Below are positions 1 to 58,531 of a DNA stretch of 58,531 nucleotides, one piece after another. Position 1 is the stretch's first letter; each line of letters starts with the position of its first letter. The stretch lies in IMG/VR virus record IMGVR_UViG_3300032297_000473, positions 1 through 58,531 of that record. One strand, written 5' to 3'. Both the position numbers and the translations under genes were made by a program. The notes beneath the pieces were generated by a model, which was not told where the DNA came from, did not search any database, and was given only the letters and a program-made list of their open reading frames with translations. Origin of the DNA: a virus.

Positions 1-378
1 ATGTCGGGTGTAACATTTGTAAATGCAGATGGCACAACAGCAAAAACAGTATTTACTGCTGGTTCAAATGATAGCGATGTAAAGGGTATATGGGCCACAA
101 CAGATGATACTTCTGCTGTAAATTTAAAATTGTTTTTATACAACGGAGTTACAAGTTATTTACTAGGTTGTGTAAATATTCCTACATTGTCTGGAACAAA
201 TGGAACAGCGGCAACCGTTAATTTGTTAAATAGTGCATATTTACCGGGATTATTACTAGATGCGTCTGGAAAAAATTATATTCCGTTGAAAACCGGATGG
301 AGCATAACCGTTGCTCCATTAGTTAGTATCACATCAACAAAAACATGCTGGATTTCTGCTGCTGGACATGATTATTAA
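1..378 (+). CDS. Small phage structural protein, probably 5'-truncated by the window edge
   Basis: The 125-residue product is rich in Thr, Ser, Gly and small hydrophobics and looks all-beta. The run VNADGTTAKTVFTAGSNDSD followed later by LLGCVNIP, NGTAATVNLLNS and LPLKTGW-type segments resembles a small virion-associated family common in tailed phages, recalled from general knowledge rather than searched. The reading frame is already open at base 1 and the ATG there lies in what is normally an interior position for that family, so the real start may lie outside the window. The next gene begins 3 nt after the stop, which suggests one transcription unit with the two following structural genes. 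Its exact place in the virion is unknown. Confidence 0.6.
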   Translation: MSGVTFVNADGTTAKTVFTAGSNDSDVKGIWATTDDTSAVNLKLFLYNGVTSYLLGCVNIPTLSGTNGTAATVNLLNSAYLPGLLLDASGKNYIPLKTGWSITVAPLVSITSTKTCWISAAGHDY

Positions 379-381
379 AAT

Positions 382-828
382 ATGCAGTTTATATTTCCAA
401 AACGCCCACTTGGACAAACTAAAATAAATAATTTTAGTAATCTCGTATATCCAAATATAGGATCGGTGTTTAATATCCGTATAGTCGCAGGAAGTATAAA
501 TGTAAGCACTTGCGGACTATCAACACTATTGGGTGAAACCAATTTACAGTCACTTGATATAGGCACATGTGGACTTTCTATAGAATTGGGTGAAACAAAT
601 TTACAATCATTGGATGTAAGTACATGTGCATTGTTAACTATGTTAGGTGAAACAAATTTACAATCATTGGATGTAAGTACATGTGGATTGTTAACTATGT
701 TAGGTGAAACAAATTTACAATCATTGGATGTAAGTACATGTGGATTTTTAATAATTTTAGGAGAAACAAATTTACAATCATTGGATGTAAGTACATGTGG
801 ATTTTTAATAATTTTAGGAGAAACATAA
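382..828 (+). CDS. Tandem-repeat (LRR-like) protein of unknown function
   Basis: The 148-residue protein has a short unique N-terminus (about 45 residues) followed by about five and a half copies of a 19-residue unit, LGETNLQSLDVSTCGLLTM. The spacing of Leu and the LxSLDVS core recall bacterial BspA/Bacteroides-type leucine-rich repeats, although 19 residues is short for them. Each unit carries one Cys in the same position, giving a Cys ladder. The coding DNA repeats are almost identical in the last three units, and the stop codon falls inside a unit, so the gene looks as if it has expanded or contracted recently. It sits between two structural genes, so a virion or adhesion role is a fair guess but not shown. 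Confidence 0.6.
   Translation: MQFIFPKRPLGQTKINNFSNLVYPNIGSVFNIRIVAGSINVSTCGLSTLLGETNLQSLDIGTCGLSIELGETNLQSLDVSTCALLTMLGETNLQSLDVSTCGLLTMLGETNLQSLDVSTCGFLIILGETNLQSLDVSTCGFLIILGET
531..828 (+). repeat. 57-bp direct tandem repeats inside a coding region
   Basis: A 57-bp unit (19 codons) is repeated about five times. The junction GGTGAAAC recurs at 532, 589 and every 57 bases afterwards. The 5' units have diverged (accaatttacagtcacttga) while the 3' units are nearly identical (acaaatttacaatcattgga), the pattern expected from recent slippage or unequal recombination at the 3' end. The reading frame is preserved. Confidence 0.9.
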
Positions 829-832
829 ATTT

Positions 833-2059
833 ATGGCACGATTAGTTTTTTTAGGATTTGATTATGTTTGGGACGGAACGATACCTCAAAGTGTAAGTTA
901 CATACCGACACTTCCACCCGGAGTTAGATATGTTAGTCCATCATCGGATACTACATTTTACACGCCACTTCAAGCATATGTAGCGAGTTTGGGGAGTTAT
1001 TTATATAATACTTTAGCTGGATATAATTTAAACTCTTCAGCATTGGGCGGCGCGGGTGGCGGCGGTGTCTTAGGAGGAAGTTCTTTAGCAGGTAGTGGTG
1101 TTAATTCTGTGGCAATTTCTTCTTCACTTTTATCTAATAATCGTACATTATATATACATGCACATTGGGCAGGACAAACACTATACACTATAAGCGGGTC
1201 ATCATTTATAAACAAAGAAGCGCGATATCAAATATTTAAATGGGGCGATCTCGCTTTGCGGATAAATTCCGTCGTCAATACAAATAATTCACCTGTTCAG
1301 GGAACTTATATATTCGACATGATGAACGGAGAAACCGTATTAGGATCAATTACAAAAGCAAATTATTTAAGTTTGCAATGGTCAAATATAAAAATCAAAG
1401 CAGCACTACATGATACAACAGGTTCATTTTATGTAAATATTGACGGCACCACTGGAAGTTTTGAAAACATTAATACAGTTGCTACAACTTCATTTGCATC
1501 AATTAGCAATTTATATATGGGTGCTGGATATGTTGGTTCTGCCGCAGCATCTTCTGGTAGTAGCGTTATTATTGGGTGGCCTTTATTAGATGATGTTTTA
1601 ATAAATGATACTGCGTTTGAAACAACCAAACCATACGGTAGAAGACTTTCATTGACAGCTGATTCAACTACAAGTGGATGGACTGCGGTCGGAGCATCCA
1701 CAATATTTGGCGCATTGACTGGATCTGGATATGCCAGAGGCACAAATAATGGATCATATACTACAATAGTTCCAAATACATTTACCACAACGAGTTTAAC
1801 TAATGTAATAGGATATCAAATAGTACCGGGAACTGTAAGTAATGTAGATGTTGATTTTAATAGAAAATTAAAAGTTGGTATTGACGATGGATTGGGAAAT
1901 GTTGTATATGATCCTTATATTCAAACATTAGAACTACCAACAACTAGTAGTTATTTGCATCCTCAAACGGCTACTTTATTTTATTCAACGGGCACAACTG
2001 ACTTTGATATTACAAAATCTGCTGCTGCGCAATACAAATTAAGATTGGAAGTTATATAA
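833..2059 (+). CDS. Predicted virion protein with a concanavalin/LamG-like region
   Basis: The product has 408 residues. The N-terminal part has a Gly-rich linker (GGAGGGGVLGGSSLAGSG, about residues 74-91). The middle part (about residues 100-270) alternates beta-strand-like segments and ends in a LYMGAGY...LDDVLINDTAF stretch, the arrangement of LamG/concanavalin-type carbohydrate-binding domains found on tail and capsid-decoration proteins. The C-terminal part is again beta-rich. There is no signal peptide or membrane segment. It starts 5 nt after the repeat gene. It is probably a surface-exposed adhesin or fibre component. The domain call rests on pattern only and needs a profile search. 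Confidence 0.5.
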   Translation: MARLVFLGFDYVWDGTIPQSVSYIPTLPPGVRYVSPSSDTTFYTPLQAYVASLGSYLYNTLAGYNLNSSALGGAGGGGVLGGSSLAGSGVNSVAISSSLLSNNRTLYIHAHWAGQTLYTISGSSFINKEARYQIFKWGDLALRINSVVNTNNSPVQGTYIFDMMNGETVLGSITKANYLSLQWSNIKIKAALHDTTGSFYVNIDGTTGSFENINTVATTSFASISNLYMGAGYVGSAAASSGSSVIIGWPLLDDVLINDTAFETTKPYGRRLSLTADSTTSGWTAVGASTIFGALTGSGYARGTNNGSYTTIVPNTFTTTSLTNVIGYQIVPGTVSNVDVDFNRKLKVGIDDGLGNVVYDPYIQTLELPTTSSYLHPQTATLFYSTGTTDFDITKSAAAQYKLRLEVI

Positions 2060-2066
2060 AAAAATA

Positions 2067-2105
2067 TATAAATATTAGAATCTTGAATTTTTGACGTATA
2101 TTTAT
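2067..2105 (+). promoter_or_regulatory. Late-promoter-like boxes upstream of the tail sheath gene
   Basis: TATAAATA at 2067-2074 is an exact match to the T4 late promoter -10 element, and TATTTAT at 2099-2105 matches the box seen before many other genes in this window. The sheath ATG follows about 50 nt later with a Shine-Dalgarno AGGA at 2141-2144. Either box would give a normal leader with a ribosome binding site. Confidence 0.5.
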
Positions 2106-2154
2106 ATTTAGTTTAATATAACAAAAAAAACTGATTTGAAAGGAAATTTAATAT

Positions 2155-5100
2155 ATGCCAATTACTGAAGGTGGAAAATTTAGCCCAGAAGATAGAATCG
2201 TTAGTCCCGGTGTGTTTACCCGCGAAAACGATTTGAGCGGCATTGCTCAAGGAGTCGCAGATATTGGCGCAGCAATTGTTGCTCCATTTCCGCAAGGACC
2301 GGGTTTTGCCCCAACATTAGTTACCAGTACTGCTGATTTAGAAGCAAAATTTGGTGTAGCTGATGGTGTTTATTACGGTCCATACACAGCAAAAGAATAT
2401 TTGAAGGAAAAGGGATTCGTAACAGTTGTTCGTGTAGGTGCATTAACCGGATACAACCAAAATAATCCATACGTTATTTGGGCCGAACCGGGTTCATGGG
2501 CACGTAGTGGCAGTGCAGGTGCGTTTAATAGTGCTAGTTCGTATGTTTTGTATGATACCAATGATTTAGCAGCCACCTTTGAATATACAGCATCAAGCAC
2601 AAGTGGATCGTTAACATTTTTAAGTGGAGCATCATTTATTGGTAAGTTTGCAAGTGGCGCAGGTGATGGTATCGTATTAAACTCTAGTTCAGGTAGTGCG
2701 TTATACAACAATAAACAATTTGCATTTTCATTTCCAGCAAATACTACTGCATCATCATTGCGTGTTACAAGCAGCATTCAAGGCGGCGGTGCAAGTGGTA
2801 CTACGAAATTATTACAAGCATTAACTGAAACTGCTGGAGCAAGCGGTAGTGTAAGTGGATCATTTGCAGAGGGAGGTATTACTGTTGTAAACACTGACAA
2901 TGGTATTATTACTGATAGTAGCGCAATTAAATTGATCAGTGGATCATTTACATCATCTGTGGCATCTGGTGGCTGCGGTGTTCAATTGCTTATTAATGGT
3001 ATTATTAGTGGATCTTTCGGTCGATTAACAGGACAATTTAGTGCTGATAACGGCAGTTATGGCGACCCTTGTAGTCCAGTGTCACAAAGCGGTCGTTTGC
3101 CACAAATTTTGGCCGTTTTAGCAGATACACAACACGCAACACTTGACTCAACACTTAGTGCTGCTGGATTCAGTGGCAGTGTGTTAACTTTAGTTACTGC
3201 TTCATCTGGTACATATAGTGGTAGTGTAGATCAAGCTGCATTAAACTTTCAATTACAATTGAAGAGTGATAATAGTACCATAGGTTACTATGATTTCTCA
3301 TTGGACCCAGCAAGCAACAAATATATTACCAATGTATTTGGTACTGATGCAACCGCTGGTAATCCAGCAAAACAAGTTGCAGGAACCAAAATTGAAGCTG
3401 CTTATTTGTATAAATTCTTCGGTAGCAGTGTTCAACGTGTCGCTGCAAAATATTTGACTGACGGTTGGCAAATTCGTGGTGGTACATTCCCAAGTGCTAG
3501 TTTCACAACTGGTAATCCATTGACATTCACCGATTCATATTCATTGAATTTGAATGCTGGTGATAGCAGTTTTGGATTGACGCATGCATATACTCCTTGG
3601 GTAAAGAGTCAAGGTATTGCTCCGTGGAGTGCAGATGGTAGTGCCGCAAATGCAACCAAATTTGAATTGTTTAAAGTTCATACATTGGCAGATGGTACTT
3701 ATACCAATCAAAAATACAAGATTGAAATTAGCAATGTAAAATTGGCTGGCACAGTTGCTGGTAGTGATTGGGGTAGCTTCACATTGGCAGTACGTGACTT
3801 TAGCGACACTGAAAAGAAACCTAAATATTTGGAAATCTTCCAAAATTTGAGTTTGGACCCAGATAGCGCAAACTTTATTGCACGTCGTATTGGTGATCGC
3901 TACAATTATATTACCTATGCAGGTAAGATTATTGAATTTGGTACTTATAGCAACTTGAGTAAATACATTCGTATTGAAATGAGCGAAATTGCTTATCCAG
4001 TAAGCGCAGTACCTTATGGTTTCCAAGCATATACAACTCCAATTGGTAGCACAGCAACTCATTATGTTCCAATTGTTAAATACAGCAAAGCAAGTATTTA
4101 TGGTCAAGCACCGGGCAAATATGCATCCGGCACGGTATTCGGTGATAATCCATTGGGTGCTGATGATGAATTGACTGCATTGTATCCAACAGCAAGTGCT
4201 GGAGTAACTGTAGCAGAAGATACATTACAATATTTTGCTCCAATTCCAGCTATGGGCGCAAATGATAGCAATGGTAAGAATATTGACTTCGACTTGGGCG
4301 ATGTATTGGGTAGCGGTAGTGCTGCTTATATTGCAACAACTGGTAGTTTGTTACCAGCAGCAACAAGTGGTAGTGTTCCATCTGTATACGATGCCGCAAA
4401 TGAATCAAATTATGTCAAGATGCGTAAATTCGTAATCGGTTTCCAAGGTGGATTTGATGGTCAAAGTCCAGCAATTCCAATTAATGTTGGTAGCGATATC
4501 ACAGCAGGCAATACACAAGGTTTGAATTGTACTAACATTAATAGTGGTGGTAGTATTGCTTACAAACAAGTTGTGGGTGCTCTTGGTAATGCGGATGAAT
4601 TTGATATCAACTTGATTGCTACACCGGGTATCTTCCATAGTCAACATAGTTATGTTGCACAATTGGTAATCGATATGTGCGAAGCTCGCGGAGATTGTTT
4701 CTATATTATGGATAACATTATCTTCCCTAAGAGTAATCAAACTGTCGGTATGATTGATGCTGCTGTAAATGATGTTTCAACAATTGATAGCAATTATGTT
4801 GGCACATATTATCCATGGATCAAGATTCTTGATACCAATATGAACAAGATCATCAGTGTTCCACCAAGTGTTATTATGCCAGCAATTTATGCTGCAAATG
4901 ATAATTCAAGTGCCGAATGGTTTGCTCCAGCCGGTTTGAATCGTGGTGGTATTGCACAAGCTGTTCAAGTTCTTGATAGATTGACACACGCTGAACGTGA
5001 TGTGTTGTATGAAGGTCGTGTTAACCCAATCGCAGCATTTCCGGGTCAAGGAATTTGTGTATGGGGTCAAAAGACACTTCAAATCAAACCAAGCGCATTG

Positions 5101-5421
5101 GATCGTATCAATGTTCGTCGCTTGTTGATTGCATTGAAGAAATTTATTGCAAGTTCAAGCAAGTTCTTGGTATTCGAACAAAATGTTGCTGCAACAAGAA
5201 ATCGTTTCTTGAGTATTGTAAATCCATATTTGGAAAGCGTACAACAACGTAGTGGTTTGTATGCATTCCAAGTCAAAATGGATGCTGAAAACAATACACC
5301 AGACTTGATCGATAGAAATGTTCTTTACGGTCAAATCTACTTGCAACCAGCAAAGACTGCTGAATTCATCGTACTTGACTTCAACATCTTGCCAACTGGT
5401 GCTCAATTTCCCGGCGCATAA
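2155..5421 (+). CDS. Tail sheath protein (T4 gp18-like), enlarged
   Basis: This is the subunit of the contractile sheath around the tail tube. The N-terminus (SPGVFTRENDLS, about residues 17-28) is the typical sheath start. The C-terminal approx. 160 residues (LTHAERDVLYEGRVNPIAAF ... IALKKFIASSSKFLVFEQN ... YGQIYLQPAKTAEFIVLDFN) are the conserved sheath domain that locks neighbouring subunits. At 1088 residues it is far larger than T4 gp18 (about 660). The extra length lies mainly in a Ser/Gly/Thr-rich beta region at about residues 115-390, which looks like inserted surface domains. The ATG has a good Shine-Dalgarno (AGGA, 10 nt upstream) and late-promoter-like boxes. Leucine codons in the conserved C-terminal half are nearly all TTG, as in the other abundant virion genes. 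A strong terminator follows. Confidence 0.95.
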   Translation: MPITEGGKFSPEDRIVSPGVFTRENDLSGIAQGVADIGAAIVAPFPQGPGFAPTLVTSTADLEAKFGVADGVYYGPYTAKEYLKEKGFVTVVRVGALTGYNQNNPYVIWAEPGSWARSGSAGAFNSASSYVLYDTNDLAATFEYTASSTSGSLTFLSGASFIGKFASGAGDGIVLNSSSGSALYNNKQFAFSFPANTTASSLRVTSSIQGGGASGTTKLLQALTETAGASGSVSGSFAEGGITVVNTDNGIITDSSAIKLISGSFTSSVASGGCGVQLLINGIISGSFGRLTGQFSADNGSYGDPCSPVSQSGRLPQILAVLADTQHATLDSTLSAAGFSGSVLTLVTASSGTYSGSVDQAALNFQLQLKSDNSTIGYYDFSLDPASNKYITNVFGTDATAGNPAKQVAGTKIEAAYLYKFFGSSVQRVAAKYLTDGWQIRGGTFPSASFTTGNPLTFTDSYSLNLNAGDSSFGLTHAYTPWVKSQGIAPWSADGSAANATKFELFKVHTLADGTYTNQKYKIEISNVKLAGTVAGSDWGSFTLAVRDFSDTEKKPKYLEIFQNLSLDPDSANFIARRIGDRYNYITYAGKIIEFGTYSNLSKYIRIEMSEIAYPVSAVPYGFQAYTTPIGSTATHYVPIVKYSKASIYGQAPGKYASGTVFGDNPLGADDELTALYPTASAGVTVAEDTLQYFAPIPAMGANDSNGKNIDFDLGDVLGSGSAAYIATTGSLLPAATSGSVPSVYDAANESNYVKMRKFVIGFQGGFDGQSPAIPINVGSDITAGNTQGLNCTNINSGGSIAYKQVVGALGNADEFDINLIATPGIFHSQHSYVAQLVIDMCEARGDCFYIMDNIIFPKSNQTVGMIDAAVNDVSTIDSNYVGTYYPWIKILDTNMNKIISVPPSVIMPAIYAANDNSSAEWFAPAGLNRGGIAQAVQVLDRLTHAERDVLYEGRVNPIAAFPGQGICVWGQKTLQIKPSALDRINVRRLLIALKKFIASSSKFLVFEQNVAATRNRFLSIVNPYLESVQQRSGLYAFQVKMDAENNTPDLIDRNVLYGQIYLQPAKTAEFIVLDFNILPTGAQFPGA

Positions 5422-5441
5422 TTAGTTCCTAAAAAATCAGA

Positions 5442-5471
5442 CCCTGCTAGAGAAATCTAGCAGGGTTTTTT
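5442..5471 (+). terminator. Intrinsic terminator after the sheath gene
   Basis: A perfect 10-bp stem CCCTGCTAGA / TCTAGCAGGG closes a GAAA tetraloop (5452-5455) and is followed directly by a T run. It separates the sheath gene from the oxidoreductase gene. Confidence 0.95.
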
Positions 5472-5485
5472 ATTGACTTACTATA

Positions 5486-5492
5486 TATTTAT
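5486..5492 (+). promoter_or_regulatory. TATTTAT box, 4 nt before the oxidoreductase ATG
   Basis: TATTTAT lies between the sheath terminator and the ATG at 5497 with a 4-nt gap. No Shine-Dalgarno is present. If it is a -10 element, transcription would start at or just inside the start codon. Confidence 0.4.
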
Positions 5493-5496
5493 ATAT

Positions 5497-6261
5497 ATGA
5501 TTCATCTATCTGACCTATTACACGAAACAAAACTACCATCAAGTGAAATTGATATGGATGCTTATGCTCGTAAGTACTTGAAAACAATAGATTATCTAAA
5601 AAATAAGAAGAAAACATTATTACTTACAACTAGCAATAGATGGATACAACACAAAGATGATGTGCCAAAAAGTACTCAATTGGCATTAAAAATAAAAGAA
5701 ACTCTTGGAAGTGATAAAATAGTTCATCTTGATATTCCAAAATTAAATATTTTACCATGTGAAGGTAATGTTAGTAGCAACAAACAATTTGGTGGATATC
5801 ATTGCGGTACAAAAGAATCGGCATTAAAAGATAAAGAAAAAAATCCTACGGGAAATCATCGTTGTTGGTGTAGTTACAACAACAAAAATGATGAATTATG
5901 GAAAGTCAGTAAAGAACTTTTTGAATGTGATGCGGTTGTATTCTTTACAAGCATTAGATGGGGACAAGCCAATAGTTTTTACCAAAAATTAATTGAAAGA
6001 TTAAATTGGCTTGAAAGCCGACATGCTACATTGGGAGAAAGCAATATTGTTAAAAACATTGACGCTGGATTTATTGCAGTTGGTCAAAATTGGAACGGTC
6101 CAAGTGTTGTGAAAACTCAAAAACAAGTTTTTGAGTTTTTTGGATTCAATACTCCAAATGATTTGTTTTGGAATTGGCAATATACAAATGATCCGTGGGA
6201 TGAATCAAAACGTTCATATAATAATGCTTCTGGAGTTTTTAACGAAACATTTAAAATATAA
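5497..6261 (+). CDS. Flavodoxin-fold NAD(P)H-dependent oxidoreductase with a capsid-targeting-like leader
   Basis: The product has 254 residues. After the leader MIHLSDLLHE (predicted cut after E10), the chain shows a Rossmann/flavodoxin-like pattern: KTLLLTTSNRW at the first strand, a Cys-rich middle (CEGN ... YHCGT ... HRCWC), then DAVVFFTSIRWGQANSFYQK and ERLNWL. The RWG/ERL region is typical of the flavin-binding face of NADPH-dependent FMN reductases and related iron-sulfur flavoproteins. It would bind FMN and possibly a metal or Fe-S cluster through the Cys residues. The start at 5497 is preferred over an in-frame alternative start codon at 5473 because the latter lies within the terminator tail and because the leader then matches those of other genes. 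It stands alone between the sheath terminator and the terminase pair. Confidence 0.7.
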   Translation: MIHLSDLLHETKLPSSEIDMDAYARKYLKTIDYLKNKKKTLLLTTSNRWIQHKDDVPKSTQLALKIKETLGSDKIVHLDIPKLNILPCEGNVSSNKQFGGYHCGTKESALKDKEKNPTGNHRCWCSYNNKNDELWKVSKELFECDAVVFFTSIRWGQANSFYQKLIERLNWLESRHATLGESNIVKNIDAGFIAVGQNWNGPSVVKTQKQVFEFFGFNTPNDLFWNWQYTNDPWDESKRSYNNASGVFNETFKI

Positions 6262-6313
6262 AAAAATTATATAGATATTATTTTATATGTAATAAAGGCT
6301 GTTATAACAATTT

Positions 6314-7003
6314 ATGAAAAAAGCATCAGGAAAGAGTAATTTAAGTATTGTACGTGATTATCTTGAAGGAACAAGACCATTTATTCAAGTGGGATATGAC
6401 GAAAATGTGGCATTGCAAAGTAGAAAAGAAGGAGAAGAATGGGAGGACAGTAATGGTGTCAAATGGATAAAAAAGAATGGTTATAAACATCGTGTAAGCA
6501 AAAAGGCGCAATATGTTTTTGAACAACGTTGTACTGTTTGTAACGCTGACATGAAATGGGGAAATCATCTTGATCAAAAAATATATCCTAAAACACAACG
6601 TTGTTATGAATGCAATATTGAATTCGAATGCATTTTAAGAAGCACTGGTATTTATAATGATTATGAAAAATTTAAGATGATTAACAATGAATTATCAATG
6701 ATGAAGGATTTTAAATCAAAAGTTGTTGACAGTATTGCTTATCTTGAAAATTATACACCACAAAGCAAAAATCCTCAATTTTTTAACGAAGATGGCAGCA
6801 ATGAAATTTGGGTAGATGATACAGATAGACGTGAAATTGTATTGAAAGATTTGAAAGAAGATCTTGATAAAGTCAATAGTGGAATCGCATTAGCAGAAAG
6901 TGAATTGGTTAAATTAAATTATAACGTTGCTCTTGATCCAAATATTAATAAATTAACATTGAAAAAGATACAGGAAAAAGAGGAGAAATTGCAAAATGGC
7001 TGA
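6314..7003 (+). CDS. Zinc-finger protein in the small-terminase position
   Basis: The product has 229 residues. Paired CxxC motifs (C73-T-V-C76 and C97-Y-E-C100) separated by about 20 residues form a likely zinc ribbon. The C-terminal half (about residues 115-229) is charged and strongly helical, probably coiled coil (LKEDLDKVNSGIALAESELVKL). The stop overlaps the start of the large terminase gene by 8 nt, so the two are translationally coupled. In T4 the gene in this place encodes the small terminase gp16. This protein has no visible similarity to gp16, and the assignment rests on position and the helical C-terminus only. A DNA-binding or packaging-accessory role is the best guess. Confidence 0.5.
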   Translation: MKKASGKSNLSIVRDYLEGTRPFIQVGYDENVALQSRKEGEEWEDSNGVKWIKKNGYKHRVSKKAQYVFEQRCTVCNADMKWGNHLDQKIYPKTQRCYECNIEFECILRSTGIYNDYEKFKMINNELSMMKDFKSKVVDSIAYLENYTPQSKNPQFFNEDGSNEIWVDDTDRREIVLKDLKEDLDKVNSGIALAESELVKLNYNVALDPNINKLTLKKIQEKEEKLQNG

Positions 7004-8591
7004 AAAATCATTAAAAGAAATCATCAAAGAAGAGTATAAGAAATGTTTGGTTGATCCAATATATTTCATGAAGAAATATGTGAAGATTCAACATCCTATT
7101 CGCGGCACAATTAATTTTGATTTGTATCCTTTTCAAGAAGAAACATTAAGTGGATTGGTAGAAAATGATTTTAATATCATTTTAAAAAGTCGTCAAATGG
7201 GTATTAGTACATTGGTTGCCGCATATAGTTTGTGGCTAATGGTATTTCATACAGATAAAAATATTCGCTGTATTAGTATTACACAAGAAACAAGTAAAGA
7301 AATCGTTACGCGTGTTAGATTTGCTAATGATAATTTACCAGTTTGGTTGAAAGTACCCGTTGTTGAAAACAATCGTCTTTCTTTGGTATTAAAAAATGGT
7401 AGTACAATTAAGGCAGAAAGTAGTGCAGGTACAGCAGGACGTTCGGCGGCATTGTCATTACTAATTATTGACGAAGCTGCATTTATTGATAATATTGAAG
7501 AAATATGGTTGTCTGCTCAATACACATTGAGTACAGGTGGTCGTGCAATTGTTTTGAGTACACCAAATGGAGTTGGTAATTTCTTTCACAATACATGGGT
7601 TGACGCTGAAGCAAAGAAAAATAACTTTCATACAATTAAGTTGCCGTGGCATCTGCATCCAGAACGTGATCAAAAATGGCGCGATCAACAAACAGCTTTG
7701 AGTGGTGTAAAAGGTTCTGCACAAGAATGTGATTGTGATTTTAGTACTACCGGTAATACTGTAATTGATATTCCTACATTAGATTTTTACAAAAATGAAA
7801 AAGTTAAAGATCCAATAGAAATGCGTGGTATTGATAAAAGTTATTGGGTATGGGAATATCCAGATTATAGTCGCAGTTATATTGTTTGCGCTGACGTTGC
7901 CCGTGGAGATGGAGCCGATTATAGTGCATTTCATGTAATTGATATTGAAAGTTTCACGCAAGTTGCCGAATATCAAGGTCAAATTAATACTAAAGATTAC
8001 GGCAATATGTTGGTTAGTGTTGCAACCGAATACAACAATGCATTGTTGGTAGTTGAAAATGCAAATATTGGATGGGCAGTATTACAGCAAATTATTGATC
8101 GTGGTTATCCTAACACATTTTATAGCAGTGCTGATCTTCAATATGTAGATATTGAACGTCAGATATCAAACAAATTTAATGCTATGGAAAAGAAGATGGT
8201 GCCGGGATTTACTACAACAATGAAGACTCGTCCGTTGATTGTATCTCGTTTGGAAATGTATTTTAGAGAACGTAGCATTGAGGTTCGTTCGACAAGATTG
8301 GTAAACGAATTGAGAACGTTTATTTGGAATGGTAACAAACCAGAAGCATTGCCAAAATATCATGACGATCTTGTAATGTCATTTAGTATTGGTATGTGGG
8401 TACGTGATACTGCATTAAAATTGCGTCAACAAGGTGTTGATATCACTAAGAGTTTGATAAACAACATCAATAAGCTTGGAAATGCAGATCCGATTTATAA
8501 AACCGGAAATTTAACTGCTCAACAAGCATGGGAAATGAATATCGGAAAAACCGGTAATGATAAAAAAGAGTCTTTAAATTGGTTATTATAA
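6996..8591 (+). CDS. Large terminase subunit (T4 gp17-like ATPase-nuclease)
   Basis: This is the DNA packaging motor. The product has 531 residues. The N-terminal ATPase has a Walker A-type SRQMGIST (residues 65-72), Walker B LLIIDE (about 155-160) with catalytic Glu, and a coupling motif LSTPNG (187-192). The C-terminal RNase H-like nuclease has DVARGDGADYSAFHVID as its first acidic motif, VVENANIGWAVLQQI in the middle and the late acidic motif HDDLVMSF near residue 460. The length is close to T4 gp17 (610) without its N-terminal extension. AGGAG lies 10 nt before the ATG inside the upstream gene. The portal gene follows 15 nt later. Confidence 0.95.
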   Translation: MAEKSLKEIIKEEYKKCLVDPIYFMKKYVKIQHPIRGTINFDLYPFQEETLSGLVENDFNIILKSRQMGISTLVAAYSLWLMVFHTDKNIRCISITQETSKEIVTRVRFANDNLPVWLKVPVVENNRLSLVLKNGSTIKAESSAGTAGRSAALSLLIIDEAAFIDNIEEIWLSAQYTLSTGGRAIVLSTPNGVGNFFHNTWVDAEAKKNNFHTIKLPWHLHPERDQKWRDQQTALSGVKGSAQECDCDFSTTGNTVIDIPTLDFYKNEKVKDPIEMRGIDKSYWVWEYPDYSRSYIVCADVARGDGADYSAFHVIDIESFTQVAEYQGQINTKDYGNMLVSVATEYNNALLVVENANIGWAVLQQIIDRGYPNTFYSSADLQYVDIERQISNKFNAMEKKMVPGFTTTMKTRPLIVSRLEMYFRERSIEVRSTRLVNELRTFIWNGNKPEALPKYHDDLVMSFSIGMWVRDTALKLRQQGVDITKSLINNINKLGNADPIYKTGNLTAQQAWEMNIGKTGNDKKESLNWLL

Positions 8592-8606
8592 GATATATAT
8601 ACAAAT

Positions 8607-10490
8607 ATGCCTACAGATGAATTCAAAGAGTTGAAACAACGTTCGTTGTTTTCAAAATTAAGAAGATTATTTAGCACCGATGTAATTGTTCGTAATATTG
8701 GTGGTAAAAAACTAAAAGTAGTAGACACCGACGAATTAGCATACGCAACAGATCGTAATACATTACGTGATCGTTTCAATCGTATTCGTACAAGTGCCTA
8801 TAATCAATATAGCCGTGATTTCACACTGAGTTATCAAGCTGCTCGTATTGAATTGTTTCGTGATTACGACACAATGGATATGGACCCTATTATCAGCAGC
8901 GCATTAGATATTTATGCAGACGAGTGTTTAACTCAAAACGAATTGGGTGATATGCTAACAATTCGTAGCACCAATGATAACGTCAAACAAATTCTGCATA
9001 ATTTATTTTATGACATTTTAAATATTGAATTTAATTTGTGGAGTTGGACTCGTAACTTGGTAAAATACGGTGATTTTTACTTGAAAATGTATGTAAGCCC
9101 AGAATTTGGTGTTTACATGGTTGAACCAATTAGTAGCTACAATGTTACCCGTGTAGAAAACAGCGATTTAAATAATGAAAATTATATTAAATTTCAGGTA
9201 AATTTACCTGAAGGTGGCAAAATTGAAGAATTAGAAAATTATCAGGTTGCACATTTTCGTTTGTTGAGTGATAGTAATTTCTTACCTTACGGAAAAGGTA
9301 TTATTGAAGGTGCGCGTCGTGTTTGGAAGCAAGTTAGTTTGATGGAAGACGCAATGTTGATTCATCGTATCATGCGAGCACCTGAAAAACGCATTTACAA
9401 GGTTGATATTGGTAATATTCCTCCAAACGAAGTTGATCAATACATGGAAAAATTGATCAATAAGACTAAAAAGGTTCCTTATATTGATGAAAAGACTGGT
9501 GACTACAATCTTCGTTTCAATTTGTGGAACATGGTTGAAGATATTTATTTGCCTGTTCGTGGCAGTGATAGTGGAACCAGCATTGAGCCATTGAGCGGCA
9601 TGGAATTTACAGGTATTGATGATATTGAATATCTTCGCAACAAAATGATGGCTGCATTAAAGATTCCAAAGGCATTTTTGGGTTATGAAGAAGATTTGAG
9701 CGGCAAAGCTACATTGGCAGCAGAAGACGTTCGTTTTGCACGTACTGTTCAACGTGTTCAAAAATTTATTGTTAGTGAACTAACCAAAATTGCAATTGTT
9801 CATTTGTATTCACAAGGTTATCGTGATGCAGAATTGGTTGATTTTAGTTTGGAATTGACAAATCCATCTACTATTTTTGAAAAAGAAAAGGTTAGTGTCT
9901 GGCAAGAAAAAACCAGTTTGGCAAAAGATATGATTGATGCCAAAATTTATAGTCGTAAATGGATTCACACCACTGTATTCAATACCAGTGAAGATGATAT
10001 TGACACTATTAACAATGATATTGTTGAAGATGCAAAACAAGCATATCGTTTGAAGAAGATTGAAGAAGAAGGTATTGATCCAGCAAAACCATATAACAAA
10101 ATTAATGCCGGTGAAGAAAATGCCGGTGGCGCAACACCTGAACCCGGCGCAGCAGAACCAGAAGCAGCACCAGCAGAAACACCAGCAGAAACACCAGCAC
10201 CACCGGCAGGTGCAGGAGAAGCTCCATTAAAAGAACGTGATCAAACAGATCGTAAAAAGGCATCAAAATATCCATTTGGAGAAGATGTATTGGGTGATGG
10301 AGAAAATCGCCGTCGTTCAAATAAAACAACAACCAAACATCCTATTTCACATGCATACAAAAATAATAGTCCTTTGAGTTTTGAAGGATTGGATATGCAT
10401 CTTCGTGGAGATGGTACAAAATCAATTTTAAATGAAAGTATAGATTCAAAAAAGAAATCATTTTTGGATGAATCTAATATTATTGAGTAA
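8607..10490 (+). CDS. Portal vertex protein (T4 gp20-like)
   Basis: This is the dodecameric head-tail connector through which DNA enters and leaves the capsid. The product has 627 residues. Recognisable portal segments are RIELFRDYDTMDMDPIISSALDIYADE (about 75-105), the FLPYGKGIIEGARRVWKQ stretch (near 230), AMLIHRIMRAPEKRIYKVDIGN (near 255) and the long helix region KMMAALKIPKAFLGYEEDL (about 345-365). The last 130 residues carry a Pro/Ala/Glu-rich low-complexity extension (PEPGAAEPEAAPAETPAETP) and a basic, Ser/Asn-rich tail, both absent from T4 gp20. It follows the terminase directly, as in T4. Confidence 0.95.
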   Translation: MPTDEFKELKQRSLFSKLRRLFSTDVIVRNIGGKKLKVVDTDELAYATDRNTLRDRFNRIRTSAYNQYSRDFTLSYQAARIELFRDYDTMDMDPIISSALDIYADECLTQNELGDMLTIRSTNDNVKQILHNLFYDILNIEFNLWSWTRNLVKYGDFYLKMYVSPEFGVYMVEPISSYNVTRVENSDLNNENYIKFQVNLPEGGKIEELENYQVAHFRLLSDSNFLPYGKGIIEGARRVWKQVSLMEDAMLIHRIMRAPEKRIYKVDIGNIPPNEVDQYMEKLINKTKKVPYIDEKTGDYNLRFNLWNMVEDIYLPVRGSDSGTSIEPLSGMEFTGIDDIEYLRNKMMAALKIPKAFLGYEEDLSGKATLAAEDVRFARTVQRVQKFIVSELTKIAIVHLYSQGYRDAELVDFSLELTNPSTIFEKEKVSVWQEKTSLAKDMIDAKIYSRKWIHTTVFNTSEDDIDTINNDIVEDAKQAYRLKKIEEEGIDPAKPYNKINAGEENAGGATPEPGAAEPEAAPAETPAETPAPPAGAGEAPLKERDQTDRKKASKYPFGEDVLGDGENRRRSNKTTTKHPISHAYKNNSPLSFEGLDMHLRGDGTKSILNESIDSKKKSFLDESNIIE

Positions 10491-10567
10491 AGTTAGATAA
10501 ATATCGTATTTAAATCAATTTTACACATTTTTCTCTATATTTATAAAATAACGGAATAGACATTATT

Positions 10568-11434
10568 ATGTATAAAGCAAAACATTCTAAGTTTAGAAAT
10601 ACTGGGTTGCTATTTGAGTTACTTACTCGACAAGTAACTGCGGATATTTTAGCTGGTAAGGACGAATCACCGGCTAAAAATTTACTGTTTAAGTATTTTT
10701 CGCCAAATACAGAACTTGGACGCGAATGGCAATTGTATAATTTTTTAGTAAACGAACGTGCCAAAGATGAAACTCTAGCAGAAAAATATATTTCAATCAC
10801 TTTAAAGCAAAGAGAAAAGCTTGATAACAAAAAACTTACCGAGCAAAAATATAATTTAATCAAAGAAATTAATGATGTCTATTCCGCAGAAACATTATTA
10901 AAATCCAGTTTAAAAAATTATAAACTTTTTGCTTCAGTTTATAAATTATTTGAAGATCACATCAATAATAAAATTAAGTTTGATATTCAAGAAGTAATTC
11001 AAGCTAGAAATTTTATTAGTGAAAATCTATGTGGTGTTAAAAAGAAATCACCGGAAGCAGAAGAAGAAGTCATTAAAATTTACAAACAACAAAGCGAAGA
11101 TATTCGTATGTTGTCTTACAAAATCATGGTAGATAGCTTGAATGAAAAATATCAAGGACTTGATCAAAATCAAAAACGATTGCTTCGTGAATTTATTAAC
11201 AATATTACCAATACAAATTCATTGAATGTATTGATTAATGAAGAAGTAGAAACTGTAAAGAAAGAATTGACTGAATTGAGTTCACAAGTTGATTCGGATG
11301 TTATCAGAATTAAAATTACAGAAACTGTAAAACAATTGGATAAAGTCAAACCATCAAAGAGTGTCAAAGACAATCAAGTTATGGTTTTGTTGCTTTCATA
11401 TGAACTCATCAAAGAAATCAAATCACAAATTTAA
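10568..11434 (+). CDS. Conserved phage head-region protein of unknown function
   Basis: The 288-residue product is charged and almost wholly helical. The N-terminus (KFRNTGLLFELLTRQVTADILAG) and NTELGREWQLYNFL are features I associate with an uncharacterised protein found between portal and protease genes of marine T4-like phages; this is from memory, not a search. The C-terminal half is Lys/Glu-rich with heptad-like spacing. There are no catalytic motifs, signal peptide or membrane segments. A TATTTAT box lies at 10538-10544, and the gene leads the run protease-core-scaffold. A prohead core or assembly role is plausible by position. Confidence 0.55.
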   Translation: MYKAKHSKFRNTGLLFELLTRQVTADILAGKDESPAKNLLFKYFSPNTELGREWQLYNFLVNERAKDETLAEKYISITLKQREKLDNKKLTEQKYNLIKEINDVYSAETLLKSSLKNYKLFASVYKLFEDHINNKIKFDIQEVIQARNFISENLCGVKKKSPEAEEEVIKIYKQQSEDIRMLSYKIMVDSLNEKYQGLDQNQKRLLREFINNITNTNSLNVLINEEVETVKKELTELSSQVDSDVIRIKITETVKQLDKVKPSKSVKDNQVMVLLLSYELIKEIKSQI

Positions 11435-11440
11435 TAATAT

Positions 11441-11944
11441 ATGAATAAAGACAACGTAGATAAAAAAGGTAAAATCATTGTTGGAGGCACTTTGCGTGAA
11501 AAATTAAAGGATAAGTTGAAAGACCTTATTCGTAAAAAAATGACAGAAATTTCAACAAGTGGTGCTGCTGGTGGTAGTGCTGCGGACGGTAGTGCCGGTC
11601 CAGTAAAAACGCCATATGCATTTGGTAAAGTAAAAGATCCTACAACTGGTTTGGATGGATATAAGCAAGTTGGCAAAACTGAAACAGGTACAATTACTGA
11701 AAAAGAAGGTGCTAAAAAATCTGAAAAGTCAGAAAAAGAACCTGCTAAAAAGAGTGAACCAACGCCATATGAACCAATTGTACCAAGTGTAACACCAAAG
11801 ACTCCCGCAGAAAAAGCCGCTGCCGAACTTTCACCAGATAATCTACAACGCGAAAAAGATTTAGCAACAATTGTAAATAAATTGAGCGATATGTTGAGCA
11901 AACGTAGATTAGCAAAAAAAGCAAAATCTAAAAAAACCGATTAA
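11441..11944 (+). CDS. Low-complexity prohead-core-type protein
   Basis: The product has 167 residues. A basic helix at the N-terminus (LREKLKDKLKDLIRKKMTE, about residues 18-36) is followed by Ala/Gly/Ser then Lys/Glu/Pro-rich low complexity, and a basic C-terminal helix (KLSDMLSKRRLAKKAKSKK). In T4 the small core proteins gp67 and gp68 occupy this place between portal and protease. There is no detectable sequence similarity, but composition and position agree. KKMTE followed by IS could be a prohead-protease-type site only loosely, because P3 is Met. The gene starts 7 nt after its neighbour. Confidence 0.45.
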   Translation: MNKDNVDKKGKIIVGGTLREKLKDKLKDLIRKKMTEISTSGAAGGSAADGSAGPVKTPYAFGKVKDPTTGLDGYKQVGKTETGTITEKEGAKKSEKSEKEPAKKSEPTPYEPIVPSVTPKTPAEKAAAELSPDNLQREKDLATIVNKLSDMLSKRRLAKKAKSKKTD

Positions 11945-11949
11945 TACTT

Positions 11950-12432
11950 ATGTCGATTAGTTTAAAAAGACTAATAGAATTGGATAGTGAGCCGCAAGCA
12001 AAACAACCCGCTGCGGCTTATAATCCTATTGTTGCTCAACAACCAACACCACAAGGTCAGGAATTTAATGTTGGATTAGATTTTACTAATTTTGAGCGTA
12101 CAATTGCAGCGTTTACTGAAAACGCAAAAAATGCATTTCAACAAAAACTTATGAGTTTGGTTGGAAATAAAAAGGTATTTTTGCGTGGCAGTAAAGGTTA
12201 TGGTCAACCAATTAAAGATTATACTATCAATGTAAAAAGCGTTAGCATTGACTTTTATTATGAACGTTATGTTGTTGTTTTCAAAGATGAAAATGACAAA
12301 GAATACTTTTTAGAGCCGGGATACAAGATTAAAATCTTGGGTCAGGCACAAATTGTTCCAAAAACACCAAAGAAAAAAAAGAAGGAACAACCTCCGGTTG
12401 CACCAGTTCAACCAAATATTAATCCTAGATAA
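11950..12432 (+). CDS. Head-region protein with a capsid-targeting-like leader
   Basis: The product has 160 residues. The leader MSISLKRLIE fits the prohead protease consensus (L-I-E, cut after E10). It is followed by a Pro/Gln/Ala-rich linker, a folded part at about residues 35-135 with alternating beta strands (VKSVSIDFYYERYVVVFKDEN), and a basic, Pro-rich C-terminus (TPKKKKKEQPP). No known family is recognised. It lies directly before the protease gene, so it is probably a minor internal head protein processed during maturation. Confidence 0.5.
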   Translation: MSISLKRLIELDSEPQAKQPAAAYNPIVAQQPTPQGQEFNVGLDFTNFERTIAAFTENAKNAFQQKLMSLVGNKKVFLRGSKGYGQPIKDYTINVKSVSIDFYYERYVVVFKDENDKEYFLEPGYKIKILGQAQIVPKTPKKKKKEQPPVAPVQPNINPR

Positions 12433-12433
12433 T

Positions 12434-13051
12434 ATGAATAAAGAATTACTTGTTGATTGCATTTCGTTTGCAGTAAGCCGAGATGTCATAAATGAAATGA
12501 CAAATAGCGGCGGACCTTTTGTAGTAAAAGGTGTATTGCAACGTGCCAATGCAAAAAATCAAAATGGTAGAATTTATCCAAAAGCAATTTTGGAACGCGA
12601 AGCAGTAAAATATACTGAAAACTTTATCAAACAACGCCGTGCATTGGGTGAATTAGATCACCCTGAAACAAGTGTTGTTAATTTGCAAAATGTTAGTCAT
12701 AACGTTTTGGAAGTTCACTGGGAAGGTGATGATTTGGTAGGCAGTGTTGAAATCTTAACAACGCCAAGCGGCAATATTTTGCGCGAGTTGTTTAAAAGCT
12801 CAATCAATGTTGGCATTAGTAGTCGTGGTGTAGGTAGTGTAAAACGAAAAATGGCAGAAAGTGCAGATGAAGTTCAAGAAGACTTTGAATTAATTGCATT
12901 CGATTTCGTTAGTAACCCAAGCACACAAGGAGCATTTTTACATCCATCTGGCCAAATTCAAGAAGGTGTAAATACAGTTAAAAATCCAGTTACAAACAAA
13001 TGGGATAATGTAAATAATATTATTCGAGAAATCTTAGGAGAAATTAAATAA
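12434..13051 (+). CDS. Prohead protease (T4 gp21-like serine protease)
   Basis: This is the maturation protease that cleaves scaffold, capsid and internal head proteins at (L/I)-x-E sites. The product has 205 residues. Visible family features are the ANAKNQNGRIYPK stretch (about 39-50), the catalytic His in LGELDHPE (His76), and the catalytic Ser in INVGISSRG (Ser129/130). FELIAFDFVSNPS follows, as in the U9/S78-type proteases. The ATG at 12434 is used because it follows the upstream stop by 1 nt and gives the expected length. An in-frame start further upstream would lie inside the neighbouring gene. Its presence is the key support for reading the shared N-terminal leaders in this window as cleavable head-targeting signals. 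Confidence 0.93.
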   Translation: MNKELLVDCISFAVSRDVINEMTNSGGPFVVKGVLQRANAKNQNGRIYPKAILEREAVKYTENFIKQRRALGELDHPETSVVNLQNVSHNVLEVHWEGDDLVGSVEILTTPSGNILRELFKSSINVGISSRGVGSVKRKMAESADEVQEDFELIAFDFVSNPSTQGAFLHPSGQIQEGVNTVKNPVTNKWDNVNNIIREILGEIK

Positions 13052-13057
13052 AATAAT

Positions 13058-14290
13058 ATGGACCAATTAACCACAGATAAATTATTGGAAGAAGCTTTTG
13101 AGAAACTAAAATCAAAACTTTCCGGTGCAATGCATGCTGCTGGTCAATTTGTGAAAACCGGCAATGTTGGACTTGCAAAAACTAGTTATAGTGCTCAAAG
13201 TGTAGCAAAACGTGCAGAATTATTTAAACAAACAGTTGGTGATTATTTAAGTAAAATCGAACAATTTGATACTACTGGCGCAACTAAACTTAATACATTA
13301 TCTCACATCGGTCCTGTTGTAATTAAAAGCAAATCCACTGTAAATGAACCTGCGGATGGTCAACAATACACAACGTCCGCTGGACTTACTTATACCTATA
13401 ACGCTAAATCAAAATCTTGGTTTGATGCTGGTGGAAGAAAGATGGGAAATTCTCCAATGATGACCAAGAAGTTTTTAAAACAATATCCAAAGGGAGTTGT
13501 TAAAGAAATTACAAGTTTAAATGAAGCCGGTGAAGTATTTGCATACGAACGTGAAATTGAAAAGCAAATCAAATCTTTCATTACAGATTTGGCAACTCAA
13601 TTTAATGTAACAGGTAATAATACAAAAGAAATTCTTACTAATTTAGAAAAATTGCCAGCGGTTCCTGATTTAAAAAAAGCAGTCACTGAATTAAATGCTT
13701 TTATTAATGATCTGGGAACAAAGACAAAATTAACAATTAAACTTCCAGAAGTTAAAATTGCCGTTCCTGCTGCTAAACCTACATCAGCCGCAACGTCAAA
13801 AACTACATCAACAAAAGCTGCACCAGCAAAACCTACGTCTACATCAAATGCTCCGAAAATGGGAGATAATGTTGTGCTAGGAAATTATAAATTTACATTT
13901 GATGGCAAATCTTGGATTAGTCCAATCGATCATAAACCAGTAAAAGATGCAGGCATTCTTCGTGCTATTAATCTTCAGATTCTTAATAAGAAACCTGTAT
14001 CAAAGTCAAAGAAACCAGTTTCTAAAAAACCTACATCCACAGGTGGAACATCAACGGGTGGAACATCAAGCACACCGTCAGGTGGAGCACCAAAAGATGG
14101 CGCAATTGATGCGTCAAAAAAATATAAATTTGATGCTACTAAAGGATTATGGATTAATATTGCAACAAATACTGCATTGAGCAAATTTAATTCAGATAAT
14201 AAAACCAAAGCTTATTGGAAAGCAGTTGCAGCCAAAAAAATAGTTCCAGAAGGTAAAACTAAAATTACATATAAAGAGTTTTTCGTATAA
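13058..14290 (+). CDS. Modular head-region protein with three Trp-centred repeats
   Basis: The product has 410 residues. The N-terminus (MDQLTTDKLLEEAFEKL) contains LLE and LEE, possible prohead protease sites. Three divergent modules of about 40 residues follow the pattern hydrophobic-Y-x-(F/Y)-x-(A/G)-x-x-x-x-W: YTYNAKSKSWFDAGG (near 125), YKFTFDGKSWISP (near 280) and YKFDATKGLWIN (near 350). Thr/Pro/Lys/Ala-rich linkers join them (TSAATSKTTSTKAAPAKPTS). No known family is recognised. It lies between the protease and another small leader-bearing head gene, so a prohead core or internal protein role is likely. Confidence 0.5.
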   Translation: MDQLTTDKLLEEAFEKLKSKLSGAMHAAGQFVKTGNVGLAKTSYSAQSVAKRAELFKQTVGDYLSKIEQFDTTGATKLNTLSHIGPVVIKSKSTVNEPADGQQYTTSAGLTYTYNAKSKSWFDAGGRKMGNSPMMTKKFLKQYPKGVVKEITSLNEAGEVFAYEREIEKQIKSFITDLATQFNVTGNNTKEILTNLEKLPAVPDLKKAVTELNAFINDLGTKTKLTIKLPEVKIAVPAAKPTSAATSKTTSTKAAPAKPTSTSNAPKMGDNVVLGNYKFTFDGKSWISPIDHKPVKDAGILRAINLQILNKKPVSKSKKPVSKKPTSTGGTSTGGTSSTPSGGAPKDGAIDASKKYKFDATKGLWINIATNTALSKFNSDNKTKAYWKAVAAKKIVPEGKTKITYKEFFV

Positions 14291-14297
14291 TCGTCTA

Positions 14298-14304
14298 TAT
14301 TTAT
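14298..14304 (+). promoter_or_regulatory. TATTTAT box, 6 nt before the ATG at 14311
   Basis: TATTTAT lies in the 20-nt gap between two head genes, 6 nt from the start codon, with no Shine-Dalgarno. Confidence 0.4.
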
Positions 14305-14310
14305 TAACAT

Positions 14311-14796
14311 ATGATCACCTTAAAGAAAATTATTGAAGGAGTTGAACAAGAATCTTCTGTAGATACCAACGAATTGAGTGGTATGATGGGACAATCACCT
14401 ACTACATGGGATACGCCAAAAGCATATGCTCCTGCTGGTTCTCCGGTTCGTACAAATGAAGCATTGCCTTCAAAAAAATTGACCGCTGAAGAAAAGCGTA
14501 AATTACTTGGTATGATTGGTCAATTTAACGAATATCGTCGTGCTATGAAGATGGCTGACGAATTGAAACAAGTTGCTGAAAATATTGTTTATATTGCTGA
14601 AATGACTGAAAAATACGGTTTGAATGAAACAAGCGAATGGTTTGAAGGAGTAACGTTGGAACGTGATATGAAAGAAATAAAACGCTATGCAAGTGACCTG
14701 CATAAGATTGCTACTAAAGTTCATCCACAAGTTGAACAAGCTGAAGCAATATACGAAGAAATTGGACTAAAGTTAGAAAGATATTTTAATCTATAA
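14311..14796 (+). CDS. Helical head-region protein with a capsid-targeting-like leader
   Basis: The product has 161 residues. The leader MITLKKIIE (I-I-E, cut after E9) matches the pattern shared by many proteins here. After a Ser/Pro/Thr-rich linker (about residues 14-50), the rest is helical and charged (about 55-161), with probable coiled coil. There are no Cys and no catalytic motif. It ends at a bidirectional terminator. A prohead-core or packaged internal-protein role is inferred from leader and position. Confidence 0.5.
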   Translation: MITLKKIIEGVEQESSVDTNELSGMMGQSPTTWDTPKAYAPAGSPVRTNEALPSKKLTAEEKRKLLGMIGQFNEYRRAMKMADELKQVAENIVYIAEMTEKYGLNETSEWFEGVTLERDMKEIKRYASDLHKIATKVHPQVEQAEAIYEEIGLKLERYFNL

Positions 14797-14800
14797 ATAA

Positions 14801-14829
14801 AAAAACCCCGCTGTTAAGCGGGGTTTTTT
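14801..14829. terminator. Bidirectional intrinsic terminator between convergent genes
   Basis: The stem CCCCGCT / AGCGGGG (14806-14812 and 14817-14823) with loop GTTA is flanked by A5 on the left and T6 on the right. It can therefore stop transcription from both directions, which fits the convergent genes ending at 14796 and 14831. Confidence 0.95.
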
Positions 14830-14830
14830 G

Positions 14831-15214
14831 TTATACTTCTAATTTTCCAAACTCATCTATTCTATCCATCATGTTATCAAATGATTTGAAATAATGTTTT
14901 CTATCATTAATTTTTAATTCATATCCGAGTTTTTTATGCTTGGCAATGCTGTATCTATTCATATCCATGTCACCGGGAATAGTTAGCCCCATATGACTAT
15001 CACCTTCGATTTGAAAACCCATACCTTCAAGCATATCCAAATGTTTCATTTCCCATGAATTTGGATTATCGAAGTCATCTAACTTGTAATAATTTTCATT
15101 TTGTAGTTCGGATGTATGATAATCTTTTCGAATATTCATTGGTTGTTTGTAGCTATTATGATTGCTACCAACACTATGACGTTTTGAACTAATTGTAAAT
15201 TGTTTTGATTGCAT
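14831..15214 (-). CDS. Hypothetical protein in a minus-strand pair
   Basis: The product has 127 residues. It starts with a polar, Ser/Lys/Asn-rich segment, then a more compact part (WEMKHLDMLEGMGFQIEGDS ... YSIAKHKKLGYELKINDRKHYFKSFDNMMDRIDEFG) that looks like a small alpha/beta domain. No family is recognised, and it lacks the (L/I)-x-E leader. It starts 3 nt after the stop of the other minus-strand gene, so the two form an operon. These are the only minus-strand genes in the window, which suggests an acquired accessory pair. Confidence 0.55.
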   Translation of the reverse strand: MQSKQFTISSKRHSVGSNHNSYKQPMNIRKDYHTSELQNENYYKLDDFDNPNSWEMKHLDMLEGMGFQIEGDSHMGLTIPGDMDMNRYSIAKHKKLGYELKINDRKHYFKSFDNMMDRIDEFGKLEV

Positions 15215-15217
15215 ATG

Positions 15218-15703
15218 TTATTTATTCATTAATAGAGCGTCTGTGAAAAAATTATAAATGTTGCTCAAGAAATTTGGAATATTTGCATTTTTGTCAAATG
15301 GACTTCCTGAGCGGCTAAACACTGCGCCGGGTTTATCTATATCTTCTCGTTTAGTAAATGCAACATACCACATGACATATTTATATTCATTAGAATTTTG
15401 TGGATTTGCAATTTTTCTAATGGCAAAATGAAAATTTGTTGGAGATTGATTAATTTCAAATTGAATAGTATTATTTGTAAAATCCGCCGAATCTAAATTA
15501 TATCTACTTTTAATTGCTGCTTTAATTTTTTCAAGTTCTTGAGGACCAATCGGATAAGGACGATTATGTCCTTTTTGTAATACAGCAGTCAAATTGGTAT
15601 CATCTGCTTCTTTTGTTTCAACATAAGAAGATTCTATCAACATATTTTCCAACAATACCTTTTTGATATATTGCTTCAATGATTGTTTTTGTTTTTCAGT
15701 CAT
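15218..15703 (-). CDS. Hypothetical minus-strand protein with a capsid-targeting-like leader
   Basis: The product has 161 residues. The N-terminus QSLKQYIKKVLLENMLIE has two possible (L/I)-x-E sites (LLE and LIE) after a basic amphipathic helix, a longer form of the leader seen elsewhere. The body (about residues 30-161) is alpha/beta, with RPYPIGPQELEKIKAAIKSR and KYVMWYVAFTKREDID. No family is recognised. A TATTTAT box in its own orientation sits 4 nt before the ATG. It is probably a packaged protein like the plus-strand leader-bearing genes. Confidence 0.55.
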   Translation of the reverse strand: MTEKQKQSLKQYIKKVLLENMLIESSYVETKEADDTNLTAVLQKGHNRPYPIGPQELEKIKAAIKSRYNLDSADFTNNTIQFEINQSPTNFHFAIRKIANPQNSNEYKYVMWYVAFTKREDIDKPGAVFSRSGSPFDKNANIPNFLSNIYNFFTDALLMNK

Positions 15704-15707
15704 ATAA

Positions 15708-15714
15708 ATAAATA
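15708..15714 (-). promoter_or_regulatory. TATTTAT box (minus strand), 4 nt before the ATG
   Basis: Reading the minus strand, TATTTAT is followed by 4 nt and the start codon at 15703. The box keeps its orientation relative to the gene even on the opposite strand, which argues that it is a functional signal and not just AT-rich spacer. Confidence 0.45.
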
Positions 15715-15749
15715 TCTAAAATTATTTTAACTTTTGCATTTTTTAATTA

Positions 15750-15756
15750 TATTTAT
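15750..15756 (+). promoter_or_regulatory. TATTTAT box upstream of the scaffold gene
   Basis: This is the plus-strand copy of the box in the 147-bp divergent intergenic region. It lies about 94 nt before the scaffold ATG, which has its own Shine-Dalgarno AAAGGA (15838-15843). The layout would give a conventional leader for this abundant product. I see no other clear signal in this intergenic region. Confidence 0.4.
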
Positions 15757-15850
15757 TTTACAGTAATACGACATTTCCTTTGTCGCAATAAATATTCTAA
15801 CTTTATTGGAGTTTCTATAATAACTTCAGAAACAAACAAAGGATAACTAT

Positions 15851-17014
15851 ATGTCAAAATTATTACAAGAAGCACTCGCTGACGCAAAAGCCGTTAAGCG
15901 TATTGCTATTGAAAATGCTAAAGTAGCATTAGAAGAAACATTCCAACGTGAAGTCACCGGAATGTTCCAAGAAAAAATCAAAGAAGAATTGGCCAACGAA
16001 GAAACCTACGGTGTAGGTGATCAAAGTGGCGGTCTTCAAGGATCCAGTGATATTGGTGGAACTGTTGGTGGTAGCAAAAAGCCATCTGCAAAAGCACATC
16101 AAACATCAACTAAGGTTGTAGCTCAACCAAGAGAAAAATTCTTTGAAGAAGCTGAAGAAGATGAAGAATCACTTCATGCTGAAGGTGGTCCTCACCAAAC
16201 TCAATTCGAAGCTTCAGAAGAAGAAGCTGTTCATGATGAAACAATTACCAATCAAGAATTGGAAGAAATCTTGAGTAGCTTGGAAGAAGAATTAGATGAA
16301 GAAGGTGAAGTAGCACCAGCACCAGCACCAGTTGATCCAATGGCACAAGCTCCTGCTCCAATGGCTCCTGCTCCCGTTGATCCAAATGCTCCAGTAGCTG
16401 CTCAACCTCCAGTTGATCCAAATGCTCCTGCTGCTCCAGTTGCTCCTGCTCCAATGGCACAAGCACAACCTCCAGTTGCTGAAGAAGAAGAAAGCATGGA
16501 AGAAATCAGCCTCGACGAACTTTTGAGTGAAATCGGTGCTGAAGAAAGCTTGGAAGAAGCTAAGGCAGAAGACGAAGAAGAAGAAGATAAAGAAGAAGAA
16601 GACGATTTGAAGGAAGAAAATACCTCACTTCGTACCCAATTGAGCGAACACATTAAAGTCATTGAATATTTGCGTGAACAAATCAATGAAATTAATTTGT
16701 TGAATGCAAAATTATTGTATACCAACAAGTTGTTTAAGCAATTTGGTTTGAATAACTCACAAAAATTGAGCATTGTTGAAAAATTCGACTTGGCAAGCAC
16801 AGTACGTGAAGTCAAGTATGCATACACAATTTTAGCCGAATCATTAAGTTCCGGTGCATCAACAGTCAAGAAGACTAATACTGTTGCAAAATCTATCACC
16901 GAAGGTTTGGCAAGCAAAGCAGTTGCATCCACAAAACCATCAAAAGATGTAATTGTTGAAAACACTAACGAGATGGCTTTGAGATTCCAAAGACTCGCCG
17001 GAATCAAGAAGTAA
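15851..17014 (+). CDS. Prohead core scaffold protein (T4 gp22-like)
   Basis: This is the internal scaffold around which the capsid shell assembles; it is later cut up by the prohead protease. The product has 387 residues and is very acidic. The N-terminal helix MSKLLQEALADAKAVKRIA carries L-Q-E followed by A, a protease-type site. The middle is Pro/Ala/Met/Gln-rich low complexity (about residues 155-215), then Glu/Asp runs (about 240-255). The C-terminal part is helical (LREQINEINLLNAKLLYTNK ... LNNSQKLSIVEKFDLASTV) and ends in MALRFQRLAGIKK, as is typical of gp22-type scaffolds. It sits directly upstream of the capsid gene and has AAAGGA 7 nt before the ATG. Confidence 0.88.
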   Translation: MSKLLQEALADAKAVKRIAIENAKVALEETFQREVTGMFQEKIKEELANEETYGVGDQSGGLQGSSDIGGTVGGSKKPSAKAHQTSTKVVAQPREKFFEEAEEDEESLHAEGGPHQTQFEASEEEAVHDETITNQELEEILSSLEEELDEEGEVAPAPAPVDPMAQAPAPMAPAPVDPNAPVAAQPPVDPNAPAAPVAPAPMAQAQPPVAEEEESMEEISLDELLSEIGAEESLEEAKAEDEEEEDKEEEDDLKEENTSLRTQLSEHIKVIEYLREQINEINLLNAKLLYTNKLFKQFGLNNSQKLSIVEKFDLASTVREVKYAYTILAESLSSGASTVKKTNTVAKSITEGLASKAVASTKPSKDVIVENTNEMALRFQRLAGIKK

Positions 17015-17063
17015 TTTTAATGGTGAGCAAAAACCAAACAAAAATAGATAAGGAAAATATAAT

Positions 17064-18809
17064 ATGAGTGATATTAAGTCATTATTGACAAACAACATGA
17101 ACCCACAAGCACGTTTGATGCAGGAAACTCGTCAATTGCAAAGCAAGTGGGATAAAACTGGTCTTCTTGAAGGATTGGGCGGCGTAGAAAAAGCCAATAT
17201 GTCCATCTTGCTTGAAAACCAAGCAAAGCAATTGCTTGATGAAGCAACTGCTACAGGCACATCAGCAAACAGTGAACAATGGGCTGGCGTAGCTCTTCCA
17301 TTGGTTCGCCGTGTATTTGCTGAAATTAGCGCAAAGGAATTCGTTTCAGTACAACCAATGAATTTGCCAAGCGGTTTGATCTTCTATTTGGATTTCAAAT
17401 ATGGTTCAACCAACGGTGGATTTAATGCTGATACAACCAGCAGCTACAGTTCATTGTTCGGCGGAACAGGTAAGAAGCTTGGTTCAACTGATAGTGCAAC
17501 TGGTGGTTTGTATGGTGTAGGTCGTTATGGTTATTCTGTAAACGATACCACTGTTACTGTTGCTGCTGCAACAGGTAGTAGTTTGGGTGCTGCTGGTCTT
17601 TATTTCACCACTGCATCATATAGTGATGTAGATTATGATCAAGCATATAGTTCAAGTATTGTTTCTAAAGAAATCTACAAAGTTGTAATTAACTTGGGTG
17701 ATAATGGAACAACTTCAACAAATCCAAATTATGCTTCAATTAGCAATGCTGATTTAAATGCAGTACGTAGTTTCACATTTACATCGGCATCAATTACACA
17801 ATTACCAAATTTCAATGTAGCATACAATACTGGTAGTTTGGCAAATCCACAATATCAAATCGCATTGTTCTTCAGCGGTGCTGCTGCTATTCTCGGTGGA
17901 TTTAAAGTAACCGGATCATTGATGTATAGTAAGCAACCAACTGATACAACCCGTGGTGACTTCGAAGACAAGAATCCATTCAGTGGTACTGGTACAAGTG
18001 GTATTAACCAAGGTACTGATATCGGTATTCCAGAAATTAATTTGGAATTGAAGAGTGAACCTATCGTTGCTAAGACACGTAAATTGAAAGCCGTTTGGAC
18101 TCCTGAATTGGCTCAAGATTTGAACGCTTACCATAGCATCGATGCAGAAGCAGAATTGACTGCTTTGTTGAGCGAATACGTCTCAATGGAAATCGACTTG
18201 GAAATCCTCGACATGTTAATTACTGCTGCTCCGGGTGTAACAACTCAAGCATGGAGTGCTAAGATCGGTAATGAATTGGCAGTTAACTTGGATAACTTCG
18301 GTAATATGAATAGTATTACTTTGAGCACCGATGCAAACAACAAGACTGCATATGTTAAGAGCACTTGGTTCCAAACCTTGGGTAACAAGATTCAACGTGT
18401 ATCTAACAAGATTCACCAATTGACTCTTCGTGGTGGTGCTAACTTCTTGGTCGTAAGTCCAGATGTTGCAACTATCTTGGAAAGTATTCCGGGCTATGTA
18501 GTAAATACTGATGGTGATAGTGCTAAGTTCGCAATGGGTGTAAGTCGTGTTGGTAGCTTCGCAAGTCGCTTCCAAGTTTACAAGAACCCATATATGGTTG
18601 AAAACGTAATCTTGGTTGGTTTCCGTGGAAATAACTTCCTCGAAACCGGTGCAGTTTATGCTCCATATATCCCACTCGTACAAACTCCATTGGTATACGA
18701 TCCAATTAACTTCACACCACGTCGTGGAGTATTGACTCGTTATGCGAAAAAGGTAATCCGCCCCGAATTTTATGGAAAAGTATATATTGGTGATCTTGAC
18801 CAAGTATAA
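17064..18809 (+). CDS. Major capsid protein (T4 gp23-like)
   Basis: This forms the hexamers of the icosahedral head (HK97 fold). The product has 581 residues. The N-terminal propeptide region ends at about residue 60 in KQLLDE followed by ATATG, an L-D-E site equivalent to the E65 cut in T4 gp23. The mature part begins ANSEQWAGVALPLVRRVFAE and continues with the conserved VSVQPMNLPSGLIFYLDFKYG. The C-terminal part has MEIDLEILDMLI, VSPDVATILESIPGY and PYIPLVQTPLVYDP. The gene has AAGGA 9 nt before its ATG, very regular codon use (TTG leucine) and a strong terminator, consistent with high expression. Confidence 0.95.
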   Translation: MSDIKSLLTNNMNPQARLMQETRQLQSKWDKTGLLEGLGGVEKANMSILLENQAKQLLDEATATGTSANSEQWAGVALPLVRRVFAEISAKEFVSVQPMNLPSGLIFYLDFKYGSTNGGFNADTTSSYSSLFGGTGKKLGSTDSATGGLYGVGRYGYSVNDTTVTVAAATGSSLGAAGLYFTTASYSDVDYDQAYSSSIVSKEIYKVVINLGDNGTTSTNPNYASISNADLNAVRSFTFTSASITQLPNFNVAYNTGSLANPQYQIALFFSGAAAILGGFKVTGSLMYSKQPTDTTRGDFEDKNPFSGTGTSGINQGTDIGIPEINLELKSEPIVAKTRKLKAVWTPELAQDLNAYHSIDAEAELTALLSEYVSMEIDLEILDMLITAAPGVTTQAWSAKIGNELAVNLDNFGNMNSITLSTDANNKTAYVKSTWFQTLGNKIQRVSNKIHQLTLRGGANFLVVSPDVATILESIPGYVVNTDGDSAKFAMGVSRVGSFASRFQVYKNPYMVENVILVGFRGNNFLETGAVYAPYIPLVQTPLVYDPINFTPRRGVLTRYAKKVIRPEFYGKVYIGDLDQV

Positions 18810-18835
18810 TACATAATTTAAATTAAAATAACACG

Positions 18836-18863
18836 AAAACCCCAGCATTTGCTGGGGTTTTTT
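18836..18863 (+). terminator. Intrinsic terminator after the capsid gene
   Basis: CCCCAGC / GCTGGGG (18840-18846 and 18851-18857) with an ATTT loop is preceded by an A run and followed by TTTTTT. Confidence 0.95.
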
Positions 18864-18934
18864 GTTGTTTAGTTATTATATATTAACTTTACCATACAAT
18901 TCTACTATATATAGTCACGTAACGATTAAATATT

Positions 18935-19666
18935 ATGAACAGTGGAATATATAAAATAACAAATAAAAATAACGGAAAGTTTTACATTGGCTCATCAAAA
19001 CATCTTGATAGACGTTGGTGGGAACATCAAAATGATCTAGTCAAAAACAATCATATCAATCCTAAATTACAACATGCATGGAACTATCATGGCAAAAATG
19101 CGTTTGAATTTACAATAGTAGAAACCGTGGATGAAACAAAATTATTTGAACGAGAACAATTTTATTTAGATACATTCAAACCAAATCAAATTGGATATAA
19201 TATTGCAGAAAAGGCAAGTGGAGGTGACAATTTTACAAATCATCCAAATAAAATTGCTATATTAGAAAGAATGAAAACAGCTAATAATAAAGGTCATATG
19301 CATGGTAAAACACATAAACTAGAATCAATAGATAAACAAAAAGCGGCTGCTATCGGACGTTATTCACTGCAATGGTTTATTGATAAGCATGGAGAAACAG
19401 AAGGAACAAAATTGTATAACGAGCGTAGAATTAATCTTCAAAATCGACAAATGAATTATTCATATAATAATGGTATGAAAGGAAAATCGAGAGGAGCAAT
19501 GAGTGAAGAAGATAAAAAACGTATAAGTGAAAGTAAAGCGGCGTTTAAGCTTAGAAAAGCTGAGTTTGAAGTAGATTTAAAGTCAAATAATTATACATTA
19601 CAGCAGTTGGCAGAAAAATTTAATATTAGTAAAACATTAGTGAAATATTATAAACGTAAATTATAA
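18935..19666 (+). CDS. GIY-YIG homing endonuclease-like protein
   Basis: The product has 243 residues. The N-terminal GIY-YIG nuclease domain (about 1-90) shows SGIYKITNKNNGKFYIGSS, with the catalytic Arg in LDRRWWEH and a metal-binding Glu in EREQFYLD. The middle has a helix-loop DNA-binding pattern of the NUMOD type, and the C-terminus is a helix-turn-helix (TLQQLAEKFNISKTLVKYYKRK). It is probably a selfish mobile gene that cuts DNA of uninfected or related alleles. It sits immediately after the capsid gene and its terminator, at the left edge of the accessory island. Confidence 0.88.
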   Translation: MNSGIYKITNKNNGKFYIGSSKHLDRRWWEHQNDLVKNNHINPKLQHAWNYHGKNAFEFTIVETVDETKLFEREQFYLDTFKPNQIGYNIAEKASGGDNFTNHPNKIAILERMKTANNKGHMHGKTHKLESIDKQKAAAIGRYSLQWFIDKHGETEGTKLYNERRINLQNRQMNYSYNNGMKGKSRGAMSEEDKKRISESKAAFKLRKAEFEVDLKSNNYTLQQLAEKFNISKTLVKYYKRKL

Positions 19667-19668
19667 AC

Positions 19669-19675
19669 TATTTAT
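19669..19675 (+). promoter_or_regulatory. TATTTAT box, 4 nt before the ATG at 19680
   Basis: TATTTAT lies in the 13-nt gap after the homing endonuclease stop. No Shine-Dalgarno is present. Confidence 0.4.
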
Positions 19676-19679
19676 ATAC

Positions 19680-20102
19680 ATGATAAAATTGACAAAATTA
19701 TTATTTGAAATTATACAAAGAAGATCAACCCGTTCATGGTTATCTCCGTCTGGAATTTTTTTTGCAACTGTTGACGACGATGGAAATATAGTAAGTCACG
19801 AAACAACCGCAATTGATATATTAGATTATTTAAAAACCCACGCAGAAGATAAAGACATAATTAATGAAACGGCAAGTTCAATTTTATTTAAAAGCGGGTA
19901 TCATCGCATTGTGATGGGTAGTCAAGGGCAGTATTTACCACATGTTTTAATATGTAATAATCCTTTTAAAAAACCAAATAGAAAACAGATGTCAGAATTA
20001 ATAGATTTAGCAATTGAAAATCAAATAAATACTATCATGTACGACGATGGAACTTCAAAGGGTTATGTAAAAAACGTAATTTGGTCCAATACAGACATAT
20101 AA
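19680..20102 (+). CDS. Unknown protein with a capsid-targeting-like leader
   Basis: The product has 140 residues. The leader MIKLTKLLFE fits L-F-E (cut after E10). The body starts RRSTRSWLSPSGIFFATVDDDGN and has SGYHRIVMGSQGQYLPHVLICN. The YHR(I/V)(V/I)MG string recurs in the small protein at 22492. A helix and a short beta end (TIMYDDGTSKGYVKNVIW) follow. No family is recognised. It is the first of six consecutive small genes between two homing endonucleases and is inferred to be a packaged head cargo protein. Confidence 0.5.
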   Translation: MIKLTKLLFEIIQRRSTRSWLSPSGIFFATVDDDGNIVSHETTAIDILDYLKTHAEDKDIINETASSILFKSGYHRIVMGSQGQYLPHVLICNNPFKKPNRKQMSELIDLAIENQINTIMYDDGTSKGYVKNVIWSNTDI

Positions 20103-20135
20103 CATAAAATACAAAGATTTTTATTTTTATTATTC

Positions 20136-20142
20136 TATTTAT
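20136..20142 (+). promoter_or_regulatory. TATTTAT box, 9 nt before the ATG at 20152
   Basis: The box lies in the 49-nt AT-rich gap before the first ADP-ribosyltransferase-like gene, with no Shine-Dalgarno. Confidence 0.35.
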
Positions 20143-20151
20143 TGTTATTAT

Positions 20152-20925
20152 ATGATTAAATTAAAATCTTTATTGTTAGAATATATTAATAAACCGGTTT
20201 CAGTTTTAAAAAGATATATTACAAAAACAGAAGAAGAAAGAAAAATAGAATTGGGATTACATGAGGACTGTCTTGAATTTTTAGGAATTTATTATCCGAG
20301 TATTTATCAACAATACAAAAATAATGATTATGGAGAATCTTCTGAATTATTGATGAAAGAATATCCTGAAATTTTTAAAAAATGGTGTAATTTTTTGTAT
20401 AAAAAGCATAGATCATATGATGATTTTGAACCGGGTTATCCAACATGGAATTATGTAGAATATAGATCAATTGTTAAAAATCAATGGTTGATTCATTTTA
20501 GTGACACAGCACAAAATATTTATTATGATCAAAGATTTAGTCGTGGTGTAGATGATTATACAAGATTAGGATTGACTACTAGTTTATCAGAAAATGAAAA
20601 AGATTTTGGAGGATATAATTTTGGTTATTTATTAAGTGATTATCAGAGATATGGAAAGGAACGTAAGCGATTCAAATATGGAAAAGAAGCTGTATTATTT
20701 AAAGCAAGTGGAATACAGGTTTGGCATTATAGTGATAGTGAGCCGCAAGTAATTTTTTGGGGGCCGAGCGCATTTGATATTGTCTATATTAGAGAAGATC
20801 GTAATACAGGAGATTATTATGTATATAGTAGAAAACATAATAGTCCATTTAGTGGAGATTTTGATGATTGTGTAGATTGGGTAATAAACAATTTTAATCA
20901 ATATAAACGCATATTATTGCCCTAA
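20152..20925 (+). CDS. Possible ADP-ribosyltransferase with a capsid-targeting-like leader
   Basis: The product has 257 residues. The leader is MIKLKSLLLE (L-L-E). A helical N-terminal part (to about residue 105) precedes a C-terminal domain with the order of motifs seen in ART-fold proteins: a buried-strand His in QWLIHFSD (His115), an Arg-Gly turn (RG, 131-132), the aromatic-rich stretch GGYNFGYLLSDYQRYGKE (153-170), and a terminal strand EPQVIFWG (Glu197) followed by AFDIVYIRE. The H-Y-E order matches NAD-dependent ADP-ribosyltransferases, but spacing is loose and no signature is decisive. T4 packages the ART Alt in its head, which makes this reading attractive. The target is unknown. Confidence 0.5.
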   Translation: MIKLKSLLLEYINKPVSVLKRYITKTEEERKIELGLHEDCLEFLGIYYPSIYQQYKNNDYGESSELLMKEYPEIFKKWCNFLYKKHRSYDDFEPGYPTWNYVEYRSIVKNQWLIHFSDTAQNIYYDQRFSRGVDDYTRLGLTTSLSENEKDFGGYNFGYLLSDYQRYGKERKRFKYGKEAVLFKASGIQVWHYSDSEPQVIFWGPSAFDIVYIREDRNTGDYYVYSRKHNSPFSGDFDDCVDWVINNFNQYKRILLP

Positions 20926-20932
20926 TTTATTC

Positions 20933-20939
20933 TATTTAT
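20933..20939 (+). promoter_or_regulatory. TATTTAT box, 6 nt before the ATG at 20946
   Basis: The box falls in the 20-nt gap between two leader-bearing genes and has no accompanying Shine-Dalgarno. Confidence 0.4.
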
Positions 20940-20945
20940 TATCAT

Positions 20946-21557
20946 ATGAAATTAACTGACATCGTTGAAAATATTGTTCATCCAGCAGAACCTATGAAAT
21001 TAATAAAGGAGGTTACTGTTAGTCCAAATTTAAAATATCATTTGGATAGAAATTTAACTCTTGAAGAATGTGTATTTCGTAATTATAGCGAGGCATATTT
21101 TAATTTGATCAATGAAATTCGTGCATTATATAACGATGATGCTATTGAATTAAATGAGTATGATGCAGACATTGTTGAAAGTGATTTGGGAGAAACTGCT
21201 GAATATGAAGGACGCACTGTATATTTGGATGCTCCTATTGAAGAGGAACTTGATGAACAATTGATGTTGGAAGCAAAACATCGTGGAAAAACTGTTAAAT
21301 TGAACAGACCATTTAGAACTCCCGGTGGCCCAAAGAAATTTGCTGTTTATGTAAAAAGCAAAAAAGGAAAAATCAAAAAAGTAACATTTGGTGATCCTAA
21401 AATGCGTGTTCGTGCCAGTAGCAAGGCTCGCCGCAAGAGCTTTTCTGCCCGACATAAATGTAGTCAAAAGAAAGATCGTACAACAGCAGGTTATTGGAGT
21501 TGCCGCAGTCATCGTATTCGTAGTTTGGGAACCAAAAGCAAAGGTAAATACTGGTGA
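20946..21557 (+). CDS. Acidic/basic bipartite phage protein (DUF5872-like C-terminus) with leader
   Basis: The product has 203 residues. The leader MKLTDIVE fits I-V-E (E8). Residues up to about 115 are acidic. The remainder is strongly basic and conserved-looking: KLNRPFRTPGGPKKFAVYVK, VTFGDPKMRVRASSKARRKS, FSARHKCSQKKDRTTAGYWS and CRSHRI. I recognise this as a family common in phages with no known function (DUF5872-type; from memory). The two Cys with nearby His could bind metal. A basic domain behind an acidic, possibly removable, N-terminal half is the arrangement expected of an internal protein that must bind packaged DNA. LMLE followed by AK at the boundary is a near match to the protease consensus. 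Confidence 0.65.
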   Translation: MKLTDIVENIVHPAEPMKLIKEVTVSPNLKYHLDRNLTLEECVFRNYSEAYFNLINEIRALYNDDAIELNEYDADIVESDLGETAEYEGRTVYLDAPIEEELDEQLMLEAKHRGKTVKLNRPFRTPGGPKKFAVYVKSKKGKIKKVTFGDPKMRVRASSKARRKSFSARHKCSQKKDRTTAGYWSCRSHRIRSLGTKSKGKYW

Positions 21558-21560
21558 TAT

Positions 21561-21902
21561 ATGATTAAACTCAGAGATTTAATTTTAGAAAATTCAAACA
21601 ATGTAGTATATCATCTGACTAAAAAATCTAATTTATCTAGTATTAAGAAAGATGGATTAAAACCAAATTTACCGGTTGATATGCCAACTGAAGATGAGGG
21701 TGTGTATGTATTTAAAACTAAAGAATATGCAGAAGATGCATTGATGAATTGGTATGGAGACAGATTTGATGAAGATGAAGAATTTGTATTATTGACCATC
21801 AAAACAGATGGATTGCAATTATTTTCAACACTTGTTGATTGGGAATATATTTCATACACAACCATACCAGCATCCAATATTATCAAGATAGAAAACATAT
21901 GA
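21561..21902 (+). CDS. Small ADP-ribosyltransferase-like protein with a capsid-targeting-like leader
   Basis: The product has 113 residues. After the leader MIKLRDLILE (I-L-E), the whole chain follows a compact ART-fold pattern: VVYHLTKKSNLSSIKKDGLK (His18 in the first strand, then the Ile/Gly-Leu helix end), GVYVFKTKEYAEDAL (47-61, Tyr49 and the following helix), LLTIKTDGLQL (77-87), and a final WEYISYTTIPASNIIKI with Glu95. This is the layout of short ART-like and KptA-like domains. Its stop overlaps the next start (ATGA), so the next two ART-like genes are translationally coupled. Confidence 0.62.
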   Translation: MIKLRDLILENSNNVVYHLTKKSNLSSIKKDGLKPNLPVDMPTEDEGVYVFKTKEYAEDALMNWYGDRFDEDEEFVLLTIKTDGLQLFSTLVDWEYISYTTIPASNIIKIENI

Positions 21903-22495
21903 TTTTATTAAAAACATTACTATTAGAAAATAATTGGCCTAGTTTGCTTTTAGATGACAAGCATACTTGGTATCATGGTCGCACAGTTGATAGTGAAGTT
22001 TTTTCATATGATTATCTTGGTGGAAAAGATGCGCTCAATCAAGAAGGACCGGGATTTTATTTTACAAATAGTTTTGAAAATGCAAAAAGATATGCATCTC
22101 CGAATGGCGTTATATTAAAATGCAAAATTAATTATAAAAAAATAATTGTTAAAGGTAATATATCAAATACAAAAACCAATAAAAAAATAATTGTAGATTT
22201 AATCAATAATAGTCCAGATAAAGATTATACTTTAGAAAACTTTGATGAAAATCCTAAATTAGCAATGATTAAGGCTGTTAATGTATATTTAAATCATGAT
22301 GATGCACATGATGCATATCAATTAGTTGCCAATGATTTTTATAAAAATCATCCAAAAGAATACTTGCAGATATTGTCAAAATATTATGACGCACAACTTA
22401 CAAAACTTGACAATACATACTATGGCGGCACAATATATCATTTGATTGTTTACAATCCATCATTAATTACAGTTATTGATAAATTTAAACTATGA
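21899..22495 (+). CDS. ADP-ribosyltransferase-like protein with a capsid-targeting-like leader
   Basis: The product has 198 residues. The leader is MILLKTLLLE (L-L-E). Motifs match ART domains of phage polyvalent and toxin proteins: TWYHGRTVDSEVF (His26), GPGFYFTNSFENAKRYAS (51-67, the Gly-x-Tyr-x-Thr strand followed by the Ala/Tyr helix), VILKCKINYKKIIV, and a terminal IYHLIVYNPSLITVIDKFK. The predicted reaction is transfer of ADP-ribose from NAD to a host target. The start at 21899 is chosen over an in-frame upstream alternative because it overlaps the previous stop (ATGA) and supplies the shared leader. The downstream small gene also overlaps by ATGA. Confidence 0.7.
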   Translation: MILLKTLLLENNWPSLLLDDKHTWYHGRTVDSEVFSYDYLGGKDALNQEGPGFYFTNSFENAKRYASPNGVILKCKINYKKIIVKGNISNTKTNKKIIVDLINNSPDKDYTLENFDENPKLAMIKAVNVYLNHDDAHDAYQLVANDFYKNHPKEYLQILSKYYDAQLTKLDNTYYGGTIYHLIVYNPSLITVIDKFKL

Positions 22496-22758
22496 GTCTT
22501 CCGTTTAAAGAGACATCACTGGGAAACAATCAGTATATAAGAGAGTTTGCCGCTGATACAAATCGTGATGTTGTAGAAGAATGGCATCGGGATCGTGAAG
22601 ATCGTATTGTTGAAGTAATTGAAAATACAGATTGGTTGTTTCAAATGGACAATGAATTACCAATCTTATTAAAAGAAAAATTATATATTCCAAAAGAAAG
22701 TTATCATAGAGTAATTATGGGAAAAGGCAAATTAATTGTTAAGATAACCAAGCTTTAA
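22492..22758 (+). CDS. Small unknown protein coupled to the ART-like gene
   Basis: The 88-residue product is acidic in the middle (RDVVEEWHRDREDRIVEVIE) and ends in ESYHRVIMGKGKLIVKITKL. The YHRVIMG string echoes YHRIVMG in the protein at 19680. It lacks the leader. The start overlaps the ART-like stop (ATGA), implying coordinated synthesis, so it could be an immunity or chaperone partner, but that is only a guess. No family is recognised. Confidence 0.5.
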   Translation: MSLPFKETSLGNNQYIREFAADTNRDVVEEWHRDREDRIVEVIENTDWLFQMDNELPILLKEKLYIPKESYHRVIMGKGKLIVKITKL

Positions 22759-22761
22759 AAC

Positions 22762-22768
22762 TATTTAT
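22762..22768 (+). promoter_or_regulatory. TATTTAT box, 5 nt before the ATG at 22774
   Basis: The box falls between the small coupled gene and the second homing-endonuclease-like gene, in a 15-nt gap. Confidence 0.4.
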
Positions 22769-22773
22769 AACAT

Positions 22774-23589
22774 ATGGCAAATGCAAAATACTTATATTTG
22801 ATGATTAAAACACATCAAGTTACTGGGCTGAAATATCTTTGTAAAAAGGTAACTACCAGTGATAGTAAAGCCATTTCTTATAAAGGTTCTGGTAAATACT
22901 GGAAAAATCATTTAAAAGTACATGGAAAACAAATAAATACAGAAATACTTGCTAAGTATGAATTAAACAAAATTAATGAATTTAGCCAATTATGTATAGA
23001 ATATAGTAATAAATTTGATATTGTTAAAAGTAACGAATGGGCAAATTTAATCGAAGAAAATGGATTGATGGGAGCTGTGATCGGTGAGAATAATCCAAGT
23101 AAAAACCATGAAATTAATTTAAAAAAGTCAAATACTCTTCGTGGAAAATATTGCGGAGAAAATGGTCTTTTTTACGGTAGAAAGCATACTGAAGAAACAA
23201 AACGTAAAATGAGTGAAGCAAACAAAGGAGATAATAATGTGATGCGTAAAAGACCGGATATTTTAGCTAAAATGATAGCAACTAAAAACACAATTGAATA
23301 TAAAAATAAGTCTTCTTTAAGAGCTATTGAAATTAATAGTAGACCCGAAGTAAAAGAAAAAATCAGACTGTCTAAACTAGGAAATAATAACCCGTGCGCG
23401 GACAAAAATATTTATAAATTAAAAAATATAATTTCTGGAGATATTTTAGAAGGAACTAGAATTCAAATAAAAGATGCAATGAATAAATTAGAAAATGATA
23501 ATATAAAAAAATTGTCATTAGATGATATTGGATATTTTTTCAGAAAAACAAAAAATATTACAAAAGTGAAAGGATGGATTAAATTATGA
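22774..23589 (+). CDS. Homing endonuclease-like protein (Seg/GIY-YIG-related, NUMOD3)
   Basis: The product has 271 residues. The N-terminus YLYLMIKTHQVTGLKYLCKK with ISYKGSGKYWKNHLKVHG is the variant GIY-YIG-like domain typical of phage Seg-type mobile endonucleases. The middle has NUMOD3-type DNA-binding repeats (NGLFYGRKHTEETKRKMSEA), and the C-terminus (YKLKNIISGDILEG ... DIGYFFRK) resembles a NUMOD-type DNA-contacting end. The stop overlaps the neck gene start (ATGA), so neck protein translation is coupled to this selfish gene. It bounds the accessory island on the right. Confidence 0.75.
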   Translation: MANAKYLYLMIKTHQVTGLKYLCKKVTTSDSKAISYKGSGKYWKNHLKVHGKQINTEILAKYELNKINEFSQLCIEYSNKFDIVKSNEWANLIEENGLMGAVIGENNPSKNHEINLKKSNTLRGKYCGENGLFYGRKHTEETKRKMSEANKGDNNVMRKRPDILAKMIATKNTIEYKNKSSLRAIEINSRPEVKEKIRLSKLGNNNPCADKNIYKLKNIISGDILEGTRIQIKDAMNKLENDNIKKLSLDDIGYFFRKTKNITKVKGWIKL

Positions 23590-24797
23590 GTGGACCTGCC
23601 GCAACGGATTCTGATCGTGTAAGATGGCCGGGTTCAGGCTCGGCAGTAAACACTGGTAGTGTTCCGTATGGATTTTATCTAAACGAAAGTGCAACTACCG
23701 GCAGTGTTGGTTATTTTGAATATGATTGTCAAGCTGCTGCCGGTTGGGCAGCAAAGCGTTTGGGCTATCCAATTGTAGATATTGAAATGATCGATGTCAA
23801 TTTCTATGCATGTTTTGAAGAAGCTGTAAGTGAATATGGTGCTCAAGTAAATCAATTCAACATTCGTAACAACATGTTGAATTTACAAGGAATGCCAGTT
23901 TCAAATGCACCCAACATTACAGGTCTAAATGTCAAAGGAAGTGCATTGCCATTTATTGTTGAATTATCAAAACAATATGGTAGCGAAGTTGGCGTTGGTG
24001 GATATGTAGAAGCAAAAAAATATGGAATTGCAGTTTCAAGCAGTGTTCAAACATATGATTTGCAAGCATTAATTGGAACCGCAGTTGAAAGCGGAAGCCG
24101 TGTTGAAATTCGCAGAGTATTTCACGGTCCACCACCAGCATTTGCACGTATTTATGATCCATTCAGCATGACTGGTATGAGTTATAGTAACGTATTAAAT
24201 GAAATGGGATTTGCCGGTTATAGTCCTGCTACACAATTTTTAATGACACCAATCTTTGAAGATTTGCTTCGCGGTCAAGCAATTGAATTCAATGACATGG
24301 TACGTAAAAGCGGATATAGTTTTGAAATTATTAATAACAAATTAAAATTATTTCCTATTCCAACATATGATCATACTGTTTATGTAGAATATGTTGTAGA
24401 AAAAGATAAATATAGTACGGCATCGTTGTTTAGTAGTGGAAGTAATTATGATGTTGTAAGCGATTATAGCAACGCGCCATATCAAAATGTTGTATATAAG
24501 AGCATAAATGCCGTTGGTAAACAATGGATACGAAAATATTTCTTGGCACTATGCAAAGAAACACTTGGTAGAATTTTGCAAAAATATACAACAGTACCAA
24601 TTCCGGGTGGCGAAGTTACTTTGGATGGTGCTGAATTACGTAGTGAAGCAACTGCTGAAAAAGAAGTTTTAATGACTCAATTGAGAGAAAATCTTGAAGC
24701 CAGTGGACGTGCCGCACAAATGGATGCCAAAGCAAATGAAGCTGATAAAATTCAAGAAACGCTTCGTAAAACCCCATTATTAATTTATATTGGATAA
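23586..24797 (+). CDS. Neck protein (T4 gp13-like)
   Basis: This is a head-completion protein at the portal-tail junction. The product has 403 residues. Recognisable features are AAKRLGYPIVDIEMIDVNFYACFEEAVSEYG (about 55-85), QVNQFNIRNNML, and the later FSMTGMSYSNVLNEMGFAGYSP with a beta-rich C-terminal half. It is longer than T4 gp13 (309). It is followed closely by gp14- and gp15-like genes, the same order as in T4, which supports the call more than sequence alone. Its ATG lies in the preceding stop. Confidence 0.75.
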   Translation: MSGPAATDSDRVRWPGSGSAVNTGSVPYGFYLNESATTGSVGYFEYDCQAAAGWAAKRLGYPIVDIEMIDVNFYACFEEAVSEYGAQVNQFNIRNNMLNLQGMPVSNAPNITGLNVKGSALPFIVELSKQYGSEVGVGGYVEAKKYGIAVSSSVQTYDLQALIGTAVESGSRVEIRRVFHGPPPAFARIYDPFSMTGMSYSNVLNEMGFAGYSPATQFLMTPIFEDLLRGQAIEFNDMVRKSGYSFEIINNKLKLFPIPTYDHTVYVEYVVEKDKYSTASLFSSGSNYDVVSDYSNAPYQNVVYKSINAVGKQWIRKYFLALCKETLGRILQKYTTVPIPGGEVTLDGAELRSEATAEKEVLMTQLRENLEASGRAAQMDAKANEADKIQETLRKTPLLIYIG

Positions 24798-24800
24798 TCT

Positions 24801-25271
24801 ATGAGTTTATTTGGACGCTATTTCAGTGAACGTGATCTACGATTGATCAATTCTGTAAATGCAGAATTGACGCGAGATATTATTCAAACTTTGATTGTTT
24901 GTTTTAAAATTGCAGGCAGTGTTACCAAGACAAACATGTATGGTGAAAGCAGTCCTAGTGAAGGCAAGTCGTTTTATGATGGCATCGAATTGGTAGCATT
25001 GATTGAACGAAGCGATCCAACAACAGACGATGAAGGATTTGGTCCTGATCGTGATCAAAGTGTTGTTTTCAAATTGAGAGAAAATACATGTGCTGATGCA
25101 AATTATTTTCCTGAAGTTGGTGATTTAATTTTATTTAATAATCGTTATCACGAAATTAACAATGTTGTTCAAGAACAATTCTTGGGCGGACAAAGTGATA
25201 AGAGTCATAGTTTTATTTGTAATACTCATTATAGTCGTTTGAGCAAACTTAACATCGTTGAAAGACAATAA
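24801..25271 (+). CDS. Neck protein (T4 gp14-like, short form)
   Basis: The product has 156 residues (T4 gp14 has 256). The segment YFPEVGDLILFNNRYHEINNVVQEQFLGGQ aligns by eye with the gp14 region EGDLIYFP...FEINWVEPYDPFYQLGQ. The N-terminal RDLRLINSVNAELTRDIIQT is helical. The C-terminal low-complexity part of T4 gp14 is missing. The gene lies between the gp13- and gp15-like genes with gaps of 2-3 nt. It is predicted to close the DNA-filled head and receive the tail. Confidence 0.72.
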   Translation: MSLFGRYFSERDLRLINSVNAELTRDIIQTLIVCFKIAGSVTKTNMYGESSPSEGKSFYDGIELVALIERSDPTTDDEGFGPDRDQSVVFKLRENTCADANYFPEVGDLILFNNRYHEINNVVQEQFLGGQSDKSHSFICNTHYSRLSKLNIVERQ

Positions 25272-25273
25272 TT

Positions 25274-26434
25274 ATGTCATGGCGTGGTAATACATCAAAT
25301 CCAGTACCTTCGAATGTCGATGAAACGAAGAAGAATCCTTATTTTACAAATCAAGAAAATAAGGCAATGGATGTTCGTAGAGATAAAGATACACGAAAAA
25401 ATTTTACAGTTACTTTAATTGATATTGATAATTCATTGATGGAATATTTACAAAATGTAATCAATCCAACAGTTGTAGATGCTGGTTCCAATATCAAAGT
25501 GCCTATATTATACGGTAATCCTGAAAGATGGAAGGCTATTCAAAATGACGGATATTATCGTGATATAAATGGAAAAATTCAATTACCAGCAATAATGTTC
25601 AAGCGTAGTTCATTTAGTAAAAACGAAAATTTACAAACGTTTAATCGTTATTTGACATATCCTGTGATGACTAAATTCAGTGAAAAAAATCAATATACGA
25701 AATTTAGTTTGTTGAACGATACAGTTGCTCCAGTTAATCAAATACATGCTGTAACACTACCAGATCATGTAAAAGTTGAATATGAGTTCATGATTTGGAC
25801 AGAATATGTGGAGCAAATGAATAGTATTTTGGAAAAGATTAATTTTGCCAGCGAAGATTATTGGGGCGATCCACAACGATTTAAATTTCGTGTAACTATA
25901 AATGATTATAGTCATACTACCGAAGTTTCTAACGATAAAGATCGTATGGTTCGCACATCTTTTACATTGAGTTTGTTTGCATATTTGTTGCCAGAAAGTT
26001 TTGAAGACCGCAAATCAACAGTTCAAAAACTATTGACTCCTAAGAAAATTAGTATAACTGGTGAAATTGTAAACAATGCACAGATGAATGCTGTTAATAA
26101 AAATGTTTCCAATTATTCAGCAAACAATCCAGCAAATCCATATGAACTGAGAGACAATATAATAGTAGACAAGGGTTCTACTTGGAAAACTCCAAAACCA
26201 GCAATAATAAGCGAGGTTTCTAACGTCGATGGTATTGAAATTATCGAAAAAATAAGACAGAGTTATACTGCATTAATAAATTCATCAACAGTAGGAAAAA
26301 TAAGTATTTGGCACGATCCTCCGGATACTGCAAATTCATATGGAGAAGAAGGATGGATGGCATACGACGGAGATTATCATTATATATATGTAGGTGGACG
26401 ATGGAGAAGACAAGCAATTGCGGACTATGAATAA
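25274..26434 (+). CDS. Tail completion / sheath stabiliser (T4 gp15-like), extended C-terminus
   Basis: The product has 386 residues. The core (about 40-265) shows a gp15-type sequence: VPILYGNPERWKAIQNDGYY, IMFKRSSFSKNENLQTF, VEYEFMIWTEYVEQMNSILEKIN and MVRTSFTLSLFAYLLPESFED. These parallel VPITYASKEHF, YELSIFTRYEDDMFQIVEQI and WSLTFEVNGWMYPP in T4 gp15. The last 110 residues are an extra domain (SKISIWHDPPDTANSYGEEG ... YHYIYVGGRWRRQ) resembling the short terminal module of the neighbouring fibre protein. It terminates the tail tube and sheath at the head-proximal end. Confidence 0.68.
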   Translation: MSWRGNTSNPVPSNVDETKKNPYFTNQENKAMDVRRDKDTRKNFTVTLIDIDNSLMEYLQNVINPTVVDAGSNIKVPILYGNPERWKAIQNDGYYRDINGKIQLPAIMFKRSSFSKNENLQTFNRYLTYPVMTKFSEKNQYTKFSLLNDTVAPVNQIHAVTLPDHVKVEYEFMIWTEYVEQMNSILEKINFASEDYWGDPQRFKFRVTINDYSHTTEVSNDKDRMVRTSFTLSLFAYLLPESFEDRKSTVQKLLTPKKISITGEIVNNAQMNAVNKNVSNYSANNPANPYELRDNIIVDKGSTWKTPKPAIISEVSNVDGIEIIEKIRQSYTALINSSTVGKISIWHDPPDTANSYGEEGWMAYDGDYHYIYVGGRWRRQAIADYE

Positions 26435-26458
26435 TATTTATTTTTTATTTAACAATAC

Positions 26459-26478
26459 TATTTATATTTATATTTATA
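26459..26478 (+). promoter_or_regulatory. Triple overlapping TATTTATA boxes before the fibre gene
   Basis: Three TATTTATA boxes repeat with a 6-nt period. The last ends 23 nt before the ATG at 26502. Multiple boxes may raise expression or blur the transcription start. No clear Shine-Dalgarno is seen. Confidence 0.35.
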
Positions 26479-26501
26479 TACATAAACACGTTTAATATAA
26501 T

Positions 26502-28511
26502 ATGCCATATCCAAACACAACAGCGTCTGTCATAGTAATTTCACAAACAAGTGGAAGTGCTGTTGCCGGGCAATATCCATTTGTTGAAAGACAAATAAGT
26601 GGCAGCAATTTGTTTTTAGTTACAGATTCAAGCGGAAATTTGACAGGAAGTACAAGTATTCCGGGAGGAAGTTTTACTAATTTAACAATAACAGGTGCAT
26701 TAACAGCAAGTGTAATTAGTGCAAGCACTGCGATTACAAGTGCGGCAGCTACATTTACTGGTGCCGTGACTATGAGTTCGACTCTAAGTGCTAGTGGTGG
26801 AATTACGGCTAGTGCTATTCAAGATGCAGGAACACTGACTGTCGTTGGTACGAGCACATTGGGTACAACAAATATTACAGGTTTGTTGAGTGCAAGTGGA
26901 AACGTTACTGCAAGTAACATTTTTGATGCTGGTACATTGGTTGTGTTGGGAACTAGTACTCTTGCAACATTGAGTGCAAGTAATATCAGTGCAAGTACTA
27001 TAAGTGCAAGCGCAACATTTTCTAATACTGGTACTGTTAGTGGACAATTTACGGTTGGAACAGGTATAACAACAAATTCGTTGACTGCTAGTGGTATAAT
27101 AAGCGCAAGTTCGGGAATTACAGCAAGTTCTATAAATGTAATAAATAGTATTGTTGATGGAGGAACACTGACCGTATTAGGAAATACTATATTGGGCGAT
27201 CAAACAAGTGATATTGTTCGCATTACCGGTAGTTTAAATCAAAGTGGTAGTTATTTTATATTGGGTGCAATAACAGCAAGCGGAAATATAAGTGCAAGTG
27301 GAGCAATAGTAGCATCATCATTTACAGGTAGTTTTAGTGGTAGTATTGGAAATGCGGTGTTGGCATCAACAGCAAGCACAGTCACTGTTACTGATACACC
27401 GTCAGGTGTGGGTCCATATTATATCACATTTGTTGACGGTACATCTGGTGCAAGAGCGGTTAGAACTGATAGCACAACATTAACGTGGAATGCTACAACT
27501 GCTACATTGAGTAGCAGCGGTAATTTAATAGGAAACGTATTGATTGCTGGCAATTCGATTACTAGCAGCAATGGTGGATTGTTAATTAATAATTTATCTG
27601 GTCCAAATGCAATTACAATAAATTCAACAGCAGGTGGTGTTAATTCTCTTATTAGTCACAGCGGAAGTAGTGGTGATGCATTGATTATTTCGTCAACTGG
27701 TCCATTGAATCTCACAAGTAGTGTTGTAAATGTTGATATAACAACACAATCTACAACTTGGAGTGACGGTGCTGTTGTGGTTGATGGCGGTGTAGGTATT
27801 GGAAAAAATCTTAATATATCGGGTTCTACAAGAACATTGGAAAATGTATATGTAGGCAAAAACTTAGTAGTTACTGGTAGCACTACATTGTATGGAGATT
27901 TAACAATATATGGTAGCGGTTCGATAGTAAACATAAGCAGCAGCACGGTAATTATAGGTGATAATAGAATTCAATTAAATGCGTTTTCTCCGGGAGGTAC
28001 AAATCAACGTTATGCTGGTATAGATGTTGTGGATACTGGTAGTTCTAATAACGTTACAAGTAGTTTGTTGTGGGATGGATTGAATAATTACTGGTTATTA
28101 ACCAACAATCAAAGCGGCAGTCCGATTGTTTCAAGTAGCGCAATTATATTGCAAGGACCAACAGGAAGTTTTGGTTCTGAAAATTTATTGACTGTAAATA
28201 ACTTCTTAAAAACTCAGACCGAATCTGGTAATTTGATTACTTCTAGTTTGAGTGAAGTTGCAGGCGTATTAAAATATGAAGGAACAATAAGTGGTAGTTC
28301 ATTAACTATAGGATCTTCAATAACTGCTGGTACAGGATCGTTTACTAATTTGACGGTCGTCACAGGTAGCTCTCCGGGTGTTGGTACTCAGGTTCCTGCG
28401 CATCCAACATCTAGTGGATTGCCGGGACAAATTGAAGTAGATAATAACTTTATTTACGTTTATACCAACAATACATGGAAACGTGTACCTCTAAGCGTTT
28501 GGTCTCTATAA
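26502..28511 (+). CDS. Repetitive tail-fibre-like structural protein
   Basis: The product has 669 residues. Short Ser/Ala/Thr/Gly-rich beta repeats fill residues 50-300 (units such as GTLTVVGTSTLGTTNITGLLSAS), typical of trimeric beta-helical fibre shafts. The middle (about 300-530) is a less regular beta domain. The C-terminus ends in the compact module PGQIEVDNNFIYVYTNNTWKRVPLSVW, related to the terminal module of the gp15-like protein upstream. No signal peptide, membrane segment or S74 chaperone is seen. A strong terminator follows. It is likely part of a side fibre or neck whisker. Confidence 0.7.
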   Translation: MPYPNTTASVIVISQTSGSAVAGQYPFVERQISGSNLFLVTDSSGNLTGSTSIPGGSFTNLTITGALTASVISASTAITSAAATFTGAVTMSSTLSASGGITASAIQDAGTLTVVGTSTLGTTNITGLLSASGNVTASNIFDAGTLVVLGTSTLATLSASNISASTISASATFSNTGTVSGQFTVGTGITTNSLTASGIISASSGITASSINVINSIVDGGTLTVLGNTILGDQTSDIVRITGSLNQSGSYFILGAITASGNISASGAIVASSFTGSFSGSIGNAVLASTASTVTVTDTPSGVGPYYITFVDGTSGARAVRTDSTTLTWNATTATLSSSGNLIGNVLIAGNSITSSNGGLLINNLSGPNAITINSTAGGVNSLISHSGSSGDALIISSTGPLNLTSSVVNVDITTQSTTWSDGAVVVDGGVGIGKNLNISGSTRTLENVYVGKNLVVTGSTTLYGDLTIYGSGSIVNISSSTVIIGDNRIQLNAFSPGGTNQRYAGIDVVDTGSSNNVTSSLLWDGLNNYWLLTNNQSGSPIVSSSAIILQGPTGSFGSENLLTVNNFLKTQTESGNLITSSLSEVAGVLKYEGTISGSSLTIGSSITAGTGSFTNLTVVTGSSPGVGTQVPAHPTSSGLPGQIEVDNNFIYVYTNNTWKRVPLSVWSL

Positions 28512-28532
28512 AAAATATAACTTATAATGAAC

Positions 28533-28566
28533 AAACCCGATTATAAATTATACAATCGGGTTTTCT
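28533..28566 (+). terminator. Intrinsic terminator after the fibre gene
   Basis: AAACCCGATT / AATCGGGTTT (28533-28542 and 28554-28563) closes an AT-rich loop and continues into TTTT. Confidence 0.88.
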
Positions 28567-28603
28567 TATTTTTGCGATATTTATAATCATATCTATTTAA
28601 AGT

Positions 28604-31600
28604 ATGCCTATTGGATCAACAGTTGTTTATAATGCAGGTGATCTTATTCTATCAACAGTAAGTTCATCGGGTAATACATTTCAAGAAAATAAAATTGCGG
28701 CGGCAACAAGTAGCATTATTTTATTTAATTCAAATGGTTTAATAAGTTCGCAATCATTAGCGACAACAACAGTTGGAACAGCAAGTTATGTTACCGGAAG
28801 CACCGCAATAATTGGTAATTTAACAGCAAGTAACATAAGTTCAAGTAACACTGGTAGTTTTGGTATTATTGGAGTAGGAACATCATTGCCAAATGCTTTG
28901 TTGAATATAACCGGATCCATCAATCGGGCATTATTTAATATAGAATCTCCTACGAGCAATCCCGCAAATGTTACAAGTGTTATATATGCAACAAGTACAA
29001 ACAGCAGATCGTTAGTGTCTATTGGTGTTCCAAAAACATACTCAACAGCAGCAGCACCAACGCTAGATGTTGGATATTACCAAAGTGGAAGCTATGATAA
29101 TAGTATAGTTGGTAATTTTTATAAATGGGGTGCATCAAATTATGGTTCTTCTATTTTGAGAGTTGCTTCCGCGCAAACATTTGATACATCAAGTGCATCA
29201 TATTATGCATTTGACATGGAACAAAACAGTGGTGGCTCTGGTCCTTTTAGATATGGTAGCACATATGTAGATTCTTTGCTTGTAAACAATACAAAAGCGT
29301 CTAATGGTCCATATGGTTCCATACATTTTGTTACAAGTGGTAGTATAAGAATGACAGTTGGCGGCGGCACATATGCTCCGACAGTTGCAATTGGTACTAC
29401 AACATTAGATACGAGTAGTATATTAAATATTTCTGGTCCTCCAAGTTCGGCAAGTATCAGAATTATAAATAGTTCCAACAGTCGTGCTGGTCTTGTTGGT
29501 GTAGATAGTGCTGGTGTATTTCTTTCACATACAAGCAACGGTGATTATTTAGAACTGCGAAATACATCAAGTGCAGCTAATTCTTTTTATGTAAGATTTG
29601 GATATGTTGGCGGCGGCCTCGCCAGCACCGCATGTGTTTTTAATACAAATTTCATGACGATTGGAAATAGTGTATTAACGCAAACGGGTAGTGTGTTGAG
29701 TGTTCGTGGTGCATCAAGTATAGGCACAGGATTTTATACAGCAAGCGCACCAACAAGTGGGCTTATTGTAGAAGGCAATGTGGGTATTGGAATTACAAAT
29801 CCAACATACAAGTTAGATATTAGTGGCAGCAACATATATGCACGTATACAAGCACAAAATGGATATGGATTGATTTTGGGAGTATCAAAACCGATATCGA
29901 TAACACAATATTCTGGATATGCAAGTGCCGGTCAATGTTTTATATTACCAACAAATGGAGGAGATGGTATATCACTTGCATTGGCGACAAGTTTTACTTA
30001 TGTGAATAGTGTGGAACTTAGTTATTTTACGTCGAGTGGAGATTTTCGAATAGGATCACAAGGTGGTGGTGGGTCGAATCATAAATCAATTAATTTTTAT
30101 GTTAATAGCACATCTTCTATGTTTATTACTGGTTCGGGAACAAATGCCCGTGTTGGCATAAGAACCACTTCGCCTGTAAATGCATTGGATGTTGCCGGAA
30201 ACATAAGTTGCAGTGTAATTACTGCTTCGTTATTTAGTGGCAGTATCAGCGGAAGTGTATTTGGTACAAGTAGTTGGAGTAATAATAGTTTAACTGCTAG
30301 CAGTTTGATTCCAACAAACAATTATTCTGCGAGTAGTATTAATGCAAATTCAGTTATTATTAATGCCACTGCAAGTCAAGATAAAAGTGCAGTTACCAGA
30401 GAATATGTATTAAGTAGAGGAACAAATTTAATTACCAACGGATATGGTAATTTGTTTAACAATTATAATTTTTCTCCGTTTGTTTTTGATCCAGTTGACA
30501 CATATGCGGGTGGCGGATCATTTTCGCATATATCTCCCGGAAGTAATGCAAATATATTGACTTCTGAATTTATTAGTGTAGATTCTAACAAAACATATTT
30601 AGGATCAATATATGCAAAAGCTGGAAATAGAAATGGAACATTGTATACAGCATCTGCTCTTATTTTCATAGCAATAGATTGCTATGACATTGATAAAAAT
30701 CAAATTTTACCATATCATGTAAAAAAGGTAAGTACATCACAGGACACATATTTAACACAAAATTTGAATCCCGGCGATTCATTTATGGTTGTTTCTGGAA
30801 GTGCAAGTGGATGGTATACTGGAAGTGCATTGGTATATGAACGACAATTAAATTGGTGGCCATATACAAGTTCATTAGGATATGTATTTACTCCATTTAC
30901 ATATACCAGAAATCTTTCATCACTGTCAACTGGAACTGGTGTTAGTGCCGCGTCTGCAAGTTTTTATAATACAAATGGTTTGTGGGCAACCAGTTCAATT
31001 AGTTCCAGTGCAACTGGTAGTATAATTAATTTTACATCCGTTTGGGGTGGACCTCTTATTCCAAGCGGAAGTGCTGTTAGAAATGCTTCTAGCGGAGGCA
31101 CTTATAAATATGCATTTGCAAGCAACTCTCCGCTTGTTAGTGGCAGCTGGACTCGTTTTGCTGCAAGAATAGAAGGAACAGAAACAGGATCATTGGATGC
31201 AAATAGCCGTCAATTTAGACCTGAAACTAAATTTATTAAGCTTTTGTTTTTACCTAATTATGCAGGTACTCCTGTTCCTGTGAGTGCGAGTATTCATCGT
31301 TTTGCAGCAATTACATTTAATGAACAACCCGATGCAACTGGATCAGCATTCGTTCAAAATGGTAATGTATTCGGTACAACCGCATTATTAGGAACAGGTG
31401 ATGCGCAGGCGTTGGCATTTCAAACAAATAATACAGAAAGAATGCGAATTGCAGCTACAACTGGCAATGTTAGTATTGGAACCACAAGTGCAGTAGGAAA
31501 ATTAAATGTTGCCGGAAATATAAGTTGTAGTGTTGTTAGTGGAAGTTTATTTGGCACAAGTAGCTGGGCGACTAGTGCAAGTTTTGTTTCTCCGAGCGGA

Positions 31601-34402
31601 AATGCATTTGTTCAAGGTGGTAATACTTTTGGCACAAATGCGGTGATTGGTTTGAATGACAATTATCGTTTGGATATTGAAACAAATAATGCCACTGTTA
31701 TGTCGATAACAGGCAGTACGGTTGGTATAGGTACAACAACACCGGATACGGCATCAAGATTTTCTATTATAAACAGATTCAAAGTTGATGCAAATGGAAT
31801 GGTCAAACTTGGCGGAAGTACCAATACATTTGGAAACGGTTCATATGTCGATTTTGGAAACGCTTCAAATTTAGGAAATGCATCTGCTGTGTATGGAATT
31901 GTCGGTGAACCATCAAATACTGGAAGTGGAGTAGTTATAGGAATTCAATTGGTGCCACGTAGTACAATAACGGCATCTACTGTATCATATCTAGCAGGAG
32001 GTATTTTTGGTGTTAGAGCATTAGGATCTGGAAGCACAATTACAAATGGTTATGCTGTATATGCAAATTCTCCAACAGTAAATTCTGGATCTGTGTCTAC
32101 TGCAACCGGAGTTTATATTGCACGCCAAAAAATTGCATCTGGTGTTGGTGTTGGATATGGTATAGATCAAGCAGATGCAAACGACATAAATAGATTTCTT
32201 GGAAATGTTGGGATTGGAACAAATCCAGTTAGTGGTTCAACAAATAGTCTTGTTGTTGCCGGAAACATTAGTGCCAGTGCAATTACTGCGAGTAGTATCA
32301 ATGTGACTAATTTAACAGCAAGCAATATCACAGCTAGTGGCATTTCAACAGCCAATGGATATGTTGTAATTGGTGAAGATATTGCATTTCCCCAATTAAG
32401 AAACGATTATTATGCTGGTTATTCACAAGCACCATCCGCTGGACCTGCAAGTGTACTTGAAATGGTTCAAGCATTGTCAAATGCAATTGGTGTAAATGAT
32501 CCATTAAGATTTAGAACAGTTTCATCTCCCGAATATTTTAGTGCAAGTGCATGGTTTACTGATACAAATCCACCTGCATATGGCCGATTGTTTGATGGCA
32601 ATGCAAATAGTACTGTTGATTTAATTACACATGCAGATAGTTCTAGTTTAAATAAAACAATAAAACGATTTGTTGTTAGCTTTTCACAATATTCTCGTCC
32701 AAATTTTGTAATGCTTCAAAGTGATTTTGGAAACAATGCATTTAATGGATATGGTGTTCAAATTGAAAAACAAAGTGCAAGTGTGTGGATACCAGCCGTT
32801 AGTGGTAGTCAATCCATGGCAAATGGTACTGCGAGAGTAATGGCATTTCAAATGGGAGATGTATCTAATGCAGATGCATTGCGTTTTACTTTTACTGCAA
32901 GTCAAGCATTAACTTTAGCTAATGGTGTTAGTGGATCGGTTCGATTAAATTCGATACGAAGTCTTGGAAATCAATATTATAGTTCAACGATTCCGGTTTA
33001 TACAAATAGCGGATCTCAATTAATTTGTACAAATAACGTTGGTATAGGCACTACAATACCTAGAAATCGTTTGGATGTTGCTGGAAACATAAGTTGTAGT
33101 GTTATCACAGCAAGTTTATTTAGTGGAAGTCATAGTGGAAGCACATTTGGTACAAGCAGTTGGAGTACAAATAGCTTAACAGCAAGTTTTGTTTCAAATG
33201 CATTTGTTCAAGGTGGTAATAGTTTCGGTACAACTGCCACACTTGGAACAAATGATGCAAACGGATTGGCGTTAGAAACAAACGGAACTACTAGAATGAC
33301 CGTTGGAAGTGGTGGTCAAATTGGTATTGGCACTGGTATTAATCCTGCTTATAAAACTTATATTGTAGATACTCAACTTTCATCAGATGGATCTGCTTCT
33401 CTTGCTATTGTTACAACACAAGCACAAACAAGTGGTTCAGCTACAAGTAGTAACACGGCAACTATTCAAACAACATATGTGGTATCCACATATACTGGTA
33501 GCACCGCACTGCAAAATCAAGGTATTTACAATCTGTTGGTCATGAATGGTAGTGGTAGTGCAAGCGGTAGCTATAGAGCAATGCGTAATGGATTGTTAAT
33601 TGGAAATTCTGTCGCGTTGGATGCAGGTAGTAGTTTTTCTAATACAGTTTGCACAAATCAAATTAGTTCAAATATTGCATCATTCAGTGTTCCAAGTTGG
33701 ATAGCTGGAACAAACACTTCCATTGATTTGATCCCGGGCAATTCAACAGGTAGTATTACAAATTTGTATCACCACGTTCTTAATTCTCCATTTTCAATAG
33801 GCGTAGGTGGTATAACTGTTACAAATGCATATGGTATATACATTGCAAAACAAAAAACAACAAGTATCGTTACAAATGCATATGGTATTTATCAAGTTGA
33901 TACAGGCGATTTAAATATATTTGCAGGCAAAACTCGTATTGGTAGCACGACAGCACCAGTCAATACATTGGATGTTTCTGGTAATATAAGTTGCAGTGCA
34001 ATTACAGCATCATTAATAACAACAAATCAAATTGTAATAACTGGCAGTATAACCAGTAGCGGACCTATAATTTATGATAACGCAGTGTTATTAGATTATA
34101 GTGCATCGACATTAACTAATAGTAGTAGCAACTTTGTTATATTACAAAATTCAACAGGATCTTATAATGCTGCATTTTTTGATTATGTTGCGCTTAGTGG
34201 AAGCAGTTATCGTGCCGGAACAATATTTGGTGGCTGGTCTAGTGGATCTATAAATTATACAGAATATAGCACAACAGACACAGGATCAAGTCAAAATTTA
34301 AATTTATCACTCGATTTGTCTGCTTCATTTATAAGATTGTTGGCAAATTATTCCGGATCTCAAATAAATTGGTATGTAAAAGCGAGTGGCAGATATATAT
34401 AA
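28604..34402 (+). CDS. Giant modular tail fibre protein
   Basis: The product has 1932 residues, the longest in the window. It is built from beta modules rich in Ser/Gly/Thr/Asn. A cassette VGIGTTxP...LDVAGNISCSVITASL recurs about five times (near residues 527, 967, 1217, 1489 and 1788), sometimes followed by SGSxSGSxFGTSSW. This cassette is common in phage and environmental fibres, where it usually precedes an S74 endosialidase-type chaperone. No S74 Ser-Lys dyad or GxxAQ-type motif is visible at this C-terminus. Between cassettes lie distinct beta domains (for example 600-900 and 1240-1470), possibly carbohydrate-binding. It is predicted to be the long tail fibre shaft and receptor-binding part. 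Confidence 0.75.
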   Translation: MPIGSTVVYNAGDLILSTVSSSGNTFQENKIAAATSSIILFNSNGLISSQSLATTTVGTASYVTGSTAIIGNLTASNISSSNTGSFGIIGVGTSLPNALLNITGSINRALFNIESPTSNPANVTSVIYATSTNSRSLVSIGVPKTYSTAAAPTLDVGYYQSGSYDNSIVGNFYKWGASNYGSSILRVASAQTFDTSSASYYAFDMEQNSGGSGPFRYGSTYVDSLLVNNTKASNGPYGSIHFVTSGSIRMTVGGGTYAPTVAIGTTTLDTSSILNISGPPSSASIRIINSSNSRAGLVGVDSAGVFLSHTSNGDYLELRNTSSAANSFYVRFGYVGGGLASTACVFNTNFMTIGNSVLTQTGSVLSVRGASSIGTGFYTASAPTSGLIVEGNVGIGITNPTYKLDISGSNIYARIQAQNGYGLILGVSKPISITQYSGYASAGQCFILPTNGGDGISLALATSFTYVNSVELSYFTSSGDFRIGSQGGGGSNHKSINFYVNSTSSMFITGSGTNARVGIRTTSPVNALDVAGNISCSVITASLFSGSISGSVFGTSSWSNNSLTASSLIPTNNYSASSINANSVIINATASQDKSAVTREYVLSRGTNLITNGYGNLFNNYNFSPFVFDPVDTYAGGGSFSHISPGSNANILTSEFISVDSNKTYLGSIYAKAGNRNGTLYTASALIFIAIDCYDIDKNQILPYHVKKVSTSQDTYLTQNLNPGDSFMVVSGSASGWYTGSALVYERQLNWWPYTSSLGYVFTPFTYTRNLSSLSTGTGVSAASASFYNTNGLWATSSISSSATGSIINFTSVWGGPLIPSGSAVRNASSGGTYKYAFASNSPLVSGSWTRFAARIEGTETGSLDANSRQFRPETKFIKLLFLPNYAGTPVPVSASIHRFAAITFNEQPDATGSAFVQNGNVFGTTALLGTGDAQALAFQTNNTERMRIAATTGNVSIGTTSAVGKLNVAGNISCSVVSGSLFGTSSWATSASFVSPSGNAFVQGGNTFGTNAVIGLNDNYRLDIETNNATVMSITGSTVGIGTTTPDTASRFSIINRFKVDANGMVKLGGSTNTFGNGSYVDFGNASNLGNASAVYGIVGEPSNTGSGVVIGIQLVPRSTITASTVSYLAGGIFGVRALGSGSTITNGYAVYANSPTVNSGSVSTATGVYIARQKIASGVGVGYGIDQADANDINRFLGNVGIGTNPVSGSTNSLVVAGNISASAITASSINVTNLTASNITASGISTANGYVVIGEDIAFPQLRNDYYAGYSQAPSAGPASVLEMVQALSNAIGVNDPLRFRTVSSPEYFSASAWFTDTNPPAYGRLFDGNANSTVDLITHADSSSLNKTIKRFVVSFSQYSRPNFVMLQSDFGNNAFNGYGVQIEKQSASVWIPAVSGSQSMANGTARVMAFQMGDVSNADALRFTFTASQALTLANGVSGSVRLNSIRSLGNQYYSSTIPVYTNSGSQLICTNNVGIGTTIPRNRLDVAGNISCSVITASLFSGSHSGSTFGTSSWSTNSLTASFVSNAFVQGGNSFGTTATLGTNDANGLALETNGTTRMTVGSGGQIGIGTGINPAYKTYIVDTQLSSDGSASLAIVTTQAQTSGSATSSNTATIQTTYVVSTYTGSTALQNQGIYNLLVMNGSGSASGSYRAMRNGLLIGNSVALDAGSSFSNTVCTNQISSNIASFSVPSWIAGTNTSIDLIPGNSTGSITNLYHHVLNSPFSIGVGGITVTNAYGIYIAKQKTTSIVTNAYGIYQVDTGDLNIFAGKTRIGSTTAPVNTLDVSGNISCSAITASLITTNQIVITGSITSSGPIIYDNAVLLDYSASTLTNSSSNFVILQNSTGSYNAAFFDYVALSGSSYRAGTIFGGWSSGSINYTEYSTTDTGSSQNLNLSLDLSASFIRLLANYSGSQINWYVKASGRYI

Positions 34403-34447
34403 TATAGTTATAAACATATATTTTCTGGATAGTGAAAGAAAACACAT

Positions 34448-34684
34448 ATGGCAAATGAATTTTTAGTAAAAAACGGATTAATAAGTAGATCCGATATAAT
34501 TGTTACTGGTAGTTTATTAATTAGTCAAACAATAACTGCCTCTGCAATTACATCTAGTTTTACTGGAAGTTTATTGGGTACTGCAAGTTATGCGTTAAAT
34601 TTTGCACTTTTCGGCAATGTTGATGGTGGCCGTCCAGATTCAATATATGGTGGAGCAACATCAATAGACGCTGGAGGACCGTAA
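34448..34684 (+). CDS. Short fibre-associated structural protein
   Basis: The product has 78 residues. It starts MANEFLVKNGLISRSDIIVTGSL, the same kind of opening as modular fibre proteins, and contains TASAITSSFTGSLLGTASYAL, closely resembling shaft repeats of the giant fibre. It ends in a Gly/Asp-rich segment (NVDGGRPDSIYGGATSIDAGG), as in small virion proteins of T4-like phages. It could be a hinge or adaptor, or the remnant of a longer fibre. The next gene begins 5 nt later. Confidence 0.55.
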   Translation: MANEFLVKNGLISRSDIIVTGSLLISQTITASAITSSFTGSLLGTASYALNFALFGNVDGGRPDSIYGGATSIDAGGP

Positions 34685-34689
34685 AATTT

Positions 34690-35331
34690 ATGGCTGTAAA
34701 TATTCAATTAAGAAATGGAACATCTGCACAATGGACATCTGTGAATCCAACTTTAATGATTGGAGAATTGGGTGTAGAAACAGATACTTCGCAATTTAAA
34801 ATAGGTAATGGTGTGTTGGCGTGGAATGCATTACCATATGCAACTTCATCAAATGCATATTCTAGTAGTGTTAGTATCACTGCGCAAACTGCATCTTTTT
34901 TGACAACCACAAACAATTATACGGTCTCAAATTTAATAGTTAGTGGTAGTTTAATATATCCACGTATATCATCATCTATACAAAGTAGTGTACTCACGAT
35001 TGATGAAACTGGATCTGTTAAAAAAAGAACATATATAAATGTAATAACAAAAAGTGTTGGATTTAATTTAACAAGTTCTGAAGAAGGATATTATATTAGA
35101 TATACAGGCGCATCTGATGCAAATGTTACAATTTTATCATCTTCGGTTCATGCTATGGATGTAAACTCTGTTTTTACAGTAATGCAGGCAGGTGCAGGTA
35201 TAATAACTGTTACTGGCTCCGCTGCTACTATTGTAGTAAATGGATCAAATAAAACCGCAGGACAATACAAAGCATTGCAAATAGTTAAAGTTGACACAGA
35301 CACATTTGATATTATTGGAGGAGTTGTATAA
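34690..35331 (+). CDS. Tail fibre protein with Mtd/hyaluronidase-type N-terminal domain
   Basis: The product has 213 residues. The N-terminal domain IQLRNGTSAQWTSVNPTLMI then GELGVETDTSQFKIGNG and WNALPY (residues 4-56) is the classic fibre N-terminus found in major tropism determinant-like and many phage tail proteins, used for attachment to the virion. The rest is beta-rich, and the C-terminal part (FTVMQAGAGIITVTGSAATIVVNGSNKTAGQY) is a small capping domain seen in many short fibres. It is predicted to be a receptor-contacting tip. Confidence 0.75.
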   Translation: MAVNIQLRNGTSAQWTSVNPTLMIGELGVETDTSQFKIGNGVLAWNALPYATSSNAYSSSVSITAQTASFLTTTNNYTVSNLIVSGSLIYPRISSSIQSSVLTIDETGSVKKRTYINVITKSVGFNLTSSEEGYYIRYTGASDANVTILSSSVHAMDVNSVFTVMQAGAGIITVTGSAATIVVNGSNKTAGQYKALQIVKVDTDTFDIIGGVV

Positions 35332-35334
35332 AAT

Positions 35335-37476
35335 ATGAGCAGACCATTGATAATAGGTGTAGTATCTCCTATAGATACAGGATATTATTTATACGGATAT
35401 GGAAACAATGAATTTGGTCAGCTTGCTGACAATACTTCAGGATTTGCATATAGTCCTCAATTTGTAGGATCTGGATATGTATCGTGTAGTATTGGAAATG
35501 TAGATTCTAATTCACCACATACAATTGTAATAAAATCAGATGGAACACTATGGGGGTGTGGTGTTGCAAGCTTTAATACGTTAACATCACAATATAACAC
35601 TCCCCAGTTTTCATTGGTTCAAATTGGAACAGGATCTGACTGGAAAGCAGTTTCAGTCGGATATTATGGTAATTCATTTATAAAAAGTGACAATACTTTA
35701 TGGATTAATGGAGCGTCCATCACACAATCTAGTAGCGGTTCATGGAAAACCATAAAAGAAGGAGTTCTTGGTAGTAGACTGGGTATTATGCAAGATGATA
35801 CCGCATGGGGTTGGGGAGACAATACGTATGGCCAACTTGGTCAGAACAATACAGTATCATATAGTACAGCATCAGTGCAATTCGGAAGTGGATCAACATG
35901 GCAAGTGCTTGATTTTATGAACCACACAATGGCTGTAAAATCAGATGGAACTTTGTGGGCATGCGGACTCAATACAACAGGACAGTTGGGAATTAATAAC
36001 GTTTTAAATCGAAGTTCGCCAGTTCAAGTTGGCACTGCTTCAAATTGGTCGTATGTGGCGTGTGGTAACAGTCATACACTTGCCGTTAAAACAGATGGAA
36101 CTTTATGGGCATGGGGAAATAATTCAACATATGGTGCATTAGGCACAAACAACACAACAAATAGAAGTTCTCCTGTGCAAGTTGGTACTGGATCTGATTG
36201 GCAATATGTAGTTGGTGGATACAATTTTAGTCTTGCTGTTAAAACAAATGGAACACTTTGGAGTTGGGGATTAAATAACATAAACGCAACGGGAATTTAT
36301 GGTAACGGAGCGTTGGGTTTGGGAGACACTGCACACAGAAGTTCTCCGGTTCAAATCGGAACAGCATCCAATTGGACAAAAAATATCAACGCCACTATAG
36401 TGGGTACTGTTGCAATTAATTCTAATAATGAACTCTATACATGGGGGTCTAATCAATACGGATCTCTTGCAGTGCCACTTTCATATCGTTCATCTATGAC
36501 TCAATTATCAACAACAAAATGGACACATCTTCGTGGCGGACAGAATATTAGTCAAGTTGTACCACCGATAGTAATTGCCAGAAAATCCAACGGTACACTT
36601 TGGAATTGGGGGGCAACAAACAATAGTACAGGTTTTAGAAGTTCTCCTGTTCAGATAGGTTCCAAAACAGATTGGACTGGAAAATATGATGTAGGTGGAG
36701 TTACAGCATATGCAATTGATGCTTCAAATAGATTATTTCTTTTGAGTAATGGAGCCGCTTCACAAATAGGAGCACTAACAGACTGGTTTAATGTTGGAAT
36801 GGCAAATAGAAACGGTAACGTCGAAACAGTTACAATAGCGGCTATAAAAACAAATAATACGATATGGACGTGGGGAAATAATACAGTTGGAGAATTGGGT
36901 AATAACAGTGTTGTTTCTACAACTTCTCCAGTTCAACTCGGACTTGATACAAATTGGTCTGCTTCGTTTGGTGGCGAGGGGCATTTTCTTGCACTTAAAA
37001 CAGATGGAACATTATGGGGTTGGGGACTTAATACATCTGGGCAGTTGGGTATAGGTGATATTGTGAATCGAAGTTCTCCTGTTCAAATTGGTACTGGTTC
37101 AAATTGGAGAATTGTTAGCACAAATCAATTGCACACACTTGCGTTAAAAACAGATGGAACACTGTGGGCGTGGGGAAGTAATGCATATGGACAACTTGGA
37201 CAAAACAATATAATAAATAGAAGTTCTCCTGTTCAAATTGGTACTGGTTCAAATTGGACAAAAGTTGGCACTGGTTATGAATGTTCATTTGCTATAAGAT
37301 CAGATGGAACATTGTGGAATTGGGGCGTTCAAAATTTAAATGGAGCAATTGGTGGATATATATCAGGTATATTAGATACAGCTCCTCGTAGTTCACCAGT
37401 TCAAGTTGGTGCTTTAACTGGTTGGGAAACAATCGGCGCAGAACAAATACGATTAACGGTTTTTTTAAAATCATAA
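35335..37476 (+). CDS. RCC1-repeat beta-propeller protein (probable receptor-binding component)
   Basis: The product has 713 residues. It contains about 14 RCC1-type units marked by DGTLWxWGxNxxGQLG and S(S)PVQ(I/V)GTGSxW. Examples are AWGWGDNTYGQLGQNN, LWACGLNTTGQLGINN, LWAWGNNSTYGALGTNN, IWTWGNNTVGELGNNS, LWGWGLNTSGQLGIGD and LWAWGSNAYGQLGQNN. Fourteen units would make two seven-bladed propellers. Several blades are degenerate (LWINGAS, LFLLSNGAAS). Two blades near the 3' end share a 39-bp identical DNA stretch. The N-terminus (MSRPLIIGVVSPIDTGYYLYGYG) carries no secretion signal. Position among fibre genes suggests a surface ligand-binding role; the target is unknown. Confidence 0.8.
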   Translation: MSRPLIIGVVSPIDTGYYLYGYGNNEFGQLADNTSGFAYSPQFVGSGYVSCSIGNVDSNSPHTIVIKSDGTLWGCGVASFNTLTSQYNTPQFSLVQIGTGSDWKAVSVGYYGNSFIKSDNTLWINGASITQSSSGSWKTIKEGVLGSRLGIMQDDTAWGWGDNTYGQLGQNNTVSYSTASVQFGSGSTWQVLDFMNHTMAVKSDGTLWACGLNTTGQLGINNVLNRSSPVQVGTASNWSYVACGNSHTLAVKTDGTLWAWGNNSTYGALGTNNTTNRSSPVQVGTGSDWQYVVGGYNFSLAVKTNGTLWSWGLNNINATGIYGNGALGLGDTAHRSSPVQIGTASNWTKNINATIVGTVAINSNNELYTWGSNQYGSLAVPLSYRSSMTQLSTTKWTHLRGGQNISQVVPPIVIARKSNGTLWNWGATNNSTGFRSSPVQIGSKTDWTGKYDVGGVTAYAIDASNRLFLLSNGAASQIGALTDWFNVGMANRNGNVETVTIAAIKTNNTIWTWGNNTVGELGNNSVVSTTSPVQLGLDTNWSASFGGEGHFLALKTDGTLWGWGLNTSGQLGIGDIVNRSSPVQIGTGSNWRIVSTNQLHTLALKTDGTLWAWGSNAYGQLGQNNIINRSSPVQIGTGSNWTKVGTGYECSFAIRSDGTLWNWGVQNLNGAIGGYISGILDTAPRSSPVQVGALTGWETIGAEQIRLTVFLKS
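37070..37258 (+). repeat. Pair of identical 39-bp segments in the RCC1 gene
   Basis: The stretches 37070-37108 and 37220-37258 are identical (beginning gaagttctcctgttcaaatt). They code for the SSPVQIGTGSNW strand of neighbouring blades and are spaced 150 bp apart, one blade length. Confidence 0.85.
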
Positions 37477-37477
37477 C

Positions 37478-38992
37478 ATGATAACAGATATTTTATTTAC
37501 GGGTATATTATATTCTGGTGAATTTATATTAGAAACTTTATTCGATCAACATTCGATATTAAAAAATATAAAATTTATTAAAAATGAAAACTCTCTAATT
37601 CCAAAAAAAATTAATTTTATTGTAGTTCGTGAAACCGCTGATATTGCGGCATTTATTGTTCACAAAAATCAAATGGAAAATAACTTATATAATTTTTTAA
37701 ACACATCTATTGAAATTATTCAATTAAAACAAAGTTATGCTTTAATAAGCAATTTTTATAAAATGTTGGTTGAAAATAAAAACAATTATTTTATTATTTC
37801 GTATGACGAGTTAATAAATAATCCACAATATATTATGAACAACATTCATAGTATTCTTGGAATTGAACATTTTTCGTATGACACAACATTTTTAAAATAT
37901 ATCTTACAATTGGATTCTAAAAAAATATTATCTGAATTTTATGATGAGTACGATCAAACAACATTTTGGAATTTAAAATATGAAAGTGCAAAACCAATAA
38001 AAGATATTCAATTGCAATTAGATTATGCATTGAATGGAGATTTTGAAAATGCAAAAATGTTAGTTGATAAACTTGAGCGTGAGCAGCCAATGAACCACAG
38101 AGCGGCATTTAATCGTGGATGGTTTAAAATGAAAGAAGGAAAGTTGTTGGAAGGGCATCGATTATTGGATAGAGGTAGATTAATTAATGTTTTTGGAAAC
38201 AATCCAAACTTACCACTTCCTATATGGAATGGAAAAAAATCAGGAACTGTATTATTTTATCTGGAAGGTGGATTGGGAGACCAAATTCATTTTTTTAGAT
38301 ATGCAAACGTTATTAAAAAAATGAATAATGATGTTATAGTTGCGTGTGACGCTGGTTTGGTAGAACTTTTTACAAACAATACTACATGTAAAGTTATTTC
38401 ACATGATCAAATTAGTTATTTTTATAATGTTGATTGTTGGGTTCCTTCTATGTCAGTGATATCTATTTTACAATATGAATATGAAAATATTTCAAATGAA
38501 CCATATATAGATTTTAAAAAAAAATCTATAGATTCAAATAAAATTACGATTGGTTTAAAATGGTCTGGCAATCCGAAATTTGAACATCAACAACATAGAA
38601 AATTTCCACTTGACTTGTTTTTTGAAAGTGTATATAATACTAACTATAATTATATATCTCTTCAACGAGATGAAGAGTCTGATATGTGTCCATCTTGGGT
38701 AGAAAAACAAAATTTAAACACTTGGATGGACACCAAAAATGCAATTGAAAAATGCGACTTGATTATTAGTTCCTGCACATCCGTTCCACACTTATCAAGT
38801 GCAATGGGTGTTGAAACATGGATTCTTGTTCCAATTTTGCCGTATTTTTTATGGGCACTTCCATCAGAAAAAACACCATATTACAAGAACACAACACTAT
38901 TTAGACAAACTAACAAGTCTAATTGGCACGAACCAATGGAAAAAATAAAATTTAAATTAAATGAATTTGACAATTATATTAAGAACACATGA
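37478..38992 (+). CDS. Sulfotransferase-like / TPR / GT9-like glycosyltransferase fusion
   Basis: The product has 504 residues. The N-terminal part (about 1-150) follows the order of bacterial sulfotransferases: ILYSGEFILETLFDQH at the phosphosulfate-loop position (normally PRSGTTLLE), NFIVVRETADIAAF, and YFIISYDELINNPQYIMNNIHSILGI. The loop residues are lost, so sulfotransfer activity is doubtful. A TPR-like helical segment (about 170-235) links to a glycosyltransferase part: LPIWNGKKSGTVLFYLEGGLGDQIHFFRYA, ITIGLKWSGNPKFEHQQHRK, YISLQRDEE, CDLIISSCTSVPHLSSAMG and the VPILPYFLWAL/LFRQ end, a known arrangement of TPR-linked GT9-like enzymes. It probably glycosylates a fibre or a surface component. 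It starts 1 nt after the RCC1 gene stop. Confidence 0.72.
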   Translation: MITDILFTGILYSGEFILETLFDQHSILKNIKFIKNENSLIPKKINFIVVRETADIAAFIVHKNQMENNLYNFLNTSIEIIQLKQSYALISNFYKMLVENKNNYFIISYDELINNPQYIMNNIHSILGIEHFSYDTTFLKYILQLDSKKILSEFYDEYDQTTFWNLKYESAKPIKDIQLQLDYALNGDFENAKMLVDKLEREQPMNHRAAFNRGWFKMKEGKLLEGHRLLDRGRLINVFGNNPNLPLPIWNGKKSGTVLFYLEGGLGDQIHFFRYANVIKKMNNDVIVACDAGLVELFTNNTTCKVISHDQISYFYNVDCWVPSMSVISILQYEYENISNEPYIDFKKKSIDSNKITIGLKWSGNPKFEHQQHRKFPLDLFFESVYNTNYNYISLQRDEESDMCPSWVEKQNLNTWMDTKNAIEKCDLIISSCTSVPHLSSAMGVETWILVPILPYFLWALPSEKTPYYKNTTLFRQTNKSNWHEPMEKIKFKLNEFDNYIKNT

Positions 38993-39731
38993 TGGTAACA
39001 ATGTTCATGAACCAGAACGTTTACGATATTGTGGTGAGTCTAAATCAAAAGTAATGCTTAAATGTGTAAAATCATTACTGGCATCTGTATCAACATTGCG
39101 TAATATCTGTTATAATGTAGTATGGATTGATGATCATTCAAAAGAAAGTAGTTTATCAGAAATAAAATCATATTTTTATGATTACAATATAACTTATGAA
39201 TTAGTTAATCTAGAAAAATTTGGTAATAATGCAAGTATGGTAAAACAACTTGAAATTGCTAAACAATCTACATCTGATTTAGTGTATTTAGTAGAAGATG
39301 ATTATTTGCATTGTAAGAGTGCAGTACCAGAAATGGTTGATTCATATATAGAGTTTAAAAATAATTTAGATTCTGAAGTTGCAATACATCCATTTGATGA
39401 TCCAGATAATTACAAACCTAATTTTATTGAGCTTACACGAATTGTATTGGGGCAAAACAGACATTGGCGATTGAATTGTTATTCTACATTTACATTCATG
39501 TGCAACCCTGATATAATAAGAGAAAATTGGGATTCTTTTTATAAAATGGCATATTTATACATGACTCCTTTTGGAAATGCGTATAACATACACGAAGGAA
39601 CTACTATCAACAAAATATGGAGAGAGAATGTATATTTATTTACACCTATTCCTTCAGTAGCGTTACATATGCAATTTGATGAACAAAAGGATAAGTATAT
39701 AAATTGGAAAAAATGGTGGGAGGAAAATTAA
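38961..39731 (+). CDS. Glycosyltransferase family 2-like protein
   Basis: The product has 256 residues. It opens with the GT-A start LTIILRTHDG, has NVVWIDDHSKESS (nucleotide-binding acidic pair), and SDLVYLVEDDYLHCKSAVPEM in place of the DxD metal motif. The acceptor-side part includes HPFDDPDNYKP and HWRLNCYSTFTFMCNPD. The ATG lies 32 nt inside the upstream glycosyltransferase gene; it is preferred because the GT-A first strand begins immediately. The two overlapping transferase genes probably act on the same glycan. Confidence 0.72.
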   Translation: MNLTIILRTHDGNNVHEPERLRYCGESKSKVMLKCVKSLLASVSTLRNICYNVVWIDDHSKESSLSEIKSYFYDYNITYELVNLEKFGNNASMVKQLEIAKQSTSDLVYLVEDDYLHCKSAVPEMVDSYIEFKNNLDSEVAIHPFDDPDNYKPNFIELTRIVLGQNRHWRLNCYSTFTFMCNPDIIRENWDSFYKMAYLYMTPFGNAYNIHEGTTINKIWRENVYLFTPIPSVALHMQFDEQKDKYINWKKWWEEN

Positions 39732-39732
39732 A

Positions 39733-40287
39733 ATGTATACATTATTATATAATACAGCTACGCAAACGCCGGGACCGATTCGCAATGGTCGATATTTAGT
39801 AGATGGAAAACCCAGTATTCTTCCAGATGATATAGTAGAATTAGAAGTTGAAGAAGATATTATTCCTTCATACAACACAGCTACGCAAAAGTTAGAATGC
39901 TCAGATTATTTTGCTGATTTGAATGATAAAAAATGGAAAAGAACATACACTGTAGTTGATAAAACTCAACAAGAATTAGATGATGAAGCGGCAAATTTAT
40001 TAATTTTACAAAAAGAACAATTATATAATACATTGTTAAACGCAGGATATCAAATTCCAAACACAAACATTAAATTAGCAATAGGAGATACAGATAGAGT
40101 TGCTTGGAATCAACTATTAACATTACTAAATGAAATGTTAAATTTAAATACAATTAATTTAACAACGCCAATCGATATAGTTGATAAAGATGGTGTCGCA
40201 CATCAATTCACTGTTGAGCAAACAAAATCTATTTTGGCAGGACTTGGATATTACTATTATAGTATATGGCTACAGAAAAATACATAA
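39733..40287 (+). CDS. Tail-fibre-assembly-like protein
   Basis: The product has 184 residues. The N-terminal 60 residues are beta (NGRYLVDGKPSILPDDIVEL) with NTATQKLECSDYFADLNDKKWKRTYTVVDKT. The second half is helical with a DUF4376-type flavour (NTNIKLAIGDTDRVAWNQLLTLLNEML ... TIDIVDKDGVAHQFT ... ILAGLGYYYYSIW). Such proteins commonly follow fibre genes and help fibre folding or attachment. Identification is by pattern and context only. Confidence 0.5.
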   Translation: MYTLLYNTATQTPGPIRNGRYLVDGKPSILPDDIVELEVEEDIIPSYNTATQKLECSDYFADLNDKKWKRTYTVVDKTQQELDDEAANLLILQKEQLYNTLLNAGYQIPNTNIKLAIGDTDRVAWNQLLTLLNEMLNLNTINLTTPIDIVDKDGVAHQFTVEQTKSILAGLGYYYYSIWLQKNT

Positions 40288-40331
40288 AATAAAATAAAAA
40301 CTATTTTAGTTTCAAAACTATTATATAAGAT

Positions 40332-40601
40332 ATGAATTCAATTAAATTAGAAGAATCGGAGTTATTATCATTGCAAACTATTCAATCGCGTTATCAAGAA
40401 AAAGTGTTTCAATTTGGACAATTTTACTTGGAACGAATTGCACTTGATGAAAAAATTAAAAATCTTGCTGATGTTGAAAACAAAGCAAAGGAAGAATTTG
40501 CTGTAATTCAACAAGATGAACAAAAATGGATGAATGACATTGCTTCAAAATATGGAGATGGAAATCTTTCTTTGAAAGATGGTACATTTACTCCAAAGTA
40601 A
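40332..40601 (+). CDS. Small coiled-coil phage protein
   Basis: The product has 89 residues. A long charged helix (about 1-70) ends with a short motif KYGDGNLSLKDGTFTPK. That motif closes a small protein family often seen in T4-like phages, with no known function. There is no leader or membrane segment. A terminator follows the gene. Confidence 0.55.
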   Translation: MNSIKLEESELLSLQTIQSRYQEKVFQFGQFYLERIALDEKIKNLADVENKAKEEFAVIQQDEQKWMNDIASKYGDGNLSLKDGTFTPK

Positions 40602-40633
40602 TAAACATCTGTAGTAATAAATTTGTTATAATC

Positions 40634-40666
40634 AAAACCACATAACATATTATGTGGTTTTTTTGT
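40634..40666 (+). terminator. Intrinsic terminator
   Basis: AAAACCACATAA / TTATGTGGTTTT (stem 40634-40645 and 40650-40661) closes a CATA loop and is followed by a T run. Confidence 0.92.
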
Positions 40667-40686
40667 TTTTACAATTTACAATATGA

Positions 40687-40693
40687 TATTTAT
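40687..40693 (+). promoter_or_regulatory. TATTTAT box, 7 nt before the ATG at 40701
   Basis: The box lies just after a terminator and just before a small gene, so it is in the position expected of a promoter. Confidence 0.45.
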
Positions 40694-40700
40694 TTAATAT

Positions 40701-40892
40701 ATGAATATTCACGAAATGTATGATGATAATAATCTAAATCATGTGGAAAGTGGTCCAGATTACGGTCAAACATACATGGGATCAAAAATGACTGTATTAG
40801 CATGGAATATTGAAAATTCCTTTGAATTTGAATATTATGATAATTTTACTTACAATCAAATTATTATAGAACCAATTATTTCAATTGACTAA
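40701..40892 (+). CDS. Small hypothetical protein
   Basis: The 63-residue product is acidic and aromatic-rich (MNIHEMYDDNNLNHVESGPD ... FEFEYYDNFTYNQIIIEPII). No family is recognised. Support comes from an ATG with a TATTTAT box after a terminator and from the open frame. A sigma70-like promoter for the next gene starts within its last codons. Confidence 0.45.
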   Translation: MNIHEMYDDNNLNHVESGPDYGQTYMGSKMTVLAWNIENSFEFEYYDNFTYNQIIIEPIISID

Positions 40893-40914
40893 AATTAAAT
40901 GTTTATGTTATAGT
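40885..40914 (+). promoter_or_regulatory. Sigma70-like promoter upstream of the HAD gene
   Basis: TTGACT (40885-40890), an 18-nt spacer, then TATAGT (40909-40914). Transcription from about 40921 would give a leader of about 60 nt before the HAD ATG. The leader holds a small GTGTGT / ACACAC hairpin (40940-40945 and 40957-40962) followed by a run of T. Confidence 0.5.
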
Positions 40915-40979
40915 GATGTACATATACTTATTATAGTGGGTGTGTCAAGTTTATTTACACACGATGAGTTTTTTTATTT

Positions 40980-41564
40980 ATGATCTATCTACAGGATATT
41001 TTAAAAGAAGTTACAGACGCTAATTTATTAGAGCAAGATTTGAGCCGTATCATATATGTTGATTTGGATGGTGTACTGGTAGATTTTGATCGTGGCTTCA
41101 AAGACATTTCAGACGGAATAGATAAATATGACTATGTTAAAAAGCATGGTGTTGATAAGTTGTGGAAATTAATCAATTCATACGGCCAAGAATGGTGGGA
41201 AAATTTAAATTGGATGCCTGATGGAACAAAACTTTGGTCGGCAATTTCAAACAAAAACGTAAAGGTGCTAACGAGCGGAAGTACTCGTAACACAGGAACA
41301 ATGGCTATCAATGGAAAAAAGAAATGGGTAGCAGATCATTTGGGACCGATTGAAACCATTGTCGTAAACAGTAGCCATGAAAAACAAAAATACGCACGTC
41401 CCGGTGATATTTTAATAGACGATTTATACAGCAACATTAGTGAATGGACTGTAAAAAATGGAATTGGTATTTTGCATCGCAATGCAGAAGAAACAATCAA
41501 TAAATTAAACGATGTTATAAATACTCAAAATGAAACCTACGGTTATAGTTGGTCAAACGTATGA
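40980..41564 (+). CDS. HAD-superfamily phosphatase/nucleotidase with a capsid-targeting-like leader
   Basis: The product has 194 residues. The leader is MIYLQDILKE (L-K-E, E10). The HAD core follows: motif I IIYVDLDGVLVDFD (nucleophile and acid-base Asp pair), motif II VLTSGST, motif III Lys in HEKQKYA, motif IV ILIDDLYSN. The short cap (ISDGIDKYDYVKKHGVDKLW ... WWENLNWMPDG) resembles phage-type 5'-nucleotidases. It is predicted to dephosphorylate a nucleotide or other small phosphate ester. The stop overlaps the nucleotidyltransferase start (ATGA), suggesting the two act together. Confidence 0.82.
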   Translation: MIYLQDILKEVTDANLLEQDLSRIIYVDLDGVLVDFDRGFKDISDGIDKYDYVKKHGVDKLWKLINSYGQEWWENLNWMPDGTKLWSAISNKNVKVLTSGSTRNTGTMAINGKKKWVADHLGPIETIVVNSSHEKQKYARPGDILIDDLYSNISEWTVKNGIGILHRNAEETINKLNDVINTQNETYGYSWSNV

Positions 41565-42265
41565 AAATAAGAATTTATAACAACACTCTGAATCCTGATC
41601 TTTGGCAAGACAGCAACACATTGAAGCCAGAAATCAGAGAAGCTTTATTAAAAATCGCACAAGATTTTTATAAAGAAACGGAATTGGAAGCTCCAATCGA
41701 AGATGTTTATATGTTGGGTAGTAGTGCCAATTATAATTGGAGTCCTACTAGTGACATTGATTTGCATGTTGTTATTGATTTTAAAAAAATCAACAGTGAT
41801 GTTGATTTAACTAAGCAATTGGTAGATGCACTCAAATCTAATTGGAACAAAAATCATAATGTTACAATAAAAGGTCGTAAAGTTGAGGTGTATATTCAAG
41901 ATGTTAATGAAAAGAATAGATCTACTGGTGTGTATAGCGTATTGAACAACAAATGGGTGTTGATGCCACAAAAAATTAGAGTGGTATTAGATAACAAATT
42001 GATTCAACAAAAATATACAAACATGGTATTGCAAATTAAAGAGGCAATACAAGAACAAAATTTAGATAAACTTAAAAACGTATTAAAAATGTTATACAAT
42101 ATGAGAGAAGCAGGATTGAGCAAAACTGGAGAATATAGTGCAGAAAATATTGTATTTAAAACACTAAGAAGCAGAGGATTTATAGATCAATTGAAAAATA
42201 CAGTAAATAAATTGTATGATTCTCAAGTTTCAGTCAAGCAAGAAGATATAAAAAATAATAAATAA
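41561..42265 (+). CDS. Pol-beta-type nucleotidyltransferase
   Basis: The product has 234 residues. The nucleotidyltransferase motif VYMLGSSANYNWSPTSDIDL followed by HVVIDF places the two metal-binding Asp residues after GSS, as in MNT/Pol-beta-like enzymes. A third acidic strand is likely in RKVEVYIQD. The C-terminal half is helical. The start at 41561 is favoured over an in-frame start 12 nt upstream because it overlaps the HAD stop (ATGA). It has no head-targeting leader, unlike its partner. The substrate is unknown; it may transfer a nucleotide to RNA, protein or a small molecule. Confidence 0.72.
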   Translation: MKIRIYNNTLNPDLWQDSNTLKPEIREALLKIAQDFYKETELEAPIEDVYMLGSSANYNWSPTSDIDLHVVIDFKKINSDVDLTKQLVDALKSNWNKNHNVTIKGRKVEVYIQDVNEKNRSTGVYSVLNNKWVLMPQKIRVVLDNKLIQQKYTNMVLQIKEAIQEQNLDKLKNVLKMLYNMREAGLSKTGEYSAENIVFKTLRSRGFIDQLKNTVNKLYDSQVSVKQEDIKNNK

Positions 42266-42289
42266 TTTGTAAAAAAGCATTTTTTTAAA

Positions 42290-42296
42290 TATTTAT
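42290..42296 (+). promoter_or_regulatory. TATTTAT box upstream of the tail tube gene
   Basis: The box lies 36 nt before the ATG at 42333. A Shine-Dalgarno AAGGA sits at 42319-42323, 9 nt before the ATG. This is the leadered arrangement seen for abundant virion proteins here. Confidence 0.5.
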
Positions 42297-42332
42297 ACAT
42301 ATAGAACAATAGAATAATAAGGACAACATACT

Positions 42333-42824
42333 ATGGCAGATCTACTTAATTCAAACGAAATCTTTTTCACAAGTTTTGAACCAAAAGTCAAAAATCGCTT
42401 TATCCTTTATATGGATGGCATTCCTAGCTTTTTGATTTATAAATTTAAACGTCCAACAGTAAAGAGCGAAAAGAAAGTATTGGACCACATCAACATTCAA
42501 CGTTATTACAAGGGTAAAACCACTTGGGATGACGTTACTATGGAATTGTATGATGCTATTGTACCAAGTGGTGCCCAAGCCGTAATGGAATGGGTACGTT
42601 TATCACACGAATCTGTAACAGGTCGTGATGGTTATGCAGATTTCTATAAAAAAGATTTAACAGTTAACGTATTGGGACCAGTTGGCGATAAAGTCGAAGA
42701 ATGGAAATTAGTTGGTGCGTTCATCACAAATGCTGATTTTGGTGAATTAGACTGGAAAGATAGCGGCGAACATTTGAGCGTCAATCTTACGCTTTCTGTA
42801 GATTATTGCGTTCTTCAATACTAA
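42333..42824 (+). CDS. Tail tube protein (T4 gp19-like)
   Basis: This is the subunit of the inner tail tube. The product has 163 residues, the same as T4 gp19. Features include an N-terminal FEPKVKNRFILYMDGIPSFL, then FKRPTVKSEKKVLDHINIQR, KTTWDDVTMELYDAIVPSGA, VMEWVRLSHESVTGRDGYAD and a C-terminal beta hairpin (LSVNLTLSVDYCVLQY). It has a clear Shine-Dalgarno, biased codons and its own terminator, consistent with high expression. Confidence 0.92.
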   Translation: MADLLNSNEIFFTSFEPKVKNRFILYMDGIPSFLIYKFKRPTVKSEKKVLDHINIQRYYKGKTTWDDVTMELYDAIVPSGAQAVMEWVRLSHESVTGRDGYADFYKKDLTVNVLGPVGDKVEEWKLVGAFITNADFGELDWKDSGEHLSVNLTLSVDYCVLQY

Positions 42825-42850
42825 TTTACTGCTGTTCTTTGTTCTATTGG

Positions 42851-42882
42851 AAATCCTCTTGACAAAATCAAGAGGATTTTTT
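42851..42882 (+). terminator. Intrinsic terminator after the tail tube gene
   Basis: AAATCCTCTTGA / TCAAGAGGATTT (42851-42862 and 42868-42879) closes a CAAAA loop and is followed by TTTTTTG. Confidence 0.94.
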
Positions 42883-42891
42883 GTTTTGTAC

Positions 42892-42898
42892 TATTTAT
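42892..42898 (+). promoter_or_regulatory. TATTTAT box, 6 nt before the ATG at 42905
   Basis: It follows the tube terminator directly and precedes a leader-bearing small gene. Confidence 0.45.
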
Positions 42899-42904
42899 TA
42901 TTAT

Positions 42905-43234
42905 ATGAAAATAACCCGCAATTATTTAAAATCTATAATTCAAGAATGCTTGAATGAAATTTTATCGGAGCAAGATATAACAAATCCAGTGGCATCCGAT
43001 CCTAAAGTTCAGATTGCTGTAAAAAATAAAGCGGTAGCAGATAGAAAAGTTGCTGACGCTGAAATAACTGCCTTAAACTTACAAATTAGAAACGCATCAA
43101 ATCAAGAACGTCAAGCGAATGATCCTAAAGAAAAAGAAGCATTACGAGATAAAACCCAAAACTTTAAAGATCAATTAGCTGCTGCTAAATTGCGTAAAAC
43201 AACTGCAAACAAAATGCAAACGGCTGCAAAATAA
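42905..43234 (+). CDS. Small helical protein with a capsid-targeting-like leader
   Basis: The product has 109 residues. The N-terminus MKITRNYLKSIIQECLNEIL has I-I-Q-E and later L-S-E, candidate prohead protease sites. The rest is a charged, Ala/Lys/Gln-rich helix, probably coiled coil. The ATG at 42905 is preferred to an upstream in-frame start, which lies inside the terminator. It is a candidate internal head protein that sits, unusually, in the tail gene block. No family is recognised. Confidence 0.5.
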   Translation: MKITRNYLKSIIQECLNEILSEQDITNPVASDPKVQIAVKNKAVADRKVADAEITALNLQIRNASNQERQANDPKEKEALRDKTQNFKDQLAAAKLRKTTANKMQTAAK

Positions 43235-43281
43235 AATATCTAAAAATTTAAAGTATCGTATATGTATTGTTATAAAATGTT

Positions 43282-44118
43282 ATGAGTGACGAAATTATTC
43301 CAATTACAAGACCATCTAGCGCAGGACCAACGCCACAAGCACCTGTAGCTAAAACTGAAACCAAATATCCTACTGAAATTGTAGAATTGCCAAGCAAAGG
43401 TTATTTTTATTCGCCTGATGATCCACTTAGTAAGGGATCTGTTGAATTGAAAATGATGACGGCAAAAGAAGAAGATATTCTTACCAATGAGTCTTTTTTC
43501 AAAAAAGGAATTGTATTAGATAAGTTATTAGAATCTTTAATTATTGATAAAAGTATTAAAATTGATAATTTTCTTACAGGTGATAAAAATGCATTGTTTA
43601 TTGCTGCTCGTCGTTTGGCATATGGTGATAGTTACGGTCCAATCGAAGTAACATGCAATGCATGTAGAGAAAAGAATGATGTTACAATTGATTTGAGTGA
43701 AATCAAAACAAAAGAATATGATTTCAGTAACAAACAAAAAGGTGTCAATTTTTTTGAATTTGTTCTTCCTTATTCAAAACATGTATTGAAAGTAAAAATT
43801 CTTAGTAACAAAGACGATACTGAAATTGAAAACGAATTGAAGGGACTTGCAAAAATTGGAAAAACTAGTAGCGAAGTAACTACTCGTTTAAAACACATCA
43901 TTGTTTCTGTTAATGGAAACAATGATAAAGCATACATTCGTCAATTTGTTGACAGTGAGTTGTTATCAAGAGATAGTATAGAACTTCGTAAATTCATTCG
44001 ATCTATGTCCCCTGATATCGATTTGAATTTCAATTTTGTATGTGAACATTGTCAGGCTGAAGAAAGAGTAGGTGTACCAATGACGGTACAATTTTTTTGG
44101 CCTGAATCTGGATTATAA
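43282..44118 (+). CDS. Baseplate hub assembly / tail chaperone-type protein (T4 gp26-like)
   Basis: The product has 278 residues. After a Pro-rich start it has EIVELPSKGYFYSPDDPLSK and ELKMMTAKEEDILTNESFFK, the hallmark opening of the gp26-type family in T4-like phages. Two CxxC pairs (C125-N-A-C128 and C254-E-H-C257) probably form a zinc ribbon. It ends FFWPESGL near a run of seven T. The gene is between the tail tube and the tape measure, the place where many phages encode frameshift-linked tail assembly chaperones. It is probably needed for baseplate or tail assembly rather than being a major virion component. Confidence 0.62.
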   Translation: MSDEIIPITRPSSAGPTPQAPVAKTETKYPTEIVELPSKGYFYSPDDPLSKGSVELKMMTAKEEDILTNESFFKKGIVLDKLLESLIIDKSIKIDNFLTGDKNALFIAARRLAYGDSYGPIEVTCNACREKNDVTIDLSEIKTKEYDFSNKQKGVNFFEFVLPYSKHVLKVKILSNKDDTEIENELKGLAKIGKTSSEVTTRLKHIIVSVNGNNDKAYIRQFVDSELLSRDSIELRKFIRSMSPDIDLNFNFVCEHCQAEERVGVPMTVQFFWPESGL

Positions 44119-44320
44119 ACTTTATATTCACAAACAATTGTTTGAGTTAGCATATTATGGTCATCTTTGTGACTTGACCACAGGATATCATTTACCTGTA
44201 TATCTTCGCAATTATTATTATAAATTGCTTGTTGATGCCAAAACAAAAGAGGCAGAGTCTTATGAAAACAAAGGCGAGCCTCCACAAAAGATCGCCAAGC
44301 CGAATATTAATAGTCGTTAA
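44099..44320 (+). CDS. gp51-like C-terminal domain, probably expressed by frameshifting
   Basis: An open frame without any ATG encodes a short helical domain: LYIHKQLFELAYYGHLCDLT then GYHLPVYLRNYYYKLLVDAK and a Lys/Glu/Asn-rich tail. The pattern LPVYLRNYYYKLL resembles the small gp51-type hub assembly domain seen next to gp26-like genes. The frame is open from 44084 and is shifted +1 (equivalently -2) relative to the upstream gene, which has TTTTTTT at 44092-44098 just before its end. All other genes here use ATG, so a frameshift fusion is more likely than initiation at the TTG at 44138. The tape measure gene follows. Confidence 0.5.
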   Translation, partial: GLNLDYKLYIHKQLFELAYYGHLCDLTTGYHLPVYLRNYYYKLLVDAKTKEAESYENKGEPPQKIAKPNINSR

Positions 44321-44372
44321 TTTTGTAAAAACAAACTTAATGCCATATTTATATCTATATAATCATTAATTT

Positions 44373-46871
44373 ATGGCAGATCCAAAAACAACACCTGAAG
44401 CTATTGCAGAAGCCTTGCGTTTGCAAGAAAAACAAGCTTTAGCTGCAAAGCAAACTGTTGATCAGTTAAAAGAGCAACGTGATATTCAACGTGAAATCGC
44501 AATTGCTGCAAAAGCAACTGGTATTCCATATGATCATATAACAGATAATATTGGTCATAGTTTAAGAGAAATGGGTTTGTTTGCAAATCTGCAAGAAAAA
44601 TTAAATGTTAGAACTCAACAACGACAAAAGTTTGAAAATGAGTTGCGTAGCACTTTATTAGATCACAATAAGAATACAACTAATTTGGTTGATAAAAATA
44701 TCAAAAATTTAGCTGCTGAAAAAAATCTAAAGGAAGTAACAAAAGCTCATAATGAAGCAATAGCAAGCGGATCTAAATCACTTCAAAGAAAATTAGAAAG
44801 AGAATTAAATGCTGCTGCAAAGAAAGCACTTGCTGCCAAAAACGAACAAATAGTTGCTAATGCAATTTATCAAACTTCATTGAATCAGGTTAGAGAACAA
44901 GAAAAACTAGTTGACATTGAACAGGAATATATTGAAAAATTAAAAAATCAAAATAAACTCGCATCTATTGCATCTGGTGTTTTAGATCAAATGGGTGAGT
45001 TGGGTGAACATATTAAAAATAAAAGTTTAAATTGGACAGACGTATTAAAAAAAGGTGTAACTAACTTTTTGGAATATGACAAAGTAGCTTTTTCATTGCG
45101 TAAAAGTATGGGCTTATTGAGAGGTGATTTTGATATTTTACAAAAAAATGTAAAAGACTTAGGAATTGAATTACAAAATTTGGGCATTTCATTTGAACAA
45201 GTTGCCGCATCTACAACTGCTATTGCAAACGAATTCAGTATGTTTGTTGCATCTAGTAAAGATTTAGTTACGAATGTAAGTGTAATGGCAGCGCAATTTG
45301 GTATTGCAGAAACAGATTCGGTAAAATTCCTAAAAACAATGTCTTCAGTTGCAGGTACTACAATTCAAGCACAAGAAGGAATGATGGGATTTGCAAAAGA
45401 GCTATCAAATGCAGCAGGAGTGCCAATGCCATTTGTAATGAAAGATGTTGCTGAAGCTGGAGATGACGTTCGTATTTTTACAGGACGTAGCGCAGAAAAT
45501 TTAATAAAAGGAGCAGTTCAAGCACGTTTAATGGGTACAACGATGCAAAATATGGCAAATACTGCTAAAAAGTTATTGGATTTTCAAACAAGTATTGCCG
45601 ACGAAATGGAAGCAAGTGTTTTGCTTGGTAAAGATATCAATTTTGAACAGGCACGTAATTTAGCATATCGTAAAGATTTCGTTGCTGCAAATCAAGAAAT
45701 ATTGCGTATTGCAAAACAAGTAAATTTTGACGGAATGGACCCATATCAAGCTGAAGCATTCGCAAAAGCAAGCGGCAAAAGTTTACAGGAATTGCAAGAA
45801 ATGTTGCAAGCAGATCAACAAATTGAATCTGTTCGCAAAGGAACAAACGAACAATTAAAAGCACAATTAGAAAAATTTGATCAATTAAAACGAGCACGTA
45901 AAGAAGAAATTCAAGATGTTGGAAAAATTGCAGAAGCAAACGCTCGAAATAAAATGAATCAAGAAAAGATAAATATTTTATCTAATGAATTTAACAAGTT
46001 GATGAGTAAATTATCAAAACCAGTAACAGATGTAATTGAACGTTTGACTGACAACTTATTAGATATTGGTATCAAATATTTACCAATGATCAACGAAGGT
46101 ATTACAAATTTAGCACCCGCATTTGGTCTTTTTTGGTCAGTTGGAAAAAACATTTTTATCGGATTGACGAATGGATTTGGTCTTTTACAAAAAATTGGTG
46201 ATTTTTTTGGAAAATTAACACTTTCTGCAAGACCATTTATCAAAACAATTGGTAGTATTGGAAAATTTGGAGTTTCCATATTTAAAATATTTGGATCCAC
46301 CCTGCGTATTTTTGGACGATTTTTAGGACCAGTCGGAGTTATTATAAATTTATTTACATTTATAGGTAAATTAATGGATCGTTGGAATGAAACCCCAAAG
46401 GGAATTTTGGGTGGTTTAAAAGCAATTGGATTAGCTTTATTGGATACTATTATTGAACCATTTAAAATAGCATATGAGTGGGTATCATCAATATTTGTAG
46501 GCAAATCTCCATCTCAACTTGGTCTTGGTATTTTAGAAGGTATTAAATCTGTTGGCGGAATGTTATTGGATGCATTGACATTACCATTTAGAACAGCATT
46601 TAATTTTGTTAGTGGTTTATTTGGTGGTCCAAAGCTACCAAAGATGTCAGAAGTTGTATTTGGTAGCAAAGAAGAAGCAGGCGGAGGCACTGCAAAAGGA
46701 TCTGATATTGGTACAATCATTGCGGAAGGAAACAAACAAGTTGTAGCAAAACTAGATGAGTTAATTACATTAATGTCAAATGGTGGTATTGCTGTAAACA
46801 TTGATGGAACAAAAGCAAGTATGTTATTAGCAAAAGCACAAAAAGAACGTGGTGCATTTGGAGCAATTTAA
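44373..46871 (+). CDS. Tail tape measure protein (T4 gp29-like)
   Basis: This sets tail length and is part of the injection path. The product has 832 residues. The N-terminal part (about 1-200) is a long charged coiled coil. The middle is helical with mixed composition. The C-terminal third has several hydrophobic stretches (NIFIGLTNGFGLLQKIGDFF, FGRFLGPVGVIINLFTFIGK and TLPFRTAFNFVSGLFGG) and ends in a Gly-rich segment. This is the usual tape measure plan of long helices with hydrophobic segments near the C-terminus. It follows the chaperone-type pair directly. Confidence 0.78.
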   Translation: MADPKTTPEAIAEALRLQEKQALAAKQTVDQLKEQRDIQREIAIAAKATGIPYDHITDNIGHSLREMGLFANLQEKLNVRTQQRQKFENELRSTLLDHNKNTTNLVDKNIKNLAAEKNLKEVTKAHNEAIASGSKSLQRKLERELNAAAKKALAAKNEQIVANAIYQTSLNQVREQEKLVDIEQEYIEKLKNQNKLASIASGVLDQMGELGEHIKNKSLNWTDVLKKGVTNFLEYDKVAFSLRKSMGLLRGDFDILQKNVKDLGIELQNLGISFEQVAASTTAIANEFSMFVASSKDLVTNVSVMAAQFGIAETDSVKFLKTMSSVAGTTIQAQEGMMGFAKELSNAAGVPMPFVMKDVAEAGDDVRIFTGRSAENLIKGAVQARLMGTTMQNMANTAKKLLDFQTSIADEMEASVLLGKDINFEQARNLAYRKDFVAANQEILRIAKQVNFDGMDPYQAEAFAKASGKSLQELQEMLQADQQIESVRKGTNEQLKAQLEKFDQLKRARKEEIQDVGKIAEANARNKMNQEKINILSNEFNKLMSKLSKPVTDVIERLTDNLLDIGIKYLPMINEGITNLAPAFGLFWSVGKNIFIGLTNGFGLLQKIGDFFGKLTLSARPFIKTIGSIGKFGVSIFKIFGSTLRIFGRFLGPVGVIINLFTFIGKLMDRWNETPKGILGGLKAIGLALLDTIIEPFKIAYEWVSSIFVGKSPSQLGLGILEGIKSVGGMLLDALTLPFRTAFNFVSGLFGGPKLPKMSEVVFGSKEEAGGGTAKGSDIGTIIAEGNKQVVAKLDELITLMSNGGIAVNIDGTKASMLLAKAQKERGAFGAI

Positions 46872-46878
46872 TATTTAT
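46872..46878 (+). promoter_or_regulatory. TATTTAT box, 5 nt before the ATG at 46884
   Basis: It overlaps the end of the tape measure gene (stop at 46869-46871) and occupies most of the 12-nt gap. Confidence 0.35.
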
Positions 46879-46883
46879 TATAT

Positions 46884-49193
46884 ATGGCAAACAATAATAA
46901 CATAGATGGAGTGATAACTACAACCAATACACAAATAATTGGTAATGGTTATACATTGCCAAGCGATTTCAACAACAGTCGTCAGCCGGGTGAATTGGCC
47001 AATCTTTTTAATGCCAATAGCAATGTTATTTACAACAAGTTTAGCGCAAAGACTGGACAAGTAGGATTGCTACGATTTGGACCAAGACAACCATTTATTA
47101 GTTTCAATCCAAATACAGGAACAAAAGGTATTAATGCATTAAAAGGTGCTGTTCCAAGTATTGGAGCACCATTACAAGATGTAGAACGTATTACAAAATG
47201 GCAATTGACTGGAACAGGTGTAATTTTCATTGCAAAGCAATTTTTGTTGCAAGGTCAGAACGCGTTCAACGAAACAAGAATTTATAATCCAGCAATGCCT
47301 ATCTTGTCAGTTGCAAGTCGTGCATCATTTGGACTAATACAAACACCAACACGTCATCTTGATTTGAGTGGCGGCTTTGCATCTGCTTTAGGATTTGGTA
47401 GTTCACCTAGACCAATTAGCACAACTGTTGCTGCATCTAACGGTAATGCACTATCTACTCAATCAAAATTAGCCCCAAATGCTTACAAAGGTATGTTGCG
47501 TGGTGTAACGGCAACATCTGGATTTACATCACTGAGTCAAAAATGGGCCGAAGGCAGCAACAACGCTGGCGGTGGATTTTTAAAAACAGTTGGTGGTTAT
47601 TTGAAGAATGCATTCAATAGCATCAAAGGCACATTTGTTCCTGTTGGACAACCGGGAAGTTTTCAATATCGTGCTGATGAACAAACATATGGTCGCATGA
47701 TGGCAGACCAATCTAAGTTTTACAATTTCAAAAGTGATGGTACTATACCAATTGGTGTTTATCAACGTTTTTGGAGCGGCAAAGAAATTACAAACAAAAA
47801 AACGCCATTGTCATATGTTCGTTATGCATATTTTATTAAACCAGACGAAGGTATTGATATAAGTTCTGGCAACACTGGCACTATACAAAACAAAAGTTTT
47901 GGTATCACAGATTTCAATCCACAAGATGAAAAGGGTTCATCATATACAACATATGTTGGACATGATAAATGGGTGTTAAAGGGCAGTCAAAAAGATTCAT
48001 TGGAACATTCCGATCAAGTTGTTAACTATGCTTATTACACAGATCGTCTTACAAAAAATGTAAAAGATGGTGGTAAATATTTTTCAAATCGTTCTAAACT
48101 AAACGATCCAAATGATGCTAGAGTAAAAGATATCAAAGAAAATTTAGATCGCGTATTAAAAGGATTGCAAACCAAAGATATCAATTCAAGCAACATGTAT
48201 TATGATTTGAATCCTGATAATGGTTATACACACAGTCCGCTTCCTCAATTTAGCGAAGCTATGGGAGGAACCAATGGATATGATTATATTGACCGAGTAA
48301 CCAATAAAGATCAAGGATTTGATAAACAATTTAAGTATTTAACAGCAACTAGATTTGCAAATATTAAAACAATCGACCCTGTACCAGATGGCAATTCAGA
48401 AAACGAACATTATGGATTTGCAGGTGCCGGTAGATCTGATAAAATCAACACAATTGGTGTAATAAACGGATCGGATTTTGCAACCAATGGTGAAGGATCT
48501 AAAACAGGTAAATTATACGATCCATCCACAGATGATTTGATTGCTTTTTATTTTCATGATATTGTCAATGATCGATATCTTCCATTTCGATCTGTGTTTA
48601 AAGGTATAAGCGAAAGTGCAACCGCAGAATGGAATGATGTAAGCTACTTGGGTCGCGCTGATAAATTGTATACATACAAAGGATTTACACGATCATTATC
48701 TTTTAGTTTCACAGTTAATATTTCAAGCATAAAAGAATTTGCGGCAACTTGGCAAAAAATTAATTACTTTGTCAGTCTTGTTAAACCGGCAAATTATACT
48801 GCAAAAAATGAGACTGATTTGTTGACATTTTCAAGATTTATTATACCACCAATAGTTAAGTTTACAATCGGTGATTTATATGTTGATCAGCCGGGATTGA
48901 TAACAAGTATTGGTTTTAGTGTTCCAGATGATGCTGCTTGGGAAACATTGGATGAAACTTATGCAAATAAACATGATTGGACATATTTAAATAATGTTAT
49001 TCAATGGACTGAAAGCAAAAATAAGTATGCTCAATTACCAAGAACTGTAGATTTTAGTGTGTCTATGAATTTATTGGAAAAGGAAAAACCAATTGTTGGT
49101 GGCGCACACTTTGGATCTGTATATCGTACTGATCCATATTATATAACTTCATCAAATCAAGGTACATTTTCATCAAATCTATTAGTTAAATAA
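46884..49193 (+). CDS. Baseplate / distal tail structural protein
   Basis: The product has 769 residues. It is a beta-rich protein with an N-terminal part containing ANLFNANSNVIYNKFSAKTG and WQLTGTGVIFIAKQFLLQGQ. The C-terminal domain (about 560-769) has WNDVSYLGRADKLYTYKGFT, SLSFSFTVNISSIKEFAATW and PGLITSIGFSVPDDAAWE, typical of phage hub or distal tail proteins that bind the tape measure end. No enzymatic motif is seen. The place after the tape measure supports a hub role. Confidence 0.6.
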   Translation: MANNNNIDGVITTTNTQIIGNGYTLPSDFNNSRQPGELANLFNANSNVIYNKFSAKTGQVGLLRFGPRQPFISFNPNTGTKGINALKGAVPSIGAPLQDVERITKWQLTGTGVIFIAKQFLLQGQNAFNETRIYNPAMPILSVASRASFGLIQTPTRHLDLSGGFASALGFGSSPRPISTTVAASNGNALSTQSKLAPNAYKGMLRGVTATSGFTSLSQKWAEGSNNAGGGFLKTVGGYLKNAFNSIKGTFVPVGQPGSFQYRADEQTYGRMMADQSKFYNFKSDGTIPIGVYQRFWSGKEITNKKTPLSYVRYAYFIKPDEGIDISSGNTGTIQNKSFGITDFNPQDEKGSSYTTYVGHDKWVLKGSQKDSLEHSDQVVNYAYYTDRLTKNVKDGGKYFSNRSKLNDPNDARVKDIKENLDRVLKGLQTKDINSSNMYYDLNPDNGYTHSPLPQFSEAMGGTNGYDYIDRVTNKDQGFDKQFKYLTATRFANIKTIDPVPDGNSENEHYGFAGAGRSDKINTIGVINGSDFATNGEGSKTGKLYDPSTDDLIAFYFHDIVNDRYLPFRSVFKGISESATAEWNDVSYLGRADKLYTYKGFTRSLSFSFTVNISSIKEFAATWQKINYFVSLVKPANYTAKNETDLLTFSRFIIPPIVKFTIGDLYVDQPGLITSIGFSVPDDAAWETLDETYANKHDWTYLNNVIQWTESKNKYAQLPRTVDFSVSMNLLEKEKPIVGGAHFGSVYRTDPYYITSSNQGTFSSNLLVK

Positions 49194-49195
49194 TT

Positions 49196-49492
49196 ATGAA
49201 TCGATATTCTGTAGCAAAAATTGACACTCGCTTTGATGGAAAACGTGTATATAAAAGCGTTTTATATCCATCGATTGCTGTTGATAGTTCTGATTTTTAT
49301 ATTGTAACCAATGAAACTATGTATCTTGACACGCTTGCATACAAATACTATAATGACACAAGTTTATGGTGGATTATAGCATTGGCAAATAATATTGGTA
49401 AAGGTCGTTTGAGTGTACCTGCTGGATTACAATTAAGAATACCGGGTAACGTAATAAAAATTATCAACGATTATAATCTCATCAATTCATAA
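49196..49492 (+). CDS. LysM-like / gp53-type baseplate protein
   Basis: The product has 98 residues. The core ETMYLDTLAYKYYNDTSLWW followed by IIALANNI and GLQLRIPGN has the LysM-like layout of small baseplate proteins (P2 gpX, T4 gp53-type wedge), which bind peptidoglycan or join baseplate parts. The gene starts 2 nt after its upstream neighbour and ends 3 nt before the next, as in compact tail operons. Confidence 0.68.
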   Translation: MNRYSVAKIDTRFDGKRVYKSVLYPSIAVDSSDFYIVTNETMYLDTLAYKYYNDTSLWWIIALANNIGKGRLSVPAGLQLRIPGNVIKIINDYNLINS

Positions 49493-49495
49493 GTT

Positions 49496-52114
49496 ATGGC
49501 ACAAAATATTGAAAGTCTAGATAATAGACCGTGGGTTCCACATCATATTCCAAATCCAATTAGACGCGAGTTGTATCGTAGAATTTTGGATCAGGGATTT
49601 AATCATATTGACACAGACAATAGTTGGTCTAATTACAAAAATTATCGTGGTCCATTAAGTGCATGGGTTCGTATTACGAGTAATGGTACGGGTGTTAGTA
49701 AAACATTATCAAATTCTCAAAAATATGATGGGTTCATTTTATATGGTGGACAGGGATTTCATGATGCATTTGGTAAACTAAACTTAACAGACAACGGCTC
49801 ACCATATCAAACAAATATACTCGGTTATGATACAAAAGGAAAAGAACACAGATTGGACTTGGATGTTAAAAATCCTAATATAGTTACATTAAAAGGAAGT
49901 CCAACTCGAAACGTTCCAATTTTACTACCCCCACCGGGCATTGTTTCTATAGACGCAAGCATGCAAAAAGAGCGCATTAGAAAAGTAACAATCAATTGGA
50001 AATGTTATAGTTTTGCTCAATTGGAGTATATGACGCCTTATTTTCTAACACCGGGTATTAGTTTAATTGTCGAATTTGGGTGGAATTTATTTAATCAACA
50101 ATGTTTACTAGATTTAAAAGATACTGATTTGTTAAAGAAGCTATGGGTAGATGGAACTCCGTTGTATCAAAAAACATTGGACTCAAATGGTATGTATGAT
50201 TCAACATTTGGAAGTATCGCCAATTTTGAGTTCGGCACACAAGACGGTATGACATATGATTGTAAAACTGAAATATATTCTAAACATCGAAATCATACAG
50301 GTGCCTTATTAAATGAATCTCCAAAAAATTCTAGTATCGTAGTAAATAAAAAAACAGAAAACATGCTTACAAAACCTTCATTATATGAATTTTGTAATCA
50401 AAGACTAAAAAATGTCGCAAAGTGTTTGGAGGGAACCGGTAAAAATTTTTTCGAACCATTAACTGTTGATGAAGAAAATAAACTTAATGCAAAAGATCCA
50501 AATGGAATACCATATGACAATACAGATCTTATAAAAAATTTTTATAATGGAAAAAAAGAAAATCGAATTTTTATAGCACGCAATAAAGTACAAAATGATC
50601 CATTGCTTGTCGGTAGTGACACGGAAACATATGGGCAACCAGACAAAGATATTGACTGGGATAGTACCTCACCTGATGATACATGGGTAACAATGGGATT
50701 TGTAATTGAACTTATAAACCTATTTATAGGACAGAATATAGCTACAAAAGCATCAAATGATCCAAAATTTGAATTGTTTACATTTGATATTAATGACGTA
50801 GCAATCGGAGCGCATCCAAATTTAATAAGCACGGACGGTTATACAATATTAATACCAAATCCAACTGCACCTAAATTTAATCTAGGATATAAATTGTGGG
50901 TAACAGATTATCAAAGTGCAATAAGCAACAAATTACAATCACAAACATCATACAAAACAGCAGCAAGTTTTGAAAAAGCCGGACCTGATATGTTGCCCTA
51001 CAACAAAAAATTGTATGAAATATTTAAGACTGGATATGCTCCAGTTGAAAAAGTTAAAGCTAATAATGGTGCGTACAGAAACAACATCGATTATATTATT
51101 AATAGATTTCGTTATAATTTTTTTAATAATGATTTGGATCCTTATGATGCTGCGTTTCCTCAAATGAACGATTACACAGTAAAAGGAAATGAAAAAAAAG
51201 CGGGATATTGGGGTTATTTGAAAGATTTATTTGTTCATGTAAATGTTATTATAAACGCTGCAAAAGATGCAAAAACTGCGGAAGATTTTTTAAATTCTTT
51301 ATTGCAGACAGTTTCAGCAGCATCCGCAGGATTGTGGGAATTGGCTGTAATTGAAGATGAAAATAAACTAAGAATAATTGATAAAAAATTTATTTCTAAA
51401 AAGGTATATCAAAATTTATATCAATTTGATATTAGTTCGGATAGCTGCATTAAATCACTGTCATTCACTGTAACTCCTAGTAATGCTCAGATGACACAAG
51501 TTATTGCTGGATCATCAAACAATCAAGGACAAAATACAGGGCAATCAACCGCCACACAATTACCAGATTTTAAGTTTGGTGATCGTTTGGGAGTTAATCA
51601 ACTTGAACCAGAGACAAAAAAAACTTTTATTAATGAATCTGCCGATTTAATAAAACAACTTCAAAAATATGGTAGAGTAGCAGGTGCATTTGCGATGACT
51701 TTAAAATATGTAAGTGAAGATGAATATTATGAAGTGGTTAATCTTGCATTGCCAAGCAAAAATTTATTGTTGTCTCTAATGGATTGTGGTGACTATGAAG
51801 ACAATATTAATATATATGGTGGACAACAACCAAATTTTACATGTGAATTGGTATTACAAGGAATTAGTGGATTGAGAACGTTTCAATGTTTTAGTATCAA
51901 AAATTTACCAAAACCATATAGTCCAGAAGATGTCATTTTTTCAATTATTGATTTGACACATTCTATTCAAAATGGTGAATGGATAACAACAATAAAAGCA
52001 GGAATACGACCAAGAGCAAAATTAAAAAACACAGTAGGTGTAAATTACGAATACACAAATGGTAAAGAAGCATTTGAATCAACAAATGATGTACCAATAA
52101 CAAATCTAAAATAA
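49496..52114 (+). CDS. Large baseplate structural protein
   Basis: The product has 872 residues. The N-terminus includes NRPWVPHHIPNPIRRELYRR and a beta-rich domain around KYDGFILYGGQGFHDAFG. A conserved-looking segment IRKVTINWKCYSFAQLEYMT precedes PYFLTPGISLIVEFGWN (near 165-205), seen in baseplate proteins of related phages. The C-terminal part (about 640-872) is beta-rich. No hydrolase motif is evident. With the adjacent LysM protein it probably forms the wedge or hub. Confidence 0.58.
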   Translation: MAQNIESLDNRPWVPHHIPNPIRRELYRRILDQGFNHIDTDNSWSNYKNYRGPLSAWVRITSNGTGVSKTLSNSQKYDGFILYGGQGFHDAFGKLNLTDNGSPYQTNILGYDTKGKEHRLDLDVKNPNIVTLKGSPTRNVPILLPPPGIVSIDASMQKERIRKVTINWKCYSFAQLEYMTPYFLTPGISLIVEFGWNLFNQQCLLDLKDTDLLKKLWVDGTPLYQKTLDSNGMYDSTFGSIANFEFGTQDGMTYDCKTEIYSKHRNHTGALLNESPKNSSIVVNKKTENMLTKPSLYEFCNQRLKNVAKCLEGTGKNFFEPLTVDEENKLNAKDPNGIPYDNTDLIKNFYNGKKENRIFIARNKVQNDPLLVGSDTETYGQPDKDIDWDSTSPDDTWVTMGFVIELINLFIGQNIATKASNDPKFELFTFDINDVAIGAHPNLISTDGYTILIPNPTAPKFNLGYKLWVTDYQSAISNKLQSQTSYKTAASFEKAGPDMLPYNKKLYEIFKTGYAPVEKVKANNGAYRNNIDYIINRFRYNFFNNDLDPYDAAFPQMNDYTVKGNEKKAGYWGYLKDLFVHVNVIINAAKDAKTAEDFLNSLLQTVSAASAGLWELAVIEDENKLRIIDKKFISKKVYQNLYQFDISSDSCIKSLSFTVTPSNAQMTQVIAGSSNNQGQNTGQSTATQLPDFKFGDRLGVNQLEPETKKTFINESADLIKQLQKYGRVAGAFAMTLKYVSEDEYYEVVNLALPSKNLLLSLMDCGDYEDNINIYGGQQPNFTCELVLQGISGLRTFQCFSIKNLPKPYSPEDVIFSIIDLTHSIQNGEWITTIKAGIRPRAKLKNTVGVNYEYTNGKEAFESTNDVPITNLK

Positions 52115-52115
52115 T

Positions 52116-52505
52116 ATGATTGATATTAATACCTATAATCTAATTGGTAATTCAATAGGTGTACAAAACTATGAATATCCAAAATTTTATACATTTGTTG
52201 TAAATGATTCAGATTATAAAAACGGATTTGCATATCGTTATTTTGTTCATAAAATAAACGATACATCAATAATTGAAGTTTCTAGTAAAAATTACAATAA
52301 CATTCAAAAAAATTTGTTTAATAAAGTTATAGTAACATGGCATTTAATCGGACCTGAAAGAAATGTGTATGTCAACGGAAAGCTTTATGAACAAGGCATT
52401 TACGAAAAAAATTTCAAAGAAATAAGTGTAGCAGCACAAACCATGCCAAGTCTAAAAAATTTTATTACAAACTACACGCAATACAGCAAGCCTAGAAAAG
52501 ATTGA
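52116..52505 (+). CDS. Conserved small baseplate-region protein
   Basis: The 129-residue product is beta-rich in the middle: EYPKFYTFVVNDSDYKN and YFVHKINDTSIIEVSSKNY, then VIVTWHLIGPERNVYVNGKL. I associate this pattern with a small protein that follows baseplate genes in T4-like marine phages; its function is unknown. It starts 1 nt after the upstream stop. Its own stop codon overlaps the -35 box of the next promoter. Confidence 0.52.
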   Translation: MIDINTYNLIGNSIGVQNYEYPKFYTFVVNDSDYKNGFAYRYFVHKINDTSIIEVSSKNYNNIQKNLFNKVIVTWHLIGPERNVYVNGKLYEQGIYEKNFKEISVAAQTMPSLKNFITNYTQYSKPRKD

Positions 52506-52530
52506 CATGCGGCAGCACCTGCTGTATTGT
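52502..52530 (+). promoter_or_regulatory. Consensus sigma70 promoter before the DNA polymerase gene
   Basis: TTGACA (52502-52507), a 17-nt spacer, then TATTGT (52525-52530). The expected start point is about 52537, the A of the polymerase ATG, so the transcript would be leaderless. The spacer is unusually GC-rich for this genome (cggcagcacctgctg) and can form a small hairpin. Confidence 0.65.
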
Positions 52531-52536
52531 CAGTGA

Positions 52537-53892
52537 ATGATCATAGATAGTGAAAAAGAATATCTAAAATTTCTTGATAATTACAATCAGCACGATTTAA
52601 TTGTCAATACATTGGGATGTGATGAACGATATCATCCTGTTGTAGACGAATTGTGTGCAGTGTTTATTAAAAGTATCACCGATGGTAGAGATTTTACATT
52701 AAGTGTAAATCATCCAGATGGTGTATGGAATATTGATAAAGTTCGACTTGCAACGGACTTGAATAAGCTAAATACAAATATCTGGACATTCGATAAGAAA
52801 AAGACCTTACATTTTTTGCCAGTCTTGAAATTGAAAGATATTCAAGTTTACGACTACATGGAAACAGGTGAAATTGCTGATATAACTCAGTATCAATCAA
52901 ATGTTTATGCCTTTTATAAACACATGTATGGCAAATATAGTGATTTGAATTGTGTTATTCCACTGTCAGTGCATATCGCTAGTTTCGAAAATTTAGCGGA
53001 CAGTGCATTGGCACGTATTCGTGGATTAAATATCGATCAAATTTTCAATCGTATTAATACTGAAATTGTCGAAAGCTTTCAATCTATTGAATCGAACGGA
53101 TTGAAAGTTGATGAATTGGTTTTTCAACAACACTTTGGGCATAAGGAATGCAAGATCAAAAACGGATTTGCTCACACTGAGTATAATTTGTTTACATCCA
53201 CAGGTCGGCCAAGTAACCGATTTGGTAACATCAATTATGCCGCTCTCAAAAAAGACGACGGTTGTAGATCTGCATTTGTTAGTCGTTATGGAAACGATGG
53301 ATATTTGTTTATGATTGACTATAGTGCATATCATCCACGGTTGATTGCACAATTGGTACGTTACAATCTTCCTGACGATGTTTACAATTATTTGGGTCAA
53401 TCGTACTTCACCAAAGAGACATTATCTGATGAAGAATTGAAGACGGCAAAAACAACTACATTTCAACTGTTGTATGGTAATATTCCAGAAAAATATGCCC
53501 ACATTCCATTCTTTGTAAAAATCAAAGACTACATTGAACACAGATGGAATCATTTTTCAACACATGGATATGTCGAAACGCCAATATATAAGCGGCGTAT
53601 CACTCCAAACAACATCAGTGAACCAAATCCAAATAAGCTGTTTAATTATATTTTACAGGCAACCGAAACGGAGTACAACACTGCTGTATTGCGTGATTTG
53701 GTAGTACATCTAAAAAATAAACTAACCAAACCCGTTTTGTATACATATGATTCTGTGCTTTTTGATGTAAGCAATCAAGATGGCGTTGACGTATTGAAGC
53801 AAATCAAACATATTATGTCACCTAACAATAATTTTCCTGTAAAATGTTATAAAGGAAACAATTATAATGAAATGCACATAATAAGTGTATAA
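52537..53892 (+). CDS. Divergent family A DNA polymerase
   Basis: The product has 451 residues. The polymerase motifs are in order: TGRPSNRFGNINYAAL (template/thumb-palm region), motif A FMIDYSAYHPRLIAQL, motif B AKTTTFQLLYG, and motif C LYTYDSVLFDV. In Escherichia coli Pol I these read DYSQIELR, AKAINFGLIYG and VHDELVFEV. Here the steric-gate Glu of motif A is His and the Glu next to the motif C Asp is Ser. The N-terminal approx. 160 residues show no obvious 3'-5' exonuclease triad, although NTLGCDERYHPVVDE could be a decayed one. T4 itself uses a family B polymerase, so this is a different replication module. A sigma70 promoter suggests early expression. Confidence 0.85.
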   Translation: MIIDSEKEYLKFLDNYNQHDLIVNTLGCDERYHPVVDELCAVFIKSITDGRDFTLSVNHPDGVWNIDKVRLATDLNKLNTNIWTFDKKKTLHFLPVLKLKDIQVYDYMETGEIADITQYQSNVYAFYKHMYGKYSDLNCVIPLSVHIASFENLADSALARIRGLNIDQIFNRINTEIVESFQSIESNGLKVDELVFQQHFGHKECKIKNGFAHTEYNLFTSTGRPSNRFGNINYAALKKDDGCRSAFVSRYGNDGYLFMIDYSAYHPRLIAQLVRYNLPDDVYNYLGQSYFTKETLSDEELKTAKTTTFQLLYGNIPEKYAHIPFFVKIKDYIEHRWNHFSTHGYVETPIYKRRITPNNISEPNPNKLFNYILQATETEYNTAVLRDLVVHLKNKLTKPVLYTYDSVLFDVSNQDGVDVLKQIKHIMSPNNNFPVKCYKGNNYNEMHIISV

Positions 53893-53910
53893 TAATGGAT
53901 TTTTCAAATA

Positions 53911-53917
53911 TATTTAT
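53911..53917 (+). promoter_or_regulatory. TATTTAT box, 5 nt before the ATG at 53923
   Basis: The box lies in the 30-nt gap after the polymerase gene. A TATAAT string at 53888-53893 overlaps the polymerase stop but has no convincing -35 partner. Confidence 0.4.
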
Positions 53918-53922
53918 TATGG

Positions 53923-54603
53923 ATGAAAGAAATCTATAATAAAGTTTTGGAAGCGGTCGCAATTGATCCTCGTTTAGACACAGGTATTTTTGATGTATTA
54001 AACAATGATCATTTGTCTATTTTTCGTGAATATCTAGTAAAAGAAGGTATTTCTGAAGATACCGCTATTGCTGCCAGCAACAAATTGGCAGAAGCGGGTA
54101 GATTTCCAGAGCGACAAGCTTATAATAAAGATGGTTTGTTGGTAACATTTCCTTCAGCCGAACACAAACAACGTGCAATTGCTAGAGGATCTCATTTTGA
54201 GAGAAATCCAAAATCAGCACAGGTAAATATTTTTGGTGCTGAAACACAACCTCAACAACAAGCACCAGCACAACAAGCACCAGCACAACAAGCAGTTGCG
54301 CCTGCAACTGTTGCTAAACCCGCTGCGCCCACACAAGCACCCGTTACACAGTCAGTTGCTACAACGCAATCTGCGGATGTTACTCCTGTAAATGCTGATA
54401 ATCGTACACCAGAAGAAAGAGCGGCAGACGCAAATGCGGTGGAAAAAATGTTAAAGACTGAAGGAAAGTCATATACTTTATCCGAAGCAATTGCATTTGG
54501 TTTCTACTCAAAGAACAATATATGGTATACATCGGATGGTGAAAAAGTTGGTCGCTTGTGGTATGTGGCAGATCGCAAACAACAAATTATATTGCCATGT
54601 TAA
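53923..54603 (+). CDS. Virion-type protein with a leader-like N-terminus, in the replication block
   Basis: The product has 226 residues. The start MKEIYNKVLE resembles the head-targeting leader, though P3 is Val. A helical domain (to about 65) leads to the conserved-looking GRFPERQAYNKDGLLVTFPS AEHKQRAIARG segment, which I associate with a phage protein of unknown function. A Gln/Ala/Pro-rich linker (about 105-150) follows, then a small C-terminal domain SYTLSEAIAFGFYSKNNIWY whose Trp-centred pattern recalls the modules of the head-region protein at 13058. Its stop overlaps the next gene (ATGTTAA). It may be a packaged protein expressed from a late-type box in an otherwise early region. Confidence 0.5.
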   Translation: MKEIYNKVLEAVAIDPRLDTGIFDVLNNDHLSIFREYLVKEGISEDTAIAASNKLAEAGRFPERQAYNKDGLLVTFPSAEHKQRAIARGSHFERNPKSAQVNIFGAETQPQQQAPAQQAPAQQAVAPATVAKPAAPTQAPVTQSVATTQSADVTPVNADNRTPEERAADANAVEKMLKTEGKSYTLSEAIAFGFYSKNNIWYTSDGEKVGRLWYVADRKQQIILPC

Positions 54604-54998
54604 CGAGAGAAAAACAACTTTTATGCACATTTACGAATAATGGAGATTATTCGTTATTGCTCTCTAAAATTTCGAATTTTTATACAATTTTAGAAAATAA
54701 ACTTTTTATTTTTGCAAATGTAAAAAATTTAAAAGAATATTATCTCACATACAATGTTGACTGTAGCAATACAACGGTCGGCAAATTTCCAAACACCATT
54801 AGTATACATCGCAAAAAAATGTATAATACATTGTATACTTTAAATGGAATGAATAGACTTATTACAGACGAAAACAATGGAGTATTTGATAAAACATATC
54901 AACTCAATTGGGAATTATACAGAAACTCTTTGATTTTGACTACGGATATCGGTGTCAAGGTGGTTGGTCTCAAGTTGGTAGACATTGTTACGCTGTGA
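54597..54998 (+). CDS. Unknown protein upstream of the SSB gene
   Basis: The product has 133 residues. It has mixed alpha/beta character (LLSKISNFYTILENKLFIFA ... LNWELYRNSLILTTDIGVKV) with many Asn, Tyr and Leu. No family is recognised. The ATG overlaps the upstream stop (ATGTTAA). The nearby order polymerase, this gene, SSB, recombinase suggests a replication-linked role. Comparison from memory with T4 RegA shows no match. Confidence 0.5.
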   Translation: MLTREKQLLCTFTNNGDYSLLLSKISNFYTILENKLFIFANVKNLKEYYLTYNVDCSNTTVGKFPNTISIHRKKMYNTLYTLNGMNRLITDENNGVFDKTYQLNWELYRNSLILTTDIGVKVVGLKLVDIVTL

Positions 54999-55149
54999 CT
55001 TTTTATAGTCTTCGTTAGTTTTTATACGAAAAATTTTCTTGTGGTTTTTGAAAATCACTCTATACTTATACGTGTATTAAATGATGCACTGTCTTTAGTG
55101 AGACTATCATTATCTAATACACACTTAACAATTAATAAATTAAAAAATT
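54999..55149 (+). promoter_or_regulatory. Leader/promoter region of the SSB gene
   Basis: This is the longest non-coding stretch in the replication block. TTGTGG (55039-55044), a 16-nt spacer and TATACT (55061-55066) form a plausible sigma70 promoter. The transcript would have a leader of about 80 nt with short inverted strings (CACT...AGTG and GTCT...AGAC near 55087-55105) and an AT-rich segment just before the ATG. T4 gene 32 mRNA has a structured, self-regulated leader; that could apply here but is not shown. No TATTTAT box or Shine-Dalgarno is seen. Confidence 0.4.
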
Positions 55150-55977
55150 ATGGCATTACCATCAAATAAAATTAAGAGCATTCTTAACTCTATTCAAAAC
55201 GTTAACAACAAAACTTCTTCTGTTTGGAAGCCTGAACCCGGAATCCACAACATTCGTATTGTTCCTTATAAGTTCAACCCTGATCAATTCAGCTTTATTG
55301 AGCTGAAGTTCCATTATGGATTGAAGGTCAAGGACGCAACCGGTAAAATTGTCGAACGTACTTTCTTGTCTCCAGACTCCTTTAATCGTCCCGATCCTAT
55401 TGTCGAATTTGCAAATAGATTGCAAAAGACTGGTGATAAGGAAGATTGGAAGCGTGGTCGCAATTTGCTTCCAAAGCAACGTACCTATGCACCTATTTTG
55501 GTTCGTGGTAAAGAAAATGAAGGAATCAAGTTTTGGGGATTCGGCAAGACTGTTTATGAAACAATCTTGAAGGCATGTGACGAAGAAGTATTCGGTGATA
55601 TTAGTGATCCAACAACTGGACATGATATTATTGTTGAATACAAGGAAGCTGGACCTAGTGCTGGTGGAAAGAATTTTCCAACAACAACTATTACGGTGAA
55701 GGGCAAGGTAACTCCTGCAATCGATGATGCGCGTAAGCACATCTTGGACTTCCAGAAGAATATTTTGGAATTGTTTCCAGAACCTACCTACGATCAGTTG
55801 TATAATATTATGACTGAAATGTTGTCTGCTGGTGCTACGGAAGACTCTACGGATGATACCGTAGTAGAACCAACTGATGATGCTATTGCAGCAAATACGT
55901 CTCCAACTGCTGCATCTGCACAGAGCAACAACGCAAGTGTAAACGATCAATTCGATAAGTTATTTGGAAAGAAATAA
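55150..55977 (+). CDS. Single-stranded DNA-binding protein (T4 gp32-like)
   Basis: This coats ssDNA in replication and recombination. The product has 275 residues (T4 gp32 has 301). The N-terminal 20 residues hold the basic cooperativity segment (SNKIKSILNSIQNVNNK). The OB-fold part includes WKPEPGIHNIRIVPYKFNPD, FIELKFHYGL, KRGRNLLPKQRTYAPILVRG and KFWGFGKTVYETIL. The C-terminus is acidic (TEDSTDDTVVEPTDD) and ends DQFDKLFGKK, the protein-interaction tail. Only one Cys is present (in KACDEE), so the zinc site of T4 gp32 is absent. The uvsX-like gene follows after a terminator. Confidence 0.88.
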   Translation: MALPSNKIKSILNSIQNVNNKTSSVWKPEPGIHNIRIVPYKFNPDQFSFIELKFHYGLKVKDATGKIVERTFLSPDSFNRPDPIVEFANRLQKTGDKEDWKRGRNLLPKQRTYAPILVRGKENEGIKFWGFGKTVYETILKACDEEVFGDISDPTTGHDIIVEYKEAGPSAGGKNFPTTTITVKGKVTPAIDDARKHILDFQKNILELFPEPTYDQLYNIMTEMLSAGATEDSTDDTVVEPTDDAIAANTSPTAASAQSNNASVNDQFDKLFGKK

Positions 55978-55994
55978 ATTAAATTGATAAACAT

Positions 55995-56029
55995 AGGATG
56001 ATGACATATAATGTCATCATCCTTTTTTA
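55995..56029 (+). terminator. Intrinsic terminator after the SSB gene
   Basis: A 13-bp perfect stem AGGATGATGACAT / ATGTCATCATCCT (55995-56007 and 56011-56023) closes an ATA loop and is followed by TTTTTT. Confidence 0.95.
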
Positions 56030-56057
56030 GTATGTACGTAATTAAGGAAAAAATAAA

Positions 56058-56064
56058 CATTTAT
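56058..56064 (+). promoter_or_regulatory. CATTTAT, weak variant of the TATTTAT box before the recombinase
   Basis: It lies 7 nt before the ATG at 56072, after a strong terminator. The match is one base off the box seen elsewhere, so support is limited. Confidence 0.25.
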
Positions 56065-56071
56065 AAATTAT

Positions 56072-57286
56072 ATGGCAAAAACAAGTAAAAACACAAATGA
56101 ATCCGATGATTCAAAGAAGAAAAGCACAAAATCTGTTAGTAAGAACGATTCTCTATTAGCAAATTTAGCAGCGGAATTAAATAAAAATAACAAAGAAGGT
56201 GGCAAGATTGCATACTTTCTTGATGAGCAAGATGATCCATCTACAATCAGTGATTGGATTAGCACCGGTTCAAGTTTATTGGATCTTGCAATTAGCAATC
56301 GACCAAATGGTGGATTGCCAGTTGGACGAATGGTTGAATTTAACGGCTTAGAAGGAACCGGAAAAAGTTTGGTGAGCGCACACATTGTAGCGAATACACA
56401 AAAGAAAGGCGGCAAAGCAATTTTTATTGATACAGAAAATGCTGCCGCGCCTGACTTTTGGAAGAGTTTGGGTGTAGATTTATCAAATCTATTGTATATT
56501 CAACGTGAAACAGTAGAAGATATTTTTACCACAATGGAGCAAGCAATCGCATATATTCGTAAAGATCAACCCGATGCGTTGTTAACAATTATTGTTGATA
56601 GTGTAGCAGCAGCATCTACAAAAGCTGAAATGGAAAGTGATCATGGTAAAGACGGATATGCCACTGGTAAAGCAATTATTATTAGTAAAGCACTTCGTAA
56701 AATTACTAGTATGATCGGTCGTCAAAAAGTATTAATTGTATTCACAAATCAATTACGTCAAAATTTAAATGCAAGTCCTTTTGGTGATCAATATACAGTT
56801 AGCGGTGGTAAAGGATTACCTTATCATTGCAGTGTTCGTGTACGACTAAACAACGCAGGTCAATTAAAGTTACCAGATAAGACTGTTATTGGTAATGAAT
56901 GTAAAGCTGTGGTTGTAAAGAATCGTATGGGACCACCACAACGTCATGTCTTTTTCAATATTTATTTTGATAGCGGTATTGCTGATTATGCAAGCTGGTT
57001 AGAAGTATTGAAAGAAAAAGCTTATGTTAAACCAGCCGGTAGTGCGGGATTAAAATATGTTGCATTGAACGGAGAAGAAGTTGTATTTAAATCTGAAAAC
57101 TTCATCAAGCTGTTGGATGAACGTCCAGAGTTTAAGACCGAAATGTATAATCGTATTTGCGATGCAGTAATTATGCAATATAAAAATGCAAACAGCACTA
57201 TCATTGAGTCATCAGCAAATGTTGACGAAGATGCAGAAATGATCGCTGACGAATCAGACATTGATCATTCCGAAGAAAACAATTAA
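56072..57286 (+). CDS. uvsX: RecA-family recombinase (T4 UvsX-like)
   Basis: This forms filaments on ssDNA and performs strand exchange. The product has 404 residues. Walker A is GLEGTGKS (92-99); the catalytic Glu region is AIFIDTENAAAPDFW; Walker B is LLTIIVDSVAAA; loop L1 is near SDHGKDGYATGKAIIISKAL; and loop L2 follows IVFTNQLRQNLNASPFGDQY with VSGGKGLPYHCSVRVRL. The N-terminal 30 residues are Lys/Ser-rich, and the C-terminus is acidic (DEDAEMIADESDIDHSEE). It stands between the SSB and FEN genes. Confidence 0.93.
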   Translation: MAKTSKNTNESDDSKKKSTKSVSKNDSLLANLAAELNKNNKEGGKIAYFLDEQDDPSTISDWISTGSSLLDLAISNRPNGGLPVGRMVEFNGLEGTGKSLVSAHIVANTQKKGGKAIFIDTENAAAPDFWKSLGVDLSNLLYIQRETVEDIFTTMEQAIAYIRKDQPDALLTIIVDSVAAASTKAEMESDHGKDGYATGKAIIISKALRKITSMIGRQKVLIVFTNQLRQNLNASPFGDQYTVSGGKGLPYHCSVRVRLNNAGQLKLPDKTVIGNECKAVVVKNRMGPPQRHVFFNIYFDSGIADYASWLEVLKEKAYVKPAGSAGLKYVALNGEEVVFKSENFIKLLDERPEFKTEMYNRICDAVIMQYKNANSTIIESSANVDEDAEMIADESDIDHSEENN

Positions 57287-57290
57287 TTAT

Positions 57291-58349
57291 ATGGACCCAA
57301 TCACATCAGAAGATCGTAAAAAGTTATTTTCTATGTTTCAAAACATGGAATTAAACACCAAACCTGTTGAACGTATGTTGAACAGTGAAATTCTTTTGGT
57401 TGATGGGTTAAATTGTTTCTTTCGTTCATTTATGGCTGTACCAAGCCTAAATGACAATGGATTACACGTTGGAGGCATAGCTGGCTTTTTACAAAGTATT
57501 GGCTATGCCTCCAAACTTTTAAATCCAACTCGTATTGTCATCGTTTTCGATGGCAGTGGTGGCAGTATGAAGCGCAGAAAAATATTTCCAGAATATAAAG
57601 AGCGCAGAAAAACTAATTTAAAGTATAATAGAAGTTATGAGGAATTGACGACCGATGAACAAGAAGATAGAAATATTCAATCCCAATTGTTACGACTGAT
57701 TGGATATCTTGATGCATTGCCTGTGACTGTCATGAGTGTCGATCATGTAGAAGCAGACGACACAATTGCATACGCGGCAAATGAATATTTTAAAGATAGC
57801 AATAAAGTATATATCATGAGCACAGACAAGGATTATTTACAATTGGTCAATGAAAAGATCAATGTATGGAGTCCAACCAAAAAGAAACTCTATGGATGTG
57901 CAGAAATTTTGTTGGAGTACGGAATTAGCTGTGAAAACTTTCTAAATTACAGAATACTTAGTGGTGATGAAAGTGACAATATTGATGGAATACAAGGCAG
58001 TGGATTAAAAACTGTATTAAAGTGTTTTCCACAATTTGCAGAGCACACCCAACTGTCATTGGAGCAAATATATGCACATTGCGAACAGAACAAAAAGAAA
58101 TATAAATTGTATTCTACCATTTTAGAAAACAAGAGCATTGTTGAAAGAAATTATGCACTGATGCAATTGAAAGATACACAATTACAATCATTTACACAAT
58201 TGCGTGTTAATGAAATACTTAATAAACCTATTGGAATATTAAATAGAATGCGTTTTAGCAAATTGATTGCAGAAGATAGAATGTGGAACAATATAAAAAA
58301 TCATCACACTTGGTTATCGGATACATTCGGTCGATTGATCGTCTCCTAA
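57291..58349 (+). CDS. 5'-3' exonuclease / FEN-type nuclease (T4 RNase H-like)
   Basis: This removes RNA primers and flaps in lagging-strand synthesis. The product has 352 residues. FEN motifs in order: ILLVDGLNCFFRSF (first Asp), RIVIVFDGSGGSMKRRKIFP and EYKERRK (basic arch), VDHVEADDTIAYAA (Glu-Ala-Asp-Asp metal site), VYIMSTDKDYLQLV, and ILSGDESDNIDGIQGSGLKT (helix-hairpin-helix DNA-binding). The ATG at 57291 is preferred to an in-frame start at 57261, which lies within the upstream gene. With a family A polymerase lacking its own 5' nuclease domain, this protein supplies that function separately. Confidence 0.92.
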   Translation: MDPITSEDRKKLFSMFQNMELNTKPVERMLNSEILLVDGLNCFFRSFMAVPSLNDNGLHVGGIAGFLQSIGYASKLLNPTRIVIVFDGSGGSMKRRKIFPEYKERRKTNLKYNRSYEELTTDEQEDRNIQSQLLRLIGYLDALPVTVMSVDHVEADDTIAYAANEYFKDSNKVYIMSTDKDYLQLVNEKINVWSPTKKKLYGCAEILLEYGISCENFLNYRILSGDESDNIDGIQGSGLKTVLKCFPQFAEHTQLSLEQIYAHCEQNKKKYKLYSTILENKSIVERNYALMQLKDTQLQSFTQLRVNEILNKPIGILNRMRFSKLIAEDRMWNNIKNHHTWLSDTFGRLIVS

Positions 58350-58367
58350 CTTTCAGAATATAATAAG

Positions 58368-58396
58368 TTGCGGAACTGAAAAACATCGTCTATAGT
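58368..58396 (+). promoter_or_regulatory. Sigma70-like promoter before the helicase gene
   Basis: TTGCGG (58368-58373), 17 nt, TATAGT (58391-58396). The predicted leader to the ATG at 58443 is about 40 nt. No TATTTAT box is seen here. Confidence 0.55.
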
Positions 58397-58442
58397 GGAC
58401 ACTCGCTTAGAGAAAGTTGGTAGAAACTATAACACATATTAT

Positions 58443-58531
58443 ATGCAAGTAATCGATAACCTAAAAAAGTTCGGACCTGAATTTCAACTTAAGTGCATCA
58501 GCGGCTTAATTAGTGATAAGCCATTCATGGA
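58443..58531 (+). CDS. Start of a replicative helicase (DnaB/gp41-like), cut by the window end
   Basis: About 30 residues are visible: MQVIDNLKKFGPEFQLKCIS then GLISDKPFM. The pattern FG-x-x-FQ-x-K-(V/C)-(L/I)-x-x-L-(L/I)-(S/T)-D is the usual beginning of the N-terminal domain of gp41/DnaB-type helicases in T4-like phages. The Walker motifs lie outside the window, so the call rests on this short match and on location after the FEN gene. Confidence 0.5.
   Translation, partial: MQVIDNLKKFGPEFQLKCISGLISDKPFM

Follow-up and report, generated by a model that had tools for sequence, protein, structure and literature searches.

Leader-bearing genes and the head gene module

The window, that is, the whole 58,531-nucleotide stretch of viral DNA analysed here, carries nine short N-terminal leaders quoted in a first-pass annotation; they were found exactly at positions 5497, 11950, 14311, 19680, 20152, 20946, 21561, 21899 and 40980, and all nine begin ATG-started ORFs. 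A gp21-like protease and scaffold and capsid proteins had also been claimed. PHROG profiles identified a gp17-type large terminase (6996..8591, +; phrog_2, E 1.1e-42), a gp20-type portal protein (8607..10490, +; phrog_213, E 1.3e-59), a gp21-type head maturation protease (12434..13051, +; phrog_207, E 7.6e-51) and a gp23-type major capsid protein (17064..18809, +; phrog_138, E 2.1e-70), whereas the gp22-type scaffold (15851..17014, +) was assigned by its position before gp23 and its composition only. The PHROG profile search with this scaffold candidate gave no match, and the protein has 17 [LI]xE sites as compared with 8.1 in shuffles. The portal protein showed 54.5% identity to Microcystis phage Mel-JY01 over residues 10-493, and the capsid protein has candidate propeptide sites at E36, E51 and E60. 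The protease shares 27% identity with T4 gp21, with His76 and Ser129/Ser130 invariant. A gp21-type prohead protease, recognised by profile and conserved His/Ser, is present together with the leaders, and it is presumed to cut after (L/I)xE.

Mutational work on the T4 capsid-targeting sequence, as reported in PMC9026906, assigned targeting to residues 4 and 7 and processing to residues 8 and 10. From this published result we took the pattern CTS10 (hydrophobic at 4 and 7, L/I at 8, E at 10). It fits six of the nine leaders, the misfits being 14311 (E9), 20946 (E8) and 11950 (Ser at 4). Seven cargo candidates lie on the plus strand. The one at 5497..6261 (MIHLSDLLHE) fits CTS10 and has a body weakly like NADPH-dependent FMN reductase (FMN_red, E 0.0043, under the cut-off); its E10 is kept in three homologues, and the N-terminus differs in a 48% homologue. 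That at 19680..20102 (MIKLTKLLFE) also fits CTS10, and its body gave no family match and no homologue among the proteins compared. It is followed by 20152..20925 (MIKLKSLLLE), in whose family the (L/I)xE junction is kept, and by 20946..21557 (MKLTDIVE), which has an LxE-studded N-terminal part and a basic C-terminal domain. The nine [LI]xE sites of 20946 (2.3 in shuffles) all lie inside residues 1-104; the protein matched phrog_7595 (E 7.3e-16), and one 36% homologue begins MIKLKDILLE. Next are two ADP-ribosyltransferase-like candidates, 21561..21902 (MIKLRDLILE) and 21899..22495 (MILLKTLLLE), the leader of the latter being retained in homologues down to 64%. The last, 40980..41564 (MIYLQDILKE), is a 5'(3')-deoxyribonucleotidase (NT5C; PF06941, E 1.9e-8; phrog_2643, E 9.1e-26) whose homologues carry other N-termini.

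Two leaders belong to head-module proteins. That of 14311..14796 (+, MITLKKIIE) has counterparts in homologues, namely MINLKNILEE (G004), MAKLKNILQE (G019) and TKLKELLYE (L139), and the homologues in Mel-JY01, G006 and G034 are without a leader. The protein at 11950..12432 (+, MSISLKRLIE), encoded between portal and protease, is doubtful as a leader gene; Glu10 is kept in six of the eight N-termini (its own included) aligned from residue 1, the others having Asp or Lys. Longer or weaker forms had been proposed at four further places, and two of them each have a distant homologue with LxE at about the aligned place: for the possible cargo at 15218..15703 (minus strand), with a longer leader ending in LLE19, a 36% homologue has ILKE directly before its aligned part, and for 53923..54603 (+, MKEIYNKVLE) a 29% homologue has YILSE. 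The possible longer amphipathic leader of 42905..43234 (+) is kept in one 55% homologue only, and the homologues found for 13058..14290 (+) share its C-terminal part only, so that a leader there is unsupported and doubtful.

Occurrence and residue pattern of the leader

Of 56 hand-listed window genes, 11 have an [LI]xE whose Glu falls at one of residues 8-10, where a background of 17,025 internal windows taken from these proteins predicts 1.8 (P=1.6e-6). Among the 11 are 6996 and 40332, which are absent from the first-pass list and are not leader-like. When at least four hydrophobic residues were also required, 8/56 genes matched (0.52 expected, P=5.5e-8). Because these patterns came from the same window data, independent tests were added. 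CTS10 matched 6/56 window genes (0.08 expected), and in T4 it recovered ipII, ipIII, gp24 and the ORF at 18966 (4 vs 0.34 expected). A box reading TATTTAT/TATAAATA lies no more than 30 bases upstream of 4/7 leader genes and 10/49 others in the window, and of 0/10 leader genes in G019, 0/4 in G013 and 0/5 in Mel-JY01; it was discarded because its enrichment before leader genes was inconsistent between phages.

Among 84 genes picked on residues 1-4 only, 60% had E10 as compared with 7% of 2,562 others, and [LI] was found at residues 7 and 8 in 74% each. These genes showed one single Glu peak, at residue 10, after which conservation ends; the information content is 1.84 bits at residue 10 and 0.23 at residue 11. 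The conserved positions are those to which mutational work ascribed T4 targeting and cleavage, and this agreement supports the reading of the leader as a targeting sequence. In records picked by gp21/portal similarity, from which the window was excluded and which include its close relatives G001 and G003, the enrichment was 14/33 vs 41/1,133 (P=2e-11); the six distant records alone gave a weak enrichment (3/15 vs 27/829, P=0.014). No CTS10 was found in S-PM2, G006, G007 and G009, and it was not significant in G004, G005, HTVC008M, Melnitz, phiM12 and RM378, gp21 being present in all of these. Alignment A1 has I2, L4, L8 and E10 at 90% or more, which was not counted as evidence because most members were picked by a pattern fixing those residues. 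Three leader genes spanning the ends of sequence pieces were left out of the leader-gene set. The apparent leader MSKFSFLYE of a G019 head-completion protein was rejected as a chance match, Glu standing at the projected place in 0/15 rows of its family, which served as a natural negative; its member L178 has a Glu nearby but no L/I before it.

Of 127 viral matches to the leader pattern, 115 lie at the start of a real ORF. The corresponding counts were 3/24 for a pattern with Lys in place of Glu, 0/8 for permuted patterns and 2/40 for bacterial and archaeal genomes. By these counts the leader shows Glu specificity, and it begins ORFs of viral contigs much more often than those of bacterial genomes. 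A T4-style pattern gave 26 body families; its breadth is modest, because one family contributes 77 of the 109 proteins.

Conservation of the (L/I)xE site and the bodies behind it

In the 20152 family, leader length ranges between 10 and 27 residues, and (L/I)xE stands before the body in 13/13 aligned members. Twelve of 26 relatives were aligned with the window protein; apart from L391 and L395, the others were near-duplicates or truncated at a contig end. L391 retains an LGE close to the junction, yet neither gp21 nor gp23 was seen in the 455-kb record to which it belongs. At 77 other junctions, counted after dropping 189 rows that were ten-residue leaders themselves, 48 rows of weak families and 9 rows showing the same leader from an upstream start, E stood exactly at the projected place in 46 (5.2 expected) and [LI]xE in 25 (0.94 expected); 31 were without Glu there. 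P3 was frequently V (11/46 of those with Glu).

The bodies form 82 BLAST-level families among the sampled phages, and the cargo set varies between relatives. Families across phages include ADP-ribosyltransferase, Nudix, zeta kinase, HAD, tRNA nucleotidyltransferase, NT5C and PRTase. PADLOC gave scattered single matches only on the cargo set. A sigma-70 region 2 match was seen within the set as a whole.

The claim that the bodies are unrelated does not wholly hold, since 21561, 21899 and perhaps 20152 are ADP-ribosyltransferase-like. The predicted model of 21561 (pLDDT 69.4, residues 1-11 below 50) has a KptA/Tpt1-like fold, with a Foldseek match to Tpt1 (E 5.6e-5) and a VIA match (Z 11.5, rmsd 3.1, 94 aligned), and 21899 matched the ART-PolyVal family PF18760 (E 1.6e-5; 26.1 bits, under the curated cut-off of 31.2). 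An ADP-ribosyltransferase fold was found in both. The 20152 body may perhaps be a very divergent form of this fold: in its AF2 model (pLDDT 82.6), the sole segment below 50 is residues 1-10, and 47 of the 50 VIA matches listed are ART-superfamily by title, with Z at most 4.8. No Foldseek match at E<=0.001, PHROG family or PDB sequence match was obtained for it, and its single Pfam match was sub-threshold (E 0.041), so no family was assigned by sequence.

The large polyvalent proteins G013:114560 (1392 aa) and G006:34603 (1636 aa), both from relatives, hold at least two cargo domains per chain; none was seen in the window. Glu stands exactly at 11 of 17 domain junctions in such proteins (1.1 expected), an observation that appears to be new here. 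The junction Glu suggests that polyvalent proteins are polyproteins cut by the head protease. We give about even chances to the reading that those of T4-like phages are packaged polyproteins, whose (L/I/V/M)xE junctions would be cut in the prohead by the gp21-type protease also responsible for leader removal. If one protease cuts both, leader and linker would be interchangeable, and effectors could pass freely from tagged single genes to fused arsenals and back.

Relation to the gp21-type protease

Of the 25 leader contigs that reach 40 kb, 9 showed gp21, and gp23 was seen in the same nine; gp21 was not seen in the other 16, many of which are fragments. Control contigs of this length had gp21 in 2/13 (P=0.17). 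At 90 kb or more the counts were 8/10 and 0/2 (P=0.09), where G012 and G021 appear to represent a single phage. The predicted co-occurrence of leader and gp21 is accordingly suggestive, being present in 8/10 of the longest leader contigs but not significant against few controls. Leaders in phages lacking a gp21-type protease, which would have told against the packaging proposal, were not clearly found: two long contigs are without gp21, both also without gp23, of which G014 ends 191 bases past a head-completion gene and G013 is a 125-kb fragment. Leader genes were closer to gp21 than random genes in 7/10 records at P<0.05 (window, P=0.12).

Interpretation of the leader

The first-pass proposal of a T4-type capsid-targeting sequence is supported by residue positions, Glu specificity, the boundary and the kept (L/I)xE. 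One ten-residue tag is found at the N-terminus of many different proteins, both in the window's T4-like phage and in related phages from the environment; it looks like the T4 address label for head loading and removal. The leader is very probably a capsid-targeting sequence used as a general tag, by which effectors would be docked, trimmed by the gp21-type protease and injected. Late in infection, the amphipathic helix (hydrophobics 4 and 7) would dock the tagged protein on the prohead core; the protease would then cut after (L/I)xE (residues 8-10), releasing the body in the maturing head, and the freed body would enter the next host along with the DNA. The phage would thereby have one address tag for an effector set of ADP-ribosyltransferases and other enzymes. 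We infer docking, cutting, packaging and injection, the last by analogy with T4 only. The ADP-ribosyltransferase cargo, with its parallel in T4 Alt, was counted for this reading.

The leader might instead target and be cut while the bodies act mainly in the head, as core or size factors or structural proteins. This would suit 14311 and, doubtfully, 11950, which sit in the head-core gene module, and T4 IPIII is linked to head assembly in PMC9026906; we regard it as unlikely, given that most bodies with clear profiles are enzymes with no role in the capsid (ART, Nudix, zeta kinase, NT5C, tRNA nucleotidyltransferase, PRTase) and that the set varies between relatives. Less probable again is a tag for targeting only, with Glu kept for binding and another protease or none acting. 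According to PMC9026906, Asp at T4 position 10 still targets and is unprocessed, so targeting and cleavage are separate, and the frequent V at P3 (11/46) also agrees with such a tag. However, Glu also reappears between domains, at junctions well away from the N-terminus (11/17), where no targeting helix is needed. A membrane- or host-machinery-binding helix or a translation-start effect, with no head packaging, is very improbable: short amphipathic N-terminal helices are common and the co-occurrence with gp21 falls short of significance in the sample, but E->K abolishes the ORF-start enrichment (115/127 vs 3/24), (L/I)xE stays though helix length and sequence change (13/13), Glu recurs within fusions (11/17), and bacterial and archaeal genomes gave 2/40.

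To our knowledge, phage proteins injected with DNA are known for very few phages. If the tag plus (L/I)xE marks cargo, the injected arsenals of uncultured T4-like phages would be readable from sequence, and many unknown proteins would gain a place and time of action, namely head cargo and the first minutes of infection. If the polyprotein reading is true, polyvalent proteins would gain a processing mechanism. The natural leaders also offer a choice of tags for research on protein delivery in phage heads.

Comparison with known systems

Two leader strings gave no occurrence in a text search of papers, and no paper describing such a tagged cargo set was found in the literature searched. The capsid-targeting sequence of T4 IPIII/IPII was reportedly described by Mullaney and Black in 1996. 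Its consensus is MKTYQEFIAE and that found here MIKLKxLLxE; T4 has few internal proteins, whereas here there are 82 body families, tandem cargo genes and junction sites in fusions. T4 Alt is a head-packaged, injected ADP-ribosyltransferase with a short N-terminal propeptide. The present cargo is alike in having such an enzyme behind a short predicted propeptide, but the enzymes are KptA/Tpt1-like and PolyVal-type, neighbours in one cluster, with a ten-residue leader. As described in PMC9026906, the T4 sequence is likewise of 10 residues with hydrophobics at 4 and 7, I/L at 8 and Glu at 10, and has a gp21-type protease and exchangeable bodies.

In phage P1, an N-terminal signal directs the anti-restriction protein DarB, and also a reporter, to the capsid; by the account in PMC9024508, the first 30 residues suffice, and this was shown for one protein. 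The prohead proteases of SPN3US and phiKZ also remove N-terminal propeptides of ejection proteins after Glu, whereas those propeptides are often over 100 residues, and the sections of PMC5694885 drawn on here describe no shared short tag. Polyvalent proteins (Iyer et al. 2017, PMC5512222) and head-packaged NAD/ADPr enzymes (PMC9503650) have the same kinds of effector domains. In the relevant sections of these two papers, packaging is predicted from gene neighbourhood or fusion, and processing is ascribed to the proteins' own metallopeptidase domains. Unlike those systems, the present one would have a head-protease-like site at the junctions and a sequence tag on single cargo.

Leader-bearing genes of the phage

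PHROG profiles for the large terminase (gp17), portal (gp20), head maturation protease (gp21) and major capsid protein (gp23) identified the 58.5-kb virus record as a T4-like phage, confirming the protease and the capsid protein named in the first-pass annotation. Judged by the portal, its nearest annotated relatives were Microcystis phage Mel-JY01, at 54.5% identity, and then Flavobacterium phage immuto, at 51.2%. The window gp21 shares His76 and Ser129/Ser130 with T4 gp21, which we take to be catalytic-type residues. All nine leaders ending in (L/I)xE that the annotation had quoted were found at the N-termini as given (9/9).

Other features of the window were also observed. At 42905-43234 and 15218-15703, the N-termini are of another, longer type (MKITxxxLKxII.., ..LKQYIKKVLLE), which may be a further leader class. 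In the product of 20946-21557, residues 1-104 contain all nine (L/I)xE sites, and the basic C-terminal domain behind them has matches among phages of Pelagibacter, Methylophilales and Roseobacter. This product may combine a shredded propeptide with a DNA-binding head protein. Some structural and leader genes (e.g. 5497, 20152, 20946, 42905, 44373) have a TATTTAT box about 30 bases or less ahead of their start codon; it is possibly a late promoter whose transcripts would have a very short 5' leader. By eye, a small protein with imperfect repeats of about 19-20 residues is encoded at 382-828, upstream of the gene at 2155.

Conservation of the leader

A pattern derived from the data matched 8/56 window genes (0.52 expected). 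Because this pattern had been read from the same data, which is circular, we picked genes on residues 1-4 alone (M[IVL]xL, with restricted choice at residue 3) and obtained 84 from the 2,646 genes of 15 records, as called by a simple gene caller. Glu was found at residue 10 in 60% of them versus 7% of the 2,562 others, L or I occupied residues 7 and 8 in 74% each, and the values were near background from residue 11 onward. In a similar 80-gene set, residue 10 carried 1.84 bits of information and residue 11 only 0.23. Five of the 15 records had come in via the leader pattern. When nine records chosen by gp21 or portal similarity were used without the window, Glu stood at residue 10 in 14/33 versus 41/1,133 genes (P=2e-11), these nine including two close kin of the window, G001 and G003 (gp21 98-99% identical); in the six more distant records so chosen, the values were just 3/15 versus 27/829 (P=0.014).

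According to PMC9026906, on T4, ten residues of IPIII are sufficient for targeting, residues 4 and 7 of the capsid-targeting sequence are important in targeting and residues 8 and 10 in processing, and gp21 cleaves after (L/I)xE. The positions conserved in the leaders are the same four. From that statement we built the pattern CTS10 (hydrophobic at 4 and 7, L/I at 8, E at 10). In T4 it found ipII, ipIII, gp24 and an ORF at 18966 (4 versus 0.34 expected) and did not pick up Alt or ipI, whose propeptides differ. The window gave 6 matches versus 0.08 expected, and the other phage records gave 5 (G001), 7 (G003), 8 (G019), 10 (G023), 12 (G034), 6 (G014) and 3 (G013); Mel-JY01 had 4 and immuto 3. 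The count was zero in crAss001 and SPO1, both of which have no gp21 match, but equally in S-PM2, G006, G007 and G009, and was non-significant in G004, G005, HTVC008M, Melnitz, phiM12 and RM378. The MIKL-type expansion is therefore limited to part of the T4-like phages.

The collections were scanned with a DNA pattern for M-I-K-[LF]-K-x-[LF]-[LF]-[LF]-E. At least 120 stretches were found in viral contigs, versus 8 for a permuted pattern and 24 for a Glu-to-Lys pattern; bacterial and archaeal genomes (257 billion bases) held 40 stretches with the leader pattern. Among the matches listed, 115/127 viral ones opened a genuine ORF (50 aa or more, with an in-frame stop at most 25 codons upstream), versus 0/8 permuted, 3/24 Glu-to-Lys (P=2e-14 against the viral matches) and 2/40 bacterial or archaeal ones.

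The T4-style pattern MKxFxxFLxEA likewise gave at least 120 viral stretches, with 107 of the 120 listed at ORF starts; after length filtering, 109 proteins among these matches split into 26 body families, of which a single one held 77 proteins. One locus with a T4-style leader, L568, has a HAD-like body similar by eye to HAD bodies with an MIKLK leader elsewhere. Leaders of the MKxFxxF type, with LxE or IxE at their end, were seen at G005:1348-2454, Melnitz 12203-13288 and T4 18966-19130, and are also abundant in IMG/VR; they make up a tag class parallel to the MIKL type.

Exchangeable leaders and a constant putative cut site

Relatives of the 20152 protein were found at 26 loci, with leaders of 10 to 27 residues that differ in sequence. 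In all 13 aligned members, the window included, Glu directly precedes the body and L or I lies two residues ahead of it. Outside the alignment, L395 (331-kb record) has no (L/I)xE at the junction and L391 (455-kb record) has LGE close to it, neither record having a gp21 or gp23 match; gp21 was matched in 7/15 records searched for this family. At 77 junctions other than the ten-residue leader, from 26 cargo families and with related sequences included, Glu stood exactly at the projected place in 46 (5.2 expected), [LI]xE in 25 (0.94 expected) and [LIVM]xE in 38 (1.41 expected). Counted by family, 15/26 had at least one exact [LIVM]xE. That the leader is exchangeable while the predicted cut site stays fixed is new here; the cutting itself would follow from analogy with T4.

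Breadth of the probable cargo

Counting chance matches, the 216 leader proteins sorted into 114 body families. A clear MI-type leader was present in 82 families, and in 43 of these a member came not from the pattern scan but from a whole record. Profile scanning of 82 representatives gave 38 Pfam families at E 0.01; the best 25 of the 38 were examined, mostly with one member each. The cargo among the matches listed comprised ART-PolyVal (3 members), NUDIX, zeta toxin kinase, NT5C, tRNA nucleotidyltransferase with HD, PRTase, GNAT, KptA, metallopeptidases, chitinase and others, and among 20 cargo proteins scanned individually no family was found for 11. New here is a sequence tag that would mark so wide a range of cargo.

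The body of 21561 is predicted to have the fold of an ADP-ribosyltransferase (Foldseek match to Tpt1, E 5.6e-5; VIA Z 11.5, rmsd 3.1, 94 aligned), from a model with a pLDDT of only 69. The 21899 protein resembles ART-PolyVal under the curated cut-off, and an ADP-ribosyltransferase-like body in 20152 is suggestive only. In both models (20152 and 21561), the leader is a stretch of pLDDT <50. One leader-tagged cargo in the leader-protein alignment matches sigma-70 region 2 (E 3.2e-5) and is possibly a head-packaged sigma factor. Two genes that by eye resemble homing endonucleases (GIY-YIG type), at 18935-19666 and 22774-23589, flank the cargo cluster behind gp23 and may help mobilise cargo genes.

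By analogy with T4, the best reading is that the leader is a capsid-targeting tag removed by a gp21-type protease and that the bodies are injected effectors. The tagged protein would dock at the head, the protease would cut the tag off, and the body would be packaged and then injected into the host.

Co-occurrence with gp21

The first-pass annotation had proposed a leader search for co-occurrence with a gp21-type protease. The 80 loci listed included 25 different leader records of 40 kb or more, of which 9 had gp21 and the same 9 had gp23; both were present in 8/10 records of at least 90 kb, although two of these eight (G012 and G021) look like a single phage. Control records, found by a meaningless 15-mer and by the permuted pattern, had gp21 in 2/13, and in 0/2 above 90 kb. 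The differences were not significant (9/25 versus 2/13, P=0.17; 8/10 versus 0/2, P=0.09), and co-occurrence is thus suggestive only. Leaders without gp21, which would speak against the proposal, occurred in two long records, G013 and G014. G014 ends 191 bases past the gene at 205684-206838 of 207029, a member of the family that the immuto annotation calls head completion protein; given the window gene order, the head module of G014 would fall past the record end. In 7/10 records leader genes lay closer to gp21 than random genes did (P<0.05; for the window, P=0.12), and leader genes were often in tandem (e.g. G034 231004-237744).

Glu at domain junctions of polyvalent proteins

Cargo domains seen elsewhere as single tagged genes are joined, in relatives, into chains as long as 1,636 aa. 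Among 50 internal junctions, counted from residue 30 onward, 24 had [LI]xE no more than 4 residues away from the projected Glu (4.9 expected). A narrower set was limited to proteins of 350 aa or longer whose junction lies 80 or more residues in. Its 17 junctions, from 11 proteins and 8 families, gave an exact Glu in 11 (1.1 expected), [LI]xE in 5 (0.19 expected) and [LIVM]xE in 10, as in LYLNE|DLTKDD, KFISE|SIEIPI and SDLKE|APRVPR. The large fused proteins at G013:114560-118738, G019:115790-118849 and G006:34603-39513 carry Glu, often as (L/I/V/M)xE, at their domain junctions, where single cargo genes have the leader Glu. From their sequences, these three are possibly polyproteins of the head protease.

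In passages of Iyer et al. (2017, PMC5512222), processing of polyvalent proteins is attributed to internal metallopeptidase domains, and a head protease was not found proposed there as the processor. Whereas those proteins would be processed by metallopeptidase domains of their own, the polyvalent proteins described here have head-protease-like sites at the junctions, and these junction sites are new.

Follow-up and report, generated by a model that had tools for sequence, protein, structure and literature searches.

A probable programmed +1 frameshift in a T4-like tail assembly chaperone locus of environmental phages

The tail assembly chaperones of phage lambda, gpG and gpGT, are a short and a long form produced by a -1 frameshift near the 3' end of one gene. 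The locus lies between the genes for the tail tube and the tape measure, and the C-terminal domain of the long form has no start of its own. Atkins et al. 2016 (PMC5009743) describe this G-T frameshifting as widespread and conserved among phages with long tails 'except T4', and a -2 shift has been reported for Mu (PMC5009743). In T4, gp26 and gp51 are hub assembly chaperones, and gp51 is absent from the particle (PMC3004832). Tail assembly chaperone genes of T4-like phages were identified by Vladimirov, Gautam, and Davidson in 2022; as described in two papers citing that work, some phages have short and fused long genes, whereas others carry poly-T -1 signals (PMC10885494, PMC12846349).

The locus described here lies on a 58.5-kb IMG/VR virus fragment (58,531 nt, referred to in full as the window). 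We consider a programmed +1 frameshift that yields a long tail assembly chaperone the best reading of its sequence, with a probability of about 0.9. Like the lambda locus, it would provide a short and a long form by frameshifting near the 3' end of a gene, it is situated between the tail tube and tape measure genes, and its C-terminal domain lacks its own start. However, the putative shift is +1 at a sense codon rather than -1, the window's clade adds a 5' hairpin, and the N-terminal domain is a PF12322 domain (~280 aa) that is not gpG-like by sequence. As far as the 2022 study can be judged from the papers that cite it, the +1 class, the YUU_UGG_C site and the covarying upstream hairpin appear to be new.

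A gp26-like gene and a helical domain in the +1 frame

The gene order in the window is tail tube, gp26-like gene, T domain and tape measure, and the coordinates of the outer two genes confirm the placement given in the original prediction.

42333–42824, + strand: tail tube gene (context); phrog_4542 tail tube, E 6e-25
43282–44118, + strand: gp26-like gene, the putative short tail assembly chaperone form (TAC-N); ATG to TAA, 278 aa, PF12322 / phrog_150
44099–44320, + strand: T domain (TAC-C), helical, predicted in the long form only; +1 frame, from fusion translation, pN/pS and AF2
44373–46871, + strand: tape measure gene (context); BLASTP match (E 2e-12) to the protein annotated as tape measure in Flavobacterium phage immuto

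The tail tube is 62% identical to that of Microcystis phage Mel-JY01, and relatives infect Flavobacterium and Microcystis. We found no relatives in the bacterial genome collection that was searched, and no tRNA genes in the window. The sequence TATTTATA is present in 24 copies in the window compared with 11 expected (0 of 100 shuffles as high). Copies at 42290–42297 and 44346–44353 are found a short distance before the tail tube and tape measure genes, and the element is perhaps a late-promoter element. Elsewhere, the window encodes a 713-aa protein of RCC1 repeats in the tail region (35335–37476; Pfam RCC1-like, E 2e-81), a protein with a marginal sulfotransferase match beside a marginal glycosyl transferase family 2 match (37478–39731), and, immediately upstream of the tail tube gene, a nucleotidyltransferase-like protein (41549–42265; MTPAP-like palm domain, E 1e-6).

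The gp26-like protein matches PF12322 (T4_baseplate, the gp26/gp51 family) with 54.9 bits against a curated cut-off of 24.5 (E 1.3e-14), and phrog_150, 'baseplate hub', with an E-value of 7e-17. The AF2 model of this part, which was folded separately from the T domain, is confident (pLDDT 87). Its first fold match in the PDB is the HK97 tail assembly chaperone 2OB9, a weak and non-significant match (E 0.5, prob 0.54) that we regard as suggestive. The matches among viral models are gp26-type baseplate hub proteins, and a search of the PDB by sequence returned no match.

The gene ends with the codons CAA TTT TTT TGG CCT GAA TCT GGA TTA TAA, in agreement with the earlier observation that it stops just past a run of seven T (44092–44098). 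The +1 frame is open from 44084, directly following a TGA at 44081–44083, to a stop at 44318–44320. As predicted, a search of 44084–44320 in this frame found no ATG, and the first near-start is a TTG at 44138, followed by a second TTG at 44174. The predicted fusion is 345 aa in length with the junction ...VQFF-GLNLDYK..., where the junction peptide would be VGVPMTVQFFGLNLDYK following a +1 shift and VGVPMTVQFFFGLNLDYK following a -2 shift. The region past the gp26 stop is under strong purifying selection in the +1 frame: pN/pS is 0.089 (about 0.09), and differences at the first, second and third codon positions number 244, 95 and 946 among 61 close pairs. In 105 of 142 unique +1 ORFs no ATG occurs after the preceding stop up to and including codon 20 of the domain, and the whole +1 ORF of two relatives (L057 and L058) is free of ATG, GTG and TTG codons. 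At the junction FGL is invariant in the +1 translation and FFWP is invariant in the frame-0 translation, thus the site codes in both frames.

AF2 predicts three helices for the T domain of the window (pLDDT 81), consistent with its original description as a gp51-like helical domain insofar as it is helical. The gp51-like part of that description is less well supported. The domain has no match in PHROG, including phrog_634 (the gp51 C-terminal domain), and its similarity to the corresponding cyanophage profile is marginal. A fold search against viral models also gave no significant match.

The proposed slip site and the direction of the shift

44092–44103, + strand: putative +1 frameshift site TTT TTT TGG CCT, conserved as TTYTTTTGGCCT; variants with a broken T run keep YTT_TGG_CCT
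44095–44097 to 44096–44098: proposed slip of the P-site TTT, with GGC (44099–44101) as the next codon

A gp26 protein search of IMG/VR provided 80 first-pass relatives (49–92% identical). Conservation of the T run and of the frame relation had been suggested as a check on the prediction. The frame relation is retained in every case, with gp26 ending in TTYTTTTGGCCT and the downstream domain in the +1 frame in 80 of 80 relatives, but at least four lineages have an interrupted T run. Among 37 divergent representatives (at most 80% nucleotide identity), the site reads TTT TTT TGG CCT in 33, TTC TTT TGG CCT in three and TTT CTT TGG CCT in one. In the preceding 600 bases of the same representatives phenylalanine is encoded by TTT 251 times and by TTC 100 times, and CCT makes up 64 of 229 proline codons (28%). 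A scan that did not depend on the gp26 search, and that looked for the DNA site with the beginning of the domain, identified at least 120 contigs. Among the scan matches listed, 80 loci were readable; 71 of these are new contexts, and frame 0 is open for 50 codons upstream in all 71. A chance origin of the +1 arrangement is excluded.

All seven Ts are kept in 98 of the 102 members of our tree. The run is interrupted as TTC TTT TGG in L003, L026, L054–056 and the L173 group, and as TTT CTT TGG in isolated Flavobacterium immuto phages, and the fusion frame is kept in each. Parsimony on the tree requires three such changes, and L003, a near-duplicate absent from the tree, adds a fourth. Throughout, the P-site codon can re-pair one base 3' (UUU to UUU, or CUU to UUU in immuto), and TTC at the P-site codon was found in no member examined. 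The comparison of these lineages identifies the direction of the putative shift as +1, the only simple route available where the T run is broken. An uninterrupted run is not essential but probably makes the shift more efficient, and other slip routes may add to the +1 shift in lineages with an intact T7.

The original prediction had allowed a shift of '+1 (or -2)', and the comparison upholds the frameshift and its +1 form. A -2 shift on the T run, as in Mu, would result in the same net frame with an extra phenylalanine (FFFGL) and is possible on TTT TTT T. However, re-pairing two bases 5' is impossible in the lineages with a broken run, where the -2 codon is UCU in TTC TTT TGG and UUC, facing a leucine tRNA, in TTT CTT TGG, and a -2 mechanism is accordingly very improbable. 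We also regard as improbable that RNA polymerase drops one U within T7 to produce an in-frame fusion mRNA. The retention of T7 in nearly all divergent members is what polymerase slippage would need, but runs of four or fewer Ts in at least four lineages still keep the frame, so slippage is unworkable there as well. Seven Ts is also a short run for efficient polymerase slippage. Additionally, the selection on GGCCT, and on a hairpin in one clade, is a better fit to translation than to an event during transcription.

The T domain might instead be translated as a separate gene, from a non-ATG start or by re-initiation past the gp26 stop. The TTG codons in the window could serve as starts, and two relatives (L183 and L188) encode the domain as a separate ATG-started gene. 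Against this, the two relatives without any ATG, GTG or TTG in frame offer no such start, and the amino-acid sequence encoded between the site and the TTG (FGL..) is conserved. The original prediction took separate ATG-started genes in relatives as evidence against a frameshift. They do occur in a few, but there the signal has decayed: L183 has lost both the slip site (TTC TTG TAT) and the hairpin (-0.4 kcal/mol), and the hairpin of L188 is weak (-3.2 kcal/mol). This pattern supports the frameshift model, and independent initiation is unlikely to account for the locus. A sequencing error or pseudogene, in which an indel split a single gene, has a negligible likelihood since over 100 divergent contigs share the same break and both frames are under purifying selection.

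An upstream hairpin in the window's clade

44073–44090, + strand: upstream RNA hairpin (arms 44073–44078 and 44085–44090), from MFE, folds and covariation; lineage-specific

The hairpin ends one nucleotide before the first phenylalanine codon of the site. In 35 representatives, the 24 nt abutting the site have a mean MFE of -8.23 kcal/mol, compared with -4.28 kcal/mol in synonymous recodings. The excess is limited to this segment, and the other segments in the preceding 300 nt are within 0.9, with the exception of the overlapping one. In the ETPMG group five pairs at -18 to -14 and -9 to -5 are 96% paired and show covariation of 0.339 compared with 0.158 when shuffled (0/500), with wobble-wobble compensation at one pair (GC 5, UA 4, CG 3). 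The covariation effect in the VPxT group is smaller (1/500) and comes from an alignment that leans towards structure, as 12 of the 35 sequences, many of them folding in a different register, were excluded by hand. The register also differs between groups, indicating that a hairpin is kept rather than a fixed sequence.

In the set selected by site, the median MFE is -2.6 and 14 of 67 members have a rank of at most 0.05. Nine of the 71 new contexts reach this rank, compared with zero or one of 71 in control segments. Presence of the hairpin (MFE of -5 or below) clusters on the tree, requiring 17 changes compared with 34 when shuffled. The hairpin is under selection in the window's clade. We rejected it as a universal element, because many other lineages have a weak hairpin or lack one altogether, and it consequently cannot be required. 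A search of Rfam returned only a chance snoRNA match. Shine-Dalgarno sequences precede 10 of 53 genes in the window compared with 2.8 expected, which is low yet above background, and given these numbers we do not claim that the hairpin replaces a Shine-Dalgarno sequence because the host lacks one.

The bacterial prfB gene (encoding RF2) offers a close parallel for the site. At its CUU_UGA_C sequence the P-site tRNA slips forward from YUU to UUU, as proposed here, and a stimulator lies immediately 5', in this case a Shine-Dalgarno sequence 3 nt from the shift codon (PMC5009743). The immuto sequence CUU_UGG_C differs from that of prfB by a single base. The proposed site is unlike prfB in that the A site holds the sense codon UGG rather than a stop, the upstream element is an mRNA hairpin rather than a Shine-Dalgarno duplex, and the shift is not autoregulatory. 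A stem-loop behind the ribosome has also been proposed to drive forward movement in the bypassing of T4 gene 60 (PMC5009743); unlike that case, the shift here would be of a single base, with no coding gap and no stop in the A site. It is conceivable, though we put it at somewhat less than even odds, that the hairpin is an RNA-encoded stand-in for the prfB Shine-Dalgarno duplex. It would form inside the mRNA exit cleft, dislodge the E-site contact and drive the ribosome forward by one base, and lineages that have a weak hairpin or none would rely on intact U7 instead. If this is true, bacterial +1 frameshifting at a sense codon would involve a new type of 5' stimulator.

Related architectures and a proposed mechanism

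Other candidate sites of this type are found in related genes, each with the domain in the +1 frame: AAC TTT CTA in a jumbo phage (LR756508, L083), TTT TTT CAC in Bacillus phage SP-15, GAG TTT TTT AGT in Listeria phage LIS04 and TTC TTT CGT in Streptococcus phage GXN1. The GXN1 site (L085, near 3705) continues as TTC TTT CGT C, and we take its central TTTCGTC to resemble the influenza PA-X +1 site. Cyanophages, KVP40 and ZPAH1 have, like the window, a PF12322 gene, then a helical T domain that lies in a different frame, and directly after it a long ORF of the tape-measure type. However, their T domain is in the -1 frame following an in-frame U_UUU_UUC heptamer, as seen in 79 of 80 parsed cyanophage loci (the parsing script did not recognise the remaining one); the heptamer is also present in Yut3. 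In all, gp26 genes that end in this heptamer with a gp51-like domain in the -1 frame include L092–L171, L193, L195, L090 and L196 (cyanophage and KVP40-like). Approximately 10 nt past the heptamer in L092–L171 are the short palindromes GATCCATATGGATC, GGTCCATATGGACC and GGTTCATATGAACC, whose variation is compensatory in appearance. Most cyanophages have an ATG near the start of the T domain and could therefore translate it separately. In ZPAH1 the domain is unannotated and no ATG precedes it, and gp51 of P-SSM7 is annotated as truncated. The long form is also missing from the annotations of Flavobacterium phage immuto (L081, 4013–4976) and Microcystis phage Mel-JY01 (L082, 2902–3982), in which the T domain is recorded as a separate hypothetical protein (immuto35A_232 and WWT39326.1).

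T4 gp26 and gp51 both match PF12322 (8.8e-64 and 3.9e-52), and gp51 consists of this domain and a C-terminal part in which residues 147–246 match phrog_634, the family to which the small proteins of cyanophages and KVP40 belong. With hhalign, the C-terminus of T4 gp51 aligns to the T profile of cyanophages at a probability of 87%. The T domain of the window is marginally similar to the cyanophage T domain (hhalign probability 10%, E 0.003), and hhalign found no similarity between it and the gp51 C-terminus. The correspondence with T4 thus rests on the PF12322 domain and gene order. The link to T4 that was originally proposed stands in outline, as gp26 and gp51 are both PF12322 proteins and gp51 is extended, but not as a sequence match of the T domain. 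T4 resembles the window in having PF12322 proteins as a short form and a long, C-terminally extended form; unlike the single gene of the window, it has two genes and no frameshifting. T4 appears to make the same two proteins from two separate genes, and on the sequence evidence the locus is very probably a short/long tail assembly chaperone of the lambda gpG/gpGT kind in T4-like form.

We propose that one locus gives rise to two forms of the chaperone. The majority of ribosomes would terminate at the gp26 stop and release the short form. In a minority, while UUU with its peptidyl-tRNA-Phe occupies the P site and UGG (Trp) the A site, the tRNA would move one base forward from UUU_UGG_C to U_UUU_GGC, and these ribosomes would read on into the helical C-terminal domain to produce the 345-aa form. 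In the window's clade the small mRNA hairpin would sit directly behind the site, in the place of the prfB Shine-Dalgarno duplex, where it may promote the forward slip by loosening the E-site contact or resisting backward movement. By analogy with lambda gpG and gpGT, the short form would be abundant and cover the tape measure, and a few copies of the long form would bring in tail tube subunits. The sequences show the gene order, the conservation of site and frame, selection on the +1 frame, the direction of the shift by comparison and, in one clade, selection on the hairpin. That ribosomes shift here, how often they do so, what the hairpin does and that the proteins act as chaperones are inferred.

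A single chaperone family is found with all of its architectures side by side: a +1 shift, a probable -1 shift, separate genes, and duplicated short and long genes. This makes the evolutionary path to T4 gp26 and gp51 testable. In the Flavobacterium and Microcystis relatives that have been isolated, current annotation overlooks the long form. The +1 signal is a simple one that many environmental phages retain, and in one clade the covarying hairpin upstream of it would represent a little-studied way of steering ribosomes.
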